NCBI GenBank assembly: GCA_037176725.1
Contig: JAZBRS010000049.1
Span: forward strand, 38,184,001-38,248,000
Length of the DNA: 64,000 nucleotides
From: Posidonia oceanica
Lineage: Eukaryota; Streptophyta; Magnoliopsida; Alismatales; Posidoniaceae
Direction: 5' to 3'
Made by a program: the position numbers and the translations under genes. This document shows, in pieces, positions 1-64,000 of this stretch. Under the pieces are notes generated by a model. That model did no database searches. It was not told where the DNA came from and saw only the letters and a program-made list of their open reading frames with translations. Every line of letters starts with the position of its first letter. The stretch's first letter is position 1.

Positions 1-217
1 GGGCAACGCTGCCGTTGTCCCAAGGTAGCTAAACCCGCAACCATATCACATCTCCCCAAGGCGTCTCGAGGGCCGGTGAAAGCAAACTGAGAGTGGCGAT
101 CACACCAATTCCATCACCTGTGGAGTGACGGAGTTGGATACAAAAAGGGGTCCCCGAGAAAGAGCAAATAGAGCCAAAAGAACAAGCCTCTTCTCCTCCA
201 AAACCCCCATATCCACA
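1..217 (+). mobile_element. 3' end of an LTR (element H, same family as element B)
   Basis: Read in reverse complement, this stretch matches the outer ends of the two B LTRs (from 30714 and from 44312) base for base over most of its length. It ends in CCCCCATATCCACA, the terminal CA of that LTR family. The next base onward (218) is reverse-transcriptase coding sequence of element A. H is therefore either a plus-oriented element whose 3' LTR ends here or a solo LTR; its body is left of the window. It interrupts A's RT after the residues KLLGYIVS. The candidate 5-bp target duplication on this side is actga (218-222); its partner is outside the window. Confidence 0.8.
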
Positions 218-950
218 ACTGACAATGTATCCCAGGAGTTTTCTAGATGACACGCCGAAGACGCATTTGTTGATTGAGCCTGAGCTTGTAGCGCCTGAGG
301 CGGTCGAATAGCTTCTTTAGGTAGGCGAGGTGATCCTCGGACTCTCGGGATTTGGTAATCATGTCGTCCACATAGACTTCGACCTCTTGGTGCATGAAGT
401 CGTGGAACAGAGCAGTCATAGCTCTTTGATAAGTCGCCCTGGCATTCTTCAGTCCGAATGGCATCACTCTGTAGCAGAAGACTCCCTAGGGGGTGATAAA
501 AGATGTCTTCTCCATGTCTTCTTCTGCCATTTTGATTTGATTGTAGCCTGAAAAGCCATCCATGAAGGATAGCATCTTGTGGCCTGCTATATTGTCTACC
601 AGGACATCTATGTGTGGCAAAGGGAAGTCGTCCTTGGGACTGGCTTTGTTCAGGTCCCTGTAGTCGATGCACATGCGGACCTTTCCATCCTTCTTGGGCA
701 CAGGCACGACGTTTGCAAGCCGTTCTAGATACAAGACAACTTTGAGGAAGCTGACAATATGCTGCTTCATGATTTCTTCTTTTATCATCACCAACCACTG
801 TGATCACCATCTTCTGAGCTTTTGCTTGACCGGCTTCACATCTGGATTCAGCGGTAGCATGTGTACCACTATCTCGACATTTAGTCCAACCATGTCATCA
901 TAGCTCCAAGCGAAAATGTCTGCGTATTCCATGAGGAATGCAATGAATTC
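218..950 (-). pseudogene. Reverse transcriptase of element A (cut by H)
   Basis: RT motifs run in order on the minus strand: VPVPKKDGKVRMCIDYRDLN, KMLSFMDGFSGYNQI, MPFGLKNARATYQRAM and the catalytic YVDDM (near 365-380). It matches C's RT (17410-18200) almost residue for residue. One TAG (486-488) replaces the Trp codon of TPWG; C has TGA at the same codon. Downstream of the YVDD region the frame is disturbed (near 270), and the gene stops at 218 where LTR H was inserted. The catalytic Asp pair is kept, unlike C, where Tyr is replaced by Ser. Confidence 0.9.
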
Positions 951-2501
951 TTCTCGGGCTTGGGGAGACAATCTAGTGCTGATGCGGACATGCTTAATGT
1001 CTTCGACTGTGCCGATATTGATGACCTCTGTTTCCTCTTCAACATGGAGGTTTGGTCCTTCCGGATCTTTATCGAAGGGCTAGAATTCAGGCGACGGTTT
1101 GTCATTCTCCTCTATGCTTGCCTCATCTTCATCTTCGAAGGTGACAAGCTCAAAGAGGATCTCCTTTTCGAAGGTTGGATCCGTAACATCAAAGGAGCAT
1201 ATGTGTTCTGCCTCTCGACCCTGATGGCACTTCAGGATGGTTACGCTTACCTGAGTGTTTCTGTATCCTCTGTGTGTGACCTCTGCTCTGATGGCTTCTG
1301 GATCTGCTGATTGACCAGGTCCTTCTGCCTCTACTAGCACTGTCGTTACTACTATTGATCTGGCGGTCACTGTCAGTGATTCCTCCTCTGCGTCTTCTAA
1401 TGTGCTTGTAGGGAGTGTGCTGGATTGGTGGTAGTCCTCTAGCTGATTGACCGGATTGCTTCCACCTATTGTATTGCCTACGTTGGGCATGCACAGTACA
1501 AACCATCTAGACCCGTCTCCCGGCTGTGGAGTTATCAACTCAACTGGTCTAGTGGATGGTGATGATGCTGACTCCTCCAGGACCATGATGGCTAGGTAGT
1601 CTTGCTACTGGCGGGGTTCTGTGGGATTGTGATCTATCATCACTGCCTTCCCCTTTCTCAGTGCGTTCTACTCAGCGGCATCCTCTGCTAGAACCATGAG
1701 CTGCTCCTGGAATAACAACCCCAGGTCTCCAAGCATGTTGTCTATCTGGGCTTCTATGACGGAACCTTCGTCCTCGTCCGAGGCGAGATCAACATAGTGG
1801 GCGCTATGTGGCTGCTGAGCCTATTGCTCGCTGCTTCCTTCTTCTGGGGCAGCTGCTCTGGCTACTAACTAGATTGCTGGCCAAGGCGCCTGCTGTGACA
1901 AGAGCACCATCTGTATTGGCAGGGATGGAAAACAGATAGACCTACTGCTTGGGAAGGCCGATAGCTGGACAATCGCGCCGAGCGATGCAATGCCTGTGGG
2001 TGCTAGTGATGCTGACCGAACGGCCGTGGATGCTATGCGGGCCCACCACAAGGCTCGATTCTCTGAGGCAGATGGATGTGTGACTGAAGGAGCCACCTGC
2101 GTTATTGATGATGCCACTGCTGTAGCGGGCTGATCTGGTGAACTAGCTGAATTGGTTGCCAGGGAAGGTGGTCGCGGTGCTGATGTGGTGGCGGCTGCAA
2201 AATGGTTGGATAACAGTGTTTGGGGGAGTGCTCCCGATTCCAGAACTGCTACTGTTACTGAAGGTGGAACTGGTGATACTGTACAAGGATGAAAAGCTAT
2301 CAACCATGGTGCTGCACCATCCAAAACTGCTGTAACAAAAGAAGGTAAGGCCAAACAAACTGACTAGGGTGGTGTGGAATCTGGTTGGACCTCTTCGTTG
2401 GTCCGAACTGTATCTGAAACTAACTACTCTTCATCTGAGTACCAGTCTTCGATGCTGACCCACTCCTCTAACGGCAGTGGGGATCCTGAGAGCAGTGCTT
2501 C
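951..2501 (-). pseudogene. Acidic linker between protease and RT of element A
   Basis: Corresponds in position to 16360-17400 of C. The part at 1080-1586 shares ARSIVV, VTILK, FDVTDPTFEKEIL and an acidic tail EDEDEASIEENDK with C (VTNPIFEKEIL ... EEEDDKEED). No enzymatic domain is recognisable; linkers of this type join protease to RT in Tat elements. The stretch 1590-2500 is open only in pieces and has many stops. Confidence 0.6.
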
Positions 2502-4124
2502 TTATGCTGTGGCTTGGTTCCTGTTGGGGTCTAAGATACCTGCACTAACAAAGTTAGTTAAACCCCGACGGAGGACCTGCTTCCGGTTCCTTGCGCGTTG
2601 GTGTGCGTCCTTATGCGGCTGCCAATCGTATCCGAGACCCTCGTCGTCTCTCCTTTCTTCATCTTTGACTGGCTCGGCGATTCCCTGGCCGTATTGCCCG
2701 AGTGGTGTACCCTTTGTGTAGCCCCACCTATGGCAAAGATTCTCGATCATCCGAAATGGACTGCCATGAACAGCCAAATGGCTGGCACGCTCGAGAACGG
2801 GGATGAAGTTAACCGGCTCGAACTGATTAACACGATACAAAGTGTCGCTAGGCTTGGGATCGAAGCAAATAGTCTAAAGAGAGGAGACCTCCTCGACTCT
2901 ACCTTTGTCGAAGTTTTCTGCCATGATAGCAACGATGTCGTTATCCCAGTGAAACTTGATCATCCGATGGAGAGTCGAGGGGACCAACTGATGCTTGTGC
3001 AGCCAAGGGCGCCCAAGTAGGAGGTTAAAAGAGGGCTCCAAATCGACGATGTAGAACTCTACATCGAATACAACCGGGCCGATGATAAGGGGGATGACCA
3101 GAATTCCCAAAGCGTCGTGGTGCGTATTGTCAAACGATGTCATCCCTTTGGTGACTGGTGTGATATCCTTGGCTTTGAATCTGAGTTCGCTTGCAGTGCG
3201 CAAGGGGCAGACGTTAAGTCCCGCACCGTTATCAACCAGCATTAAGGGGACTTAGAAATCTTTGTATTGCACTGTGACGTAGAGGGGTTGGTTGTGGTTG
3301 ATACCCATCGGAGGTAGCTCGTCACTCGGGAAGGAGATGACGTGGGACTCTACAATCATGCCCACCATATGCTTTAGGGCTGCTGGATCGATGGCTTGAG
3401 AAACATGGGCTGCTTGGAACACGCGAAGGAAAGCCTCTCGGTGCTCCGTGTAAGTTTGGATTAAATCCCAAATGGAAATGTTAGCCTTCACCTTCTTGAG
3501 CTGGGCGGTGATATCAGCTGAAGGCTGGTCCTTTTTGGTGGAGGCAGAGGATAGAGAAGTAGAGGGTTGTATGGGGTTCTCTGCCGTATGTGGCTCAGTA
3601 GGTTGCTTTGCAAGTGGAGTAGGTGCTGCCTTTGAGGTGGTGGGTTTAGGTTCCGAAGCCCCGGTCTTGAACACTGTTCCCAACCTTGTGACTTCCGCGC
3701 ACATTGTTGTGGCATAGTCATAGGGGACTCTATGAGTGTCCCGGGTCAAGTTAATGACTATGGGGAAACAAGCCGCTAACTCCAATGGCGTAGGTGGTGG
3801 ACTGATGGGGATAGCCGGTTTTGCTTGCCAGGATGAAGGCTAAGTGGGCCCTGGTCGAGATCTGGCCAGCAAAGAGATGGGTGGTGCAGCCTGTCGTTGC
3901 TTGGTGGGCCATGCAGAGGAGCGCTTCGGCTTGGCGGTCAACTGTATCATGTGGATCGCCGATTCGGAACTGGTGACAGCAGAGCGATGAAGAGAGACAG
4001 GAAAAGCCTCAGAAACACGATGGATGAGGAGAGAGGGGTTGACCACGAATGTGGCGGGCCCGGAGGGGAAAAGAGAGTGAATCCTCGAGGTCCCAGCGCC
4101 TCCTAAGCCTGAGTGCTTTGGCAA
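2502..4124 (-). pseudogene. Gag tail, aspartic protease and G-patch-like segment of element A
   Basis: One frame runs from 4124 to about 2502 with stops (for example 3243 and 2874). A linker (SIWDLIQTYTEHREAFLRVF, near 3430) leads into a retropepsin-type protease with LVDNGAGLNVCPL (about 3205-3240) and LLLGRPWLHKHQ (near 3000-3030). The protease matures the polyprotein; the catalytic triad is normally D-S/T-G, so DNG here is a substitution of the second residue. A G-patch-like stretch follows (GQYGQGIAEPV ... DDEGLGYDW, about 2610-2730), as in other Tat polyproteins. C has the same order at 15512-16864. Degraded, but all parts are recognisable. Confidence 0.85.
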
Positions 4125-6288
4125 GGGCTAGTTAACAATGTTGGGATAGGAGGCAACAAGTGCAGGAGCAGAAGTGGGTGCTGATGCGGAGGCTGCCTCC
4201 TGAGTGTTGATGACAATGACCTTCGGTCAATCAAATCCTGGATAGCTCCTCGCAGAGTGAAACAGTTATTCGTCGAGTGGCCCATGACTCGATAATAATT
4301 GCAGTATAGGTTCGCTATGTACCACCCCAGTAAGGGACTCAGCGATGGGCGAACCTCGAGGAACATGAGGAGCGACGCAATCTTGGGAAGGACGACACTC
4401 AGCGGCTCGACGAGCGTAGTGAAGTTGCGCTTGTTTGCACACGGCCGTCCCCGCCCGGGGCATTGTCCTTGCCGAACCGGTGCAGCAGGATAGACCGGTC
4501 GGGCAGTGGTAGTGATCTGTGGTGTAGGTGCTGGTGTAGGAGTGTAAACTACCTGACTCGGGACAGGCTGGCCCGCTAAGTTGAGCTGTGCAGTCGGGGA
4601 TCCGATGAAAGCAACGGCAGGCTTGAGAGTGTCCCTCCTCCTGGAGTGGTTGTTGTTGCTTCCGTTGTTGTTGCTTTCATTGTTGTAGCTACGGTGGTTG
4701 TTGCTGTTGCTAGGGGCAGTGTCCTGCCCGGCGAGTGCGGAGAGTGAAGGGTAGTGGCTGCTGCAAAGCGAGCTCTCCACACGAGCGCCTGCTCGAATCA
4801 ATGATGCAAAAGTGGTGATGGGCTAGATGCTGAGTAGATCCCCAATGGATGGCTGCACTTCTCGGATGAGGGTCTCGATAGACTCCTCGTCAGAGGGTCT
4901 ATCTCGAACCTGCAAGGCTAAAGTGTGCCATCAGCTGACGTACTCCCCAAACGTCTCGTGGGGCCTCTGCACGGTAGTGACTAGATCCTCCCGCTTTGGG
5001 ATCTGGTCAAGGTTAAAAGCATACTGCTCCATGAACGCCTAGGTGAGGGCGTGCCAGGTCCTAATGGAGGCCATGTCAAGTGAGGTGAACCACTTGAGAG
5101 CCAGACCAGTAAGACTCTTCTGGAACAGGCAGATAAGGAACCTCTCGTCGTCCTGAAGTTGAGTGAGGTCCCCGCAGTAGGCCCGCAGATGGGAGATGAG
5201 GCAGCCCTTGCTGTTGTACTTATCAAAGTCTGGGATACGGAAGTTCGATGGAAGTACAGCCTCTGGAAAGTAACAGAGGTCCCGGTATTCGAAGGACTGG
5301 CACTCGTCACCTTGCACTAGACGTAGTGCTCTCTCCAGATCGCCCATCCTGTTGAGGAGGGTGTCCAGAGTCGCTGCTAGTAGAGATGATGCAGCTGGGG
5401 CAGGGCTTGCATACGCCGTCTGGGTCGCACCTAAGTGCTCCTTCGGATCCACCATCGCGTCGGCTGGTGAGGCGACGTGATGGCCGGCGTACCCGTGCAA
5501 AGATTTGTGGTGCTGTAGGATGTATGCAGGAACCTGAATCTGCTGATGCATGGGGCGAGGAAAAGCAGAATGCTGTGCAGTGATAGGTGAAGAGTGCGGG
5601 AGCAACAGCTGCTGTAGTGGCACGGTGCTAGGCTGCGGACCGAGAAGGTGTTGTGCTCCTATCATCCCAAGGGGGTGACCACCAGAGGAAGGAGTAAAAT
5701 GCTGTGCGGTGTGAAGTAGGTGCACAGGAGGCAGCGATGACGCCCCCATCGTCGGTGCAGTGAGTAGCTGAGGCGATGGCAGAGGCGGAGGTGCAATGGG
5801 GAAAGACTGGAACTGCTGGAAAGGTTGCAGAGGGACCTCAAGGATCATAGGAGGGCGAACAGACAAGGCCAAGCCCTACAAATGCTGAGCAAGCCCCAAC
5901 AGATGCTGGTACTGCATTTCAGGCATCCCGTCAATGGGAATACTGACTGCAGGGCCGGTGAAGGACCAGATGCAAGAGGCAAGGACACAGACTGTCCAGA
6001 AAGGAGAGTACCTAAACCAAAAGAGGCTGCCGCAGGGTGAGTGTCAAAAGTGACGTAGCCCTGGGAAGGAGGAGCCAAGGAGACCTCCGGAGCACGGACA
6101 GTGGTCACCGTAACAACTTCGGTGGCCGACTCTAGAGCGACCTAGCGCCCGAAGACAAACCGAGGCTCCCTAGGCGCAAAGCATTACGATATAAAGGGGA
6201 CAGTAGGCAAAGTGTGAGTGGGTGAGGCTGTAAGAGAGACCTCCTCTAGAGCAGCAGAAGGTGAGGGCTCACTGACAGGCTGGGCCAT
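4103..6288 (-). pseudogene. Gag of element A (degraded)
   Basis: Gag forms the particle that packages the element's RNA. The start is set at 6288 (MAQPVSEPSPSAALEEV), which matches C's start MAQRVSEPSLSIALEEV at 12589. A Pro/Gln-rich N-terminal half precedes the conserved gag core (5039-5400, with LCYFPEAVLPSNFRIPDF and LKWFTSLDMASIRTW). A basic Asn-rich linker and a CHHC zinc knuckle (YCNYYRVMGHSTNNCFTLRG, near 4255-4310) follow. The first knuckle His is replaced by Tyr here. The frame changes between about 6108 and 5872 and again near 4110, and there are in-frame stops (for example near 6182). Family assignment is firm; the protein is not producible as it stands. Confidence 0.85.
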
Positions 6289-7411
6289 AGCTGACCATGA
6301 GCGAGTGAGGATTGGACTGTGGTCGGGAAAAAGGGAACGATGCTTAAGACGAGCTATCGTCGAACTCGACGAGTAACTCGGGAAAGGAGGATCGAGAAAG
6401 ATCGTCACAACAGGGGTGTGAGCGAAGAAAACAGACCCGAGCTCTAGCTAAGGAACTCGCACACAGACCTGTCATAACAAACACAAACAAACAGGTGTTA
6501 GAACTTGAAGACAAAATGCAAGTGTTTAAATGTGGTATGAATGGCACATATGCATGCTTTCTAGTATGCACTCTCTCACCCTATCTAGTGTGTCCTGGTA
6601 GTTGTCTACTTCGGACTCTCTCAGGTGTATGGGTCTCCGACTCAGGATAAGAAAAATAGGTTCCGCCTTCATTTTATCCTAGCCGAAGCCATGGGTAAAA
6701 GAAAGACGAGTGGTGAATTCGTAGGTCATGTTTCCTGCGGTAGCAGTAAGCATGTACCTCTACAAATACCGACGCGACCCCGGACAAGGGGGAATAGGCT
6801 AGCCGACCGCCCTACACCGAAGCCATAGAACGAGAGACCAAACCATCCTTCTCAGACTGATAGGTGGACACAGATGAGAAGATGCATGCCCTATATGATC
6901 AATCATGCAAATATGAGTTAAGCCTTTTACTTGCATTTTTTAATCATGGGGGATGAAAAAGTGTGTGTAGGATCTAGTAAGCCTAGATGCTCCTTTTACT
7001 TGCATGTTTTAGTTAAACCAAAAGGGGGAGGCAATCACATCTCTAATCCTCTTTAGGCTTAATGCAAGAAGGGAAGAAAACAAGAAGACATGGCAAGCAT
7101 ACATCATACACCACTTCAAAAGGCATGTGCATGGCATGTGTTGTTGTTTGTGTATCATGATTAGTGAAAAATGAGAAACATCTAACACATCAAAAGGCAT
7201 ATACAGGCATGGTATGTGCATGTGTAGTGCCATAGCATGTTTGTGTGAAATGAAGCAATCACCAAACAAAAGGCATGATTCATTGCGATAGCCAAACAAA
7301 GGTAGTAATCAAGTACTGTAAACCAATGCTGCAAGCTAAAATAAGCAAAGCTAGAAAAGAGACTATGCAAAAAAAGCGGAAGGGGCGAAAAACAGAAGCC
7401 GGAGTCTAGTA
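6289..7411 (-). other. Untranslated leader of element A
   Basis: No gene seen. It is inverted relative to, and recognisably homologous with, C's leader: the CCCCTTGTCCGG stretch (near 6780 here, 12145 in C) and a 'gggggaggcaatcacatctc' stretch (near 7025; near 11790-11815 in C) are shared. It separates the primer-binding site from the gag start at 6288. Confidence 0.6.
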
Positions 7412-7429
7412 TCCCCAGCGGAGTCGTCA
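7412..7429 (-). other. Primer-binding site of element A
   Basis: Minus strand TGACGACTCCGCTGGGGA, six bases inside the LTR end. It aligns with element C's TGGAGACTCCACTGGGGA and resembles the TGGCGACTC-type site known from Ogre/Tat elements. The tRNA is not assigned here. Confidence 0.7.
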
Positions 7430-7435
7430 CTTTCT

Positions 7436-9816
7436 TGTGACCGTCCTCGGGGGTCCCGGTGACCTTAAGGGGGCGGATCGCTGCCAAAGAGCTTGCGCGC
7501 ACCCCGATCGTCGATTCGAAGGGATCATGGAATGGGTGAATCTGAGGGTGGATGCTCGACTCTGGAAAACACCAGAATAAGGAAAAAAGCGTAAAAATGA
7601 GGGAAAAAAGAAAAGAAGGGAGTCGCCACCTAGTCTATTTAAATGCGGGAAGATGAGGAAAACCGAAGAAGGAAAACAGAAGGAAAACATGTGATGCGAT
7701 GCAAAGGAACATGAAATCTAACTCGAAAGGACGCGACACGAGGTCACTGCAGTCCAGAGAGAAGGGTAAGGACTCCTATTATGCATGGGGAAGGTATTAG
7801 GCACCCCCATGTGCCTGAGGAGTGGTCATCCTTGGCCACTTCTACTTTTGCATAGTCAATGTAGGCGAATCATGCCAGTTAATGTATGCTTCAAGAAGCA
7901 AGATGCAAAGATGCAATGCTATGACATTCGAAAACATGCAGAATGCTAATAAGTGAGGAAAATGTGTTTTAAAACATGAAAACTGGGCTCAGCCACGCTA
8001 CCAGTGTTTTGAGATTAAACTGGGCACTCACGCCACTAAAGCGCGCTGGGATCATCCGCTGGGGATGCCCGCTCAATCATCGCGCCGATAGTTCAAATGA
8101 ACTCCAAGTAGTAATCATCATTGCTCTATGCATGCAATCGGAAATCAAAACATCAAAATCCATGCAAGGCGATGTAAATCATGATAAATAGGGATGCAGG
8201 AACCAACAGAGGATGATAATGGATGAGTAAACAGAGAAACAAGACTCTGCATACAGTCAACTCTGGTTCTAGTTGCGTGCTTGCAAGTCGCGCTGGATAT
8301 AGACTCCTTATACACATGCCCAGAGGTAATGCGCATAAGATACGATTGATCCTGTCACTCACAGGACGCATTTCCAGAGTTACAAAGAGACCACAAATCT
8401 CAAAGTACAAGTACTTGGCATACAAGGCATAAAACCAAGCCAACAGATATTGGATGAACCAAAATAGGATGCAAGACAATCATAAAAGACTGCAAAAGAC
8501 AGAAAGCAAATCGGTTGAGGAACTGTTCTGGTTTCGGGCTACGTGCTGACAAGTCGCGCTAGATATTGACACGTTATAGGTGCGCCCAATGGTAACGCCG
8601 TATACTAACGCCAAATCCAGCCGCCTATCTTGTTCACACCAGAAAACGCAGAACAGATTGCAGCCTCGTTGCACAATTAAGCGATATGCAAGAATGAAAG
8701 CTACGAAGCGATGATCGACGAAGCTAGAGAAGATGACATAGCATCACAGGGAGCAATAAAGCAACGAAATGTATGCATGCAATGGCCTCCCCACCCGACG
8801 GCTGCTTGCGGGAAAGAAATGGGTCACCAGCCGCTGTCGCGGCCGGACACTCAATCCAGCTCTGCTGTGAGCCTAGGTCAGACGTGGTGGAGGTCGAACG
8901 GGTCCTCTGGATGCAATGCGAGTGCAAAACAAAAAAGAAAACAAGATGCTCGTCGGCGGCAGTGGAATAAAAATCGGAAAACAACGATGAAGAGCAGTAA
9001 TGCTAAAGAAACCACAAAGCATGTAACAGCTAATGCTACACTAAGTGATGAAGGTGCTCACCTATGGAGAGTCGATGCGTGCTCTCGGTGGAAGGTGGCA
9101 GACTCCAGGAGGTTGGGTTGCTGTGGAATTCTAGTAGGATGCAAGGATTTCGGGTGGTCTCAAGACAATCACAAAGCTGCCTCAAGGTAATCTCTAGGGA
9201 GGTCTCAAGGGCTATCCAAGGGCAATGGAAATGGAGGGATATGGACGTGTTTTATAGATGGTTTGCATGCATGGATGTCGTTGGTTTCAAACCGACGCAA
9301 ATACGTGGTTTGGATGCTTTGGAAGGTAGTGGAAGGGGTAGGATTGGCATTGGATTCTGGTGTGAGGGCTGGATGTGAGTGGGTGCATACTCAGATCTGT
9401 CGGGGCCAATGGGAGGTGTGGATCGAAGGTTCACCCAAGTGGAATGGCAACAGAATCCTTCTGTTAGTTTTAACTGAAACAGTACATCGCGCCAGCAACA
9501 CGCGCCTGAACAGCGCGTCACTTGTCTACGTTTGAGGTAGGTGCTGGTTGATGCCGTCTTCTATAGACGTCGTGAGATGACGCTGTCTAGAGACGCTAGG
9601 TCTGTATCAGAAGTCAGTAGCTGGATTCTGAGCTCATTCCAGGGTACACCGGGCTATTAATGGACCTGGGCTTTGTTGTGAGCTGGGTTTTGATGGGTGT
9701 GAGGTGGCTTTTGGGATGGTTTGTTGGGATCTGGAGTTGGGTTAGGTCCACTGTAACTGAGCCTGTTCCTCCGGAAACGTCCACCGATGAATACCTGTAA
9801 AAATGGGGTGTCTACA
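7436..9816 (-). repeat. 5' LTR of element A
   Basis: On the minus strand it starts TGTAGACACCCC (complement of 9805-9816) and ends GGTCACA at 7436, giving TG...CA termini and a length of 2381 bp. It carries the block shared by the A, C, E and F LTRs: the complement of the 'aggactcctatt..atggggaagg.attaggcacccc' stretch (7767-7811) and GGTGGCGACTCC (near 7620-7632). A clear 29-bp dyad module is not visible here, although GACGC-rich short inverted sequences occur at 9480-9620. Confidence 0.85.
9250..9258 (-). promoter_or_regulatory. Candidate TATA box of LTR A
   Basis: Minus strand TCTATAAAA, about 560 bp inside the LTR from its 5' end. A match by sequence only; the transcription start is inferred to lie about 30 bp further left. 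Confidence 0.45.
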
Positions 9817-11447
9817 CTGGTCACGTTTGGCCTCCGGCCATTGAGCTCGGTCGAGAACCTAGTCATCCCCGCATGTGCCATGCCACATCGTCGTCTTCCC
9901 CAAACCTCCACTGAGCATCATGGCCGTGTACCATGGCTTCCCGGCTTTACAATGGTCGGAGAACCCATTAGATTCCGGCAAGAGGCAAGTGGAGGTGGGG
10001 AGGACAGTTTGGACATCCATTTTTTATAGAAATTGCATGTTTATGTTCATGGATGTCTATTCTTGCTTGTGGAATGATTTTTATTTGGATTCATTTTGAT
10101 TTGAATGGATTCTTAATCTAAATGCTCTGTCAGAGCGTTGGATGCTGAGTCTGGTGCGTTTTACGTAAGACGCTGCCAAGGCTAGCGTCCAAAGCCCCTG
10201 ATATTGATTTTTCTTCATAAAATGTTTGGAATACTTCCTAATATCTGATTTGTGATGCATACTGGGATTTTGATCCATTCTTATCAGGTTTTCATCATTT
10301 AAAATATTTAAATAAAACAAGTTTTATTTCCTGAGTTTTAAATCTAAAAAAGAATAACTTAGATGTAAGACGCTGGAAATCACAGCGTCTTACGTAGGAA
10401 GCTGGAAATCACAACGTCTTACATTTCTGTCCTCTTTTTTTTCCTATTTTACTCATCAAAAGAGATCTTATTGATTCATTGAGATCTGACATAAGTTGCA
10501 TGCTTGTGTTTAACTTTATTCAAGTTGTTTTTCTGGATTTATAATATTTCTCTGGGATTATTTGGCCACAATTAAGCAATCTGTTTCCTCTGGGTGTAAG
10601 ACGCTGCAAAAGTCTACGTCTTATGTAAGACGCAATGCCTATAGCGTCTTAGATCCCAGATAGTTATTTTTCTGAAATAACCTTTTAAAATGCTTAAAAA
10701 ATGTTTTTAAACGATTTTGGAGTTTGATACTGGAAGGCATATCATGATTTACATCATGTTCTAGTTGATTTTCATGATTTCTATGATTTGAGCATAAGAT
10801 TTATTTAATTCCAGATTGGCCTTATTTTACACTTGGATTTTCTGTGTTAGACGCTGGATCTTATGCGTCTTACATAAGACGCTGGGAATCCCAGCGTTCA
10901 ACTCCTCTTGTAAACTGAACCTTGTTTTGCAGTATTACAACATTGGTTTTGGGTCTGTTTACTTTGATTTTAATCATCCAATATGATTTGCATGTCTACA
11001 GTGTTTTGAGGCATTTAACTTTCACTTTTGACATATTTCAAAGATATTTAGCATGTTTTCAAAAGACATATAGCTTATTTTCATTTGGCATGGCATTATC
11101 GCCTTTGGGCGTATAGCAAATGGCATCATTGCCGACATTAGCTACAAACGAGTGGAATAGCCCAGAAAGACCGACTCTCTCGGGCACATGGGGGTGCCTA
11201 ACACCTTCCCCATGCGTAATAGGAGTCCTTGCCCGATCTTTGGTCCGTAATGACCTTGTGTCATATACTTTGCATTTTACTTATTTTACATGTTTTACCC
11301 GATTTTCCTAGTCTTCCGGTTTTCCAAATAGACTAGGTGGTGACTCCAAGTTTTGTTTTCTTTTCTTCGGTCTTCGCCCGTTTTCTTCATCTTTTTGCCA
11401 TGACCAACGATTCAGCTCACACCGAGCCGTTCGGTCGCATGGTTACA
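9817..11447 (+). repeat. 5' LTR of element C, truncated by insertion A
   Basis: Aligns with 48814-50453 of the 3' LTR from its first base, with scattered substitutions. The first ~920 bp of the LTR are missing here and should lie on the far side of A. It ends GGTTACA at 11447 and carries four 29-bp dyad pairs and the shared block GGTGCCTAACACC...CCCATGCGTAATAGG (11191-11234). Confidence 0.9.
10137..10902 (+). repeat. Four paired 29-bp dyad modules in the 5' LTR of C
   Basis: Pairs at 10137-10193, 10365-10422, 10596-10651 and 10846-10902. Each module has two 9-base arms of the type GTAAGACGC and GCGTCTTAC around a variable loop of about 11 bases; two modules abut. They match the pairs at 49133, 49370, 49602 and 49852 of the 3' LTR, with point differences that sometimes break an arm (for example ggaagc at 10397). 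Confidence 0.8.
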
Positions 11448-11452
11448 GAAAC

Positions 11453-11470
11453 TGGAGACTCCACTGGGGA
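11453..11470 (+). other. Primer-binding site of element C
   Basis: TGGAGACTCCACTGGGGA, five bases after the LTR end. It is the same type as in A and distinct from the site of B and D. Confidence 0.75.
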
Positions 11471-12588
11471 TACCAGACTCCAGCTTTTGTTTTCACTTTT
11501 CCACTTAGTGGCTTTCTTCTGTTTGCATGATTGCTTGCATGTGTTTGCTTTACTTGCTTGCCTTGTTATCCAAGCTTTGATATCTTGCTTTGTGCCATGT
11601 TTATATGCCTATCTTACACATATGCCATGCCATGCTATACATGCTTTTGATGTGTTGAGTGTTTTCCTTTTCATAAATCATGTCACAACACTAGCACATG
11701 CCAGGTATAGGCCTTTTGAAGTGTGTGTTTGATGTTTACATGCCATATTTGGGTGTTTCTTCCCTTTTTGCAAGTAAACCTAGGGATAATTAGAGACATG
11801 ATTGCTTTCCCCCATGGTTTAATAAATAAAAAATAAAAAAATCAATGGACAAATAAGAATGTACCCTAAACAAAACTAGAGCCATACATTCACATCTACC
11901 CTTATGGTTTAAAGAAAAATGAAATGACAAATAAGAATGTACCCTAGGCATAACTAGAGCCAAACATTCACATTCATCCCCATGGTTAATAAAAATCAAG
12001 TAAAAAAGCATCGAGCATACTTGCATACATGATCATACTAGGGGCATGCATATTTTCTCTTCTGAGTCCACCCATCAGTCTACGAAGGGCAGTTCCGATC
12101 TTTTGTTCCATGGCTATTGGCATGGACGAGTTACCGATCTGTCTCCCCTTGTCCGGGGTCATGTTGGTGTTAGTATGAACTCGCTGCTATAGTAGGAGTC
12201 GAAGCTCCCAACACACCACTCGTTCTCTGCCTGAGCCTTAGCCAGGATTTAGAACGGGCACCTGTTTTCTACCGTGAGTAGAATATCTACTAGGACACAC
12301 TTAGATTAGTGTGAGAGAGAATATTAGAAAACATTCATATGCATCATGCCACCTTAATAACATTTGCATTTGTCTTGTCGAGATCTGACATTCGTTTTGT
12401 GTGTTGTTACAGGTTAGAGACTGAGTTCCTTAGTCAGAGTTCGAGTCGTTCCTTTTCTGATACCCCTATAGCAACATTTTCTCGACCAACTTTTCCCAAG
12501 TTATTCGTCGTTTCCGACGATAGCTCCCCGTAGGTCTCATCCTTTTGGTTTTCGTCGTAGCCCTATCCTCACTCGCTCACGGTCAGCC
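11471..12588 (+). other. Untranslated leader of element C
   Basis: No gene seen. It contains a direct duplication of about 85 bp (about 11852-11934 and 11933-12000; shared words aataagaatgtaccct, actagagcca and cattcacat) and stretches homologous to the inverted leader of A. Short open frames at 11337-11732 look spurious. Confidence 0.55.
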
Positions 12589-15536
12589 ATGGCCCAGCGT
12601 GTTAGTGAGCCTTCACTTTCGATTGCTTTGGAGGAGGTCCCAAAGTCGACTCCTTACTCCTTTGCTGTCACTTCTGTTGTTCCTTCCTATCAGGCATTCC
12701 AGTCTCAGGCGCCTGGGAGTTTCACACCACTCATTTCGGGGCGTCGGCAGACTTTTGTTAGTCCGGGATCTGTCACCGAATTTGTTTCAGTGACCGCCAC
12801 TAGTGCTCCGCATTTCTAGTTCACTGCTCCCCTTACTCAGGGCTTCGATACTTTTGGCACCCACTCTGCTAAGTCCTCTTCTGTTGTAGGATCCTTCCCC
12901 TTTGGAAAGTCTGTGTCCCAGCCACTTCTGACCTCTGGTGCCTCACCGCTCCTGCATTTCAGTCTTCCCACTGACGGGACCCCTGACGAGCAGTATCAGA
13001 ATATGATGGAGATGGCCTAGACACTGTAGGACATGGCTCTATCTATTCGCCCACTTGTAGTTCCAACTACTCCTGAGTTCCCTCAGCAGCCATTTTCACT
13101 ATTTCAGGCACACCCTACTGCACCTCTGCCTCGGCCATCGCCCCAGCTTCTCACTACACCGATGATGGGGGTGACATCCGTGCCTTCAACACAGACACTC
13201 CTTAGTGCACAGTATCCACCTCTGGTATCTGGTGGCCACCCCCTTGGGCTAGCAGGAGCACAGAACCTGCTGCCTGGCACCATACCAGTGCAGCAGTTGT
13301 TGCTCCCTCATTCTGCACCCTACACAGCACAGGCTTCTGCATATCCCTTTTTTGTGCCTCTACAGGTCCTGCCTCCATCAGGCATACCACTTCCTTCAGC
13401 ACCATCACACGGGTACGCTGACCATCACACCATGGCACCAGGTGGCACGATGGTAGATGCAGAGGATCTCTTAGGGGTAGCCTATTCAGCGTACGTGGCT
13501 CCTGCCCAACCTGCACAATTCCCATCGGTAGCGCCCTTAGATACACTCCTTGCTAGAGTGGGAGATCTAGAGAGAGCGCAACGATCATCGCTGGGTGGAG
13601 ACCGCTGGCCCTACCAGTTTTGGGACCTCTGTTATTTCCCAGAGGCAATACTCCTTGTAAATTTCCATGTCCTGGAATTCGAGAAGTATAACGGTAAGGG
13701 TTGTCCAATCTCACATCTCCTGGTGTACTGCGGAGACCTTACTCAGCTTCAGGCTGACGACAGGCTCCTGATCCGGCTATTCCAAAAAAGTTTAACTGGT
13801 CCCTCACTCAAGTGGTTCACTTCCCTTGACATGGCCACGATCCGGACTTGGAACGACCTCAGTCAGGTATTCCAGGAGCAGTACTCCTTCAACCTCTACT
13901 TGATCCCAAAGCGTGAGGATCTTGTCTCCACTAGGCAGAGACCCCATGAGCCATTCGGGGAATATGTTAGCCGATGGCGCACCCTCACCTCACAAGTTCG
14001 AGATAGGCCCACCGATGAGAAGTCTATCAAGATTATCATTTGAGGTGCATAGCCAGACATAGGGGGCTTGTTGAGCATCCAGCTTATCACCACCTTTTCA
14101 TCTTTGATTCGGGCGGGCGCTCGCGTGGAAGGCTCACTCCGTAGCGGCAGTTTTCCCGCACTATCTGCATTTGCCAAATCTAACAGTGGCAGTAGTAGCA
14201 ACAACGGTGGCAACAACAACCCTAGGAGGAGAGATCCTCCAAAGCCCTCTGTTGCATATGTTCAGTCCCATGCCACGCCAATCAACATGGTGGCTTAGCT
14301 TGGTCCGAGTCGGGTGATATATGCTCCAACACCTAGGACACACACACCACAGATCACTCCCACTGCCCAACCAGTGTATCCTGCTCTACCAGTCCGGCAG
14401 AGACGCCCAGGGCAAGGACGACCTCAGCGCCCTCAGCACAACTATACTCCATTGGTTGAACCATTGAGTGTCGTCTTTCCCAAGGTCGTGACACTTCAAG
14501 GGCTTCTGGAGGTTCGCCCACCGTCGAGTCCTCTTCCGCGTTGGTATAACACGAACCTTTATTGCAACTTCCATCGAACCACGGGGCACTCGACTAACAG
14601 CTGTTTTACATTGCAGAATGCGATCCAGGATTTGATTGACTACAGGGTCATCATTATCGACACTCAGGAGGTAGCCTCCACTCCTGTGCCACCACTTGCA
14701 CCTGGCCCTACACCTCAGCACCCCAACATAGTTAACCAGCCCTTGCCTCCACACTCGAGCTCGGGAGGCGCCGGGCCCTTAGGAGTTCATTGTGTCTTTC
14801 CTTCATATCCTGCCACACCAGTAGTGGACCCCTCTTCTTTGATTCACCACATCTCTCAGCCTTTTCCTGCGCACTTGTATCAGTCGGCTCTTGCTAGTTC
14901 CGAGTCGGTAATTCATATGATACGGTTGACCGCAAAGTCGGAGCGCACCACTGTGCCATCCACCACAACATCCCAAGCTCAGTCTCTTATCCATCTATCG
15001 ACCTGACCTCAGTCAAGGCCTTCTCCCTCAGCTTAGTACCCATCCCAGTCAGTTCCCTCTCCTGCCAACCTGCCTGTAGCCCAGTTGGAGCTAGCAGCTC
15101 ACACCCCACTGGTCGTCAGCCTGACCAGGGACACCCACCGTGTTCCATATGATTATGCCACACAAGTGTGTGCAGAAATTACACGGTCTGGGAGGGTGTA
15201 CCAGCTAGCAGCTTTGACATCCAGACTTGGTTACCAAAAGCCAACTCCTTCACCTCCTGTGGGACAGCCTGCTAGGACTTTCATAGTAGATAGCCCAGCT
15301 TAGCCCTCCACCTCATCCCCTGTTGCTCCGAAGAAGGATCAGCCTTCCACCGATATCACCGCTCAATTGAAGAAGGTGAAGGCTGATATTTCCATCTGGG
15401 ATCTCATCCACACATCCTCAGAGCATAGGGAGGCCTTTTTTAGAGTTTTCCAGGCTACCAACGTCTCCCCGACCATTGAGCCCACTGCCCTCGAGACCAT
15501 GGTGGCCATGATTGCGGTTCTGCAAGGTTTCAAGTG
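12589..15536 (+). pseudogene. Gag of element C (degraded)
   Basis: A single frame can be followed from MAQRVSEPSLSIALEEV to about 15511. Order: Pro/Gln-rich N-terminus, gag core (about residues 350-480; LKWFTSLDMATIRTWNDLSQ, FGEYVSRWRTLTSQV), basic Asn-rich stretch (14190-14240), CHHC zinc knuckle YCNFHRTTGHSTNSC (near residue 658), and a linker with ISIWDLIHTSSEHREAFF. In-frame stops are at 12817, 13018, 13027, 14041, 14050, 14296, 15004, 15034 and 15301. All but the TGAs at 14041 and 15004 are TAG where CAG is expected, and those two fit CGA. An apparent 8-base deletion near 15511, relative to A, shifts the frame into the protease. Confidence 0.88.
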
Positions 15537-16864
15537 ATGAATTGCCTCCGACAGAAATAAACCATAACCAACCCCTATTCATCACGGTGCAGTACCAGAC
15601 TTTCTGTATTCCATTGACGTTAGTTGATAGTGGGGTTGGCCTCAGTGTCTGTCCCTTGTGCACAGCTAGCCGACTCGGATTCAAAGCCGAGGACATTACA
15701 CCAGCTACAAAGGGAATGACCGCCTTTGATAACACGCACCATGATGCGCTGGGGATTCTAATCATTCCCCTCACCATAGGACCTGTTGTTTTCGATGTAG
15801 AGTTCTACATCGTTGATCTTGAGCCTTCTTTTAACCTCCTGCTTGGGCGCCCTTGGCTCCACAAGCATCAAGTGCTCACCTCGACTCTCCATCGCATGAT
15901 CAAGTTCCGTTGGGGTGACGACGTTGTCATCGTTATGGCAGAAAACTTCGATAAGGAGAAAGTCGAGGCTGTCTCTTCCGTCTCTTTACAGACTGTCCAA
16001 TTCGACCCTAAACCCTCTGATATTCTTTATCGTGTCAACCGGTTTGAGCCGGTTAATTTCATTCCAGATCTCAAATGTGCCAGCCTGGCCGTTTGTTCCA
16101 ACCCTTCTTTGATGTTCGAGAACTTATGTCGCCAATGGGGTTATGAGATAGGGACATCACTCGGGTGGTACGGCCAGGGGATTGCCAAGCCCATTGCAGT
16201 AGTAGAGAGGAGAGACAATGAAGGACTTGGCTACGACTGGCAGCCTCACAAGGATGGATTCGCACGCTCAAAGAACCGAAAGCTAATCATTCCAGGGGAT
16301 CTCACCAACTTCATCAGTACAGGTACTCTCGATCCCAACCAGAGTCAGACTTCAGCACAGCCAGAACTGCACCAAACTTCCCCACTATCGACAGAGGAGT
16401 GGGTCTATGTCGAGGACATCTACTCAGACGAGGAGCATGTGACAGAGATAGACCAGACCGACAAGGAGGTCCAGGCGATTGAGCATGTGGCCCCAGGAGC
16501 AGCCAGAGCCTACTACCTTGATTTCGCTCCAGATGAGGATGAGGCAGCTATTGTAGAGGCCCAATTGGACAGCCAGCTCGATGACTTGGAAATTTTTTTC
16601 CAAGAGCAGCTCACCATATTGGCAGAGGATGCCCCAGAGCAGCATGCGTTGAGGAAGGGAAAGGCGGTCCTCATAGAATGCGATCCTGATTGTTCCAGCG
16701 GACAGCAAGACCACTCAGCTATCATGGTCTTGGAAGAGTCAGAGGTTGCATCCACTAGACCCAACGAGTTGATCACTCTACAGTCAGGAGGCGGGTCTAG
16801 ATGGTATGTTCAGCCCAAACCCCACCTCAGGTGTGGTGGGGGTGAAAAAAAAATGCCAATTTAG
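15512..16864 (+). pseudogene. Aspartic protease and G-patch-like segment of element C
   Basis: This 450-codon stretch is open throughout. The protease core keeps the catalytic triad (LTLVDSGVGLSVCPL, Asp near 15625) and has NLLLGRPWLHKHQ near 15830-15870. A G-patch-like stretch follows (GWYGQGIAKPIAVVERR ... NEGLGYDW, about 16165-16250), then an acidic region (EEHVTEIDQTDKEVQAIEH). Retropepsins of this type cut Gag-Pol; G-patch motifs are known after the protease in several retroelements. The frame is lost near 16850 at a run of nine A's, where RT should continue in another frame. Homologous, piece by piece, to 2502-3785 of A. Confidence 0.85.
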
Positions 16865-16866
16865 GT

Positions 16867-17409
16867 TTGGGCCGTGACGCAGGCAGCAGCAGTCAGATCA
16901 GTCAGGAGAAGGACAGCCGCCAGATTCCTACATCACCTGTGTATATATCAGAAAATCCAAAAAAATCAAAAAATTTGGAAAACCTCAAAAACACAGTAAA
17001 GGTAGTAGAGGTAGAGCGACCTGGTCTATCAGCAGGTCCAGAGGCTGCCGGGGCAGAGGTCGCGCAGTGTCGAAATAAGAACACTAGAGTCAGCATGACC
17101 ATCTTGAAGCGTCAAGGGCAAAGCGCCGAGCACATCCTCTCCTTCGATGTCACCAATCCGATATTCGAGAAGGAGATCCTCATGGAGCTTATTGTGTACG
17201 AAGAGGAGGATGATAAAGAGGAAGATCTATGCGTAGAAGAAGAAGCGACGCCTGAATTCCAGCCCTATGACGATGACCCCGAAGGGCCAAACCTCCATGT
17301 TGAAGAGGAGACGAAGGTTATCAACATCGATACAACCGAAGAGGTCAAGGAGGTATGCATCAGTGCCAAGTTGACACCCTAGGCTAGAGCAGAATTCATT
17401 GCATTCCTC
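16867..17409 (+). pseudogene. Acidic linker before RT in element C
   Basis: In the RT frame. It contains VSMTILKRQ, FDVTNPIFEKEILMEL and an acidic stretch (YEEEDDKEEDLCVEEEATPEF), then a TAG at 17380 and KLTP*ARAEFIAFL leading into RT. No enzymatic domain is recognisable. The same segment is present in A at 1080-1586. Confidence 0.65.
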
Positions 17410-18660
17410 ATGGAATATGCAAATGTATTCGCCTGGAGTTATGACGACATGGTTGGCCTTGATGTTGAGATAGTGGTGCATAACTTGCCACTTAAGCCGG
17501 ATGCAAAACCCATCAAGCAGAAGCTCAGAAGATGGCGTCCGCAATGGCTGTTGATATTGAAGGAGGAAATTGTGAAGCAACACAATGTCAATTTCCTCAA
17601 GGTCGTCCTATACCTAGAGTGGCTTGCAAATGTCATGCCGGTACTCAAGAAGGATGGTCGGGTCCACATGTGCATTGATTATAGGGACCTGAACAAGGCG
17701 AGTCCCAAGGATGATTTCCCACTGCCACACATTGATGTCCTAGTTGACAATACCGCGGGACACAAGATGCTTTCATTCATGGATGGCTTCTCAGGCTACA
17801 ACCAAATCAGAATGGCAGAGGAGGATATGGCAAAGACATCCTTCATCACCCCATGAGGAGGCTTCTACTATCGAGTGATGCCTTTTGGACTTAAGAATGC
17901 AAGGGCGACATATCAACGAGCCATGACTGCATTGTTCCACAACCTCATGCACCAGGAGGTTGAGGTTTCTGTAGATGATATGATCGCTAAGTTCAAAGAG
18001 TCTGAGGATCACCTATCCTGCCTGAGAAAGCTCTTTGACCACCTTAGGCGCTACAAGCTTCGCCTCAACCCCAACAAATGTGTGTTCAGAGTTTCTTTAG
18101 GGAAGCTTTTGGGCTATATCATCAGCCAGAGGGGAATTGAGGTGGACCCCAGCAAGGCCAGAACAATCATTGACATGCCTCCCCCTGCAACTGAGAAGGA
18201 AGTCAGAGGACTGTTGGGGCGCCTACAGTATATTAGTCGGTTCATAGCACAGCTCACGCCCATTTGTGAGCCAATCCTCAAGCTTCTACGGAAGAATGCG
18301 CAGATCAGTTGGAATGTCGAGTGCCAGGCTGCATTTGACAAGATCAAGCAGCTCTTAGTTAAGCCTCCGGTTTTGGTGTCTCCCACGCCGAGGAGACCAT
18401 TGGTTCTCTATCTCTCCACCACTCAGCATTCCATGGGTGCAATCTTGGGCCAACACGACGTGTCAGGTCGTAAGGAGTGGGCCATCTACTATCTCAGCAA
18501 GAAATTCAATGACTGTGAGGCCAAGTACAGCACCATTGAGAAGGTCTGCCTATCCCTTGTGTGGGTCACACAGCGATTGAGGCATTACATGATGGCGTAC
18601 CCTGTCCTACTTCTGTGCTAGCATGATCCGATGAAATTCCTCTTCCAAAAGCCAGCACTA
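17410..18660 (+). pseudogene. Reverse transcriptase and first RNase H of element C
   Basis: FAWSYDDMVGLD opens the RT. Then come KKDGRVHMCIDYRDLNKASP, FMDGFSGYNQIRM, MPFGLKNARATYQRAM and the catalytic region VSVDDM (near 17965-17985), where the usual Tyr is Ser. The thumb region (VRGLLGRLQYISRFI) and an RNase H-like part (LYLSTTQHSMGAILGQ ... AIYYLSKKFNDCEAKYS) follow. Stops: TGA at 17854 in place of the Trp of TPWG, and TAG at 18619. The gene breaks off after QKPALV at the target site of D (18661) and resumes in the same frame at 27820 with GRCVKWQVLL. RT copies the element RNA into DNA and RNase H removes the RNA strand. Confidence 0.92.
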
Positions 18661-19236
18661 GTAGGTGTGGATGGGGATTTGGGGGTGCTTGGGATGAAGA
18701 TAACAATGCTTCCACAACGTCGTTAACTTTGTTGTGATTGCCACTTATCAATGGGCGGACAAGACGCCTAGGGAGATGTAAATGATGTGGGTACTCAGCT
18801 CACTGGATCGACGGCAGGATATCGTCCGGTGGCTTCCTCGTGTTATGTGAGCGTTTCCTTTCCTTCAAAACAAATAAACAAAATAAGAGATCTAGATAAA
18901 TTGGTGTGTAGTAAATGAAAACAAAGAAGAACAGAGAATAATAGAAACAAATAAATCTAATACTAAACAGGGGTTGTTCCCCGCATGCATATGCTATGGG
19001 TCCTATGTTAAGGAATGCAATAATGAAATGTAATAAAAAAGATTGGAGGAAGATACTCCCTTCACCCTCATGCTGTATGCAGTGGAGTAAGGAAGTGGAG
19101 GCACGGTTGGAGCTCCGACTATGCTCAAGATCTCTGGGATCAAAGTTGGGACTGTGGAAGCTAGGATTTCTCTCTTGAACTAACAGGGAGTGTTTTTCTC
19201 ACAATTGGCCAAGGGTTCAAACACTGACCCACGGGG

Positions 19237-19248
19237 TCTATTTATAGA
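19237..19248 (-). promoter_or_regulatory. TATA box in the 3' LTR of D
   Basis: Minus strand TCTATAAATAGA, identical to the copy in the 5' LTR at 27051-27062. The dyad modules lie 60 to 415 bp upstream of it in the direction of transcription. Confidence 0.65.
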
Positions 19249-19306
19249 CTCCAGGAGTGTGGGTGGTTGACACATAGAAGTTTCTAGAAGAAAAGTGGCA
19301 GTTATG

Positions 19307-19653
19307 GTCAATCGCCTCATGAGTGGGCGACTAAGAGCAGCAACTACCCAAGCAAACGTGGGGAAAACCATAGAAATTCGGTTGATAGAGGCCACGATCG
19401 TTAGTCACTGTTTAGGTTGGCGTCTAGTGTTAGTCGCCGGCTTTGTTGGTGCCTGGCAGTTGAGGGGGTCGTAGGGAATAACCGTTGCAGTTCCACAACC
19501 GTTAGTCACCAGTTAGGTTGGCGTCTAGCTGTCGAGGGGATCGTGGGAAACAATCGCCAAAAATAACCATTCGATTCGGTTAATGGAGCCCACAACAGTT
19601 AGTCGCCGCCTAGAGTGGCGCCTAACTTAGTCGCCTCCCCAGCTGGCAACTAG
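19307..19653 (-). repeat. 29-bp dyad modules in the 3' LTR of D (AGTCGC type)
   Basis: Modules at 19307-19335, 19400-19428 and 19429-19457 (abutting), 19501-19529, and 19598-19626 followed by 19627-19653. The best preserved has arms GTTAGTCGC and GCGCCTAAC around an 11-base loop; others end GCGTCTAGT or GCGACTAAG. The geometry is 9-11-9, the same as the GGACGC-type modules in B, C and F, but with different arms. Confidence 0.75.
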
Positions 19654-20005
19654 AAGCTCAGATCATTTCAGCTCTAACTTTTAGGTTTTGCCTAGAGAAA
19701 ATAAGATAAAAGGCCAGGAAACTTCAGATAATCCATGAAATCATGAAGACATCTTCTCTAACTCAAATCTGTCACTAATCTGAGTAGAAATAAAGGGATA
19801 CTCAAGGTACTCGGACTTGTTGTGAGTCTGAGTGCATCAACTCTGTCACAGCCAACAACCTGAGTCAAGTAGGATCAAGCGATGCTTTGAAGAAATCATG
19901 GAAAACTTGGGAAATGTGTTATCAAAACTTAGACATGTGATTTGGGTGCCTCAGAAGTTCCTATCCTCTATGAACTCTTAGAAATGCGAAAATGGGATAT
20001 CTACA

Positions 20006-20019
20006 GATACCTCTCCTTG
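20006..20019 (-). other. Polypurine tract of element D
   Basis: Minus strand CAAGGAGAGGTATC directly before the 3' LTR. It shares the AAGGAG core with the tracts of B (31997-32011) and C (47877-47890). Confidence 0.6.
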
Positions 20020-22523
20020 AAGTTGATCTTGGAACAAGATCGATTCGAAGGTAAGAACGATGTCCTATTGAGCGTTTCCTGAAAAGGAGAGCTCCGTCTC
20101 AAACAATCTGCCACTAAGGATGAAGAAAAATAAAATAAAAAGGAAGAAGGGGTGAACTGACTTGGTGTCGGGAGATTGTCGAACGGCCAAATGGTTCAAT
20201 TAATTACCGTCATATTGAAGACTCAGGCATGGAGGGGTCAAGTTGGTTTCGGAACTATGTGTCACAGTCGATGTCGAGACTTGTCAACCATGTAGAGATA
20301 TACTTCAACAGGGCAGAAGCTAAGGAGGAGATCGCGGGGCATGACCCTTACACGATCGAAAAGGAGTGCTCTTGTGGCATCATGTTTGAGATTTTACTCA
20401 GATTGGAATTAATAAAAGGATTGGTAGGAACTAGGTTGGCTCTAGGAGAATCACATGTCCTAAGGGTTTCTAACACTCTTGAAGGTCATTTGGCTCCGTC
20501 CGTGCTCTACTTCCAATGACATGAGAAAATGCATAGATGCATGATTCAAGAAAACAAATGCAAATGCAACATACGATACAATGAATGGTCCATATGCTAG
20601 GTTAGGCTGGCGGGGTATGGTTGGTCCCAAACCATATGGACATATGCCAAATGAATGAATGCAATTCGTTGTGGTTAAGTGTTCTCCGTCCTCAAGTGTG
20701 ACCAACACTCTCTGGAAAGGATCGTCGTCCCACAACTCGATTTGTCAAATAAGGAGTTCTATGATTAAAGAACCGGGTGAGGGAGTGAACCCTTCCTTTG
20801 CCAAACTGAGGTTTGCCTTTTAGTCAAAGTAGGTGTGCCTTTGCACACTATATGAACCCCTTAGGCGCGAGCTCATTCTTCAGATGGTGAGATGTATACC
20901 TGCACACTTAACAAAAGATGTTAGTGATCACAAGTGAACCTTTCCCAGTTCCTAAGGCGATTGACTAAGTTATACTTGTATAGGAGATAAAGTAATCCCT
21001 TAATCAACATACTTGAGAACTAGGTGGAGGGAATTAATCTTGGCCTTAGCAGGGAGACGAAAAATCAGAGCCCAATAGACGCCGATTGTAAGTTATCGTA
21101 GATGCTCTAAAGATTATTGCAGAAGCAATGTCTTTGTTGAGAAAATGCACCCAAGCCGTGAGGCACGCTTGAGTAGGACGTTGACTCTGAATCCGAGGTG
21201 AAATGATTGTTGCATCACCGGCCAGACTAACTCTAGTTTTCCTATTTACTAAGTTTTCACTTGTATGTAGGGTGGATGGTACTTCTTTTTGGCTTTCTTT
21301 GGATTTTCTAATTTTTTGAATTTTAGGATTTCTGATTTTTTTTGGTGTTTTGAGATTTTCTATATTTTTGGTATTTTGGGATTTTCTGATTTTTTTTTTG
21401 GTAGTTTTGGATTGATGAGTGTGGTCATAACCTTCTTACTTAAAAACCTTGCGGTATTGCCTCATATTATCTAAGGTGAGAGAACCTTTCCTTCTAACAT
21501 GCCTTGTCTTTTGAGGACTTGGGACCTGATACTAGCCTTGGTTTGATTGTTGTCTCCTTCACTTACTCAGTTCTTGAACTTCTAGGGTTCCTTGCCCCTT
21601 GCCTGTGGGTGAGATAGGTGGAGGAGGCTTGGAGTGCAGTAAGCTCTCGACTTTGGCTCAAGTCTTGAATTCCACTTGCCTTTCTTTGGTCCTTAACGCA
21701 TCTTTCTAGGATTTATGCTTTAGACACAAAGACAGCTTTTGCCATGTTCCTTTTCCGCTCTTTGGATAGCTCTTTGCTGACCTCTTTCAGTTGGATAGTT
21801 TCTTTTATTGTCTCTTTTCGTTAGTTCTTCACTTACATAACTTCTTTGCTGCCTTCTTTCCTCTCTGTTTGGGCAATTTTTGCTGCCATCTTTTCTGGAC
21901 GCTTTCTAAGTTAATTGGCGAGCGGTTCGTACCATGAGCCTCTGCTCCGAGCTTGCCTTTCTCTTACCTCCCCGTGCAAGTGTATGTGCAGACAGGACAA
22001 GGTTGAGGTTACCCTAGTTGTTCAGCTCCTTTTCTATTTGGGATACAACTTTCTTTCCTTGGCTAGGACTTGGTCTTTGGTTCCTTTCTGGACTTTGGCA
22101 TGCTAATTAAGGGCATATTGTATGTATGTAACTCCTACAGATCTAAAGATGCCTTTAGGTTGTCACCACCAGTTGTTGGACCTTCCCTGAGTGTCACGGT
22201 CTCTGCTTAGGAAATCTTAGGTAATATTTTGGCAACTCTGCTTTGTGCTCTAAGTTGTTGGGTATAGTCCATACTCATCAGTCATTTTTATTATTTATTA
22301 CTTATAATCTAACTTAATATTAGAGATAAATAAAGACAAATAAAGGAAAACAAACTACGGAAAAGGAAAAATTTACAAGTTTTAATTGAATTAACCACTG
22401 CCCTCAATCGGGTTCAGTGGAACTTCGCACCTCCCTTCCCAGATGAGGGGGCTTACCTGAGGGGTGACTACGGAAGTTTGCCCCTGGCGTTAAGTAGTCA
22501 GGTGCTTGTGGCGCATGTTATTG
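20020..22523 (-). other. Non-coding 3' region of element D
   Basis: About 2.5 kb with no convincing gene. It includes stretches related to B's 3' region (a 'gtgttctccgtcctcaagtg' stretch near 20680, similar to repeats at 32560-32930) and a T-rich run with repeated 'ggattttctgattttt' words (21290-21410) similar to 39420-39640 of B. Words such as ttctttgctgccttctttt (near 21845) also recur in B near 39945 and 39995. Unlike B, it has no PMD gene. Confidence 0.6.
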
Positions 22524-25097
22524 TCATTCCTTTGGTTTGCGCCCAGTCCTTGCCTTCAGAGGGTCAGAGCCGGACTCATTCTGACCCGTTAAAGGCAGTA
22601 TGCCCCTGGTGGCTTTGCCTTGGAGTGAGGCTATTAGATTTCTCCCTCCTTTTGAAGTGCGACCACTTATGTGCTCTGTATTAACCTCGCCTTCATGAAC
22701 ACAGTGCTCATGACTGCCCCTAGTGTGTCCTTTTGTAGGATCAGGCGGCTTAGGAGGAGGATCAACTCTTGCTTGTGTTGCTGGGAGCGGCGAGTTGAAT
22801 ATGGCTTCCATGTCATACTAGTCCACATCAACATACTCATCGTAGATGGGCGACTGGTTTTCTTCTATTAAGTCCTGGAATATCTGAGAGTCCACTGTCT
22901 TTTCATCGCACCAATCAGTGTCAGTGTACTCATCATAAGTGGGTGACCAATCTTCTTGGATCGTGTCCTGAGAGTTCAGAGTAGGTGTTGAGGGTGCCTT
23001 AGGATTAAGGTCCTCTTCGCTCGATGGGTTCTGTTCCGGATCTGCTTGTATGCACAGGATGGTTGCAAACTCAAATCGAGCAGCTGATAGGATGATCTCT
23101 GCATCTGCGTGAGCCACTCGATGGTTGAACAAGGGCTCTTGATGTATCTGCATCACTTGCTGGTCCCCTTGAGTTGCTTTCAGTCTGGCATTAAGCTCGG
23201 GCCACATAATTTCACCCTTGTCATTAAGATTATGTATCTTATCTTTAACAGCAAAGCATTCTTCAAGGGTGTGCCCATGGTTTTGATGATAAGGGCAGTG
23301 CTTGGACATATCAGCGTTTGGAAAGCTTGGCCTGGGTTCAAGGAGACGCAGATCTCCACTTTCAACCAGCATCTTGAATGTGTCGGGGATCGATTCAGGA
23401 AGCGGAGGATAGCTTTGCCTTTGAGGGCCCTTGTAGCTCCATGGTGGAGGGACGCTGTGGTAGCTCCCTTGCCCTTGCTGTTGCCCCTGGTATGCATTAT
23501 TTGTCCATCCTTGCTGGGCATATACCGGGTAGTCAGGTGGCAGTTGTTGTTGACGCTGTATTGGCTGCACTAACTGCCCTTGGTACTGTACTGGTTGCCC
23601 TTGATGTTGCTCTGGCTGATGCTGGGTCAGTTGCCCTTGGGCTAGAAACGATTGCCCAGACTGGTATTGGGGGTTTCTTTGCCCCTTCTACTTCTGCTGG
23701 ATTGAGACCTGTGCCATGTCACTAGTGATCCCTTCGAGTGCATGGCCGGTGCTTTTCTTCCTGCCCCTTTCCTCAGGCTCTAGAAATGGTAGGCCCTTTT
23801 TGTGACAGAGGACTCTTGCAGCACGTTCGTACAGTTGAGGGTATGTGTGGAGGTCACTCATCAGTAGCCCTGTTCTAAGTGCTCCTATAGTGTTTCGGGA
23901 AATGATCTCAACCGCTTGGCTTTCTGGTATGTAGCATTTTGACCTTGCAACCATGTCTCTCCATCTGCTTGCAAAAGTTGCGAACTCCTCATCAGGTTTC
24001 ATCCTTTCAACGAGAAGGTCACTCATTGTAGGCTCGTGTTGGATGCGATGGCTATATTGGAGTAGGAATTTTTCCTGAACCATCTTGAAGCTACTGAGAT
24101 CATATGCTGTGAGCATGTTGAACCATCCCAGTGCTTCTCCTTCCAAGCTCTTGAAGAAGAGGTAGATTGTGAGCCCATTGTCATATTGATAGGGTAGAGC
24201 ATCCATAGTAAATGTGGCTAGATGGCCTCTTGGATCCTTTATTCCACTGTATTTCCTCATTTTTGGCATTTTGAATCCCAATAGAAGAACAAAATGAGGG
24301 AATTTAGACGTGTCAAATCCTATCGGCGCTTTATGTGTAACCCCCGCTTCTGTGAGTGCCTCAGAGATCATTCTCTTGATGTTCTGTCCCGGCATGGCTT
24401 ATTGTCCCTAGTTTAGGTGCCCATGGTTTTGGTGGAACGGTGGTGATAGAGGGTCGTATGGTGGAGAGAAGGGTTGGGTTTGATGTAGAGTGTAGTATAA
24501 TTGTGTGTTAGTGGGAGGTTGTAGTGAGTGTGTTATTCCAGGATACTGTGGTTGGTATGATGTTCCAGGATATTGTGATTGTTGGTAGGTTGTGTATGAT
24601 GGCATGGAATGATAGGTTGGTGTTGCATGGTATTGTGTGAATGAACCTTGGTTAGGGAAGTTTACTGTGGGGTTTGGTATGGCATGCGTGTAGGTTGGTG
24701 TGATTAGTGGGTTTTGTTGAGGGTTTAGGAAAGAAATTTGGTAGATGGATGAGGTTTGTAGGCTCCTAAATGAGGGATGGTGGTGCCGTGCCAACAGTTG
24801 GTAGATCTCATTAGTCGCTTCCTCAGACAGATAGAAAGCGGTCGATGTAAGCGGCACTACTGAGGAGGTTACTTCCGGAAGTGTGTGCGCAAACGAAGTA
24901 CTCCATGTTTGGGAGTGGCTTACTCCTCTCTCTCCTTCAACTCCTTGTGCAAAGGTGGGAGTTTCTGGCTCTTGTGCCTGTGACGTTGAAGCTCTGTAAA
25001 AGAACCCATCTGGGCCTAGACTTGATAGCGCTGTAGAAGTAGAGGTTGAGGCAGAGGTCGTATTGATGCGCTCTTGATTCAGCCGATAAACCTCCAT
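22524..25097 (-). pseudogene. Gag polyprotein of element D (degraded)
   Basis: One frame of 858 codons from MEVYRLNQERIN at 25097 to about 22524, broken only by TAG and TAA near 24400-24410 and TAGs at 23688 and 22818. Each is a single transition from a Gln or Trp codon. The N-terminus is Ser/Thr- and Tyr/Pro/Gln-rich. The gag core (about 23700-24350) has FPHFVLLLGFKMPKMRKYSG, FKSLEGEALGWFNML and FATFASRWRDMVARS. A CHHC knuckle CPYHQNHGHTLEECF follows (near 23270), then an acidic tail with repeats YDEYTDTDW and YDEYVDVD. It is related to B's gag and more distantly to those of A and C. No pol follows, so D must have depended on enzymes supplied by other elements. Confidence 0.9.
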
Positions 25098-26456
25098 TGT
25101 GAGATTGCCTTTTAAATTATTTCAGAAAACTCGAAAAAAAAGAGAAATTACAGACTCAATGACACTACTTAATATAGACTCGATGAAATGAAAGTAAAAA
25201 GAAAACAGTAAACAGTAAACGATTGCGGTTCTGATGCTCTTGCGACCTGTTAATGGTGGCAGTTTAATCCCTGCAGACAATGCACACTGGAACGAGACGT
25301 CTACCCTGCCGTCGCCCGTAATTCAAGCAACCAAACAAGTCGCCGTTTGAAAGGACGCTGAAAGAGGCGCCTTCTGAACAGGCGGCTTAAGCCCTATTCT
25401 TCCAGCAGCCAAGGTCTGTTCTGGACAGACTGTGCAATAAACAGGAAAATAAAACAGTGCAATGTTTCAAACAGATCACAAGGTTTACTTATTGAAGTGA
25501 ATATTTAATCAGTTAATTAAACCAGCGTGTTCACAATTAATGGGATTTTTGGCCTATGGGTACCACTCTTTGACCTTCTTCAGAGTCCACCAAGAGGGCC
25601 TAAGTAGCAGGTTTGTCTCTCTAAAGAGGGACCCACCACCTAGGATTCTGTCCTTAAGATCGGCCCTTATCAAACCACAAAATAGTAAATAAACAAGGAA
25701 TATCGAAGCATCAAGTATCTACTAAGGATTATTTTTGACTTAAGGAAGAGGAGGAGTCAAAAATAAAATCCTAGGACACCTTGAGTTCTTAACCTAACTA
25801 TCCTAACCAAACAGAGTATGGATGAGCGACTTGCACTGGCCCGGTTCGCTCTATTTGATTATTTTAGTTAGGGAAAGGATTTCTCAAGGAACTTTAACTT
25901 TGATATCAATAAAATAGTTTCCACCTTAAGGGTGGACACATACAAACCTAAAATCCGAATAAAAAACTAAAATTACAATGAACAGGATGTTAATCAGTTT
26001 TTAAACTACTGCAGATCTAAAAGAAAAGCAACGCAAGCTACAGAAAATAATAAATGATCTGTAGTGAAATAAACACCAGATCCAATCGCCTGTAATGGGT
26101 GCGCTTTGAGAGGTCACCGCAGTGAACTGCTACTAACTCAGGCGTCGAATTACTGAGCGGCTGGAAACCGGAGTTCTCTGTTTTTCAGAACAGTAGTAGC
26201 CTGACCCTCTACGACCCTGGATAGGAGGTTGTTGTTGCCTCAAAGTGCTAACAAGACCTCTTGCCTTAAGATCAAGGTGGTTGGGTAAACAAAACTGTTC
26301 TAACGACAGAAAACACTATGGGGTTTAGGAGTTGTGAAAACCTAGGCGCACGGCCTCCTAAACCGAAAACAAAAGAAAGAAACAACTAGATCTAAAGAAG
26401 AAAATGAAGGAAGGAAGGAAAAAACTCACGTAGCATAGAGGGTTGGCTAAAGCCGA
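25098..26456 (-). other. Untranslated leader of element D
   Basis: About 1.36 kb between the primer-binding site and gag with no gene seen; A-rich on the plus strand with many short stops. Nothing further recognised. Confidence 0.6.
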
Positions 26457-26474
26457 GTCCCACCGTGATCGCCA
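26457..26474 (-). other. Primer-binding site of element D
   Basis: Minus strand TGGCGATCACGGTGGGAC, five bases inside the 5' LTR end. Identical to the site in B (44291-44308) and different from A and C. Which tRNA it pairs with was not determined. Confidence 0.75.
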
Positions 26475-27050
26475 GAGACTGTGGATGTGGATTTGGGGGT
26501 GCTTGGGATGAAGATAACAACGCTTCCACGACGTCGTTAACTTTGTTGTGATCGCCACTTATCCATGGGCAGACAAGACACTTGGGAAGATGTAGATGAT
26601 GTGGGTACTCGGCTCACTAGATCAACGGCAGGATGTCGTCCGGTGGCTTCCTCGTGTTACATGAGCGTTTCCTTTCCTTCAAAACAAATAAACAAAACAA
26701 GAGATCTAGATAAGTTGGTGTGTAGTAAATGATAACAAAGAAGAACAAAGAATAATAGAAACAAATAAATCTTATACTAACCGGGGGTTGTTCCCCGCAT
26801 GCATATGCTATGGGTCCTATGTTAAGGAATGCAATAATGAAATGTAATAAAAAAGATTGGAGGAAGATACTCCCTTTACCCTCGTGCTGTATGCAGTGGA
26901 GTAAGGAAGTGGAGGCACGGTTGGAGCTCCAGCTATGCTCAAGATCTCTGGGATCAAAGTTGGGACTGTGGAAGCTAGGATTTCTCTCTTGAACTAACAG
27001 GGAGTGTTTTTCTCACAATTGGTCGGGGGTTCAAACACTAACGCACGGGG

Positions 27051-27062
27051 TCTATTTATAGA
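27051..27062 (-). promoter_or_regulatory. TATA box in the 5' LTR of D
   Basis: Minus strand TCTATAAATAGA, conserved between both LTRs. It would drive the element's RNA leftward toward the gag at 25097. Confidence 0.7.
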
Positions 27063-27120
27063 CTCCAGGGGTGTGGGTGGTTGACACATAGAAGTTTCTA
27101 GAAGAAAAGTGACAGTTATG

Positions 27121-27466
27121 GTCAGTCGCCTCATGAGTGGGCGACTAAGACCAGCAACCGCCCAAGCAAACGTGGGGAAAACCGTAGAAATTTGGTTGAT
27201 AGAGGCCATGATCGTTAGCTGCCGTTTAGGTTGGCGTGTAATGTTAGTCGCCGGCTTTTTTGGTGCCTGGTAGTTGAGGGGATCGTGGGGAATAACTGTT
27301 GCAATTCCACGACCATTAGCCGCCGATTAGGTTGGTACTGGTAGTCAAGGGGATCATGGGAAACAACTGCCAAAAATAACCGTTCGATTCAGTTAATGGA
27401 GCCCATGACAGTTAGTCGCTGCCTAAAGTGGCGCCTAACTTAGTCGCCTCCCCAGCTGGCAACTAG
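27121..27466 (-). repeat. 29-bp dyad modules in the 5' LTR of D (AGTCGC type)
   Basis: Modules at 27121-27149 (arms GTCAGTCGC and GCGACTAAG), 27214-27271 (pair), about 27314-27342 (eroded) and 27411-27466 (pair; GTTAGTCGC with GCGCCTAAC, then TTAGTCGCC with GGCAACTAG). They lie 60 to 415 bp upstream of the TATA box on the minus strand. Confidence 0.75.
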
Positions 27467-27819
27467 CAAGCTCAGATCATTTCAGCTCTAACTTTTAGGT
27501 TTTGCCCTGAGAAAACAAGATAAAAGCCCAGGAAACTTCAGATAGTCCATGAAATCATGAAGACATCTTCTCTAACTCAAATCTGTCACCAATCTGAGTA
27601 GAAATAAAGGGATACTCAAGGTACTCTGACTTGTTGTGAGTCTGAGTGCGTCAGCTCTGCCACAGCCAACAACCTGAGTCAAGTAGGATCAAGTGATGCT
27701 TTGAAGAAATCATCGAAAACCTAGGAAATGTGTTATCAAAACTTAGACATGTGATTTGGGTGCCTCAGAAGTTCCTATCCTCTATGAACTCTTAGAAATG
27801 CAAAAATGGGATAACTACA

Positions 27820-29754
27820 GTACGCAGATGTGTCAAGTGGCAAGTGTTGTTGTCCCATTACGACATCACTTTCGTCACGCAAAAGTCGATGAAGGGGCAG
27901 GCAATGGCAAACCACTTGGCCGACTTACCCCTACCTGAGTATCAGCCCCTCTAGACTCAGTTCCCTAACGAGGACATCCTTTTTGCCTTGGAGGACTCAG
28001 AGCTAGAGGGTCCCGAGGACGAGCAGCATTGGCATGTGTATTTTGATGGTGTTGTCAATAAGAGGGGCAAAGGCATTGGTGCAGTTCTCGCATCATCGCA
28101 AGGTCAGTGGATCCCTTTTGTGAGGAAATTGGCATTCGAGTGCACCAACAATGAAGCTAAATACGAGGCATGCATCCTAGGACTCCAAGTCGCACTTGAG
28201 CATGGCATGCGATAGTTGAGAGTATTTGGGGATGCGATGCTCGTCATATCCCAGGTGAATGGAGAATGGAAGACCTGGGACCCCAAGCTTGTGCCATATC
28301 ATGAGTACCTTCTGAAGCTCATGGAAGAGTTCAAGGATATCCGTTTCACCTTCATGAGTAGAACCAAGAATGCCTATGCAGATGCGCTGGCAACTTTAGC
28401 ATCTTGGCTCTCCATATCAGAGGATCATGTAGTGGATGAGTCAGTCACACGTGTAGAGCAGCCTGCACACAGCATGAGCATTGAAGAGGCGGACCCCTCA
28501 GATCATCTCCCATGGTACCATGACATCCAGACCTTCCTAGAGTCTGGTAGATTTCCGCCCAGTGCTTCAGCGGCCGACAAGAAGACTTTGGCACGTTTGG
28601 CGTCACGATATGTGCTAGGAGCAGGACACCCTTATAGGAGATCCTACAATCAAATGCTCCTTCGCTGTGTGGACAAGACAGATGCCGACACATTGATGCT
28701 CCAAGTTCATGCAGGGACATGTGGCCCTCATATGAACGGTGTGTTGCTAGCCAAGAAGATCATGCTTCAGGGCTATTTCTGGTTAACCATAGAGGCAGAT
28801 TGCTGCCTGTTTGCGCGCAGATGCCACAACTGACAGATCCATGGGAATTTCATTCATGCTCCCCCACAGCAATTGCAGAGCATGTCGTCACCATGGCCTT
28901 TCTCTACATGGGGAATTGACATCATCAGGGCTATTCATCCTGCAGCCTTCAATGGTCATCGCTTTATCCTTGTGGTGATTGACTACTTCACCAAGTGGGT
29001 GGAGGCAGCCTCGTACAAGACTATCACAGCTGCGGCAACGAAGAAGTTCATCAGGAACAACATCATTGCCCAGTACGGGGTCCCGCACGCCATCATATCT
29101 GATAACGGTAAGAACTTCATAGCCTAGAGGATTGAGGATTATCTCTAGAGCTTCAAGATTAAGCATCACAGATCCTCACCTTATCGGCCGTAGATGAATG
29201 GCACAGTTGAGTCAGCCAACAAAAACCTTGTGAAGATCCTGAAGAAAATGGCTAAAACTCATAAGGACTAGCATGACAAGCTTCCATATGCCCTTTGGGT
29301 GTACAGAACGTCAATCCAGACATCAACAGGGGCGACTCCATATTCACTCATGTATGGCTTGGAGGCTGTTTTGCTCATTGAGGTAGGGATCCCATCACTC
29401 TGGATCCTACAAGAAGCTGAGCTGGAGGAGGCAGAATGGATTGAAGACTGCTGCATCCAGCTAAATCTGATCGACGAGCACAGATTGCAAGCCATGCATC
29501 ATGCCCAATGCTAGCAGAGGCGCATGGCCAATGCTTATCAGAAGAAGGTCAGACCCAGAAATATCGCACCCGGAGATCTAGTCTTGTAGGCTATTCATCT
29601 ACCTAACACCCGTGGCAAATTCAGGCCCAATTGGCGTGGCCCTTTCATTGTCAAGCAAATCCTCTCCGGTAGTGCGGCGAACCTTGAGGACATGGACCAG
29701 GTTGAGCAGTAAGGATCGGTCAATTCTTGCTACCACAAGAAGTACTACCAATGA
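27820..29754 (+). pseudogene. Second RNase H and integrase of element C
   Basis: Continues the pol frame after D. The second (aRH-type) RNase H, typical of Tat elements, has WHVYFDGVVN, NNEAKYEA, VFGDAMLV and NAYADALATLA, so all four acidic residues are kept. Integrase: the zinc-binding part has H-X6-H (VHAGTCGPHMNG) and FARRCHN followed by TGA, which removes the last zinc Cys (28831). The catalytic core has WGIDIIRAI, IISDNGKNF and TVESANK (D, D, E present). The C-terminus TRGKFRPNWRGPFIV and CYHKKYYQ ends at 29754. Stops are at 27952, 28213, 28831, 29125, 29146, 29191, 29269, 29512, 29587 and 29710, mostly TAG in place of CAG or TGG. Integrase joins the DNA copy to the chromosome. Confidence 0.92.
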
Positions 29755-30713
29755 CCCGAGGTTGTATCCTAGCCTTGCAGAGTCTTCTTCTTTTCTGTTT
29801 TATTCCATGCATTCATCACTTCACAATCATACATTTGAAAATTGCATCTGTATACATTCTTGGCATTGCATACCTTTCTTTTTTAGCATTTCTACAGCAT
29901 GCAAAATCAACATGCATTTATAGCAGCATTAGTCAAAAAGAAAGAAAAATCAATCAAAATCAATCATCTTCATTCATGATAAAAAAAAAGGTCGAAATCA
30001 ATCATACTCATTCATGTTGTACGAAAATCCTCATTCATGATAATCATGCTCGATGACGAAAATCGAAATAGCTAGCCTGCTTGGGAAAGAGTTTGTTCCT
30101 CCTCAGTTGACACTACCTAGATGTCCTAGCAAGTAAGGGAGCCACCATCCAATAAAGAACAGAGTGAAATGTCCAAACTCCTCATAGAACCTATACCTCC
30201 ATAGGGAGAGAAAATGATAAGCCAAGAGTGAGAATGAAAGCAAAAAAAGAAAAAGAAAAAAAAAGAGAGCAAAAAAAAAGCAATCAAACAAAAAAAATCA
30301 TTCAATAAAAGGGCATAAAAAAAAAGGGGAAGACAGAAGTCAAAGATAGAAGTCGGCCCTAGAGATAGAGGTGAGTAGAATTGCCCTATCCCTACAACTT
30401 ATCTTAAAGAGGAGTAGGTGCATATGCCTGGAAATCACACAAATCCTCTAGGGACTAGCCACCCCTGTCTTACAGCTGCTCCCCAGCACCAGGCCAGGCG
30501 TTTTTTACCTCCAAACTAGGGATAGAGTAAACCTGCAAACCTATGAGGGAGTAAAAAAAATGGAAATGAAAATAAAAGAGTAGATGGAGCTTTGTTTCAC
30601 ACCACACCATCAGAAACACGACCCTCTGAGACACCGTCCATTCCAGAGAGCCACCTACAGTCTAAGAGTCCATGTAGAGTCTCGTGAGTTGAGGACTACT
30701 CTTTCGTAAATAG
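29755..30713 (+). other. 3' region of element C, left of insertion B
   Basis: No gene seen. A-rich tracts (29935-30330), with words such as aatcaatcat and attcatgat repeated near 29950-30050. It continues at 45208 on the other side of B. Confidence 0.6.
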
Positions 30714-31436
30714 TGTGGATATGGGGATTTTGGTTATGAGGAGCTTGTTGTGTCTATTTAGTGCTTCCTCGTTGCCCCTTTTTGTTTCCAACTCTGTCAC
30801 TCCACAAGTGACAGAATTGGTGTGATCGCCACTCTCGGTTCGCTTTCGCCGGCTCTCGAGATGCCTTGGGAAGATGTGATGTGATTGCAGGTTCAGCTAC
30901 CTTGGGACAACGCCAGCGTTGCCCAAGGGTGCCCGTACTTGATGAGTTTCTTCTTCTTCTTCTTTTCCTTCCAAAATAGATTTTAAAGATACAGATTAAC
31001 AAAGTGTAGTATATGATTCAAAACAAATTGAAAATGAACATAAAATGAAAGGAGGAGTACTTACCCGAGGGGTTTGATCCCCTCGGTTGCAACTAAGTAT
31101 GACTATGCCTAGCTACAACAATATACGAAATGAAATGCTTCACTATACTACGAAATTAAACATATGATGTGAAAAGAAAATGAAAACTAAAGAAAGCCCC
31201 CTTTTGTCTATGCAAGGAATGCAAGTGGGGTTGATGTGGTGTCACGGATGACGGAGGAGGACTCAAGCTCCCACAAAACTCTTTCTCCACCTCTTCTCTC
31301 AAGATTTGAGCTCAAAACACTTTCTACTTGCTCTCACTACTTCTTCTCAAAATTGTGTTTCTCTCTTGAAAATCACTTCTAAATCCCTCCCAGATCTCTC
31401 CAATTTCCCGTCCCAAATCCTAGTGGGGGTACCCCT

Positions 31437-31447
31437 ACTTTTATAGA
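31437..31447 (-). promoter_or_regulatory. TATA box in the 3' LTR of B
   Basis: Minus strand TCTATAAAAGT; conserved in the other LTR at 45035-45045. The dyad modules begin 53 bp upstream of it on the minus strand. Confidence 0.65.
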
Positions 31448-31499
31448 AGCAGGGGTGAAACAAATAAGGACAAGTCAGCAACTTTCCTGATTCAGAAGT

Positions 31500-31837
31500 G
31501 TTAGACGCCGACCGTTACAGCGTCCAACATTAGACGCTGGGAGAGCCAGCGTCCAACGACACTCCGAGGCAAAGATGCCAAGATCAAAGAATATTCCTCA
31601 ATAAGTGGTTGATTAATGACCATTAAAACCCATTAAGGCCTTGACCGGTCAAAGGACACTTAGTGGAGGCAAAGTACGAAATTTGATTTTAGCCAAATAT
31701 GGCAAGTTTGGGGAAATTGAAAACCAGGTTGTTGGACGCTATGAATCACAGCGTCCAACGTTGGACGCTAGACAAGCCAGCGTCTAACACCCTCAAATGG
31801 AACTTGTTGTTGGACGCTATGGCATACAGCGTCCAAC
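31500..31837 (-). repeat. 29-bp dyad modules in the 3' LTR of B (GGACGC type)
   Basis: Pairs at 31500-31557 and 31731-31788 (58 bp each) and a single at 31809-31837 (29 bp). Arms GTTGGACGC or GTTAGACGC with GCGTCCAAC; loops differ (for example TATGAATCACA and TATGGCATACA). The abutting pair at 31731 forms an 18-bp perfect palindrome GCGTCCAACGTTGGACGC at its junction. Confidence 0.85.
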
Positions 31838-31996
31838 ACACTCAAATGGAAACTTGCCAATTTTGGCCTCTCAACCACAGGGACAGGTGTCAATAAGTTT
31901 GATGAGAGTACTTGAGCTGAGAAAAGAGCTTCTAGAGGTGGCCTAATGCAACAGACTACACTACCATGAAGGGAGTGCCAAAACGGGGTATCTACA

Positions 31997-32011
31997 GATT
32001 GCCGCTCCTTG
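31997..32011 (-). other. Polypurine tract of element B
   Basis: Minus strand CAAGGAGCGGCAATC directly before the 3' LTR; shares the AAGGAG core with C and D. Confidence 0.55.
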
Positions 32012-32169
32012 AAGATGGCTTTGGCACGAAGCTATCTACAAGACGAGACGATACCCTCGTGTGGCACTACCTGAAGATCCTAAATGAAATCCAATGCCTG
32101 CTGCCACCAGGCTTGGACGGGACACAAAGAGGGTCGGCTAAAGAAACATGGCCAAGGGGAACAAACTAA

Positions 32170-32330
32170 CGACATGCCGCGGGGATGGCCCGCAGGGGTC
32201 AAACTAAAGACACTGCCACGGGGGTTGCCCGTGAGTTCAAACTTAAAAGACATGCCATGGGGATTGCCCGTGGGGGTCAAACTAAAAGACATGCCACGGG
32301 GATTGCTCACGGGGGTCAAACTAACAGGAT
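32170..32330 (-). repeat. Tandem array, unit about 40-48 bp, in B
   Basis: Four units containing gacatgccacggggattgcc and ggtcaaacta. Each unit carries an inverted repeat of the type CCACGGG..CCCGTGG, imperfect in the first copy. Confidence 0.75.
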
Positions 32331-32930
32331 GGATAGCTAATGATTCCGACGACCACTCAATGCCAATGCAATACAAATGCGAATGCAATACAATGCACTA
32401 TGCATGGATGCGTGCTGACGGGAATGCAAAAAGGGGTCATGATATGCAATGCATGACCCTAGGTAATGAGGTTCCTCCATCATCGCCGACTTTAATTTGT
32501 ATACTGGGTTGGCTCAGGAATTTTTCTCACCACCCAAGGTGGACTGACACATGCGTGAATGCAATTTGTCATGATCAGGTGCCCTTTCCTCGGGTGTAGC
32601 CTACACTCTGCCAGGGGACCGTCGTCTCATGATACGCGGGTTGGTGAGCGAGAGGTCCATGATGCTCCCAAGCAAAAGGGGAAATAACCTCTTCTCTGCC
32701 AACCACGTTGGCTCTATTCGTCACAATTAGGTGTCCTTTCATTGAATGTTGCCTACATTCTTAACAGAAACCGTCATCTCGTGACCCGGAATCAATGAAC
32801 AATGAGTCCATCGATACCGTTGGCGTTATTCGTCAGAATCAAGTGTCCTTTCATTGAATGTTGCCTGCATTCTCGGTGGGGACCATCATCTTCTGACTCA
32901 GGAGTTAGTGAATAGTGGGTTCGGTAATAC
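32331..32930 (-). repeat. Three imperfect repeats of about 130 bp in B
   Basis: Related stretches begin near 32560, 32705 and 32825; shared words are aggtgtcctttcattgaatg, ttgcctacattct and accgtcatct. A related single copy lies in D near 20660-20740. 32331-32560 has no gene; it is rich in aatgcaatac words. Confidence 0.6.
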
Positions 32931-33800
32931 CGTTGGCTTTGCTTTGTTGACCCGGTTATGCTCCGGGGATCTTTCTGCTAATTGGTTTGCTTTGTTTGTC
33001 CGGTTGTGCTTCGGGATTTGCTTTGTTTGTCCGGTTGTGCTCCGGGACTTGCTTTGTTTGTCTGGTTGTGCTCTAGGGTACCTGTTTTTGATTGGTTTGC
33101 TTTGTTTGTCCGGTTGTGCTCTGGGGTTTGCTTTGTTTATTCGGTTATGCTCCGGGGCTTGCTTTATTTGTCCGGTTGTGCTCCGGGCTTGCTTTGTTTG
33201 TCCGGTTGTGCTCTAGGGCTTGCTTTGTTTGTCCGGTTGTACTCCGGGGCTACCTGCTTTTGATTGGTTTGCTTTGTTATCCCGGTTATGCTCCGAGGAT
33301 CTTTCCTTGGTAGGTTTGCTTTGTTATCCCGGTTATGCTCCGGGGATCTTTGCTTTGGTGTCCCGGTTATGCTCCGGGGTACCTGCTTTTGATTGGCTTG
33401 CTTTGTTTGTCCGGTTATGCTCCGGCGATCTTTCCTTGGTAGGTTTGCTTCGTTATCCCGGTAATGCTCCGGGGATCTTTGCTTTGGTGTCCTGGTTATG
33501 CTCCGGGGTACCTGCTTTTGATTGGCTTGCTTTGTTTGTCCGATTGTGCTCCGGGGTTTGCTTTGATGTCCCGGTTAGGCTCTAGGGTTCTTTGCTTTGA
33601 TGTCCCGGTTATGCTCCGGGGATCTTTGCTTTGGTATCCCAGTTATGCTCCGGAGTTCTATGCTTTGGTGTCCCGGTTATGCTCCGGGGTTCTTTGCTTT
33701 GGTGTCCCGGTTATGCTCCGGAGATCTTTGCTTTGGTGTCTCAGTTATGCTCCGGGGTTCTTTGCTTTGGTGTCCCGGTTATGCTCCGAGGCTTGCAAAC
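32931..33800 (-). repeat. Tandem array, unit about 34 bp and longer variants, in B
   Basis: About 22 units built on cccggttatgctccgggg plus a T/G-rich spacer (tctttgctttggtgt, or tgctttgtttgt). The core is itself an inverted repeat (CCCGG..CCGGG). Long open frames across this stretch are a by-product of the repeat and are not called genes. Confidence 0.85.
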
Positions 33801-33844
33801 TTACCGAGGGGATTGCCCAAGGAGGAAAACAAAACACTTAAAAG

Positions 33845-34290
33845 ACTTGAGCTAGATCAAACATCCAACACTCAGGGAAAATGAGCTGGATCAGACATCC
33901 AACACTCAAGAATTGAGCTGGGTCTATCCAACACTCAGGGATTGAGCTGGATTTGTCCAACACTCAATGTTTGAGCTGGATTTATCCAACACTTAAGGAT
34001 TGAGCTAGACTTATCCAACACTCAAGGTTTGAGCTGGACTTATCCAACACTCAAGAATTGAGCTGGATCTATCCAACACTCAAGGATTGAGCTGGACTTA
34101 TCCAACACTCAAGGTTTGAGCTGGTTTTATCCAACACTCAAGAATTGAGCTGGACTTATCCAACACTCAAGATTTGAGCTGGATTTGTCCAACACTCAAG
34201 GATTGAGCTGGATTTATCCAACACTCAAGGTTTGAGCTGGATTTGTCCAACACTCAAGGATTGAGCTGGATTTATTCAACACTCAAAGAT
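33845..34290 (-). repeat. Tandem array, unit about 30 bp, in B
   Basis: About 14 units of the type gagctggatttatccaacac plus tcaaggatt. Each unit contains the inverted repeat CTCAA..TTGAG. Confidence 0.88.
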
Positions 34291-34314
34291 CTACCTTTAG
34301 GCGTTGGCCAAAGG

Positions 34315-34530
34315 GATAGAACTGAAATAAAAAAGACTCGCCGAGGGGGTTACCCGAGGAAAAACTAAAAGAAAACACGCCGAGGGGGTCGCCCAAGGAA
34401 AAACTAAAAGAAAACACGCAAAGGGGGTTGCCCAAGGGAAAACTGGAATAAAACACGCCGAGGGGGTTGCCCAAGGGAAGAAACTGAAATAGAACACGCC
34501 GAGGGGGTTGCCCAAGGGAATAAAAGGATA
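34315..34530 (-). repeat. Tandem array, unit about 41 bp, in B
   Basis: Five units built on acacgccgagggggttgccc and aagggaaaaactgaaat. It is followed by one unit like the 34-bp array (gttgacccggtggtgctccggg, split here as gttgacccgg and tggtgctccggg). Confidence 0.8.
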
Positions 34531-34694
34531 CTTCTTTGGCTTCACTTTGTTGACCCGGTGGTGCTCCGGGTTCTTCGAAAATCATGATGGCCTCATTTCC
34601 ATGTGCATTCTAGCTTGTAGAAACCTCTGGTATTGGAAGAAAATTGATTTGGAAGCTTTCTGGCAAAATTCGGCATTTTAAGCTTCTCTGAAGT

Positions 34695-34830
34695 ATTGGA
34701 CGCTACAAGCTTCTACGTCCAACATATGACGCTAGAATGGCTTGCGTCCAACGTCTAACTGTCACCCGAGGTGTAGGACGCTGCTCGTTACTGTGTCCAA
34801 CGTATGACGCAAAGGAGGATAGCGTCCAAT
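34695..34830 (+). repeat. Two pairs of 29-bp dyads upstream of the PMD gene
   Basis: Pairs at 34695-34752 and 34773-34830 (58 bp each). Arms ATTGGACGC or GTAGGACGC with GCGTCCAAC, partly eroded (ACGTCCAAC, TGTCCAAC). They end just before the CT-rich leader of the PMD gene, so they would lie in its promoter or at its transcription start. Confidence 0.75.
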
Positions 34831-34839
34831 GCGTCGGGG

Positions 34840-35132
34840 TCTTTAACAGACCTCTCCGCCTTTCTTCCCCATTTTCCCGCTCACCACTTCCCTTCCTCTT
34901 CTTCTCCGGCGACGGTGACGACTCCTTCTAAACTTCCGAGCTTCTTCTGGCGTAGGGCGGCTCAGACGTTCGGCGGCTTGGACGGTCGGAGCTAGGGCAC
35001 GGCGGCAGCGGCAGTGCGGATTCCGGCGACCAAAGCTGCGGCTTCCAGTTCCGGTGAGCCTACTTTCTTCCCCTCTTCTCCTCCTCTTCATCATTCCAGA
35101 TTGTATTTTGACCTCTATTAGGTCTTTTCCAG
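34840..35132 (+). promoter_or_regulatory. Probable 5' leader of the PMD gene, with a leader intron
   Basis: CT-rich then GC-rich sequence of plant 5'-UTR type. A possible intron runs from GTGAGC (35054) to TTCCAG (35132), ending three bases before the ATG at 35136. A TATA box was not clearly found; the transcription start is unknown. Confidence 0.5.
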
Positions 35133-35135
35133 TTT

Positions 35136-38100
35136 ATGCCGAGATTTGGTAAAGCCTACATGAGGCCAAAGAAGTTGGCACGGAGGGGGGATGGCCCATC
35201 AACGTCCAGTGAGTCTGGGCCAGCTCTGGTGAGGGTGCTGAAGGCAGTCAGGATGACGGAGGAGGTGATGGCACCGGGTATGACGGAAGAGGCGGTAGTT
35301 GAGATGCCGGAGGAGGTAGTGGCACCGGTAGACATGCCCGAGGCGGCAGCTTGTGCCATGGAGAACAAGGAGGTGGTGGCACCGGTAGACGTGCTCGAGG
35401 CGGCAGCTTGTGCCGTGGAGACCGAGGAGGTGGTGGCACCGGTAGACGTGCCCGAGGTGGCAGCTTGTGCCGTGGAGACCGAGGAGGTGGTGGTACCGAT
35501 AGACGTGTCTGAGGAGACTGAGGCGATGAGCGCCTCTGGTGGCTTGGAGGATTCTGATTCTTCAGCCACTCTCGGCAAGGATTCAGAGGAGTCGGGGTCG
35601 GAGGAGGAGGTTCCCGAGGCGGTCCCCGCTGCTACTGCTGGGATGGCTAAGGATGACAGCTGGTACGTGAGCATCCAGGACTTTGTTCGGCGGGAGGCAG
35701 AGGGTGACGCTGGTGCTCCTCCAGACTTCACACGGGCTCATATACCGCACGACGAGGTACAGGCTTCGGCACCGCGCAGGGATGCGGCCCGGGCCGAGTT
35801 TGTAGTAGCTGCACTGGCGGCTAGGGGACAGGTAACCATATTTCCATTCAATTTCAAATATTATTTTTGTGCACTTTGTCTGACAATTCTTTTCTTTCTT
35901 GCAGAGTCGGGCCCCTGCCGTCGTGCGCTGTCACTGGGGTCAGGTCCTCAGGTGCTACCAGATGTTGGAGCCTTTCCAGCACGAGCGGCTTCGGCAGATG
36001 GGGTTTGGACACTTCCTGTCCATTCCTCTCTTCCAGCTTGAGTTGGGGCTTCCAGAGTCTGCAGCAGAGCGCTACCACCCTCACACTAGCTCTTTTGTGA
36101 CCCGAGTTGGCGAGTTTGTCCTTTCGCTGGAGGACATGGCCCAGCTGACTGGCCTACGGGTGACGGGACGCCTGGTGACTGGCCCAGTACACTTTGACTA
36201 CACCTCTATGATGCCGAAGTTGGTGGGGAGACGGGTCATCATGTACGGGCCCCGCCTTTTTGTTACTACCTCGGCGGTTCAGCGTGTCGAGGACTCCCGA
36301 GAGACAACGACGGAGCCTGGGGAGGACGCCGATCAGCAACTCCACGCCTTTCTTCTAGTTTTGTTTGGGGACTTGCTTTTCAGCCACGCCACCTCGCGGG
36401 TTTCAGCGGCGTTCCTACCCCTGCTTGCCGACTTAGATCGAGTAGGGGAGTATGCTTGGGGAGCTGCGAGCCTAGCATTCTTGTACACTGTGCTCTTCAA
36501 GTTCTCCGATGGTAGTTCCCATCAGCTTGGCGGGAACCTACCATTCTTTCAGGTATATAAACTTTATTTGCTTATTTAAGCTTCAAATATTACTTATTCT
36601 GCATGCTCGATTGATGATTTGCTTTCTTTTTACTTGCAGATGTGGGTATGGGACCACTTTACTTTCATGAGGCCCATCCCACCTTCGGTTCCTGAGGCGG
36701 GTATCCCCTTCCCACGTGGACTGCACTGAGGTCTGGCTGCTCATGCACCTGAGGCGGTCACTGGCCACCACTACGTCGGGTGTCTCTTCTTCGAGATGCT
36801 AGTTCCTGCCTAGGTAATATGCCCCTACTGATATATTATTCTTCATTTGGGTTTACTGATTCACTGCATGCTTTTCAGGTGACCTGGCATCCTTACGCCG
36901 AGGGGGAGCACGAGGATGTCCCTGAGATAGCTCGGGACCGGACAGTTTTTGACCGGGACATCTGGCTCCATTGCTGGAACCACTACCACTTCCAGCAGAT
37001 CAGCCGGGCACTTAGGTAGTTGGGACTCCAGCAGATTCAGCCTCAGGCCCACCCGTTCCGAGTTTGACGTGAGGTACGAGGGGGAGGTGGTCGTGCTTGC
37101 CACTAGGTTGACACCTACGGTCCACAGTTGCTGGACTGGGTTCGTGGTGGCTCCACCACTCCTGTTGACACGACCGCTGAGGACGAGCTGGCTTGGGCCA
37201 AGTGGATGGATGACCGGTTTAGTGAGCTCATGGTCTTCCATCGCTCTCATTTTCTGGGGCGGTCGAACCTTCCCATGGGTGACACCGCTCCAAATGTGGC
37301 AGTGATGGCTGTGGGCGAGCTACAGGAGTCCGTCCGCTCTCACAGGATTCAGATGGAGATAGCGATGAGCATTTAGCTTTATGTTTGTATTGCCTGTATT
37401 TCTTGACAGCTAACTTGCTTGGACCTTGCCCCTTGCAGTTGAGGACTACTGACGAGTATAGTAAGCACGAGCGCGACCTGGTTAGGTGCGTTGCTGAGCT
37501 GACTGAGGAGGTTGAGCGTCTGCAAGCCTCTGCATCTCAGGTTTGCATTTATTTTTATAGCATAGTTGTCTGCCTTGAAAATTGTGCTAAGTACGCCTTC
37601 TTTGCTTTTGCAGCCTTCGACTAGTTCTGCCCCTCCACCGGGTCATGCCGAGGTGATTTCCCACCTTTAGAGTATAGTAAGTATAGCAGTATACTTCCCT
37701 TTATATTTCTTGATTCAGTTCTGACTATAGCTCCGGCTTTTGCAGATTGACGATCTTCAGCGGGAGTTGGAGCGGACTACGGCAGGTGCCTTAGAGCGTG
37801 CTTTACGCGTTGAGGGGCAGCTGGAGGAGGTGCGTCAGCTTGCTGAGGAGAGGGCTGCTGAGATTGCCTGGCTTGCTGCACAGCAGCAATCCCTACCGAC
37901 GACTGATTCAACTATAGAGATTGCCGAGCTGAGGAGGCAGCTGGAGGTGGCTTTGAAGGTATAACTTGTTCTTCTTCCTTTTAAGTTCATATGCTTGCTT
38001 ATGCTAACGGCTTGATGCTTCTCCTTTGTCTTTTCTTGCAGGAACGAGATGCAGATCGTGCGATGGCAGCTCAGTTCGAGACCAAGGCGATGCATTACCG

Positions 38101-38338
38101 ACGGGAGGCCGTGCTTGGTAGTGTTTCCACTGGTCGCCGAGTTCCTCCTCCTCCGTTGTCTGTGTCGAGGCATCGCTCTGGCAGCCGTCGTCCACTGGTT
38201 GGGGGGTCTCGAGCTACGTCACAAGCTTCCTCAGGTGGCTCAGTGCGTCAGTTGGCACAACCCCCTACAGCTCCTCCTTCGGCTCCTTCTTCAGTTCCTC
38301 CTTCAGCTCCCGAGGGCGAGGGGGAGAGTGCCACTTAG
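35136..38338 (+). pseudogene. Plant mobile domain (PMD) gene, eight exons, antisense inside B
   Basis: Exons by GT-AG joins and reading frame: 35136-35831, 35905-36552, 36640-36813, 36879-37382, 37439-37540, 37614-37676, 37746-37958, 38042-38338; 898 codons, all seven introns phase 0 (56-87 bp; the fourth donor is least certain). Residues 1-230 are acidic with three to four near-copies of EVVAPVDVPEAAACAVETE. Residues 233-510 are a PMD (aminotransferase-like, PF10536 type): RLRQMGFGHFLSIPLFQLEL, FVTRVGEFVLSLEDMAQLTG, LPLLADLDRVGEYAWGAASL. Exons 5-8 look like a coiled coil (LQRELERTTAG, LEEVRQLAEERAAEI) with a Ser/Pro tail. Stops at 36727, 36811, 37017, 37065, 37104, 37374 and 37668 each differ from a sense codon by one transition. 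PMD genes occur in hosts (MAIN, MAIL1) and in mobile elements; its place between B's LTRs makes this one element cargo. Function in the element is unknown. Confidence 0.88.
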
Positions 38339-40707
38339 TTGTTGCTATTCTCTTTTTCTTTTCAGCACTTGTACCTCAGGGGTATGCCCCGGTGATATTG
38401 TAGAAAACTCAGATTTATAAATGACAAATATTTTCTGCACACTTAGCAAATTGTCAAATGTCTTCTTTTTTCTTTACCTTTCTCTAAGTTGAAAATGAAC
38501 TAAGATAACCAATAGCCGGGGGAGCACCTCCAACTAATGGCTTTTAATTCAATTTAACTTGAAACAAGCTTAATTACGTGTAATAATATGCAAATGACAG
38601 AGTTATGAAAAAAAATTTCACCTGCGAGCTTTAATTCTGAATTCCACGGCCGTTGGCGCTTTAATAAATTAATAACTTAATGTAAACAACAACAGGTGAT
38701 TCTGGATGGCTGGAAGGTCCAAAAAATATGAAACCAACTCCCACACGTGTATTTCAACTTGTAGAAGCATCTGGAACTGGTGGAAATTGGTTTGGCAACT
38801 TGTCCGAGGATTTGGAAGCCCATGAGTGAAGTTCAGCAACTTAAGTTGCTGAAAAACGTTGGACGCAACTGCCACTGCGTCTAACATAGGACGCTAGCAA
38901 AGGTAGCTTCCAACAACTCTTTTTATTTTTTCTTTTTTTTTGCTACGTTGAACGCCAGAACAGGTGGCGTCCAATATATGACGCCAGAACATGCTGTGTC
39001 CAACAACTCTTACTTATTTTTTTCCTTTTTTGCTACGTTGAACGCCAGAACAGGTGGCGTCCAATATATGACGCAAGCAACTGCTGCGTCCAACATATAA
39101 CAGAAGCTTTCTGCAAAGAAACTTAAACAAAATCATATTAGACCATCTAGGGTGCCCTTTGCCCCTAGTCCAAGGATAAGAATAATGAATATGTACATGT
39201 ATTACTTGAAATAAACTTAGATGGAAGATAATAAATTTGGCCTCAAATTTGTTGTCTACATGAAGATGGTATCGACTCGCAAGCGAGTACCAAGTGACCA
39301 TCCTGAATAGGAGTGGTCAAAACGCGACGCGGAGTCGCTAGTGCCCTAGATTTTTTATCATTGGCCAGATTTGTTATCAATTTCATGAGGTGATGTTGGT
39401 TGGGTAGATTTTACCCTTATCCTTTTTTGATCTTTTTGCTTATTTTTTGGATTTTTGGTTTTATGATTTTTTTTTGGATTTTTGACTTTATCTTTTTTTT
39501 GGATCATTTTTATCATTTTTTTGGATTTTTGACTTTATTATTTTTTGGATTTTTGACTTTATCTCTTTTTCCTTTTTTTTTGACTTTATTTTTTTGGGAT
39601 TTTTGACTTTATCATTTTTTTGGATTTTTGTAGGAGAAGAAGAATCTTCCAAGAAGTTGGGAAAAAAGAGACCTCATGGTTGGAAAACCTTGACAGTTTG
39701 GTCCCTTGTGCAATCTCAGAGCCATGCATGCTTCAGGCTTGCTTTGGCGCCTAACAATCTCTAAACCTAGGCTTCTGCCCCTTACCTCTTAGTGTACAGT
39801 GTAGGATATGGATAGAAGGAAAGCCCATGCCCTATCCTAAGATGTCAGTTGAAGATTTGAAGCCTAAACCCCTCCTAGTTCAAGGTTGATTCCTACTGTG
39901 CTTAGTATTTCCCAGCTTTCAGTTTTTGACTCTTGGACAGCTTCTTTGCTGCCGTCTTTTCCACTCTCTTTCTTTTTCCTTGCACATGGACAGCTTCTTT
40001 GCTGCCTTCTTTTCTGACCTTTTTTTGATTTCTTTTCTTTGTACTTCGGCAAGTAGTCTCACCCCTTCTGAGTGCTCGGTCAATGGATACTCGTTCCTTG
40101 ACGAACCGAGACACTCTTTTTATTTGGTACACTCCCCTCTTTTCTACGCTTCTAGGTTTTGACTTTAGATGTCTACCCAATTTGTACTAGGGTAACGCGC
40201 CTGACTCGAGGGATGTGTGTGGACTTGTTATTCATGAACTGGGAGGGGGCTCCTTATGATTTGCCTCTATATCAGTGTTGGATCATTTCCTTTCCTCCTC
40301 CCACAAAGTGTTTGTGGGGTGAGGCTAAGGTATGACTCCTAGGCTTTGGAAATAGTAGGTCCTCAAGCACGGGCAATCTAGTAGCTCTGTGTGCATGTCA
40401 AGGATAGTACCTTTTGAGGTGCAATGCACTCCAGAGATATACAAGCTTAGTGCCATTGCCCGGATATGCCCCAACCACCAAGTATATCTTTCCCAATTCG
40501 GTTCTCAAGTTCCCAGGCTAGGGTGGTGAATCTTCTTCTCATTTGTTTATATTTATATTTTTTGGAAGGAAAAGATATTTTATTTAGGTATATTTTAGCA
40601 GAAACAAATATGAAAATAAGGAAGGAAAAGTTTATTTATAACACTTTGGGGAAATGCCCCTAGTATAGCCTCCATCAGTAGAGACTCTTGAGAAGACGGC
40701 TTCAGTC
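38339..40707 (-). other. Non-coding stretch of B between gag and the PMD gene
   Basis: No gene seen. It contains three dyad pairs (38858-39094), a T-rich run of repeated ttttggatttttgactttat words (39420-39640), and words ttctttgctgccttctttt shared with D. The PMD gene's 3' end is at 38338; no clear polyadenylation signal was established. Confidence 0.6.
38858..39094. repeat. Three pairs of 29-bp dyads downstream of the PMD gene
   Basis: Pairs at 38858-38914, 38947-39004 and 39037-39094. The last two and their poly-T spacer are a 90-bp direct duplication. Arms GTTGAACGC with GCGTCCAAT, and ATGACGC with GCGTCCAAC; loops of the duplicated pair's second module already differ (cagaacatgct against aagcaactgct). 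Confidence 0.8.
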
Positions 40708-42228
40708 TTAGTGGCGCTTCTGAGCCCTCTCTATCAATACATCCCAATTGAAGATGTCTGCGTCCACCAGGTCATAGACGACGTTTTTAAAGACCCAGCA
40801 GTCTTCTAAATTATGCCCATGCCTCCTATGGTACTGGCAATATTTGCTCCTGTCGTAGTTCGTCCCTTCAGGTCTTCGAGGCGGGAGGTCGATTGCTCGG
40901 GCCTCTATCATTTCTGCAAACATGTCCATCAGCATGACCGGGATAGGAGGATAGCTTGTGCGCTTTGGTCTCTTGGACTGCTGTTGTGGAGCTGCATGAT
41001 AGTTGCCCCTGGTGTTGCCATCTTTTCCAGAGCGGCTGCCATTCTGCCGGTAATCTTGAAGAGGAAAATCTTGCTGCTTCGCAACTTGAAGAACGGACTC
41101 AGTATCGTCCTCTATTTTCTGAAATTCATGCATATTTTCTTTTACAGAAGCAGCTACCTCATAGAGTGCAGTTACAGAAGGACAATAAGCATTTACCAAC
41201 CCCCTTTTCATTGGACCAATAGCATTTGCAATTAATGTCTGGATAACTTATCTTTCTGGGATGTCCAGGCCCGATTTGGTAGCCATTTCCCGCCATCTAT
41301 TTGCAAAAGTGACCCATTCTTCGCCCGGCTTCATGGTCTCCCTGCTCAAGTTATGAAAGGTCGGCTTCGACTCGATCTTGTGTTGATATTTGGTCAAGAA
41401 GCACTCCTTGATCTTGTTGAAGCTGCTGAGGTTGTCTCCGGAGAGGGTAAGGAACCATTCCATGGGTTCGCCTTCTAATGAATAGAAGAAAAGGTGAATG
41501 ATGAAGCCCAAGTCATGAAAGTACGGAGCCGACTCCATTTGAAACCAGATGATGTGGGTTTGTGGGTTGGTGGTCCCATCAAATTTTGGCATTTTTGAAT
41601 ACTTGAAGCCAGGAGGAAGCTGAAATGGTGGGAATTTGCCCATGTCAAAAGTTGGGGGAGCTTGTGTCTGAACCCCTAAGGAATTTATGACCTTCCTCAT
41701 TTCTACTAAATTGCTGAGCCCGCCATGAATTTGCGCATTTGCTACTTGATTGGCATGCGGCTGTTGATTGTCTCCTTGTATATTCATACCAGGCTGAAGA
41801 AGAACCTGGTAATTCTGCTCTGGTTGGTTGAAGAATAATGGATCGGCTCCCTTGCCATGTGGCTGTTCAACGAATAGAGGATTCGACCTTTCTCGGAATC
41901 CTCTTAGCAAGTCATTTTCCTGCCCCTGGTGTTGGGTATCCGACGGCGCAATGCCGTTTTGTCTTTGGTGCAAATTTTCAGGGACGTGGCCCACAGCAGT
42001 CCTTCGTAGTCTTTTACCAGGGAAGTGTTGATCTTGATGGAGATCCTCATCTCTTTGATTTGACGAACCAGGATGATAGTTGTCACTGTAAAGGAAGCGA
42101 CACAGTACTTGATATTGGGCTGAGTCGGGATCCAGTTCTTTTCCAGTGGTTGGATCGAATAACCTCATGATGGGTTCCTCCTCGGGCATCCTATTTGTAT
42201 CTGTGTAGCTACTTTCAGATCCAGACAT
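40708..42228 (-). pseudogene. Gag of element B (one stop)
   Basis: The start is placed at 42228 (MSGSESSYTDTNRMPEEEP); the frame is open upstream to 42363, but that part overlaps a dyad pair and looks untranslated. The gag core (about 41260-41680) has MGKFPPFQLPPGFKYSKMPK, FYSLEGEPMEWFLTLSGDNL and WVTFANRWREMATKSG. A CHHC knuckle YCQYHRRHGHNLEDCWVFK follows near 40810. One TAA at 41248-41250, where CAA is expected (DIPER*VIQTL), interrupts an otherwise intact frame of about 506 codons ending at 40708. Close in plan to D's gag (RWRDM, GHTLEEC). It would supply the particle; pol must come from another element. Confidence 0.9.
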
Positions 42229-44290
42229 TTGGCTGATCTTCTCTGGTTTCTGCTTAAGTTTTGTTACAGCAAGTATTGGACGTAGACAGCAGCAGCGTCC
42301 AATGTATGATGCAAGATACAGTAGCGTCCAACACCCCTGTCTTCTATTGGTTGGTTTAACCAATGCAATTAGTGCTTGATTATGCAGAAATGACTACCAC
42401 AACTCCCTGGAACACCCTCCTTGTATTTTTGAGTTCAATCTTGGCAAATGGCAAGCGATGGATGTGCCGATTAGCTCTGAAGTGAAATGGCAGTGTAGGA
42501 CACTGGAGCAAGTAGCGTCCTATGTTGGACATTTACAACAGAAACGTCCAACACTTCCAATTGCCTCCTGGCCTGTCTTTGTGCAACCAATTGTTCCTTT
42601 GAGAGATATTTTTCTTAATGAACTAAAATCCCTGTGCTTTTGGGGATCACAGAGCCATACAAGGACTTTCTTTTTTTTTCTTTTCTCTTTTTTTCTTTTT
42701 TTCTGATTCTTTTCTTTCTTTTTTATTTTTTTTCTTTTGCTTCTCTTTTTTTCCTTTTTTTTTTCCTTTTTTTCTGATTTTTCTCTTTCTTTTTTTTGCT
42801 AGTGAAGGGAAAAGAAAAGAAAAAAATATATTACAACTCTTACACTTTGATAGACAAAAGAAAGAAAAGCAACAAGACCTACAAAAGTTCTTTACAACCT
42901 ACTACAAGTACTTAAAAAAAAGAAAAGGACTCAAGATAAAGTTTAAGTGACTTGTTTATAACCCCTGTTCAAACATTCATCTTGTAGCATTCAATAATTC
43001 TACAAAATAACCAAGCAATAACAGGAATAAACAGAGAATGTGTTGGACGCACATAGTTTCCACGTCCAACGTAGGACGCAGGTAGTTGTAGCGTCCAACA
43101 CCTTGTAACAGAGAGCTGCACAGAAACACTTTCAAAGAGCGATTAAAAGCTTTGATTTTTGGATTTCGCTTTGTTATTAGTGTTTTAAACTTGCATGACT
43201 CTCAAGGTTCCTTAAGGCTTAGGTATGGCTTTTTTTGGATTTTCTAAGGCTCCTCACAAGATGGGTGAATATGATTGGTACTACCCCCTACCTCAACTCC
43301 TGAGGATGCTAGGGGGAGCCTGAATACACTTAGGTCCCTACCCCGTAGAGGTAGAGCCCAGCGTACTCGGGATTGATCAGGTCACTCACGTATCCACACA
43401 CAGAAGAAATAAACAAACCACCGAAAGGGGGAGAGAGGAATACAAGTCTAGACTTGGGATTCTAACTTACTTTCACACAGAGCAAGGGAAGGAAGAGTGC
43501 CCCTTGTGAAAGCAAGTGACAACACAAACACCTCTCTTAAGCCCTTTGCAACAGAGGTGCTCAGGATTTAAGTGGTTATTTTGTATAATCCAAGAAGAGA
43601 CACAATCAAATTAGTTCCCAATCAAGGACCATACAAGTCACAAGGAAAACTCGATTTTTATTTGGATTTTCGAAAAGCACCCAAGTATTAAGGTTCCGGT
43701 TCCTACGGCAAAGCCGATCACCTCACACCTCGTTCCTTGGGTTAGTTATAAAAAGAAAACAAAAAGAAGATTTAAAAACAGAATGAATCCTGTCCAGATG
43801 TGTAAGACGCAAGGAGTATTAGCGTCCAACACACAGACAGGAGATATTTTTTTTTAGAAAACTAAAACAAGAGACTTTTTTTTTCTTTTTTTTACTCAAA
43901 CACCCATTTATTCCCGAGAATTAGAACAAAAGAAAGGGGTGGTTGCATACTTTTTTTCTACATAAAAAAAAACTAACAGAAGAAATTGCAAAAGAAAACA
44001 GAAAACTGGCCAGAGGTGTAAGACGCTGGAACAGGCTGCGTCCTATGTTGGACGCTGCCCAGCACAGCTTTCAACGCACTGACAGACCAGACTTATTTAA
44101 ATAAGAGGTAGAAGCATGCTTTTTAGTGCATAATTAAAGAACAAATACTAAGAAGGTCGTGGTGCCTCAAAACACTATGAGGAATTTTGCCACGACCTCG
44201 AAAAAAAATCCGCAAAAGTAAATGAAAGATTGCAAAGGGAAAGAAAGAAAAAGAAGAGAATACTAACCTAGCACGGGGGCATTTTTAGCG
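42229..44290 (-). other. Untranslated leader of element B
   Basis: No gene seen. It holds four dyad pairs and one single (42275-44075) and a pyrimidine run on the plus strand at about 42662-42800, which is polypurine in the element's RNA. Other poly-A or poly-T tracts lie near 43855-43890. Confidence 0.6.
42275..44075. repeat. 29-bp dyad modules in the leader of B
   Basis: Pairs at 42275-42332, 42495-42552, 43042-43099 and 44018-44075 (each 58 bp) and a single at 43802-43830 (29 bp). Arms include ATTGGACGT, GTTGGACGC, GTAAGACGC with GCGTCCAAC or GCGTCCTAT. Loops are unrelated to one another. Confidence 0.8.
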
Positions 44291-44308
44291 GTCCCACCGT
44301 GATCGCCA
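44291..44308 (-). other. Primer-binding site of element B
   Basis: Minus strand TGGCGATCACGGTGGGAC, three bases inside the LTR end and identical to that of D. Confidence 0.75.
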
Positions 44309-44311
44309 ATC

Positions 44312-45207
44312 TGTGGATATGGGGTTTTCGGTTAGGAGGAGCTTGTTGTGTCTATTTAGTGCTTCCTCGTTGCCCCTTTTTGTATCCAACTCCGTCACTC
44401 CACAGGTGACAAAATTGGTGTGATTGCCACTCTCGGTTCGCTTTCGCCGGCTCTCGAGACGCCTTAGGGAGATGTGATGTGATTGTGGGTTCAGCTACCT
44501 TGGGACAACGCCAGCGTTGCCCAAGGGTGCCCATACTTTATGAGTTTCTTCTTCTTCTTCTTTTCCTTCCAAAACAGATTTTAAAGATACGGATTAACAA
44601 AGTCTAGTATATGATTCAAAACAAATTGAAAATGAACTTAAAATGAAAGGAGGAGTACTTACCCGAAGGGTTTTATCCCCCCGGTTGCAACTAAGTATGA
44701 CTATGTCTAGCTACAACAATATATGAAATGAAATGCTTCACAATACTATGAAATTAAACATATGATGTGAAAAGAAAATGAAAACTAAAGAAAGCCCCCT
44801 TTTGTCTATGCAAGGAATGCAAGTGGGGTTGATGTGGTGTCACGGATGACAGAGGAGGACTCAAGCTCCCACAAAACTCTTTCTCCACCTCTTCTCTCAA
44901 GATTTGAGCTCAAAACACTTTCTACTTGCTCTCACTACTTCTTCTCAAAATTGTGTTTCTCTCTTGAAAATCACTTCTAAATCCCTCCCAGATCTCTCCA
45001 ATTTCCCGTCCCAAATCCTAGTGGGGGTACCCCTACTTTTATAGAAGCAGGGGTGGAACAAATAAGGACAATTTTGGCCTCTCGACCACAGGGACAGATG
45101 TCAATAAGTTTGATGAGAGTACTTGAGCTGAGAAAAGAGCTTCTAGAGGTGGCCTAATGCAACAAACTACACTACCATGAAGGGAGTGCCAAAACGGGGT
45201 ATCTACA
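44312..45207 (-). repeat. 5' LTR of element B, with an internal deletion
   Basis: 896 bp, colinear with the 3' LTR but lacking about 387 bp. The join ...aaggacaa|ttttggcc... lies between two CAA triplets of the full copy. TATA box retained at 45035-45045. The lost part holds every dyad module of this LTR. Confidence 0.92.
45035..45045 (-). promoter_or_regulatory. TATA box in the 5' LTR of B
   Basis: Minus strand TCTATAAAAGT, the same as in the 3' LTR. It would start RNA leftward toward B's gag. Confidence 0.65.
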
Positions 45208-45824
45208 TATAGCAGGCATTCCTAGCATTCCAAATGCTGAGGGCAACAAAAATCTGCATAAATCATGCATCTATAAACAACAAATTTGCATAAATCATGC
45301 ATCTACAAACAATAAAGTTGCATAAATCATGCATCTTCAACAGAAATTGCATAAATCATGCATATTCAACACAATAAATCAATCATGCACCAAACTTTGC
45401 ATAAATCATGCATACATCAATCACTTCTTTACTCTCCTTCTCGACTTTGCAAGGCATTGAATAGTTCTCAGCCTGGGGCAAGACAGCTGCTTTCTGGATG
45501 AACTTGTTGGGGCAGTACTTCCACCAAGGGCATCTCCCCTTGGCCTTATCCTCTACATCGGGCTGGTAGCCCAAACTACTCGGTTGACGCCCGTCAAACT
45601 GTCTAGCACCGGACTGGTACCCCTAACTACTCATTTGACATCCATCATATTGTCTAACTTTCCGGTAGATGAGTTTGATGATTTGTCGCCATTCCACTTG
45701 ACCGATAGACTCGCAGGTCTGTCATATTTCTCTTGATACCAAGGGCATCAGTGTTGCCTATTGGTATCGTCTTATCCTGTGCCTCGGATTGGCACCCATA
45801 ACTGTCAACGGGTTTTGATATTCC
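45208..45824 (+). repeat. 3' region of C right of B, with a short tandem array
   Basis: At 45257-45412 there are five units of about 38 bp with TTGCATAAATCATGCAT; each contains the inverted repeat TGCAT..ATGCA. The rest (45413-45824) has no gene. Confidence 0.7.
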
Positions 45825-47520
45825 CATTACCAATCCTTTTTCGATTGATAAGTCTGAAACTTATCTATTCTCTTTTCCGACCGATAAGTCCGAAACTTAT
45901 CTATCCTCTTTTGCGGTTGATAAGTCCGAAACTTATCTATTCTCTTTTCCAGCTGATAAGTCCGAAACTTATCTATCCACTTTTGCGGTTGATAAGTCTG
46001 AAACTTATCTATTCCCTTTTCCGGCTGATAAGTTCGAAACTTATCTACTCCCTTTTCCGGTTGATAAGTCCGAAACTTATCTATTCCCTTTTCCAGCTGA
46101 TAAGTTCGAAACTTATCTATCCTTTTTTGCGGTTGATAAGTTTGAAACTTATCTATTCCCTTTTCCGGCTGATAAGTCCGAAACTTATCTATCCGCTTTT
46201 GCGGTTGATAAGTTCGAAACTTATCTATTCCCTTTTGCGGTTGATAAGTCTGAAACTTATCTATTCCCTTTTTCCAGCTGATAAGTCTGAAACTTATCTA
46301 TTCCCTTTTCTAGCTGATAAGTCCGAAACTTATCTATTCCCTTTTTCGGTTGATAAGTCTGAAACTTATCTATTCCTTTTTCCAGTTGATAAGTCCGAAA
46401 CTTATCTATCCTCTTTTGCGGCTGATAAGTCCGAAACTTATCTATTCCCTTTTCCGGCTGATAAGTCTGAAACTTATCTATCCTCTTTTGCAGTTGATAA
46501 GTCCGAAACTTATTTATCCTCCTTTGCGGTTGATAAGTCCGAAAATTATCTATTCCCATCTCCGGCTGATAAGTCCGAAACTTATCTATCTCCATTTCTG
46601 GCCGATAACTTCAAAACTTATCTATTCCCTTTTCCGGCTGATTAGTCCGAAACTTATCTATTCCCATTTCTGGCTGATAAGTCCGAAACTTATCTATCCT
46701 CTTTTGCAGCTGATAAGTCTGAAATTTATCTATTCCCTTTTCCAGCTGATAAGTCCGAAACTTATCTATCCTCTTTTACAGTTGATAAGTCTGAAACTTA
46801 TCTATTCCCTTTTCCAGCTGATATGTCTGAAACTTATCTATCCTCTTTTACGGCTGATAAGTCCGAAACTTATCTATTCCCTTTTCCAGCTGATAAGTCC
46901 GAAACTTATCTATCCTCTTTTGTGGTTGATAAGTTCGAAACTTATCTATTCCCTTCTCCGGCTGATAAGTCTGAAACTTATCTATCTCCATTTTCGGCCG
47001 ATAAGTTCGAAACTTATCTATTCCCTTTTCCGGCCAATAAGTCCGAAACTTATCTATCCCTTTTGCGGTCGATAAGTCTGAAACTTATCATATCATCCTC
47101 TTTTGCGGTCGATAAGTCTGAAACTTATCATATCATCCTTTTTTCCGGTCGATAAGTCCGAAACTTATCAAATCATTCCTTTTGCGGTCGATGAGTCTGA
47201 AACTCATCAATTCTGGTTGATAAGTCCGAAACTTATCTATTCTGGTTGATAAGTCTGAAACTTATCTATTCTGCCTGATAAGTCCGAAACTTATCTATCG
47301 CCTTTTCCGAGCGATAAGTCCGAAACTTATCTATCTCCTTTTCCGACCGATGAGTCCGAAACTTATCTATTTCGGTTGATGAGTCCGAAACTTATCTATT
47401 CCGGTTGATGAGTCCGAAACTTATCTATTTCGGTTGATGAGTCTGAAACTTATCTATTTCAGTTGATGAGTACGAAACTTATCTATTTCGGCTGATAAGT
47501 CCGAAACTTATCATATCATC
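45825..47520 (+). repeat. Tandem array of about 48 hairpin units in the 3' region of C
   Basis: Unit of 36 bp for most of the array, shorter (about 28 bp) after 47200. Every unit carries GATAAGTCCGAAACTTATC, a 7-bp inverted repeat with a 5-base loop, followed by a pyrimidine-rich spacer (tattcccttttccggct). Loop variants are ccgaa, ctgaa and tcgaa. Because 36 is a multiple of three, long open frames run through it on both strands; I do not call them genes. Position before the polypurine tract fits the variable 3' repeats known in Tat elements. Confidence 0.95.
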
Positions 47521-47876
47521 CTTTTGCATAACATGCTAGGTAGTTGCATCCACATTCCGATCGCTTAGAGCGACAGAGCTCAACGATCCGCAACATCACA
47601 TTATCGACATTAGCATTACATACACATGCATTGCTCGTGCACCCCCAACGAACTTTAGCGCTTATGAGCACCAGCATGCCATCAGCATTGTAGGATTAGC
47701 ATCAGCATTGCATCCTAGCATTTACATTTAGCATTTGCATTTTGGCAACGAGTCATGATTTTTCGGTGCATCCGCCGGATAAGTGACTCACGCCAATAGC
47801 AACACTGCTTCCCACCGACTACAGTCGTGGTGTCTCGTCAACCCTGAGCAGCGGCCTTGGTTCCCCCGACCTCGCT
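47521..47876 (+). other. Last part of the 3' region of C
   Basis: No gene seen. It is rich in 'agcattagcattacat' and similar gcatt words between 47600 and 47750. Confidence 0.5.
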
Positions 47877-47890
47877 CAAGGAGGGGCATC
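47877..47890 (+). other. Polypurine tract of element C
   Basis: CAAGGAGGGGCATC directly before the 3' LTR; the plus-strand DNA primer site. Confidence 0.7.
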
Positions 47891-50453
47891 TGTAGACACC
47901 CCGATTTTTTAGTTCTTCGTCAGCAGTTTTCTCCCAGGAATGTGCTCGGTCGTGGCGGCCCCCACCTTATCCAAAACCCAAACCCAAACCTAAGCCTTGT
48001 CCAAAACCCAAGCATAAACCCAAGCCTAATCCCAATATCAAGCCTAATCCCAATACCAAGCCTAAACCCAAGCCTCATCCTAAAACCAATCCCAATACCA
48101 AGCCTAAAACCCAAGCCTAAGCCCATTCCAAGCCCAAGCCCAACCAAAAAAACAGAAAAACATCCAAAATCTACTCTGGGTCGTTGGACACTGGATATGC
48201 CCGCGTCTTATGTAAGACGCAGAAATTCTAGCGTCTAACACCGCCAGTCTCTTTGGGGCGTAAGACGCTGCTTGAACAGCGTCTTATGTAAGACGCAGCT
48301 CAGATACGCGTCTTACACACCGGGACTAACAGAGCTTGATTTTGGGATTCCAATCAACTCTCAAGTGCAAATACCTTTGTGCCCTCCATCTAGAACATAT
48401 TTCCGGCCAAATCCCACGTCCCCTCGTTTCCACTTCAGCTGTTACACCCATGCAAACCAAATAAAAGCCTTTCTTCTCCTCCATTGAAGGGGACGCACCC
48501 ATTATCCTGAAAAAAAAAGATTCCAGAGCTTGACCAGGACGAAAGCACCTGAATTGCTACATCTCCGACCAACCAATAACCTCCCCAGAGCCCAACCAAG
48601 CCCTCCAGCCGCCACCATTGCCACTACAACTTCTGGGAAGACTCCGCCAGCAAAGGGAAGCCACACCAAACTTCACAACAGGTAGGTGCTCTCCTCCCTA
48701 TAGCTTAGAATCATATTTTCCTTGTCAAATATGTTTATTTCAATGCATGAAGTTTGAATTTGCATGAGTTCTTTCCCTGTTTTAGACTTTTTATTTAACT
48801 CCGTTGTTGGGTTCTGGCCTCGTGAGGCCTCCGGCCATTGAGCTCAGTTGAGAACCCAGTCATCCCCGCGTGTGCCATGCCACCTCGCCATCTTCCCCAA
48901 ACCTCCACTGAGCTTCATGGACGTGTACCATGGCTTCCCGGCCTTACAATGGCCAGAGAACCCATTGGAATCCAGCAAGAGGCAAGTGGAGGTGGGGAGG
49001 ACAGTTTGGACGTCTATTTTTATAGAAATTGCATGTTTATGTTCGTGGATGTCTATTCTTGCTTGTGGAATGATTTTTTTTTGGAATCATTTCGATTTGA
49101 ATGGATTCTTAATCTGAATGCTCTGTCAGAGCATTGGACGCTGAGTCTGGTGCGTCTTACGTAACACGCTGCCAAGGCTAGCGTCCAATGCCCCTGATAT
49201 TGATTTTTCATATTTTTCTTCATAAAATGTTTGGAATACTTCAAAATATCTGATTTGTGATGCATACTGGGATTTTGATCCATTCTTATCATATTTTCAT
49301 CATTTAAAATATTTAAATAAAACAAGTTTTATTTCCTGAGTTTTTAATCTAAAAAAGAATGACTTAGGTGTAAGACGCTGGAAATCACAGTGTCTTACGT
49401 AGGACGCTGGAAATCACAACGTCTTACATTTCTGTCCTCTTTTTTTTTCCTATTTTACTCATCAAAAGAGATCTTATTGATTCATTGAGATCTGACATAA
49501 GTTGCATGCTTGTGTTTAACTTTATTCAAGTTGTTTTTCTGGATTTATAATATTTCTCTGGGATTATTTGGCCACAATTAAGCAATCTGTTTCCTCTGGG
49601 TGTAAGACGCTGCAAAAGTCTACGTCTTATGTAAGACGCAATGCCTATAGCGTCTTAGATCCCAGATAGTTATTTTTCTGAAATAACCTTTTAAAATGCT
49701 TAAAAAATGTTTTTAAATGATTTTGGAGTTTGATACTGGAAGGCATATCATGATTTACATCATGTTCCAGTTGATTTTCATGATTTCTATGATTTGAGCA
49801 TAAGATTTATTTAATTCCAGATTGGCCATATTTTACACCTGGATTTTCTATGTTAGATGCTGGATCTTATGCGTCTTACATAAGACGCTGGGAATCCCAG
49901 CGTCCAACATCTCTAGTAAACTGAACCTTGTTTTGCAGTATTACAACATTGGTTTTGGGTCTGTTTACTTTGATTTTAATCATCCAATATGATTTGCATG
50001 TCTACAGTGTTTTGAGGCATTTAACTTTCACTTTTGGCATATTTCAAAGATTTTTAGCATGTTTTCAAAAGGCATGCAGCATATTTTCATTTGGCATGGC
50101 ATTATCGCCTTTGGGCGTATAACAAATGGCATCATTGTCGACATTAGCCACAAACGAGCGGAATAGCCCAGAAAGACCGATTCTCTCGGGCGCATGGGGC
50201 TGCCTAACACCGTCCCCATGCGTAATAGGAGTCCTTGCCCGATCTCTGGCCCGTAATGACCATGTGTCATATCCTTTGCATTTTACTTATTTTACATGTT
50301 TTATTTGATTTTTCTTGTCTTCTGGTTTTCCAAATAGACTAGGTGGTGACTCCAAATTTTGTTTTCTTTTCTTCGGCCTTCACCCGTTTTCTTCATCTTT
50401 TTGCCGTGACCAATGGTTCGGCTCACACCGAGCCGTTCGGTCGCATGGTTACA
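47891..50453 (+). repeat. 3' LTR of element C
   Basis: 2563 bp from TGTAGACACCCC to GGTTACA. The first 240 bp contain a run of degenerate cccaagcctaa words (47960-48130). The remainder aligns with 9817-11447. A possible TATA-like AATAAAAG lies at 48460. A sequence resembling a leader with a splice donor, CAACAG|GTAGGT, occurs near 48681. The conserved U5-type block is at about 50195-50245 and AGGTGGTGACTCC near 50340. Confidence 0.92.
48183..49908 (+). repeat. Six pairs of 29-bp dyads in the 3' LTR of C
   Basis: Pairs at 48183-48239, 48260-48316, 49133-49189, 49370-49427, 49602-49657 and 49852-49908. Arms are mainly GTAAGACGC and GCGTCTTAC, with GTTGGACAC, ATTGGACGC and GCGTCCAAC variants. 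The best hairpin is at 48260: GTAAGACGCTG, loop, CAGCGTCTTAT. Confidence 0.85.
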
Positions 50454-50460
50454 CTAATAA

Positions 50461-50474
50461 TTGGTATCTGAGCC
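50461..50474 (+). other. Primer-binding site of element G
   Basis: TTGGTATCTGAGCC, one mismatch from the TGGTATCAGAGC site complementary to initiator-Met tRNA used by plant copia elements. Confidence 0.8.
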
Positions 50475-50512
50475 TTATTCATCCATGATTAAGATTTAAT
50501 CATTTTCTAGAT

Positions 50513-51912
50513 ATGGCTTCTTATTCATTTAATACTCGCATTGTTGAGGGTCAAAGCATTTATAGACCATCATTCTTTGATGGATACAATTATAACTATT
50601 GGAAATGTAGAATGGTTATATATTTAAAATCAATTAATCTTGATTTATGGAATATAGTTGTAAATAGGTACACTCCTAGTAAAAAACATTATAAGGAGTG
50701 GAATGAAAATGAGAGAAATTTAGCTACTTTAGAAGCTAAGGGATTAAATATCTTGTTTTGTGCTATAAATGAAGATTAATTTAATTATATTTCAAATTGT
50801 ACCACATCTCATGAAGTGTGGCATGTTTTAGAAGTTACTCATGAAAGAACAAGTCAATGAAATGTTTAAAATGCAACATATGAATCTATTGGTGATATAT
50901 TTACAAGATTTAGTGAGATCACTAACAATTTGCATTCTCCTGGTAAAACTTATTCTCAAAGTGATTTAGTTAGAAAAGTACTTAGATCTCTTACTCCAGA
51001 TTGGAGAAGAAGACTACCGCTATCGAGGAAGCAAAGGACCTCTCTATATATTCCTTAGAAAGCCTCATAGGAAATCTCACTTCCTATGAAGTACAAATGA
51101 AAGAGAAGGAATTTAAAGTTGTTCCAGAGAAGAAGAGTATAGCGTTTAAAGCCTCTTTTGAGTCGGATGATTCGAAGGATGATCTTACTTTTATCACTCA
51201 CAAGTTCAAAGATTTCTTAAAGGAAAGAAGAGTTCAAAAGAAGGACAAAAAGGGCAAATGAAAAATCAAGAAAAAGAAGGCTCTCCAAGCAACTTGGGAT
51301 GATAGTTCAACCGATGAAGAAAGTTCATCCGATGCTGAAGTGCTCACTCATGCTTTATGGCTACCTCTAGTGAGCTATCATCTTTAAATAATATTGAAGA
51401 TTTTTCTATAGATAATTTATTTGATGCTGTTAATGAGCTTTATTTGAAATATAAATCTTTGAATGGTAAATGCAAAAGTAAAAACAAAAGCTTTATTGAT
51501 ATATCTCTTAAAAAGAAATTAATTTCAAATGAAAATGATGAATTGAGAAGTAGGAACAAAGCATTTGAAATAGACAATGATGTTTTGAAAAATGAGTTAA
51601 ACATTATGAAAAGAAAAATTGATATTTTAGAAAATGACATTGCATCATTAAAAGTCAAAAGTGAAAGTTTGCTTATTGATGTTATTAAGTTTACACTTGA
51701 GAAGAAATCTTTTGATGTAAGGAAGCATAGAAGTGTAAATATGCATAGAAAGATTAATCCATATGAAAATGATTACGTTAGAGCTAAAAATAATGAAAAA
51801 TATGAATTTATCATTAAAAATGTAGAAAATAGAAGATAGAATCCAAAAGTCAAAAATAAGTGGATTCCTATGACTAACACATTTAGACCCAAGATAAAGT
51901 GGGTACCAAAAT
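50513..51912 (+). pseudogene. Copia gag of element G (degraded)
   Basis: Open pieces at 50513-50779, 51001-51261 and 51357-51839. The N-terminus SIYRPSFFDGYNYNYWKCRM matches the start of plant copia gags (PxFDGxNYxxWKxxM). The middle part has LEVTHERTSQ, FTRFSEITNNLHSPGKTYSQ and LRSLTPDWRRR, the UBN2-like gag core. The last piece is a predicted coiled coil (NENDELRSRNKAFEIDNDVL ... LENDIASLKVKSESL), and the C-terminal words NPKVKNKWIPM and KWVPKSL resemble SIRE-type gags. No zinc knuckle was found. Stops and at least two frame changes separate the pieces. Confidence 0.78.
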
Positions 51913-53411
51913 CTCTACTTGTTTCAAGTACTTGATTTCTCCAAGAAGGAGAAGGAACATGGGACTATTAGTCATTGACAAATATTGATAATCCCATTGA
52001 TAAAGTATGTTTTAATTACTTTATGTTAAAACATGATTCTATATAAATTTTTCATTAAAAAGTTATTGCTTCAATGAAATTTTTGGATGCAATATACTCA
52101 AATTCAATTATCATGATTTTATATGATTTTTTAATTTTTTCTTGAATTATCATATGCTTAAATTCTTACCCAGATTTCGGTTTACCGAATTTCTTCGATC
52201 TGACGAAACATCTAGCAATTTGAATCTTTGATTCAAAAATAAATTATTGATTTCTTGCAAAAAAATTTATTTTAATATTTGAAATGTTAACCATGGTTTG
52301 TGATAATACTGATTATTGGTATCTTACGCCTTTGATAAAAATTTTGAATCAATATATACATCATTTAACCAAATGAAGAAATCTTATCAATTTCTTATGT
52401 GATTATGCTTGATTGACATATCTTATCTTATTACGGGTTATAGTACTTTATTTTTTTTATCATGTCTGGATTATGGATTAATGCAATTCTTTGTCATGAT
52501 GATGTTAATATCTGATTATACAACTCATGACAAAAAAGAAATGAGAGTTTTTCAAGATTATATATTCTTACTCATAATGTTACTGAAATTAATACTTGAA
52601 GTTTGAGTTTGTGACTATGCTTTCAATGATACATCTTTTACTATGACGTGTATGGATTTTTATTGAACTATTCTTTTTACACATGCTTGTTGAAAGGGGG
52701 AGCTTTATAAAAAAAATTCATTTCACACATGCTTGTTGAAAGGGGGAACTTTATGAAAAATTCTCTTTACCCATGCTTGTTGATAAGGGAGCATATTAAA
52801 AAAAAAATGATCGTAATGTTTATGATTGAGTATATTTTGATTTTGATAATTCTCATTTAATATCTTTCATATATAAAGTTGATTTGGATGCTTATTGTAT
52901 ATCATTTACCTTTTGAAGATGATTTTGATGATTTTTATTGTATATCATTTACCTTTTGAAGATGATTTTGATGGTTTTTTTTTGAAAATCTTGTAAAAGT
53001 TGATTTGGATGCTCTATTAAGTATCAATTACCTTATAAAGATGATTTTGATGATTCTTATTGAATATCATTTACCGTTTTATAATGCTCTTCCTTATATT
53101 GGTTATATTTCTTTAGATTTATGCATTCTATTCTTTTTTATTATGACAAAAATGGGGAGAAGAATAGGGATAGGTTTTCCAAAGCTATGTTTTGAGCTTA
53201 TCATCTTAATGTAAGATAAGAGGGTGCATGAGTAATTGGCTAAACAATTTTTGTGTTTGTAACATAGATTATATATTTTTTATATTAGACTCATGTAGTT
53301 AGGGAGAGCATTGAGGTTTTCATTGACATATCTTCATGCATATTCTAAGGGGGAGCTATTTTTATAACTTTGAAATATTTGTGGTTTTTGTCATCATCAA
53401 AAATGGGGAGA
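51913..53411 (+). other. AT-rich non-coding part of element G
   Basis: No gene seen. Three partial repeats of a stretch containing catgcttgttgaaaggggga at 52684-52790, and repeated 'gaagatgattttgatg' words (52910-53060). The purine run AAATGGGGAGAT before 53412 is the likely polypurine tract. Confidence 0.6.
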
Positions 53412-54554
53412 TAGTTGGCAAAATTGACTCATCTCGGTTTTGATGATGATAAAATATATTTATGTGCTAACATTCTTAATAGGTCAAAGAAGAGTTCTCA
53501 TGGACTTTGAAAAAAAAAGAAAGTAAAATTGACAAAGAAGAAATTGATGTGGAAAATCAAGGCAATTCAAGTCAAATATATTGAAGATTGGAGACCAAGC
53601 TTTTATGTAATTAAAGAGTCATGTAAATGTAATATGTTGTATTCTAGGAACTTGTAATAATCTCCCAAATACCCCCATAGTGCCTTAGGAAAATATCCAT
53701 AACCCCAAAACAAACTATTCATTGATTACATTTATTATAGGGCTAAAACAGGGCATTTCGGCATACCAAATATTTTCAATATACCGAAATCTGGGCTTAC
53801 AGAGATTCTGAACTGAGAACCAATTCGGCATACTGAAGCTATTTTAGCATACCGAATTGTTCGTCTGGATAGAACAACTGTGTGTAAATCGGTTGACCGA
53901 ATTAATTTCGGTATGCCGCTTTACTAGCCGTTAAGATAAAAATATAGATGTTAGACACATATTTTCTACCCTTAATTCCTATAAATTGGACCCTCTCTTG
54001 ACATAAAGATCATCCCTTCTCTAGTACTTCAAGAGCTATCTTTTTGAAAGTTGATTTCAAGCCCAACACATTGTAGAGCTTCATTCCCATGCCCATATTT
54101 TGATGATATTTCCCAAGCAATAGAGCTTCACTCACATCCCTTTCACCTTTGTCAAAAAAGAGCTTGGGAGATTATAGAAAAGAGTTGTGAGTTGTAGTTT
54201 TCCATTTCTAGTGTAATTTCTTCTTCAATTGTGAGAAGGAAGACTGCAGTTTTTGCGGAGCTTAGCGAGGGTTCGTCAAGGAGTGTAACGGCGGGATCTT
54301 AGCCAAGAAATAAAATCGGATTAAGGAAACTCTCGAGGAGTAGACTAAGCCAGGGAGGCTGAACTACTCTAAATCACTAGTGCACTTTAATTTCTCTCAT
54401 CTCCTTTTTTGTATATTTATAGTTTAATATTGAAATCCTTCAATTTATTTCAATTACTTATATATTGCTTGTGCTTGTCAAATTAAGTTTTAAATTCCTC
54501 ATTTTTCCTTAATTCTCTATTCACCCCCCTCTAGAGAAGTCTTAGATCCTAACA
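53412..54554 (+). repeat. 3' LTR of element G
   Basis: About 1.14 kb from AGTTGGCAAAATTGACTC (expected TGTTGGC) to ...CCTCTAGAG...GATCCTAACA. Both ends resemble SIRE/Maximus-type copia LTRs. The left end is uncertain by a few bases and the partner LTR is not in the window. Confidence 0.72.
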
Positions 54555-57525
54555 CATACAAGACCAGAAAAATATATTTACTCCCACTGAACTTATGGTA
54601 TACACAATCATCTACCAAATTCATCTCAAAACCAAATGAGATGATAACTCGATGAAATTTATGATATCATTGACGGGATGCTTGCTTTAAACCAAAAATG
54701 GACTTCTTAAGTTTGCAAACCATTTTCTTTATGTCACCTAATGCAAAGTGTTATTGTTGCACCATATAGATCGTCTCATCATTATTACCATTGAGAAATG
54801 TAGTTCTTACGTCCATTTAGTGTAGCTCAAGATCAAAATGAGTAATCAATGCCATAATAATCCAAAAAGAGTCTTTCGATGAAACTGGAGAGAATGTCTC
54901 TTTATAATCAATGCATTCCCTTTGAGTAAATCCCTTAGCAACAAGACGAGCCTTATATCTTTCCACATTACCTTGTGAATCCCTTTTAGTTTTAAATATC
55001 CATGTGCAACCAATGGCTTTCGCACCTTCAGTAATGGGAAAAAATCTCAAACGTCATTGTCCTTTATGGATTTAAACTCACCATTCATAGCATTTATCTA
55101 CTTTTAAGAGTCGGAACTATTGATTGCTTGATGGACATTGATTGGATCGTCATCTATCAAGTTATTATCAACTTGATGTTCCTGGAGAAATACGACATAA
55201 TCATCTGAAATTGCACTTCTCTTCTCTCTAATGGACCTCTTAAGTAGCATTGGCACTTGAGGGAGTTGAGTTTGTTCTTCTTGAATGCGGAGAGAATCAA
55301 CAATGTCTTGCTCCGGATTTGCCTCTTAAACAATGTTAGGAATTAATTCCTAATCATCGTCAATTAGGGGTGTACATGGGTCTGGGTTGACTCGAAAACC
55401 GAACCAACCCAACTCATGTGGGTTGGATTGGATCAGATTTTTTTTATCATAGGTTGGGTATGGGTCTGAAAATCCCAAACCCGAACTTTCTAGGTTGGGT
55501 ATGCATTCCAGGCATGGGTTACCCAACCCGACCCAAACCCGAAGGTATTAATTATAATATTAATTATTAATAAATAATATTAATTATTTATATTTATAAA
55601 TACATATTATATGTATAATTAAGAAATATTAAGAGAGCAAAAACGATTCTTAATTAACAAATATTTGGAGAAATAAAGTCAAATACAAATAAATTATTCA
55701 CTTTTAACAATAATGCTCATGTTTGACCCATGTTTTCATATTGCACACACACTGCTGCTACATAGTTAATAGTGGCAAGCTGTAGAAAATCTTGCACGTA
55801 AAGAAAAAGCCATATTAACAAAGAACTAGAGATAACTTTTCCAAAGACAACCCCACACATGAAGCTATTTATTATGTAGGCTGCATTCTTAAGTGCCTCG
55901 CCCCAGAGAAATTCTGGTAAGGTAGATTGACTAATCCTACTCTTTACCAAGTCCTTAAGTGTCCTATTGCGTCTCTCGATAACAACATTCACGACTGGAG
56001 AACCAGGCATGATGTATTGAGGGACAATACCACATTCTTCCAGGAACTTGACAAACGGACCTAGACATTGTTCACTGCATCCATCATATCTACCGTAGTA
56101 CTCACCACCATGATCATATCTAACGACTTTAATTCTTTTGTTGAGTTGGTTTTCAACTTCAACATTAAATTGTTTAAACACATCCAAGGCTTATGATTTT
56201 TCATGAATGAGATATAGGTAGCCATAATGTGAATAGTCGTCTATGAACGTAATAAAGTATTGTTGACCATTTCAAGATGCCGTAGGGAATGGTCCACAAA
56301 TATCCGTATGTATTGGTTCTAAGACATCTGAACATCTATTAGCACCTAATCTCCTAACATTTATTTGTTTTCCTTTAATACACTCAATGCAAACTTGAAA
56401 ATCTGCTAAGTCAAGAGAAGGAAGAATTCCATCTGACACAAGCCTCTCTATTCATTGTTTAGAGATATGACTTAAACGCTTATGCCATAACATAGCAGAA
56501 TCCTCACTTGATTTTTGCATTGTACCTCTAGATGTAGAATACAATGTTTCATTATGAGAAGCTATTGCATCAAACAAATATAGATTGTCATTATTAATCA
56601 AAGAACCGATACCAATAAGATTAGTATCTTGAAAAAAAACTAAATTTTTCATTTCCTTAAAGACAAGAATATCCCGATTTGTCCAATACAGAAACAGAAA
56701 TCAAATTCGGCCTAAATGACGGTACAACATAAGTCTCTTTCAAATATAAATTACAATTCATTCTTAATAACAATCTAAAATGACAAATAACTTCTACTCC
56801 TACTTTATTGTCGTCACCCACAAAAATGTATCTTTCGCCATCACTTGGTGTCCGACAAGTCAGGCAACCAAGCATAGATACACTTATGTGAGTAGTTGCA
56901 CCAGAATTTATCCACCAAGTGTGTCTAGGTACAGAAGCTATATTAACTTCAGAACAAACCAAAGCAAAAGATGTACCTTTCTTAGCACGTCAAGCGTGAT
57001 ACTTGGTACAATCTTCCTTCTTGTGTCCAGCCTTCTTGCAAAAGTGGTATGTAAACACAATCTGCCTCTGTTGCTTCCTGGGTGAAAGACCAACAGCTTC
57101 ATTGGGCTTTAGTTTTCTTTTGCCTTTGTCCTTAGAGGTGAAAGCCAAATGAGCACTCTCTATCTTATCTTGCTTCAGTGTTTCTTCCTCTTGCACACAA
57201 TGCGAAAGGAGCCCATTAAGAGTCCATTTCTCCTTCTAGCAGTTATAACTGACCATGAATTGACTGAATTGTGCAAGAAGAGAGATCAAAACTAAATGCA
57301 CGAATAAGTCTTTCAACAGCTCTAACTTAAGTGCTTTTATTTTCGAAGTAAATATTAGACATCTCCAAAATGTACTCCCTTATGTTTTCCTTGGCCTTGT
57401 ACCTCATAGAAACTAAATTTGCCAATAACATACTAGCTTTTGCCTTTTCATTCTTGGAAAATCGTTTCTCAAGGTCATTAAAAAACTATCTAGCAGTTGT
57501 CTCTTAGGACATTGTACCACTAAGG
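54555..57525 (-). pseudogene. Ty1/copia pol fragment I (gag end, protease, integrase, RT)
   Basis: Minus strand, right to left: a gag piece (NDLEKRFSKNEKAKASMLLA, near 57480), a zinc knuckle HFCKKAGHKKEDC (about 57010-57050, first Cys replaced), a protease with WWINSGATTHIS (Asp replaced by Asn), a GAG-pre-integrase stretch (AMLWHKRLSHISKQ), an integrase core (VVRYDHGGEYYGRYDG, MPGSPVVNVVIERRNRTLKD, LPEFLWGEALKNAAYIINSF) and an RT start ([40 protein letters not shown]). RT breaks off at 54555 after LVLY, just before the catalytic VDD, where G is inserted. A possible DNA transposon at 55365 interrupts the linker. Many stops; no LTRs seen. Confidence 0.88.
55365..55640. mobile_element. Possible hAT-type MITE remnant inside I
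   Basis: It starts TAGGGGTGTACATGGG, like terminal repeats of plant hAT elements, followed by repeated aaccc/gggtt words and an AT-rich stretch. A matching right end was not found, so its extent is a guess and it may be truncated. Confidence 0.35.
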
Positions 57526-57526
57526 G

Positions 57527-57841
57527 CCTGTTTGTGCACAAAATTTGATAGGAAATGAAATTCTGGAGTCAACAGGAATTGTCAGGAATTGGAAAGTAAG
57601 GGAAACTGATTTCCTGTTGACCAAGTTTCCTATTGTTTGTGTTTGTTCAGGAAAGCAAAGGAAACTGGAATATGGGTGTTTGTGCTTATCAACAGATTTC
57701 AAAAGAAAGCAGGCAATGTTAATCTCACAATTGTTAACTTGAAACTCAATCAAATATCAACTTCAAAATATAAATTTGAGTTATACAAAAGTTCAAATAA
57801 CATTGCAAGTTCTTAAACTGAATTACAATTATCAACCATGC
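57527..57841. mobile_element. Possible DNA-transposon (MITE) fragment cut by LTR E
   Basis: It begins TAAGGGCCTGTTTGTGCAC; GGGCCTGTTTG is a common terminal motif of plant PIF/Harbinger- or hAT-type MITEs, with TAA as a possible target site. It holds an 11-bp perfect inverted repeat, GTCAACAGGAA (57568-57578) and TTCCTGTTGAC (57611-57621). The right end is missing because E starts at 57842. Confidence 0.4.
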
Positions 57842-60653
57842 TGTAGTAATCTCGGAATTCGGATCGTCCATGCACGATGCCAAAGCTCGCGTGCACCAAT
57901 CGGAATCAGGTTCACTATTAGCGGGTTGTTCCAAGGAAGGACTTCGACTCGAAAACACTGGAAAGCAGGGGCGAATACGAAAGGAAAGCAAAATAAAAGA
58001 AAAGGGAGTCGCCACCTAATTTATTAAATCGGGAAAACTAGGAAAACCAGGTAAAGAACATGCAAGGAAAACATATGTTTTTCGAAAGCATGCAAAGTTC
58101 AATGTAAATGGATGACACAAAGTCAATGCGGTCCAGAGAAGAAGGTAAGGACTCCTATTACGCGCGGGGAAAGTGTTAGGCACCCCCGACACGTCCGAGG
58201 AATCGGTCTTTCTAAACTGATCTGCTACAGTGTGGCAGAATGTTGGCACGAAGCGTCGGTTTATATACGCCCTAAGGCGATATGCAAGATGCAATTTATA
58301 AACCAATGCAAAGCTTAGCAAAAACCTTGTTTAAATGTAAATAAGCGAAAGCAAATTGTTGCAAAGAAGTGGAAAACAGCAAGAATGCGAACTGAAAACA
58401 AAAGCATGGCAGAAATCAAGTGGGGAGCGAAAAGAGGGGCAGTTCTATGCTCTGTCTGGTTCAGGGCTCCGGCGCCGGTTCGGTAGGTACCCCTGCTAGT
58501 CGCCGGTGAGGCCGACGGTAGGCTAGCTCCCCAGCCATAAATGGCAACAGCCACAAAATGGGTGCAAAAAGTGATGTAAAACCCAAAATAAAAACAAGGA
58601 GGCACAAAAGACATGTTGGAAAGCAAATCCATAGAAGGAAACAGATCGGGAATCAAAGCGACGAGGCGGCGAAACCAAGGCTAAGTCACTGCCGGATGGT
58701 GGAAGGAGTCACCATCTGTATGGGCGGCTATGCCAGTCGCCTCTTGGACTGGCGACAGAAAGCATTCCTCCTTCTACTCAGGCAGTGGCGGTCATCGCCA
58801 TGAAAGGGACGGCAAGGCAGCAGCTCGCTCGCAGTTGGGGACTGCAAGCTTAGTCGCCTGACGGGAAGGCGCCCAAGATAGGCGCCACTTCATCAGGCGA
58901 CAGGGATGCTCACAGTTCTCCCACACAGCGGCTTTCATCGTCGGAAACGAGGTAGGAAAACTTGTCGAAAACAGAAACCAACATCGCAGAGCTAAGCAAG
59001 GCTCAACGCAGAAGAAAACACATTCATCGAATTTACAAACAGGTGAGTGGACCACAAGATATGGAGGCCGGAAGTTGTGTCGGAGGTCAGACCTGAGTTG
59101 CAGGTCAGTCACCTGCTATGCAGGCGGCTAGGATGCAAACCAAGCTGCCGAAACTGCCAAATTCCCGGCCAAATCTTGGACCCACGAGCTAACTAAATGA
59201 AAAACCGAATATACAGATATGAAGAGCATTCATCCATGATCAAGTAGAAACAATAATATTGCAAAATGACCATGTGAGGAGCAAGATAACAAGGTCATAA
59301 GTTGGTCGGAGACTGACCTGAGTTGCAGGTTAGTCGCCTGCCAGGTAGGCGGCTAAAGTGCAACTCAGGCAGTCCGAACTGCCAACTTCACGGGCATATC
59401 CTGGCCTCATCGGCGAATCAAACGGCAAACTGAACATGTAGACATGCAAAGCATACAACAGGGAATAAAAGCATACAATCAAAAAGTAGGAGGGGACCTC
59501 GAGGTGGCCGGAGCGACACCTCAAAGTCGGGCCGGCAGACTAGCTGAGTCACAGCTCAACTGCCGGTCAGGCCGGCGCCTGACCTAGTCGTGGGTCACAA
59601 CGACGACTGGCCTGGCAGTCCAATGGCCGAACTTCCAAGCCGAAATCCGCCACAATGGCAAAGCCTAAATCTGGAAGAGGGTCCAGGAAGCATGGCCTCA
59701 CTTCTAGGAACCCAACCGTACCTTCGACATGGAGAAAGGTGGACCAATGTGGTCCACCCACCTACGTCGCCGTGGTCTGCCGTCCTCCGCCGGAAACTGG
59801 CCACACATGCAGCCGAGCACGCGGGGAAGAGGCGGGGAAGGTCCACGGCATCGAGGCAAAGGGGATGGTGCATGCTAGAGCCAAGGAAGGAGGCTCGTGC
59901 CTCCATTCCCCATCCACCGGCAGCTCACCAGAGTGGCAAAACGGCCACGGCCATTAGGCCGACCGAGGTCGCAGGGGAAGAAAGTGGAAGGGGGAGAAAG
60001 GTGGGAGGTCTGGGAACATTTCTCGGCCCTCAAACCACCAAGGTTGGAGGTGCACCAACCTGTAGAGCTCGCTGAAGTTGCTACCGGCGAAGGAGGACGT
60101 CGCCGGACTGACGCCGGAGCTGGAGAAGAAGGTGTGGTAGTGGCTTGTCTGGGGCTTGGAAACGCTCGGAGATTGTCGACCTCGCACTGGGGAAGCTTGC
60201 GAAGGCTCGGGAGAAGGTTCAATTTCACCCTAGAAGCTTGGGAGTGGAGTTGAGGATTTTCTCAAAATGGGAAAAGGTGTTGGGTTCAATGGCAAAACTT
60301 GGTTTTGTTCGGGTGGCTTCTCCACGCCCGAGGCCGAGAGATCAGAGGCGTGCGGAAGGGGTGTCAGTGAGGGCGTGTGAGTGGGAACGGTCGCCGAGGA
60401 AGTAACTGCAACTTGTCGTCTAGTGCGTGTCGGGGAACGGCTAGTAAGTGTGATGTGACAAGCGGTCGCGGTGGCAACGGTCGGCAATGGTGGTTGCCGA
60501 AAGGGAAGCTTGCGCACAGCTTCTGAGTTGCAAGTGAGTCGCCGCATGGCATGGCGCCTAATCGAGTCACCCCTGCTGCGTCACCTGTTAGTGCCACTCA
60601 GTAGCTGGGCGGGAAAATTCGGACGCAGTCTGAGTTCCAGAGAAGTCGCCACA
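57842..60653 (-). repeat. LTR E (Tat type), cut by element F
   Basis: Minus strand ending GATTACTACA at 57842, matching the end of LTR F (63974-63983). It contains the shared block (58143-58190) and GGTGGCGACTCCC (near 58007-58019). No primer-binding site follows the end, so this is a 3' LTR or solo LTR; its 5' end lies beyond F. Open frames at 59590-60550 are short, overlap on both strands and have no recognisable domain. Dyad modules of the AGTCGC type are spread through it. Confidence 0.78.
58704..60591. repeat. 29-bp dyad modules in LTR E (AGTCGC type)
   Basis: Modules near 58704-58732 with 58732-58760, 58849-58877 with 58877-58905, 59104-59132, 59329-59357, and 60534-60562 with 60563-60591. 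Arms such as GTTAGTCGC and GCGGCTAAA, or GTGAGTCGC and GCGCCTAAT, around 11 bases. The one at 59329 sits inside a larger hairpin with outer arms CTGAGTTGCA and TGCAACTCAG (59318-59368). Confidence 0.7.
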
Positions 60654-63600
60654 TGTAGACACCCCATTCTGACAGCCTACAGGTTGGTTGTTCTCTTTTG
60701 CAGGCTCGTGTGGACTCTAGAATGGCATCCCTTTTCTAACCCATTTTTTTAACCCATTTCCAAGCCCAAAACCTTGCCCTAACTCTAGAAGCCTTAACCT
60801 AAGCTATTTGCAACTTTTACAACCCTTCTAGACCCAAGCCGAAGCCCATTTGCAGCTTGTGCCACCTGAGTGTGTTGGACGCTGGAATAGGCAACGTCCA
60901 ACGTTGGACGCGGCCTGTGCTAGCGTCCAACGTTGGACGCCCTCTGGTCTGGCGTCCAACGGCTCGGGTGCAGCAGCGGCTGCTCCGCCCCCTTCGGCTC
61001 ACTACCCGTCCACTCCACCGCCTCCCTGCACTTACTACCCGTCCCTCCTCCACTCCACACCATCCACTACCTTCCAAGCTTGAGTAACTATCCATCTCCT
61101 CCCCACCAGTGCCTAATCTGCTCTCTAAGCCCTCACTGCCATTGCTGACTTTCGTCGCCCATGCCTGCCACCGCCCTGCCCTTGCCGGACTTCTGACACC
61201 TCCCATGCCCTCCTCTGACATCCCTCGTGGGCTTTCCACACTCATCCACACCTGCCAATGCCTGAATTTGCCAAAATTTGGCCTGCAAATCTGACCAGCC
61301 AGCACTCGAACCCATGCCCAGCTGAACAAAACCAGATGTTAATGCCATTCTAGCATTCACCACACCGAGCCAGAAGAGAATTTGCCACCTCCAGAGCGTA
61401 GAGTGCATTCCCCTCTCCATCATCGACCAGTTGCCGACCTCTCCGGAGCTCCGAGCACCTCGAAAGACCTCACCAAAGTAGCTGCTGCAGACACACCCGC
61501 AACTCTGGCAAGCAAGGCGGAGCCGCCATTCTAGGCCACCAAACGGTAAGCTTCCTATTTCCTTTAGTCTTGCATGCTTAGTAGTACGTCCCCATGCAGT
61601 TTTACATTTTTTTGAATCCTCTTGGTCGTGATTCGCGGCCAAGAAAGAGTTCAGTGTGTTGGACGCACCAGCTAGTGTGTGCAACATTGGACGCGGCATT
61701 GGCCGGTGTCCAACATTGGACGCCGGCTCTGTCTTGCCTTGCTCCTGCTTTGATGCTTTCCATGCTTTATCCTTGCATGCTTTTCTGTAGATCCATGCTA
61801 TATGCTTCCTTAAATGTTCTCTATTGTTATGCCATGCTTATTAGCTTGTTCCATGCTAGTTTAAGTCACCTTTGCATGCTTTAAGTTCCATCTGCTTCCT
61901 GCCTACGTTGGACGCCAGGGTGAGCCGCGTCCAACGTTGGACGTTGGTTCACCTAGCGTCCAACATATCTGCTAGCCGTAGCTTGTTGCCATGCCTACAT
62001 CTAGCCTATTATTGATGCTATTTCCTGATGCATGCTTGCTTAGAGATGCCTGGCCCCTATGGCACCCATGTTTAGGTTTGCTAGGTCTTTGCAAGTTGCA
62101 TGCTTTCATTTTGCAAGTTTAAATCCTATGTTCCTATGCATTTTCCCTCTTTGCTTTGTTCTCTTGGATTAAATGCTTCCTATGCATGTTCCTGTTTGCT
62201 CTTACAAGTTTCAGTAGCTTGTATGCATGTAGGTGGGGTCAGAGCTGAGCTCCCCCTTTAGAACAGGTAAGTTTGCATGCTTTGGTCATTAGGCGCCAGA
62301 GCCCCCAGCGTCCAACGTTGGACGCTGGTGGCTCCAGCGTCCAACGTCCTGGCTCCTCATCTTGTTGTTTGAAGCTTGCATGTCGTCCTGATCTTCTTGC
62401 TTGCCTGTCTTCTGCGTTTATATGCATGTCTAGCCTCAGTAGCAACTGTTCTCCAGCTTCCTTGAATTATTTTGACTATTTTATGCATGTTTTTTGTGTG
62501 TTGTGCCTCCTAGGGCGTTGTACGCTGCTGGTGCTGGCGTCCAACATTGGATGCGGGCCTAGGTTGTGTCCAACGACCTGGTTGTGTCTTTGACCTGGCA
62601 CAGGCCACAGGTAAGGTCTGATTGAATTTTTTTATGCTTCCCTTGTTTACTTGTTTGCCCCATGCTCGTCCCCAGTGGCCCAAATGCATGTACCCTTTTT
62701 TATTTTCTTTTGTATGCTCCTTTCTCTCCTCTGACTTATAATCTGTGTTGGACACCAGCCATTCTAGCGTCTAACGTTGGACGTCTAGCCTACATGCGTC
62801 CAACAACCTACTTGCCTTAATCTTGGATTCTGGCTTGCTCCTTGCTCTGATCCCTCTTCTAATCTTCTGTTAGGTTAGACCTGCATCTCCTGCACCCATT
62901 TAGTTGCATTCTTGCATCTGTATTGCATCCATATAGCTAGATTGCATTGTTTTTCCAAAATTGCATGCTGTTTGCCTCCAGCAGGTGTTGGACGCCAGCA
63001 ATGCTAGCGTCCAACGTTGGACGCTGTTGTTGCCAGCGTCCAATACTTGCAGATGGCTGACAGCCATTTTAAAGCGCCGATTTCGCTTCGCTCGTCGTTT
63101 TCTGCTTCTTTTCGCTTCTTTGGATTGCTGCAACCCCTATGCATGTTGCCCACCCCTTTGTTTTAGTTTTGCACCCCGTTTTGCCCCGTTTTCCATGTTT
63201 TGCATTGTTTTCCGCATTTGGCATCGCTTTTCCACTCCTTTGCATAGTTTTCTACGCCCTGTTGCATAGTTTTCTGCTCCTTGCCTTGTTTTCCGTGCCT
63301 CGCATTGTTTTCTGCATTTTCGCACCGTTTTCCGCACCTGTTTTGCTTTATCGCTTGCATTGCTTGGTTTCCTCGTAGTTTTGCTTTATCGCCTGCATCT
63401 GCATATAGGGCTATGATGCTTACTACTTAGGAGTTCTCACGAACCAAGGTCCGCCCAGTTCGGAACACTAGCAGCGTGGCTGAGCACATAGATAGCACGT
63501 TTATTTCCAATGCATAGTAGGTAAGCATTTTTGGCATTTAGGCATTAGGCTAGCAATTCCCTGCATTAGCACGAGATTGCCTAAGAAAGACCGACTCTCG

Positions 63601-63983
63601 GACGTATCGAGGTGCCTAACACCTTCCCCGTGCGTAGCAGGAGTCCTTGCCCTTTCTCTTGGCTCGCATCGACCTTTCCTTTATCCTAGGCATGAGTTAT
63701 AGCATAGCATAGCATAGTTTAGCTTAGCATTGCATCCCTCTGCCTCTTCTTGCATCCAATTTTGCATGTCTCTTCATGCTTAACCCCTGGTTTTCCTTGT
63801 CTTCCAATTCAATAGACCCAGTGGCAACTCTGAATTGTCTTATCATTTCTTTTCTTTTCTTTTGCCAGCGTTTTCGAGTCGAGTTTCTTCCCTCGGATCC
63901 AACCGCATATAGTGAGCCTATTTTGATCGATGCACGCAAGCTTTGGTAACGTGCATGGACGATCAGAATTCAGGATTACTACA
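60654..63983 (+). repeat. 5' LTR of element F (Tat type)
   Basis: 3330 bp from TGTAGACACCCC to GGATTACTACA. It contains the shared block (63601-63655; GGTGCCTAACACCTTCCCC) and CAGTGGCAACTCTG (near 63821), corresponding to GGTGGCGACTCC of the other LTRs. Four strong splice-donor-like GTAAG sites occur at 61546, 62267, 62611 and 63521. Short open frames in both strands have no recognisable domain. The rest of F is beyond the window. Confidence 0.8.
60874..63044 (+). repeat. Seven clusters of 29-bp dyads in LTR F (GGACGC type)
   Basis: A triplet at 60874-60960 (87 bp = 3 x 29) and pairs at 61658-61714, 61907-61964, 62288-62345, 62517-62574, 62747-62804 and 62987-63044. Arms GTTGGACGC and GCGTCCAAC, best preserved of all families. 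Junctions give the 18-bp palindrome GCGTCCAACGTTGGACGC (for example near 62298 and 63007). Loops differ in every module. Confidence 0.9.
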
Positions 63984-63993
63984 CCGCATGACA

Positions 63994-64000
63994 TGGCGCC
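63994..64000 (+). other. Start of a primer-binding site of element F
   Basis: TGGCGCC, ten bases after the LTR end and cut by the window edge. TGGCGCC is the start of a common plant gypsy primer-binding site, but seven bases are weak evidence. Confidence 0.4.

Follow-up and report, generated by a model that had tools for sequence, protein, structure and literature searches.

Palindromic boxes in plant retrotransposons

The Ty1/copia elements Tnt1 and Tto1 carry repeated activator boxes in U3, one of which is palindromic; their sequences differ from those described here, and each set of boxes belongs to a single family. Box I of Tnt1 is also named in the consulted sections of a study of Ty1/copia Sireviruses (PMC2829016), whose repeated motifs (RMs) seem, by analogy, to be the nearest kind to the box of Posidonia oceanica, which looks like a variant of palindromic LTR boxes already described. 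According to these sections, Sirevirus RMs are palindromic, occur in many copies per LTR (at least eight per element), form CpG islands and vary in sequence between families, with a CGG-CCG core in 12 of the 13 RMs listed. Within the LTR they cluster in the upper half, where they begin 200–400 bp from the PPT/LTR junction and lie upstream of TATA and of the promoter region, and further copies are found upstream of the additional (ENV) gene. The same sections term the RM Sirevirus-specific and absent from the classic retrotransposons studied there. An earlier note on the Posidonia DNA had held that no feature with such a plan was described, a view that the palindromic repeated U3 boxes of Sireviruses, as given in these sections, do not bear out. 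The exact 18-bp junction palindrome itself does not occur in the best-matching 40 of 171 papers and is taken to be absent from the literature searched, unless it is printed with a break.

The Posidonia boxes were analysed in a window of 64,000 nucleotides (contig JAZBRS010000049.1) and in a sample of the same assembly. As far as the consulted sections of PMC2829016 allow comparison, they resemble Sirevirus RMs in being palindromic with dyad symmetry and multicopy, with 15 units in LTR D and 12 in LTR A2, each above the figure of eight copies, and apparently also in being CpG-rich and located upstream of the promoter region. The extra Sirevirus copies may have a counterpart in the modules of element C that lie upstream of antisense open reading frames (ORFs), one of which matches a plant mobile domain (PMD) and neither of which is an ENV gene. 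Unlike Sirevirus RMs, the Posidonia boxes reside in elements that are Ty3/gypsy by gag, PBS and RT-RH-INT order; their unit consists of two half-sites of 9–10 bp with 9–11 bp between them and is in most cases doubled to give 58 bp, and the consensus, GTTGGACGC or GCGTCCAAC, lacks the CGG-CCG core.

Three other systems are comparable in part. A palindrome of maize Copia elements and Helitrons, CACCGGACNNNGTCCGGTG, is common to element classes that are not related and is associated with cis-regions of LTRs, and Ty3 elements are described in the consulted part of that study as generally having no obvious structure peak (PMC10760457). The Posidonia box is likewise one palindrome in unlike elements, apparently LTR-regulatory, but its sequence and plan are different. 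The VANC targets of VANDAL elements, as presented in the available part of PMC5735166, are short motifs that have multiplied in the non-coding DNA of the elements and form dialects from one related element to another; they differ in belonging to DNA transposons and in having an established binder, and the word palindrome is not used there. Retand/Tat elements share great length, the presence of antisense ORFs and a region of tandem repeats that separates pol from the 3′ LTR, whereas palindromic U3 boxes are not reported in the covered parts of PMC11963269.

Half-site grammar and abundance

The type-1 half-site is approximately GTTGGACGC. Half-sites stand head-to-head 11 (or 10) bp apart and tail-to-tail with a gap of 0 bp. 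Two inverted half-sites form a unit of 29 bp (best consensus about GTTGGACGCTGG), and two abutting units form the standard module of four half-sites and 58 bp. With up to two mismatches allowed, the 11-bp head-to-head distance was counted 37 times and the 0-bp tail-to-tail distance 17 times in the window, and half-sites of the same direction recurred at 29 bp 18 + 23 times; the control for this search, 20 shuffles, yielded 0–2 units each. A symmetric weight matrix detected 51 units with a score of at least 12, where 30 shuffles averaged 0.1. At a threshold of up to four mismatches in 36 arm bases, the window contains 28 two-unit modules and its eight shuffles none.

The independent sample comprised 30 stretches of 10 kb, all 30 of which were analysed. 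It contains 31 pairs in eight of the 30 stretches at up to four mismatches and 40 pairs in nine stretches at up to six, while five shuffles of the whole sample gave none. The earlier note had proposed a comparison with shuffled sequence and a test of spacing; the pairs are absent from shuffles in both data sets and the fixed half-site distances were recovered. Bacterial and archaeal genomes searched with a longer pattern gave no match, and viral contigs gave one match to a single unit, with about one expected by chance by our estimate.

The palindromic units described in the earlier note are real: every coordinate quoted there was verified, and shuffles come close to zero. It gave a length of 29 bp for the singles at 43802 and 31809 and of exactly 87 bp for the triplet, and these lengths are correct. 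The pairs to which it assigned 57–58 bp exist too, those at 31731, 38947, 42275 and 61907 measuring 58 bp each. Its picture of ones, twos and threes needs revision: the pair is the rule, and in the window only two type-1 units are clearly single and only one triplet was seen. The 9-11-9 plan applies to many units, but 9-10-9 occurs as well. Loops, said to be unconserved, are partly constrained, with positions 1–3 tending to TGG and positions 9–11 to CCA (tabulated without the second LTR A copy, 49133–49908). The excess of 9-base inverted repeats in the window extends beyond loop 11, and the distinctive trait is the arm sequence combined with the spacing. One analysis of the window modules omitted both the LTR A copy 49133–49908 and the tandem duplicate at 39037.

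Host elements and their LTRs

All 28 window pairs sit in Tat-like Ty3/gypsy LTR retrotransposons of two gag lineages, within LTRs A, C1 and D or inside element C, which lends no support to the suggestion that the unit is independent of element type. By a combined reading, 39 of the 40 sample pairs (up to six mismatches) are in or beside sequence resembling elements A, C or D, the exception being L008:9918.

Element A has its 5′ LTR, A1, at 9817..11447 (+), truncated on its 5′ side by the boundary with F and followed by a PBS-like site at 11453, and its 3′ LTR, A2, at 47891..50453 (+), directly preceded by a purine tract. Its LTRs start with TG, and its parts follow the order gag, protease (a match below the cut-off), RT-RH, INT; RT (17383–18618) precedes RNase H/integrase (28216–29124), and the whole is read as one element interrupted by the nested element B. 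Element A is assigned to Ty3/gypsy because of three features: the PBS that follows A1, the order RT-RH-INT, which is the mark of that lineage, and the purine tract before A2. Identification of LTR A as a Ty1/copia Sirevirus, from a PBS that we assumed to be tRNA-iMet-like and an ORF just after A2 that is presumably copia-like (a weak Pfam match), was dropped. PBS-like sites that we take to be those of tRNA-Arg are present in A and F.

Element B has its 3′ LTR, B1, at 18666..20005 (−) and its 5′ LTR, B2, at 26480..27819 (−), with the PBS at 26474; its only recognised coding part is gag. The Retrotrans_gag domain is matched in A and B, and below the cut-off in C, where the recognised coding parts are gag and the PMD-matching ORF. 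The gag protein of C has one protein relative, with 62% identity across 58% of the query, and no match to it was found in viral contigs. Element C is bounded by its 3′ LTR, C1, at 30714..31996 (−) and its 5′ LTR, C2, at 44312..45207 (−). LTR D occupies 60654..63983 (+), its end being set by TACTACA.

Beyond the modules, the only mutual alignments of LTRs A, C and D are the R-like block, which A and D share, and 31 bp where LTRs A2 and C1 begin. The unit is common to LTRs that otherwise hardly align; the earlier note had already seen it in LTRs of different families. LTR C1 carries a 384-bp module-bearing stretch that is missing from C2. This stretch and the occurrence of the same unit in different LTRs would be expected of a tiny MITE-like element inserting by itself, a disfavoured explanation that we regard as highly improbable. 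Much of the 384-bp stretch is not module sequence, and CAA is all that its two ends have in common, which a deletion in C2 would explain too. No empty site of a single unit was seen in a search that was not systematic, and module spacing and U3 placement are regular.

Modules inside element C

Nine of the 28 window modules lie inside element C, outside any LTR. Modules at 34695..34752 and 34773..34830 are upstream of the ORF 35136–36041 and of the PMD-matching ORF, 35884..36576 (+), which is antisense to gag (PF10536, E 3.5e-27). Modules at 38858..38914 and 38947..39004 follow, the latter with a tandem duplicate at 39037..39094. The module at 42275..42332 overlaps the listed gag ORF at its 5′ end, and the gag leader contains modules at 42495..42552, 43042..43099 and 44018..44075 and the single unit 43802..43830.

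The arrangement at the antisense ORFs would suit binding sites of an anti-silencing or regulatory protein encoded by the element in the manner of VANC, for which the antisense PMD protein of element C is one candidate. The module at 34773..34830 stands 306 bp before the ORF 35136–36041 and 1069 bp (1.07 kb) before the PMD-matching ORF, and Retand elements have antisense ORFs predicted to bind DNA, according to the covered parts of PMC11963269. We judge such an element-encoded reader to be quite unlikely.

Position within U3 and the type-2 box

In the six LTRs with both U3 limits visible, all 37 modules are located in U3, upstream of TATA in C1 and of the R-like block in the other five. LTR A1 contains pairs at 10137..10193, 10365..10422, 10596..10652 and 10846..10902; the earlier note had placed the units at 31500..63044, where they do occur, but these four are outside that range. 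LTR A2 has modules at 48183..48239 and 48260..48316 and four more in 49133..49908 (at 49133, 49370, 49602 and 49852). LTR C1 has modules at 31500..31557 and 31731..31788 and the single unit 31809..31837. LTR D has the triplet at 60874..60960 and modules at 61658..61714, 61907..61964, 62288..62345, 62517..62574, 62747..62804 and 62987..63044. The first module is found at +293 from the LTR start in A2, +221 in D and +160 in C1, and the modules of LTRs D and A2 extend past the upper half of the LTR.

The proximal type-1 module is 54 bp from TATA in C1 (module 31500..31557, TATA box 31439..31445, −) and 64 bp in the sample stretch L020; in the C-like L025 the nearest unit is 294 bp away. The TATA boxes used for these distances were those of one pattern with one or more units no further than 700 bp away. 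A stricter word, TATA[AT]A, is absent from LTRs A1, A2 and D, and the TATA hits at 49024 and 10028 were set aside as being on the strand opposite to LTR A. A TATA[AT] word is present up to 200 bp upstream in only five of 25 R-like blocks; in this listing, modules found upstream of the blocks of E and F were assigned to the neighbours D and A1, respectively.

A sister box, type 2, has the arm GTTAGTCGCC and a 10-9-10 plan. It is found in LTR B1 within 19307..19654 (at 19307, 19400, 19429, 19501, 19598 and 19626) and in LTR B2 within 27121..27467 (at 27121, 27214, 27243, 27411 and 27439), and similar boxes are located in LTR E within 58732..60562 (at 58732, 58849, 58877, 59104, 59329 and 60534). 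The proximal type-2 box ends 58–60 bp from TATA (19240..19246, −, in B1) in the seven B-type LTRs listed, cases that have no unbiased denominator and do not include the B1-similar stretches of L020, L021 and L025. Type 1 is present in A and D of lineage I and in C of lineage II, and type 2 in E of lineage I (with similar words in L013 and L023) and in B of lineage II; other lineage-I LTRs have neither. Element lineage does not predict box type.

Conservation, folding and spacing

Comparison of D-family LTRs gave an identity of 85% in arms (583/685), 64% in loops (266/415) and 72% in the rest (5585/7714), with p = 3e-14 for arms against the rest. In the A family the arms reach 75% (233/312) against 68% (1746/2552; p = 0.02), in counts pooled from A1–L003, A1–L019 and the upstream part of A2 with L019, the A2–L003 and A2–L019 repeats being excluded. 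The C family shows no arm advantage, with 73% in arms (124/169) and 77% in the surroundings (2749/3569), nor does the comparison of A1 with A2, which differ at 9/144 arm, 0/85 loop and 72/1401 other positions. The observed/expected CpG ratio is 1.04 in modules and 0.41–0.63 outside them in five module-bearing regions.

The units might be a neutral by-product, with palindromic satellite seeds spread by tandem duplication and homogenised by gene conversion. The tandem duplication of about 226 bp in LTR E, other hairpin-bearing arrays in the same elements and the C comparisons, in which arms are no better conserved than their surroundings, are consistent with such an origin. It is nevertheless improbable: arm conservation exceeds that of the surroundings in D and, modestly, in A; the sequence between the modules of D is little alike while the modules stay similar; and placement in U3 is strict.

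The palindromes could also act as RNA hairpins which, once transcribed, fold and feed small-RNA silencing or serve RNA packaging or dimerisation. The 28 modules, taken on both strands, fold better than their own shuffles (mean z −5.35 and −4.93), and when the best of five 110-nt windows is taken for each module on each strand, 21 of the 56 cases attain −40 kcal/mol, a value quoted as the cut-off for maize miRNA-like regions in the consulted part of PMC10760457. The two-hairpin covariation score of an 18-module alignment is above all but one of 500 shuffles, and the unit-1 arms agree above permutation (z 3.12). However, same-direction arms R1 and R2 agree equally strongly (z 3.20), as family relatedness predicts; the minimum free energy structures switch between two hairpins and one rod, and the covariation of the rod is not above shuffles. 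Sense-strand mispairs in 60 oriented modules comprise 93 G–T and 77 A–C (p = 0.25; the LTR A copy 49133–49908 is excluded from these counts and from those of arm agreement). RNA pairing is not clearly the trait that has been kept, since G–U is not significantly favoured over A–C. Given their position upstream of TATA or R, transcription of the U3 copies is expected chiefly at the 3′ end, and an Rfam scan of the window gave no matches at the gathering score. An RNA hairpin as the selected structure was rejected, the folds being stable yet the wobble bias not significant, and we consider a role as RNA hairpins unlikely. The whole 58 bp as a single long palindrome was also rejected, the resemblance of loop 1 to the reverse-complemented loop 2 being weak (p = 0.08, without 49133–49908).

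Gaps between modules recur at about 172 bp, approximately one nucleosome length. In the window, ten of the 14 gaps of 100–800 bp fall within 160–195 bp, a range picked after viewing these gaps, which were listed without 49133–49908. With the same range preset, 16 of 22 sample gaps fall within it, cases within one family not being independent.

Proposed role of the units

The sequence of the units, their spacing, their U3 position, their sharing across unlike LTRs and the conservation of their arms in D, weaker in A, are directly established. Judged from sequence, the 29-bp units are probably promoter or enhancer boxes in the U3 of LTR retrotransposons of the Tat-like Ty3/gypsy kind, which a multimeric protein would recognise as DNA. 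This DNA-binding protein, a dimer or tetramer and probably of host origin, would grip the half-sites as duplex DNA and, once bound, would drive transcription from the LTR promoter. Distal modules, recurring about one nucleosome apart, may form a scaffold in which factor-bound linkers alternate with nucleosomes.

More tentatively, the box might be a portable promoter part exchanged among lineages of retrotransposons, with unrelated elements plugging into the same trans-acting factor, of host or element origin, on a module–nucleosome–module scaffold; we see this as possible but doubtful. With the units of Posidonia, the range of palindromic U3 boxes widens from the Sireviruses of Ty1/copia to Ty3/gypsy elements found repeatedly across the sampled part of the genome, and a precise four-half-site grammar can now be given for such boxes. 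The recurrent 172-bp gaps offer a direct link, open to testing, between the design of LTR promoters and the spacing of nucleosomes. If one factor reads the grammar across lineages, it would constitute a single switch for many element families.

The repeated module and its detection

The palindromic unit of 29 bp consists of two inverted half-sites around a loop, and the sites quoted for it in an earlier note proved exact in their coordinates when rechecked in the window. With the half-site GTTGGACGC and at most two mismatches, the window contains 37 cases of head-to-head half-sites 11 bp apart, 17 cases of tail-to-tail half-sites at 0 bp and 41 pairs in the same orientation 29 bp apart; these spacing peaks are sharp. 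The type-1 module is built from two abutting units (about 58 bp). A degenerate search for its four half-sites in order, allowing four mismatches of 36, found 28 modules in the window and none in eight shuffles. A covariance model built from 18 modules recovered all 28 in a scan of the window (the triplet in a different register) and also matched the singles and, weakly, LTR B. A scan free of arm sequence returned 43 places in the window, 26 of them among the 28 modules and the others mostly tandem arrays or simple sequence; six shuffles gave 0–3 places.

For the same assembly, a sample of thirty 10-kb stretches (G+C 45%) was drawn from four contigs, one of which supplied 22, and every stretch was analysed. 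The sample contains 31 modules at up to four mismatches and 40 at up to six, the latter spread over nine of the 30 stretches; five shuffles of it contain none. When single units are counted at four mismatches, the sample yields 135, versus 34–50 in three shuffles, and this looser count is therefore partly noise.

Tandem arrays with a 29-bp period also occur. One in element C (33897–34290; 13.6 units) is palindromic, shares TCCAAC/TGGA words with the module and is possibly a runaway relative of it; others lie at 47185–47512 (hairpin-bearing) and in a sampled stretch (L012:8548–9213). Long arrays at 45835–47371 and 32939–33796, in elements A and C, carry short hairpins (GATAAGT...ACTTATC; CCGG...CCGG). 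At 31770, 60921, 60942, 61917 and 63005, the module junction resembles, with four mismatches of 18, a primer site of the tRNA-Lys type; this likeness is probably due to chance.

Host elements

LTR retrotransposons A–F occupy the window. Self-comparison of the window gave LTR pair identities of 94% (A), 93% (B) and 96% (C); the LTRs start with TGTAGA.A.CCC, and those of A2, B1 and C1 follow a purine tract. We read element A as a 5′ LTR truncated by F at 9817, then gag, RT, RNase H and integrase, and finally a 3′ LTR at 47891–50453, with elements B and C nested within it. The gag proteins of A and F are 55% identical, and both elements have a PBS resembling the end of tRNA-Arg; those of B and C are 46% identical, with an identical PBS of 18 bases. 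Gag identity between the two groups is 21–36%.

A block containing GGTGCCTAACAC, starting near the TATA position of E, is common to D, E, A and F. This conserved R-like block, GGTGCCTAACACCTTCCC, is found in the window at 11193, 50199 and 63611 (forward strand) and at 7805 and 58184 (reverse strand). Window and sample together hold 25 such places, 20 of them in the 30 sampled stretches; a tRNA-Arg-like PBS lies within 700 bp at 13 of the 25, and TATA[AT] within 200 bp upstream at five. The block is a good tag for the element clade that shares it.

At 50454–51836, starting 8 bp past LTR A2, there is a tRNA-iMet-like PBS with a copia-like gag (weak Pfam match) containing a coiled coil. An ORF antisense to gag at 35884–36576 carries a plant mobile domain (PF10536); in its host, element C, no pol was recognised.

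Position and spacing of the modules

In the six LTRs with both limits visible (A2, D and C1 in the window; L014, L019 and L031 in the sample), all 37 modules lie downstream of the LTR start and upstream of the R-like block, or of the TATA box in C1. After reassignment of neighbours' modules, type-1 modules were found upstream of the block at 7/25 sites, with A1 and A2 counted separately. The distance from TATA to the nearest module end is 54 bp in C1, 64 bp in L020 and 294 bp in L025. Element C has nine of the window modules in its interior: two precede the antisense ORFs, three follow them and four lie at the gag leader. The 5′ copy of LTR C lacks the module-bearing stretch of the 3′ copy (31474–31857 against 45071), whose ends share CAA, as a microhomology deletion would leave.

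Distances from one module to the next are clustered: gaps of 160–195 bp make up 10 of the 14 gaps between 100 and 800 bp in the window (five at 171–173 bp) and 16 of 22 in the sample; the range was picked on the window gaps and applied unchanged to the sample, and recurrent families make the independent cases fewer than these counts. D-type LTRs repeatedly show gaps of 322–325 bp, and five places have a gap of 20 bp. The DNA between the modules of A, C and D is mostly dissimilar (z up to 3.5); E keeps a clear duplication. Each inter-module gap may hold one nucleosome.

A second box type

LTRs B and E contain type-2 units with a different arm, GTTAGTCGCC, and a 10-9-10 plan; they are 29 bp long, as in type 1, and partly doubled. 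Type-2-like words also occur upstream of the R-like block in L013 and L023. In seven B-type LTRs among those listed, the proximal unit ends 58–60 bp from TATA. LTR E also shows a tandem duplication of about 226 bp (59055–59457) that includes a type-2 box. Up to 2.5 kb of upstream sequence contained no 8-base hairpin in LTR F of the window and at six block sites of the sample (L007 at 7024, L012 at 4341, L015, L020, L027 and L028). Box type therefore cuts across the two gag lineages, for which exchange, convergence and loss are each a possible explanation.

Conservation and the nature of the palindrome

When LTR D is compared with the related L010, L014 and L031, identity is 85% in arms, 72% in surroundings and 64% in loops. 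The corresponding values are 75, 68 and 61% for family A (arms versus rest, p 0.02) and 73, 77 and 53% for family C (p 0.26), so that loops are less conserved than surroundings in all three. Compared with sample loci, the module loops of LTRs A, C and D diverge faster than flanking DNA. Between A1 and A2 in the window, arm conservation is not in excess and no loop changes are seen. The arms contain CpG sites, which in methylated elements should be lost quickly. TGG...CCA is favoured at the inner loop positions, so the half-site reaches further inward.

Selection for an RNA hairpin would accord with the good folding of modules on both strands and with covariation of the two-hairpin structure above all but 1 of 500 shuffles; an alternative rod structure does not stand out from shuffles. 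However, sense-strand mispairs in 60 modules of known orientation comprise 93 G-T versus 77 A-C (p 0.25), which counts against RNA pairing because selection for pairing should clearly favour G-T. Partner-arm agreement against permutation reaches z 3.12 in unit 1 and a lower 1.98 in unit 2; arms of the same direction agree with z 3.20 (right, like the unit 1 partners) and 1.68 (left). We read this agreement as family relatedness superimposed on independent half-sites in duplex DNA, with a hairpin as a possible alternative.

Relation to described systems

The 18-mer junction palindrome does not occur among the open-access articles listed as matches (for most searches the best 15–40), and no comparable boxes in Ty3/gypsy LTRs appear in the titles, abstract openings and passages of those matches. 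Among them, the closest described system is the RM (repeated motif) boxes of Ty1/copia Sireviruses (PMC2829016). The module is real, repeated, at least partly constrained and of promoter type; its mechanism we infer from its anatomy. The type-1 module is a new version of the palindromic U3 boxes previously known from Sireviruses.
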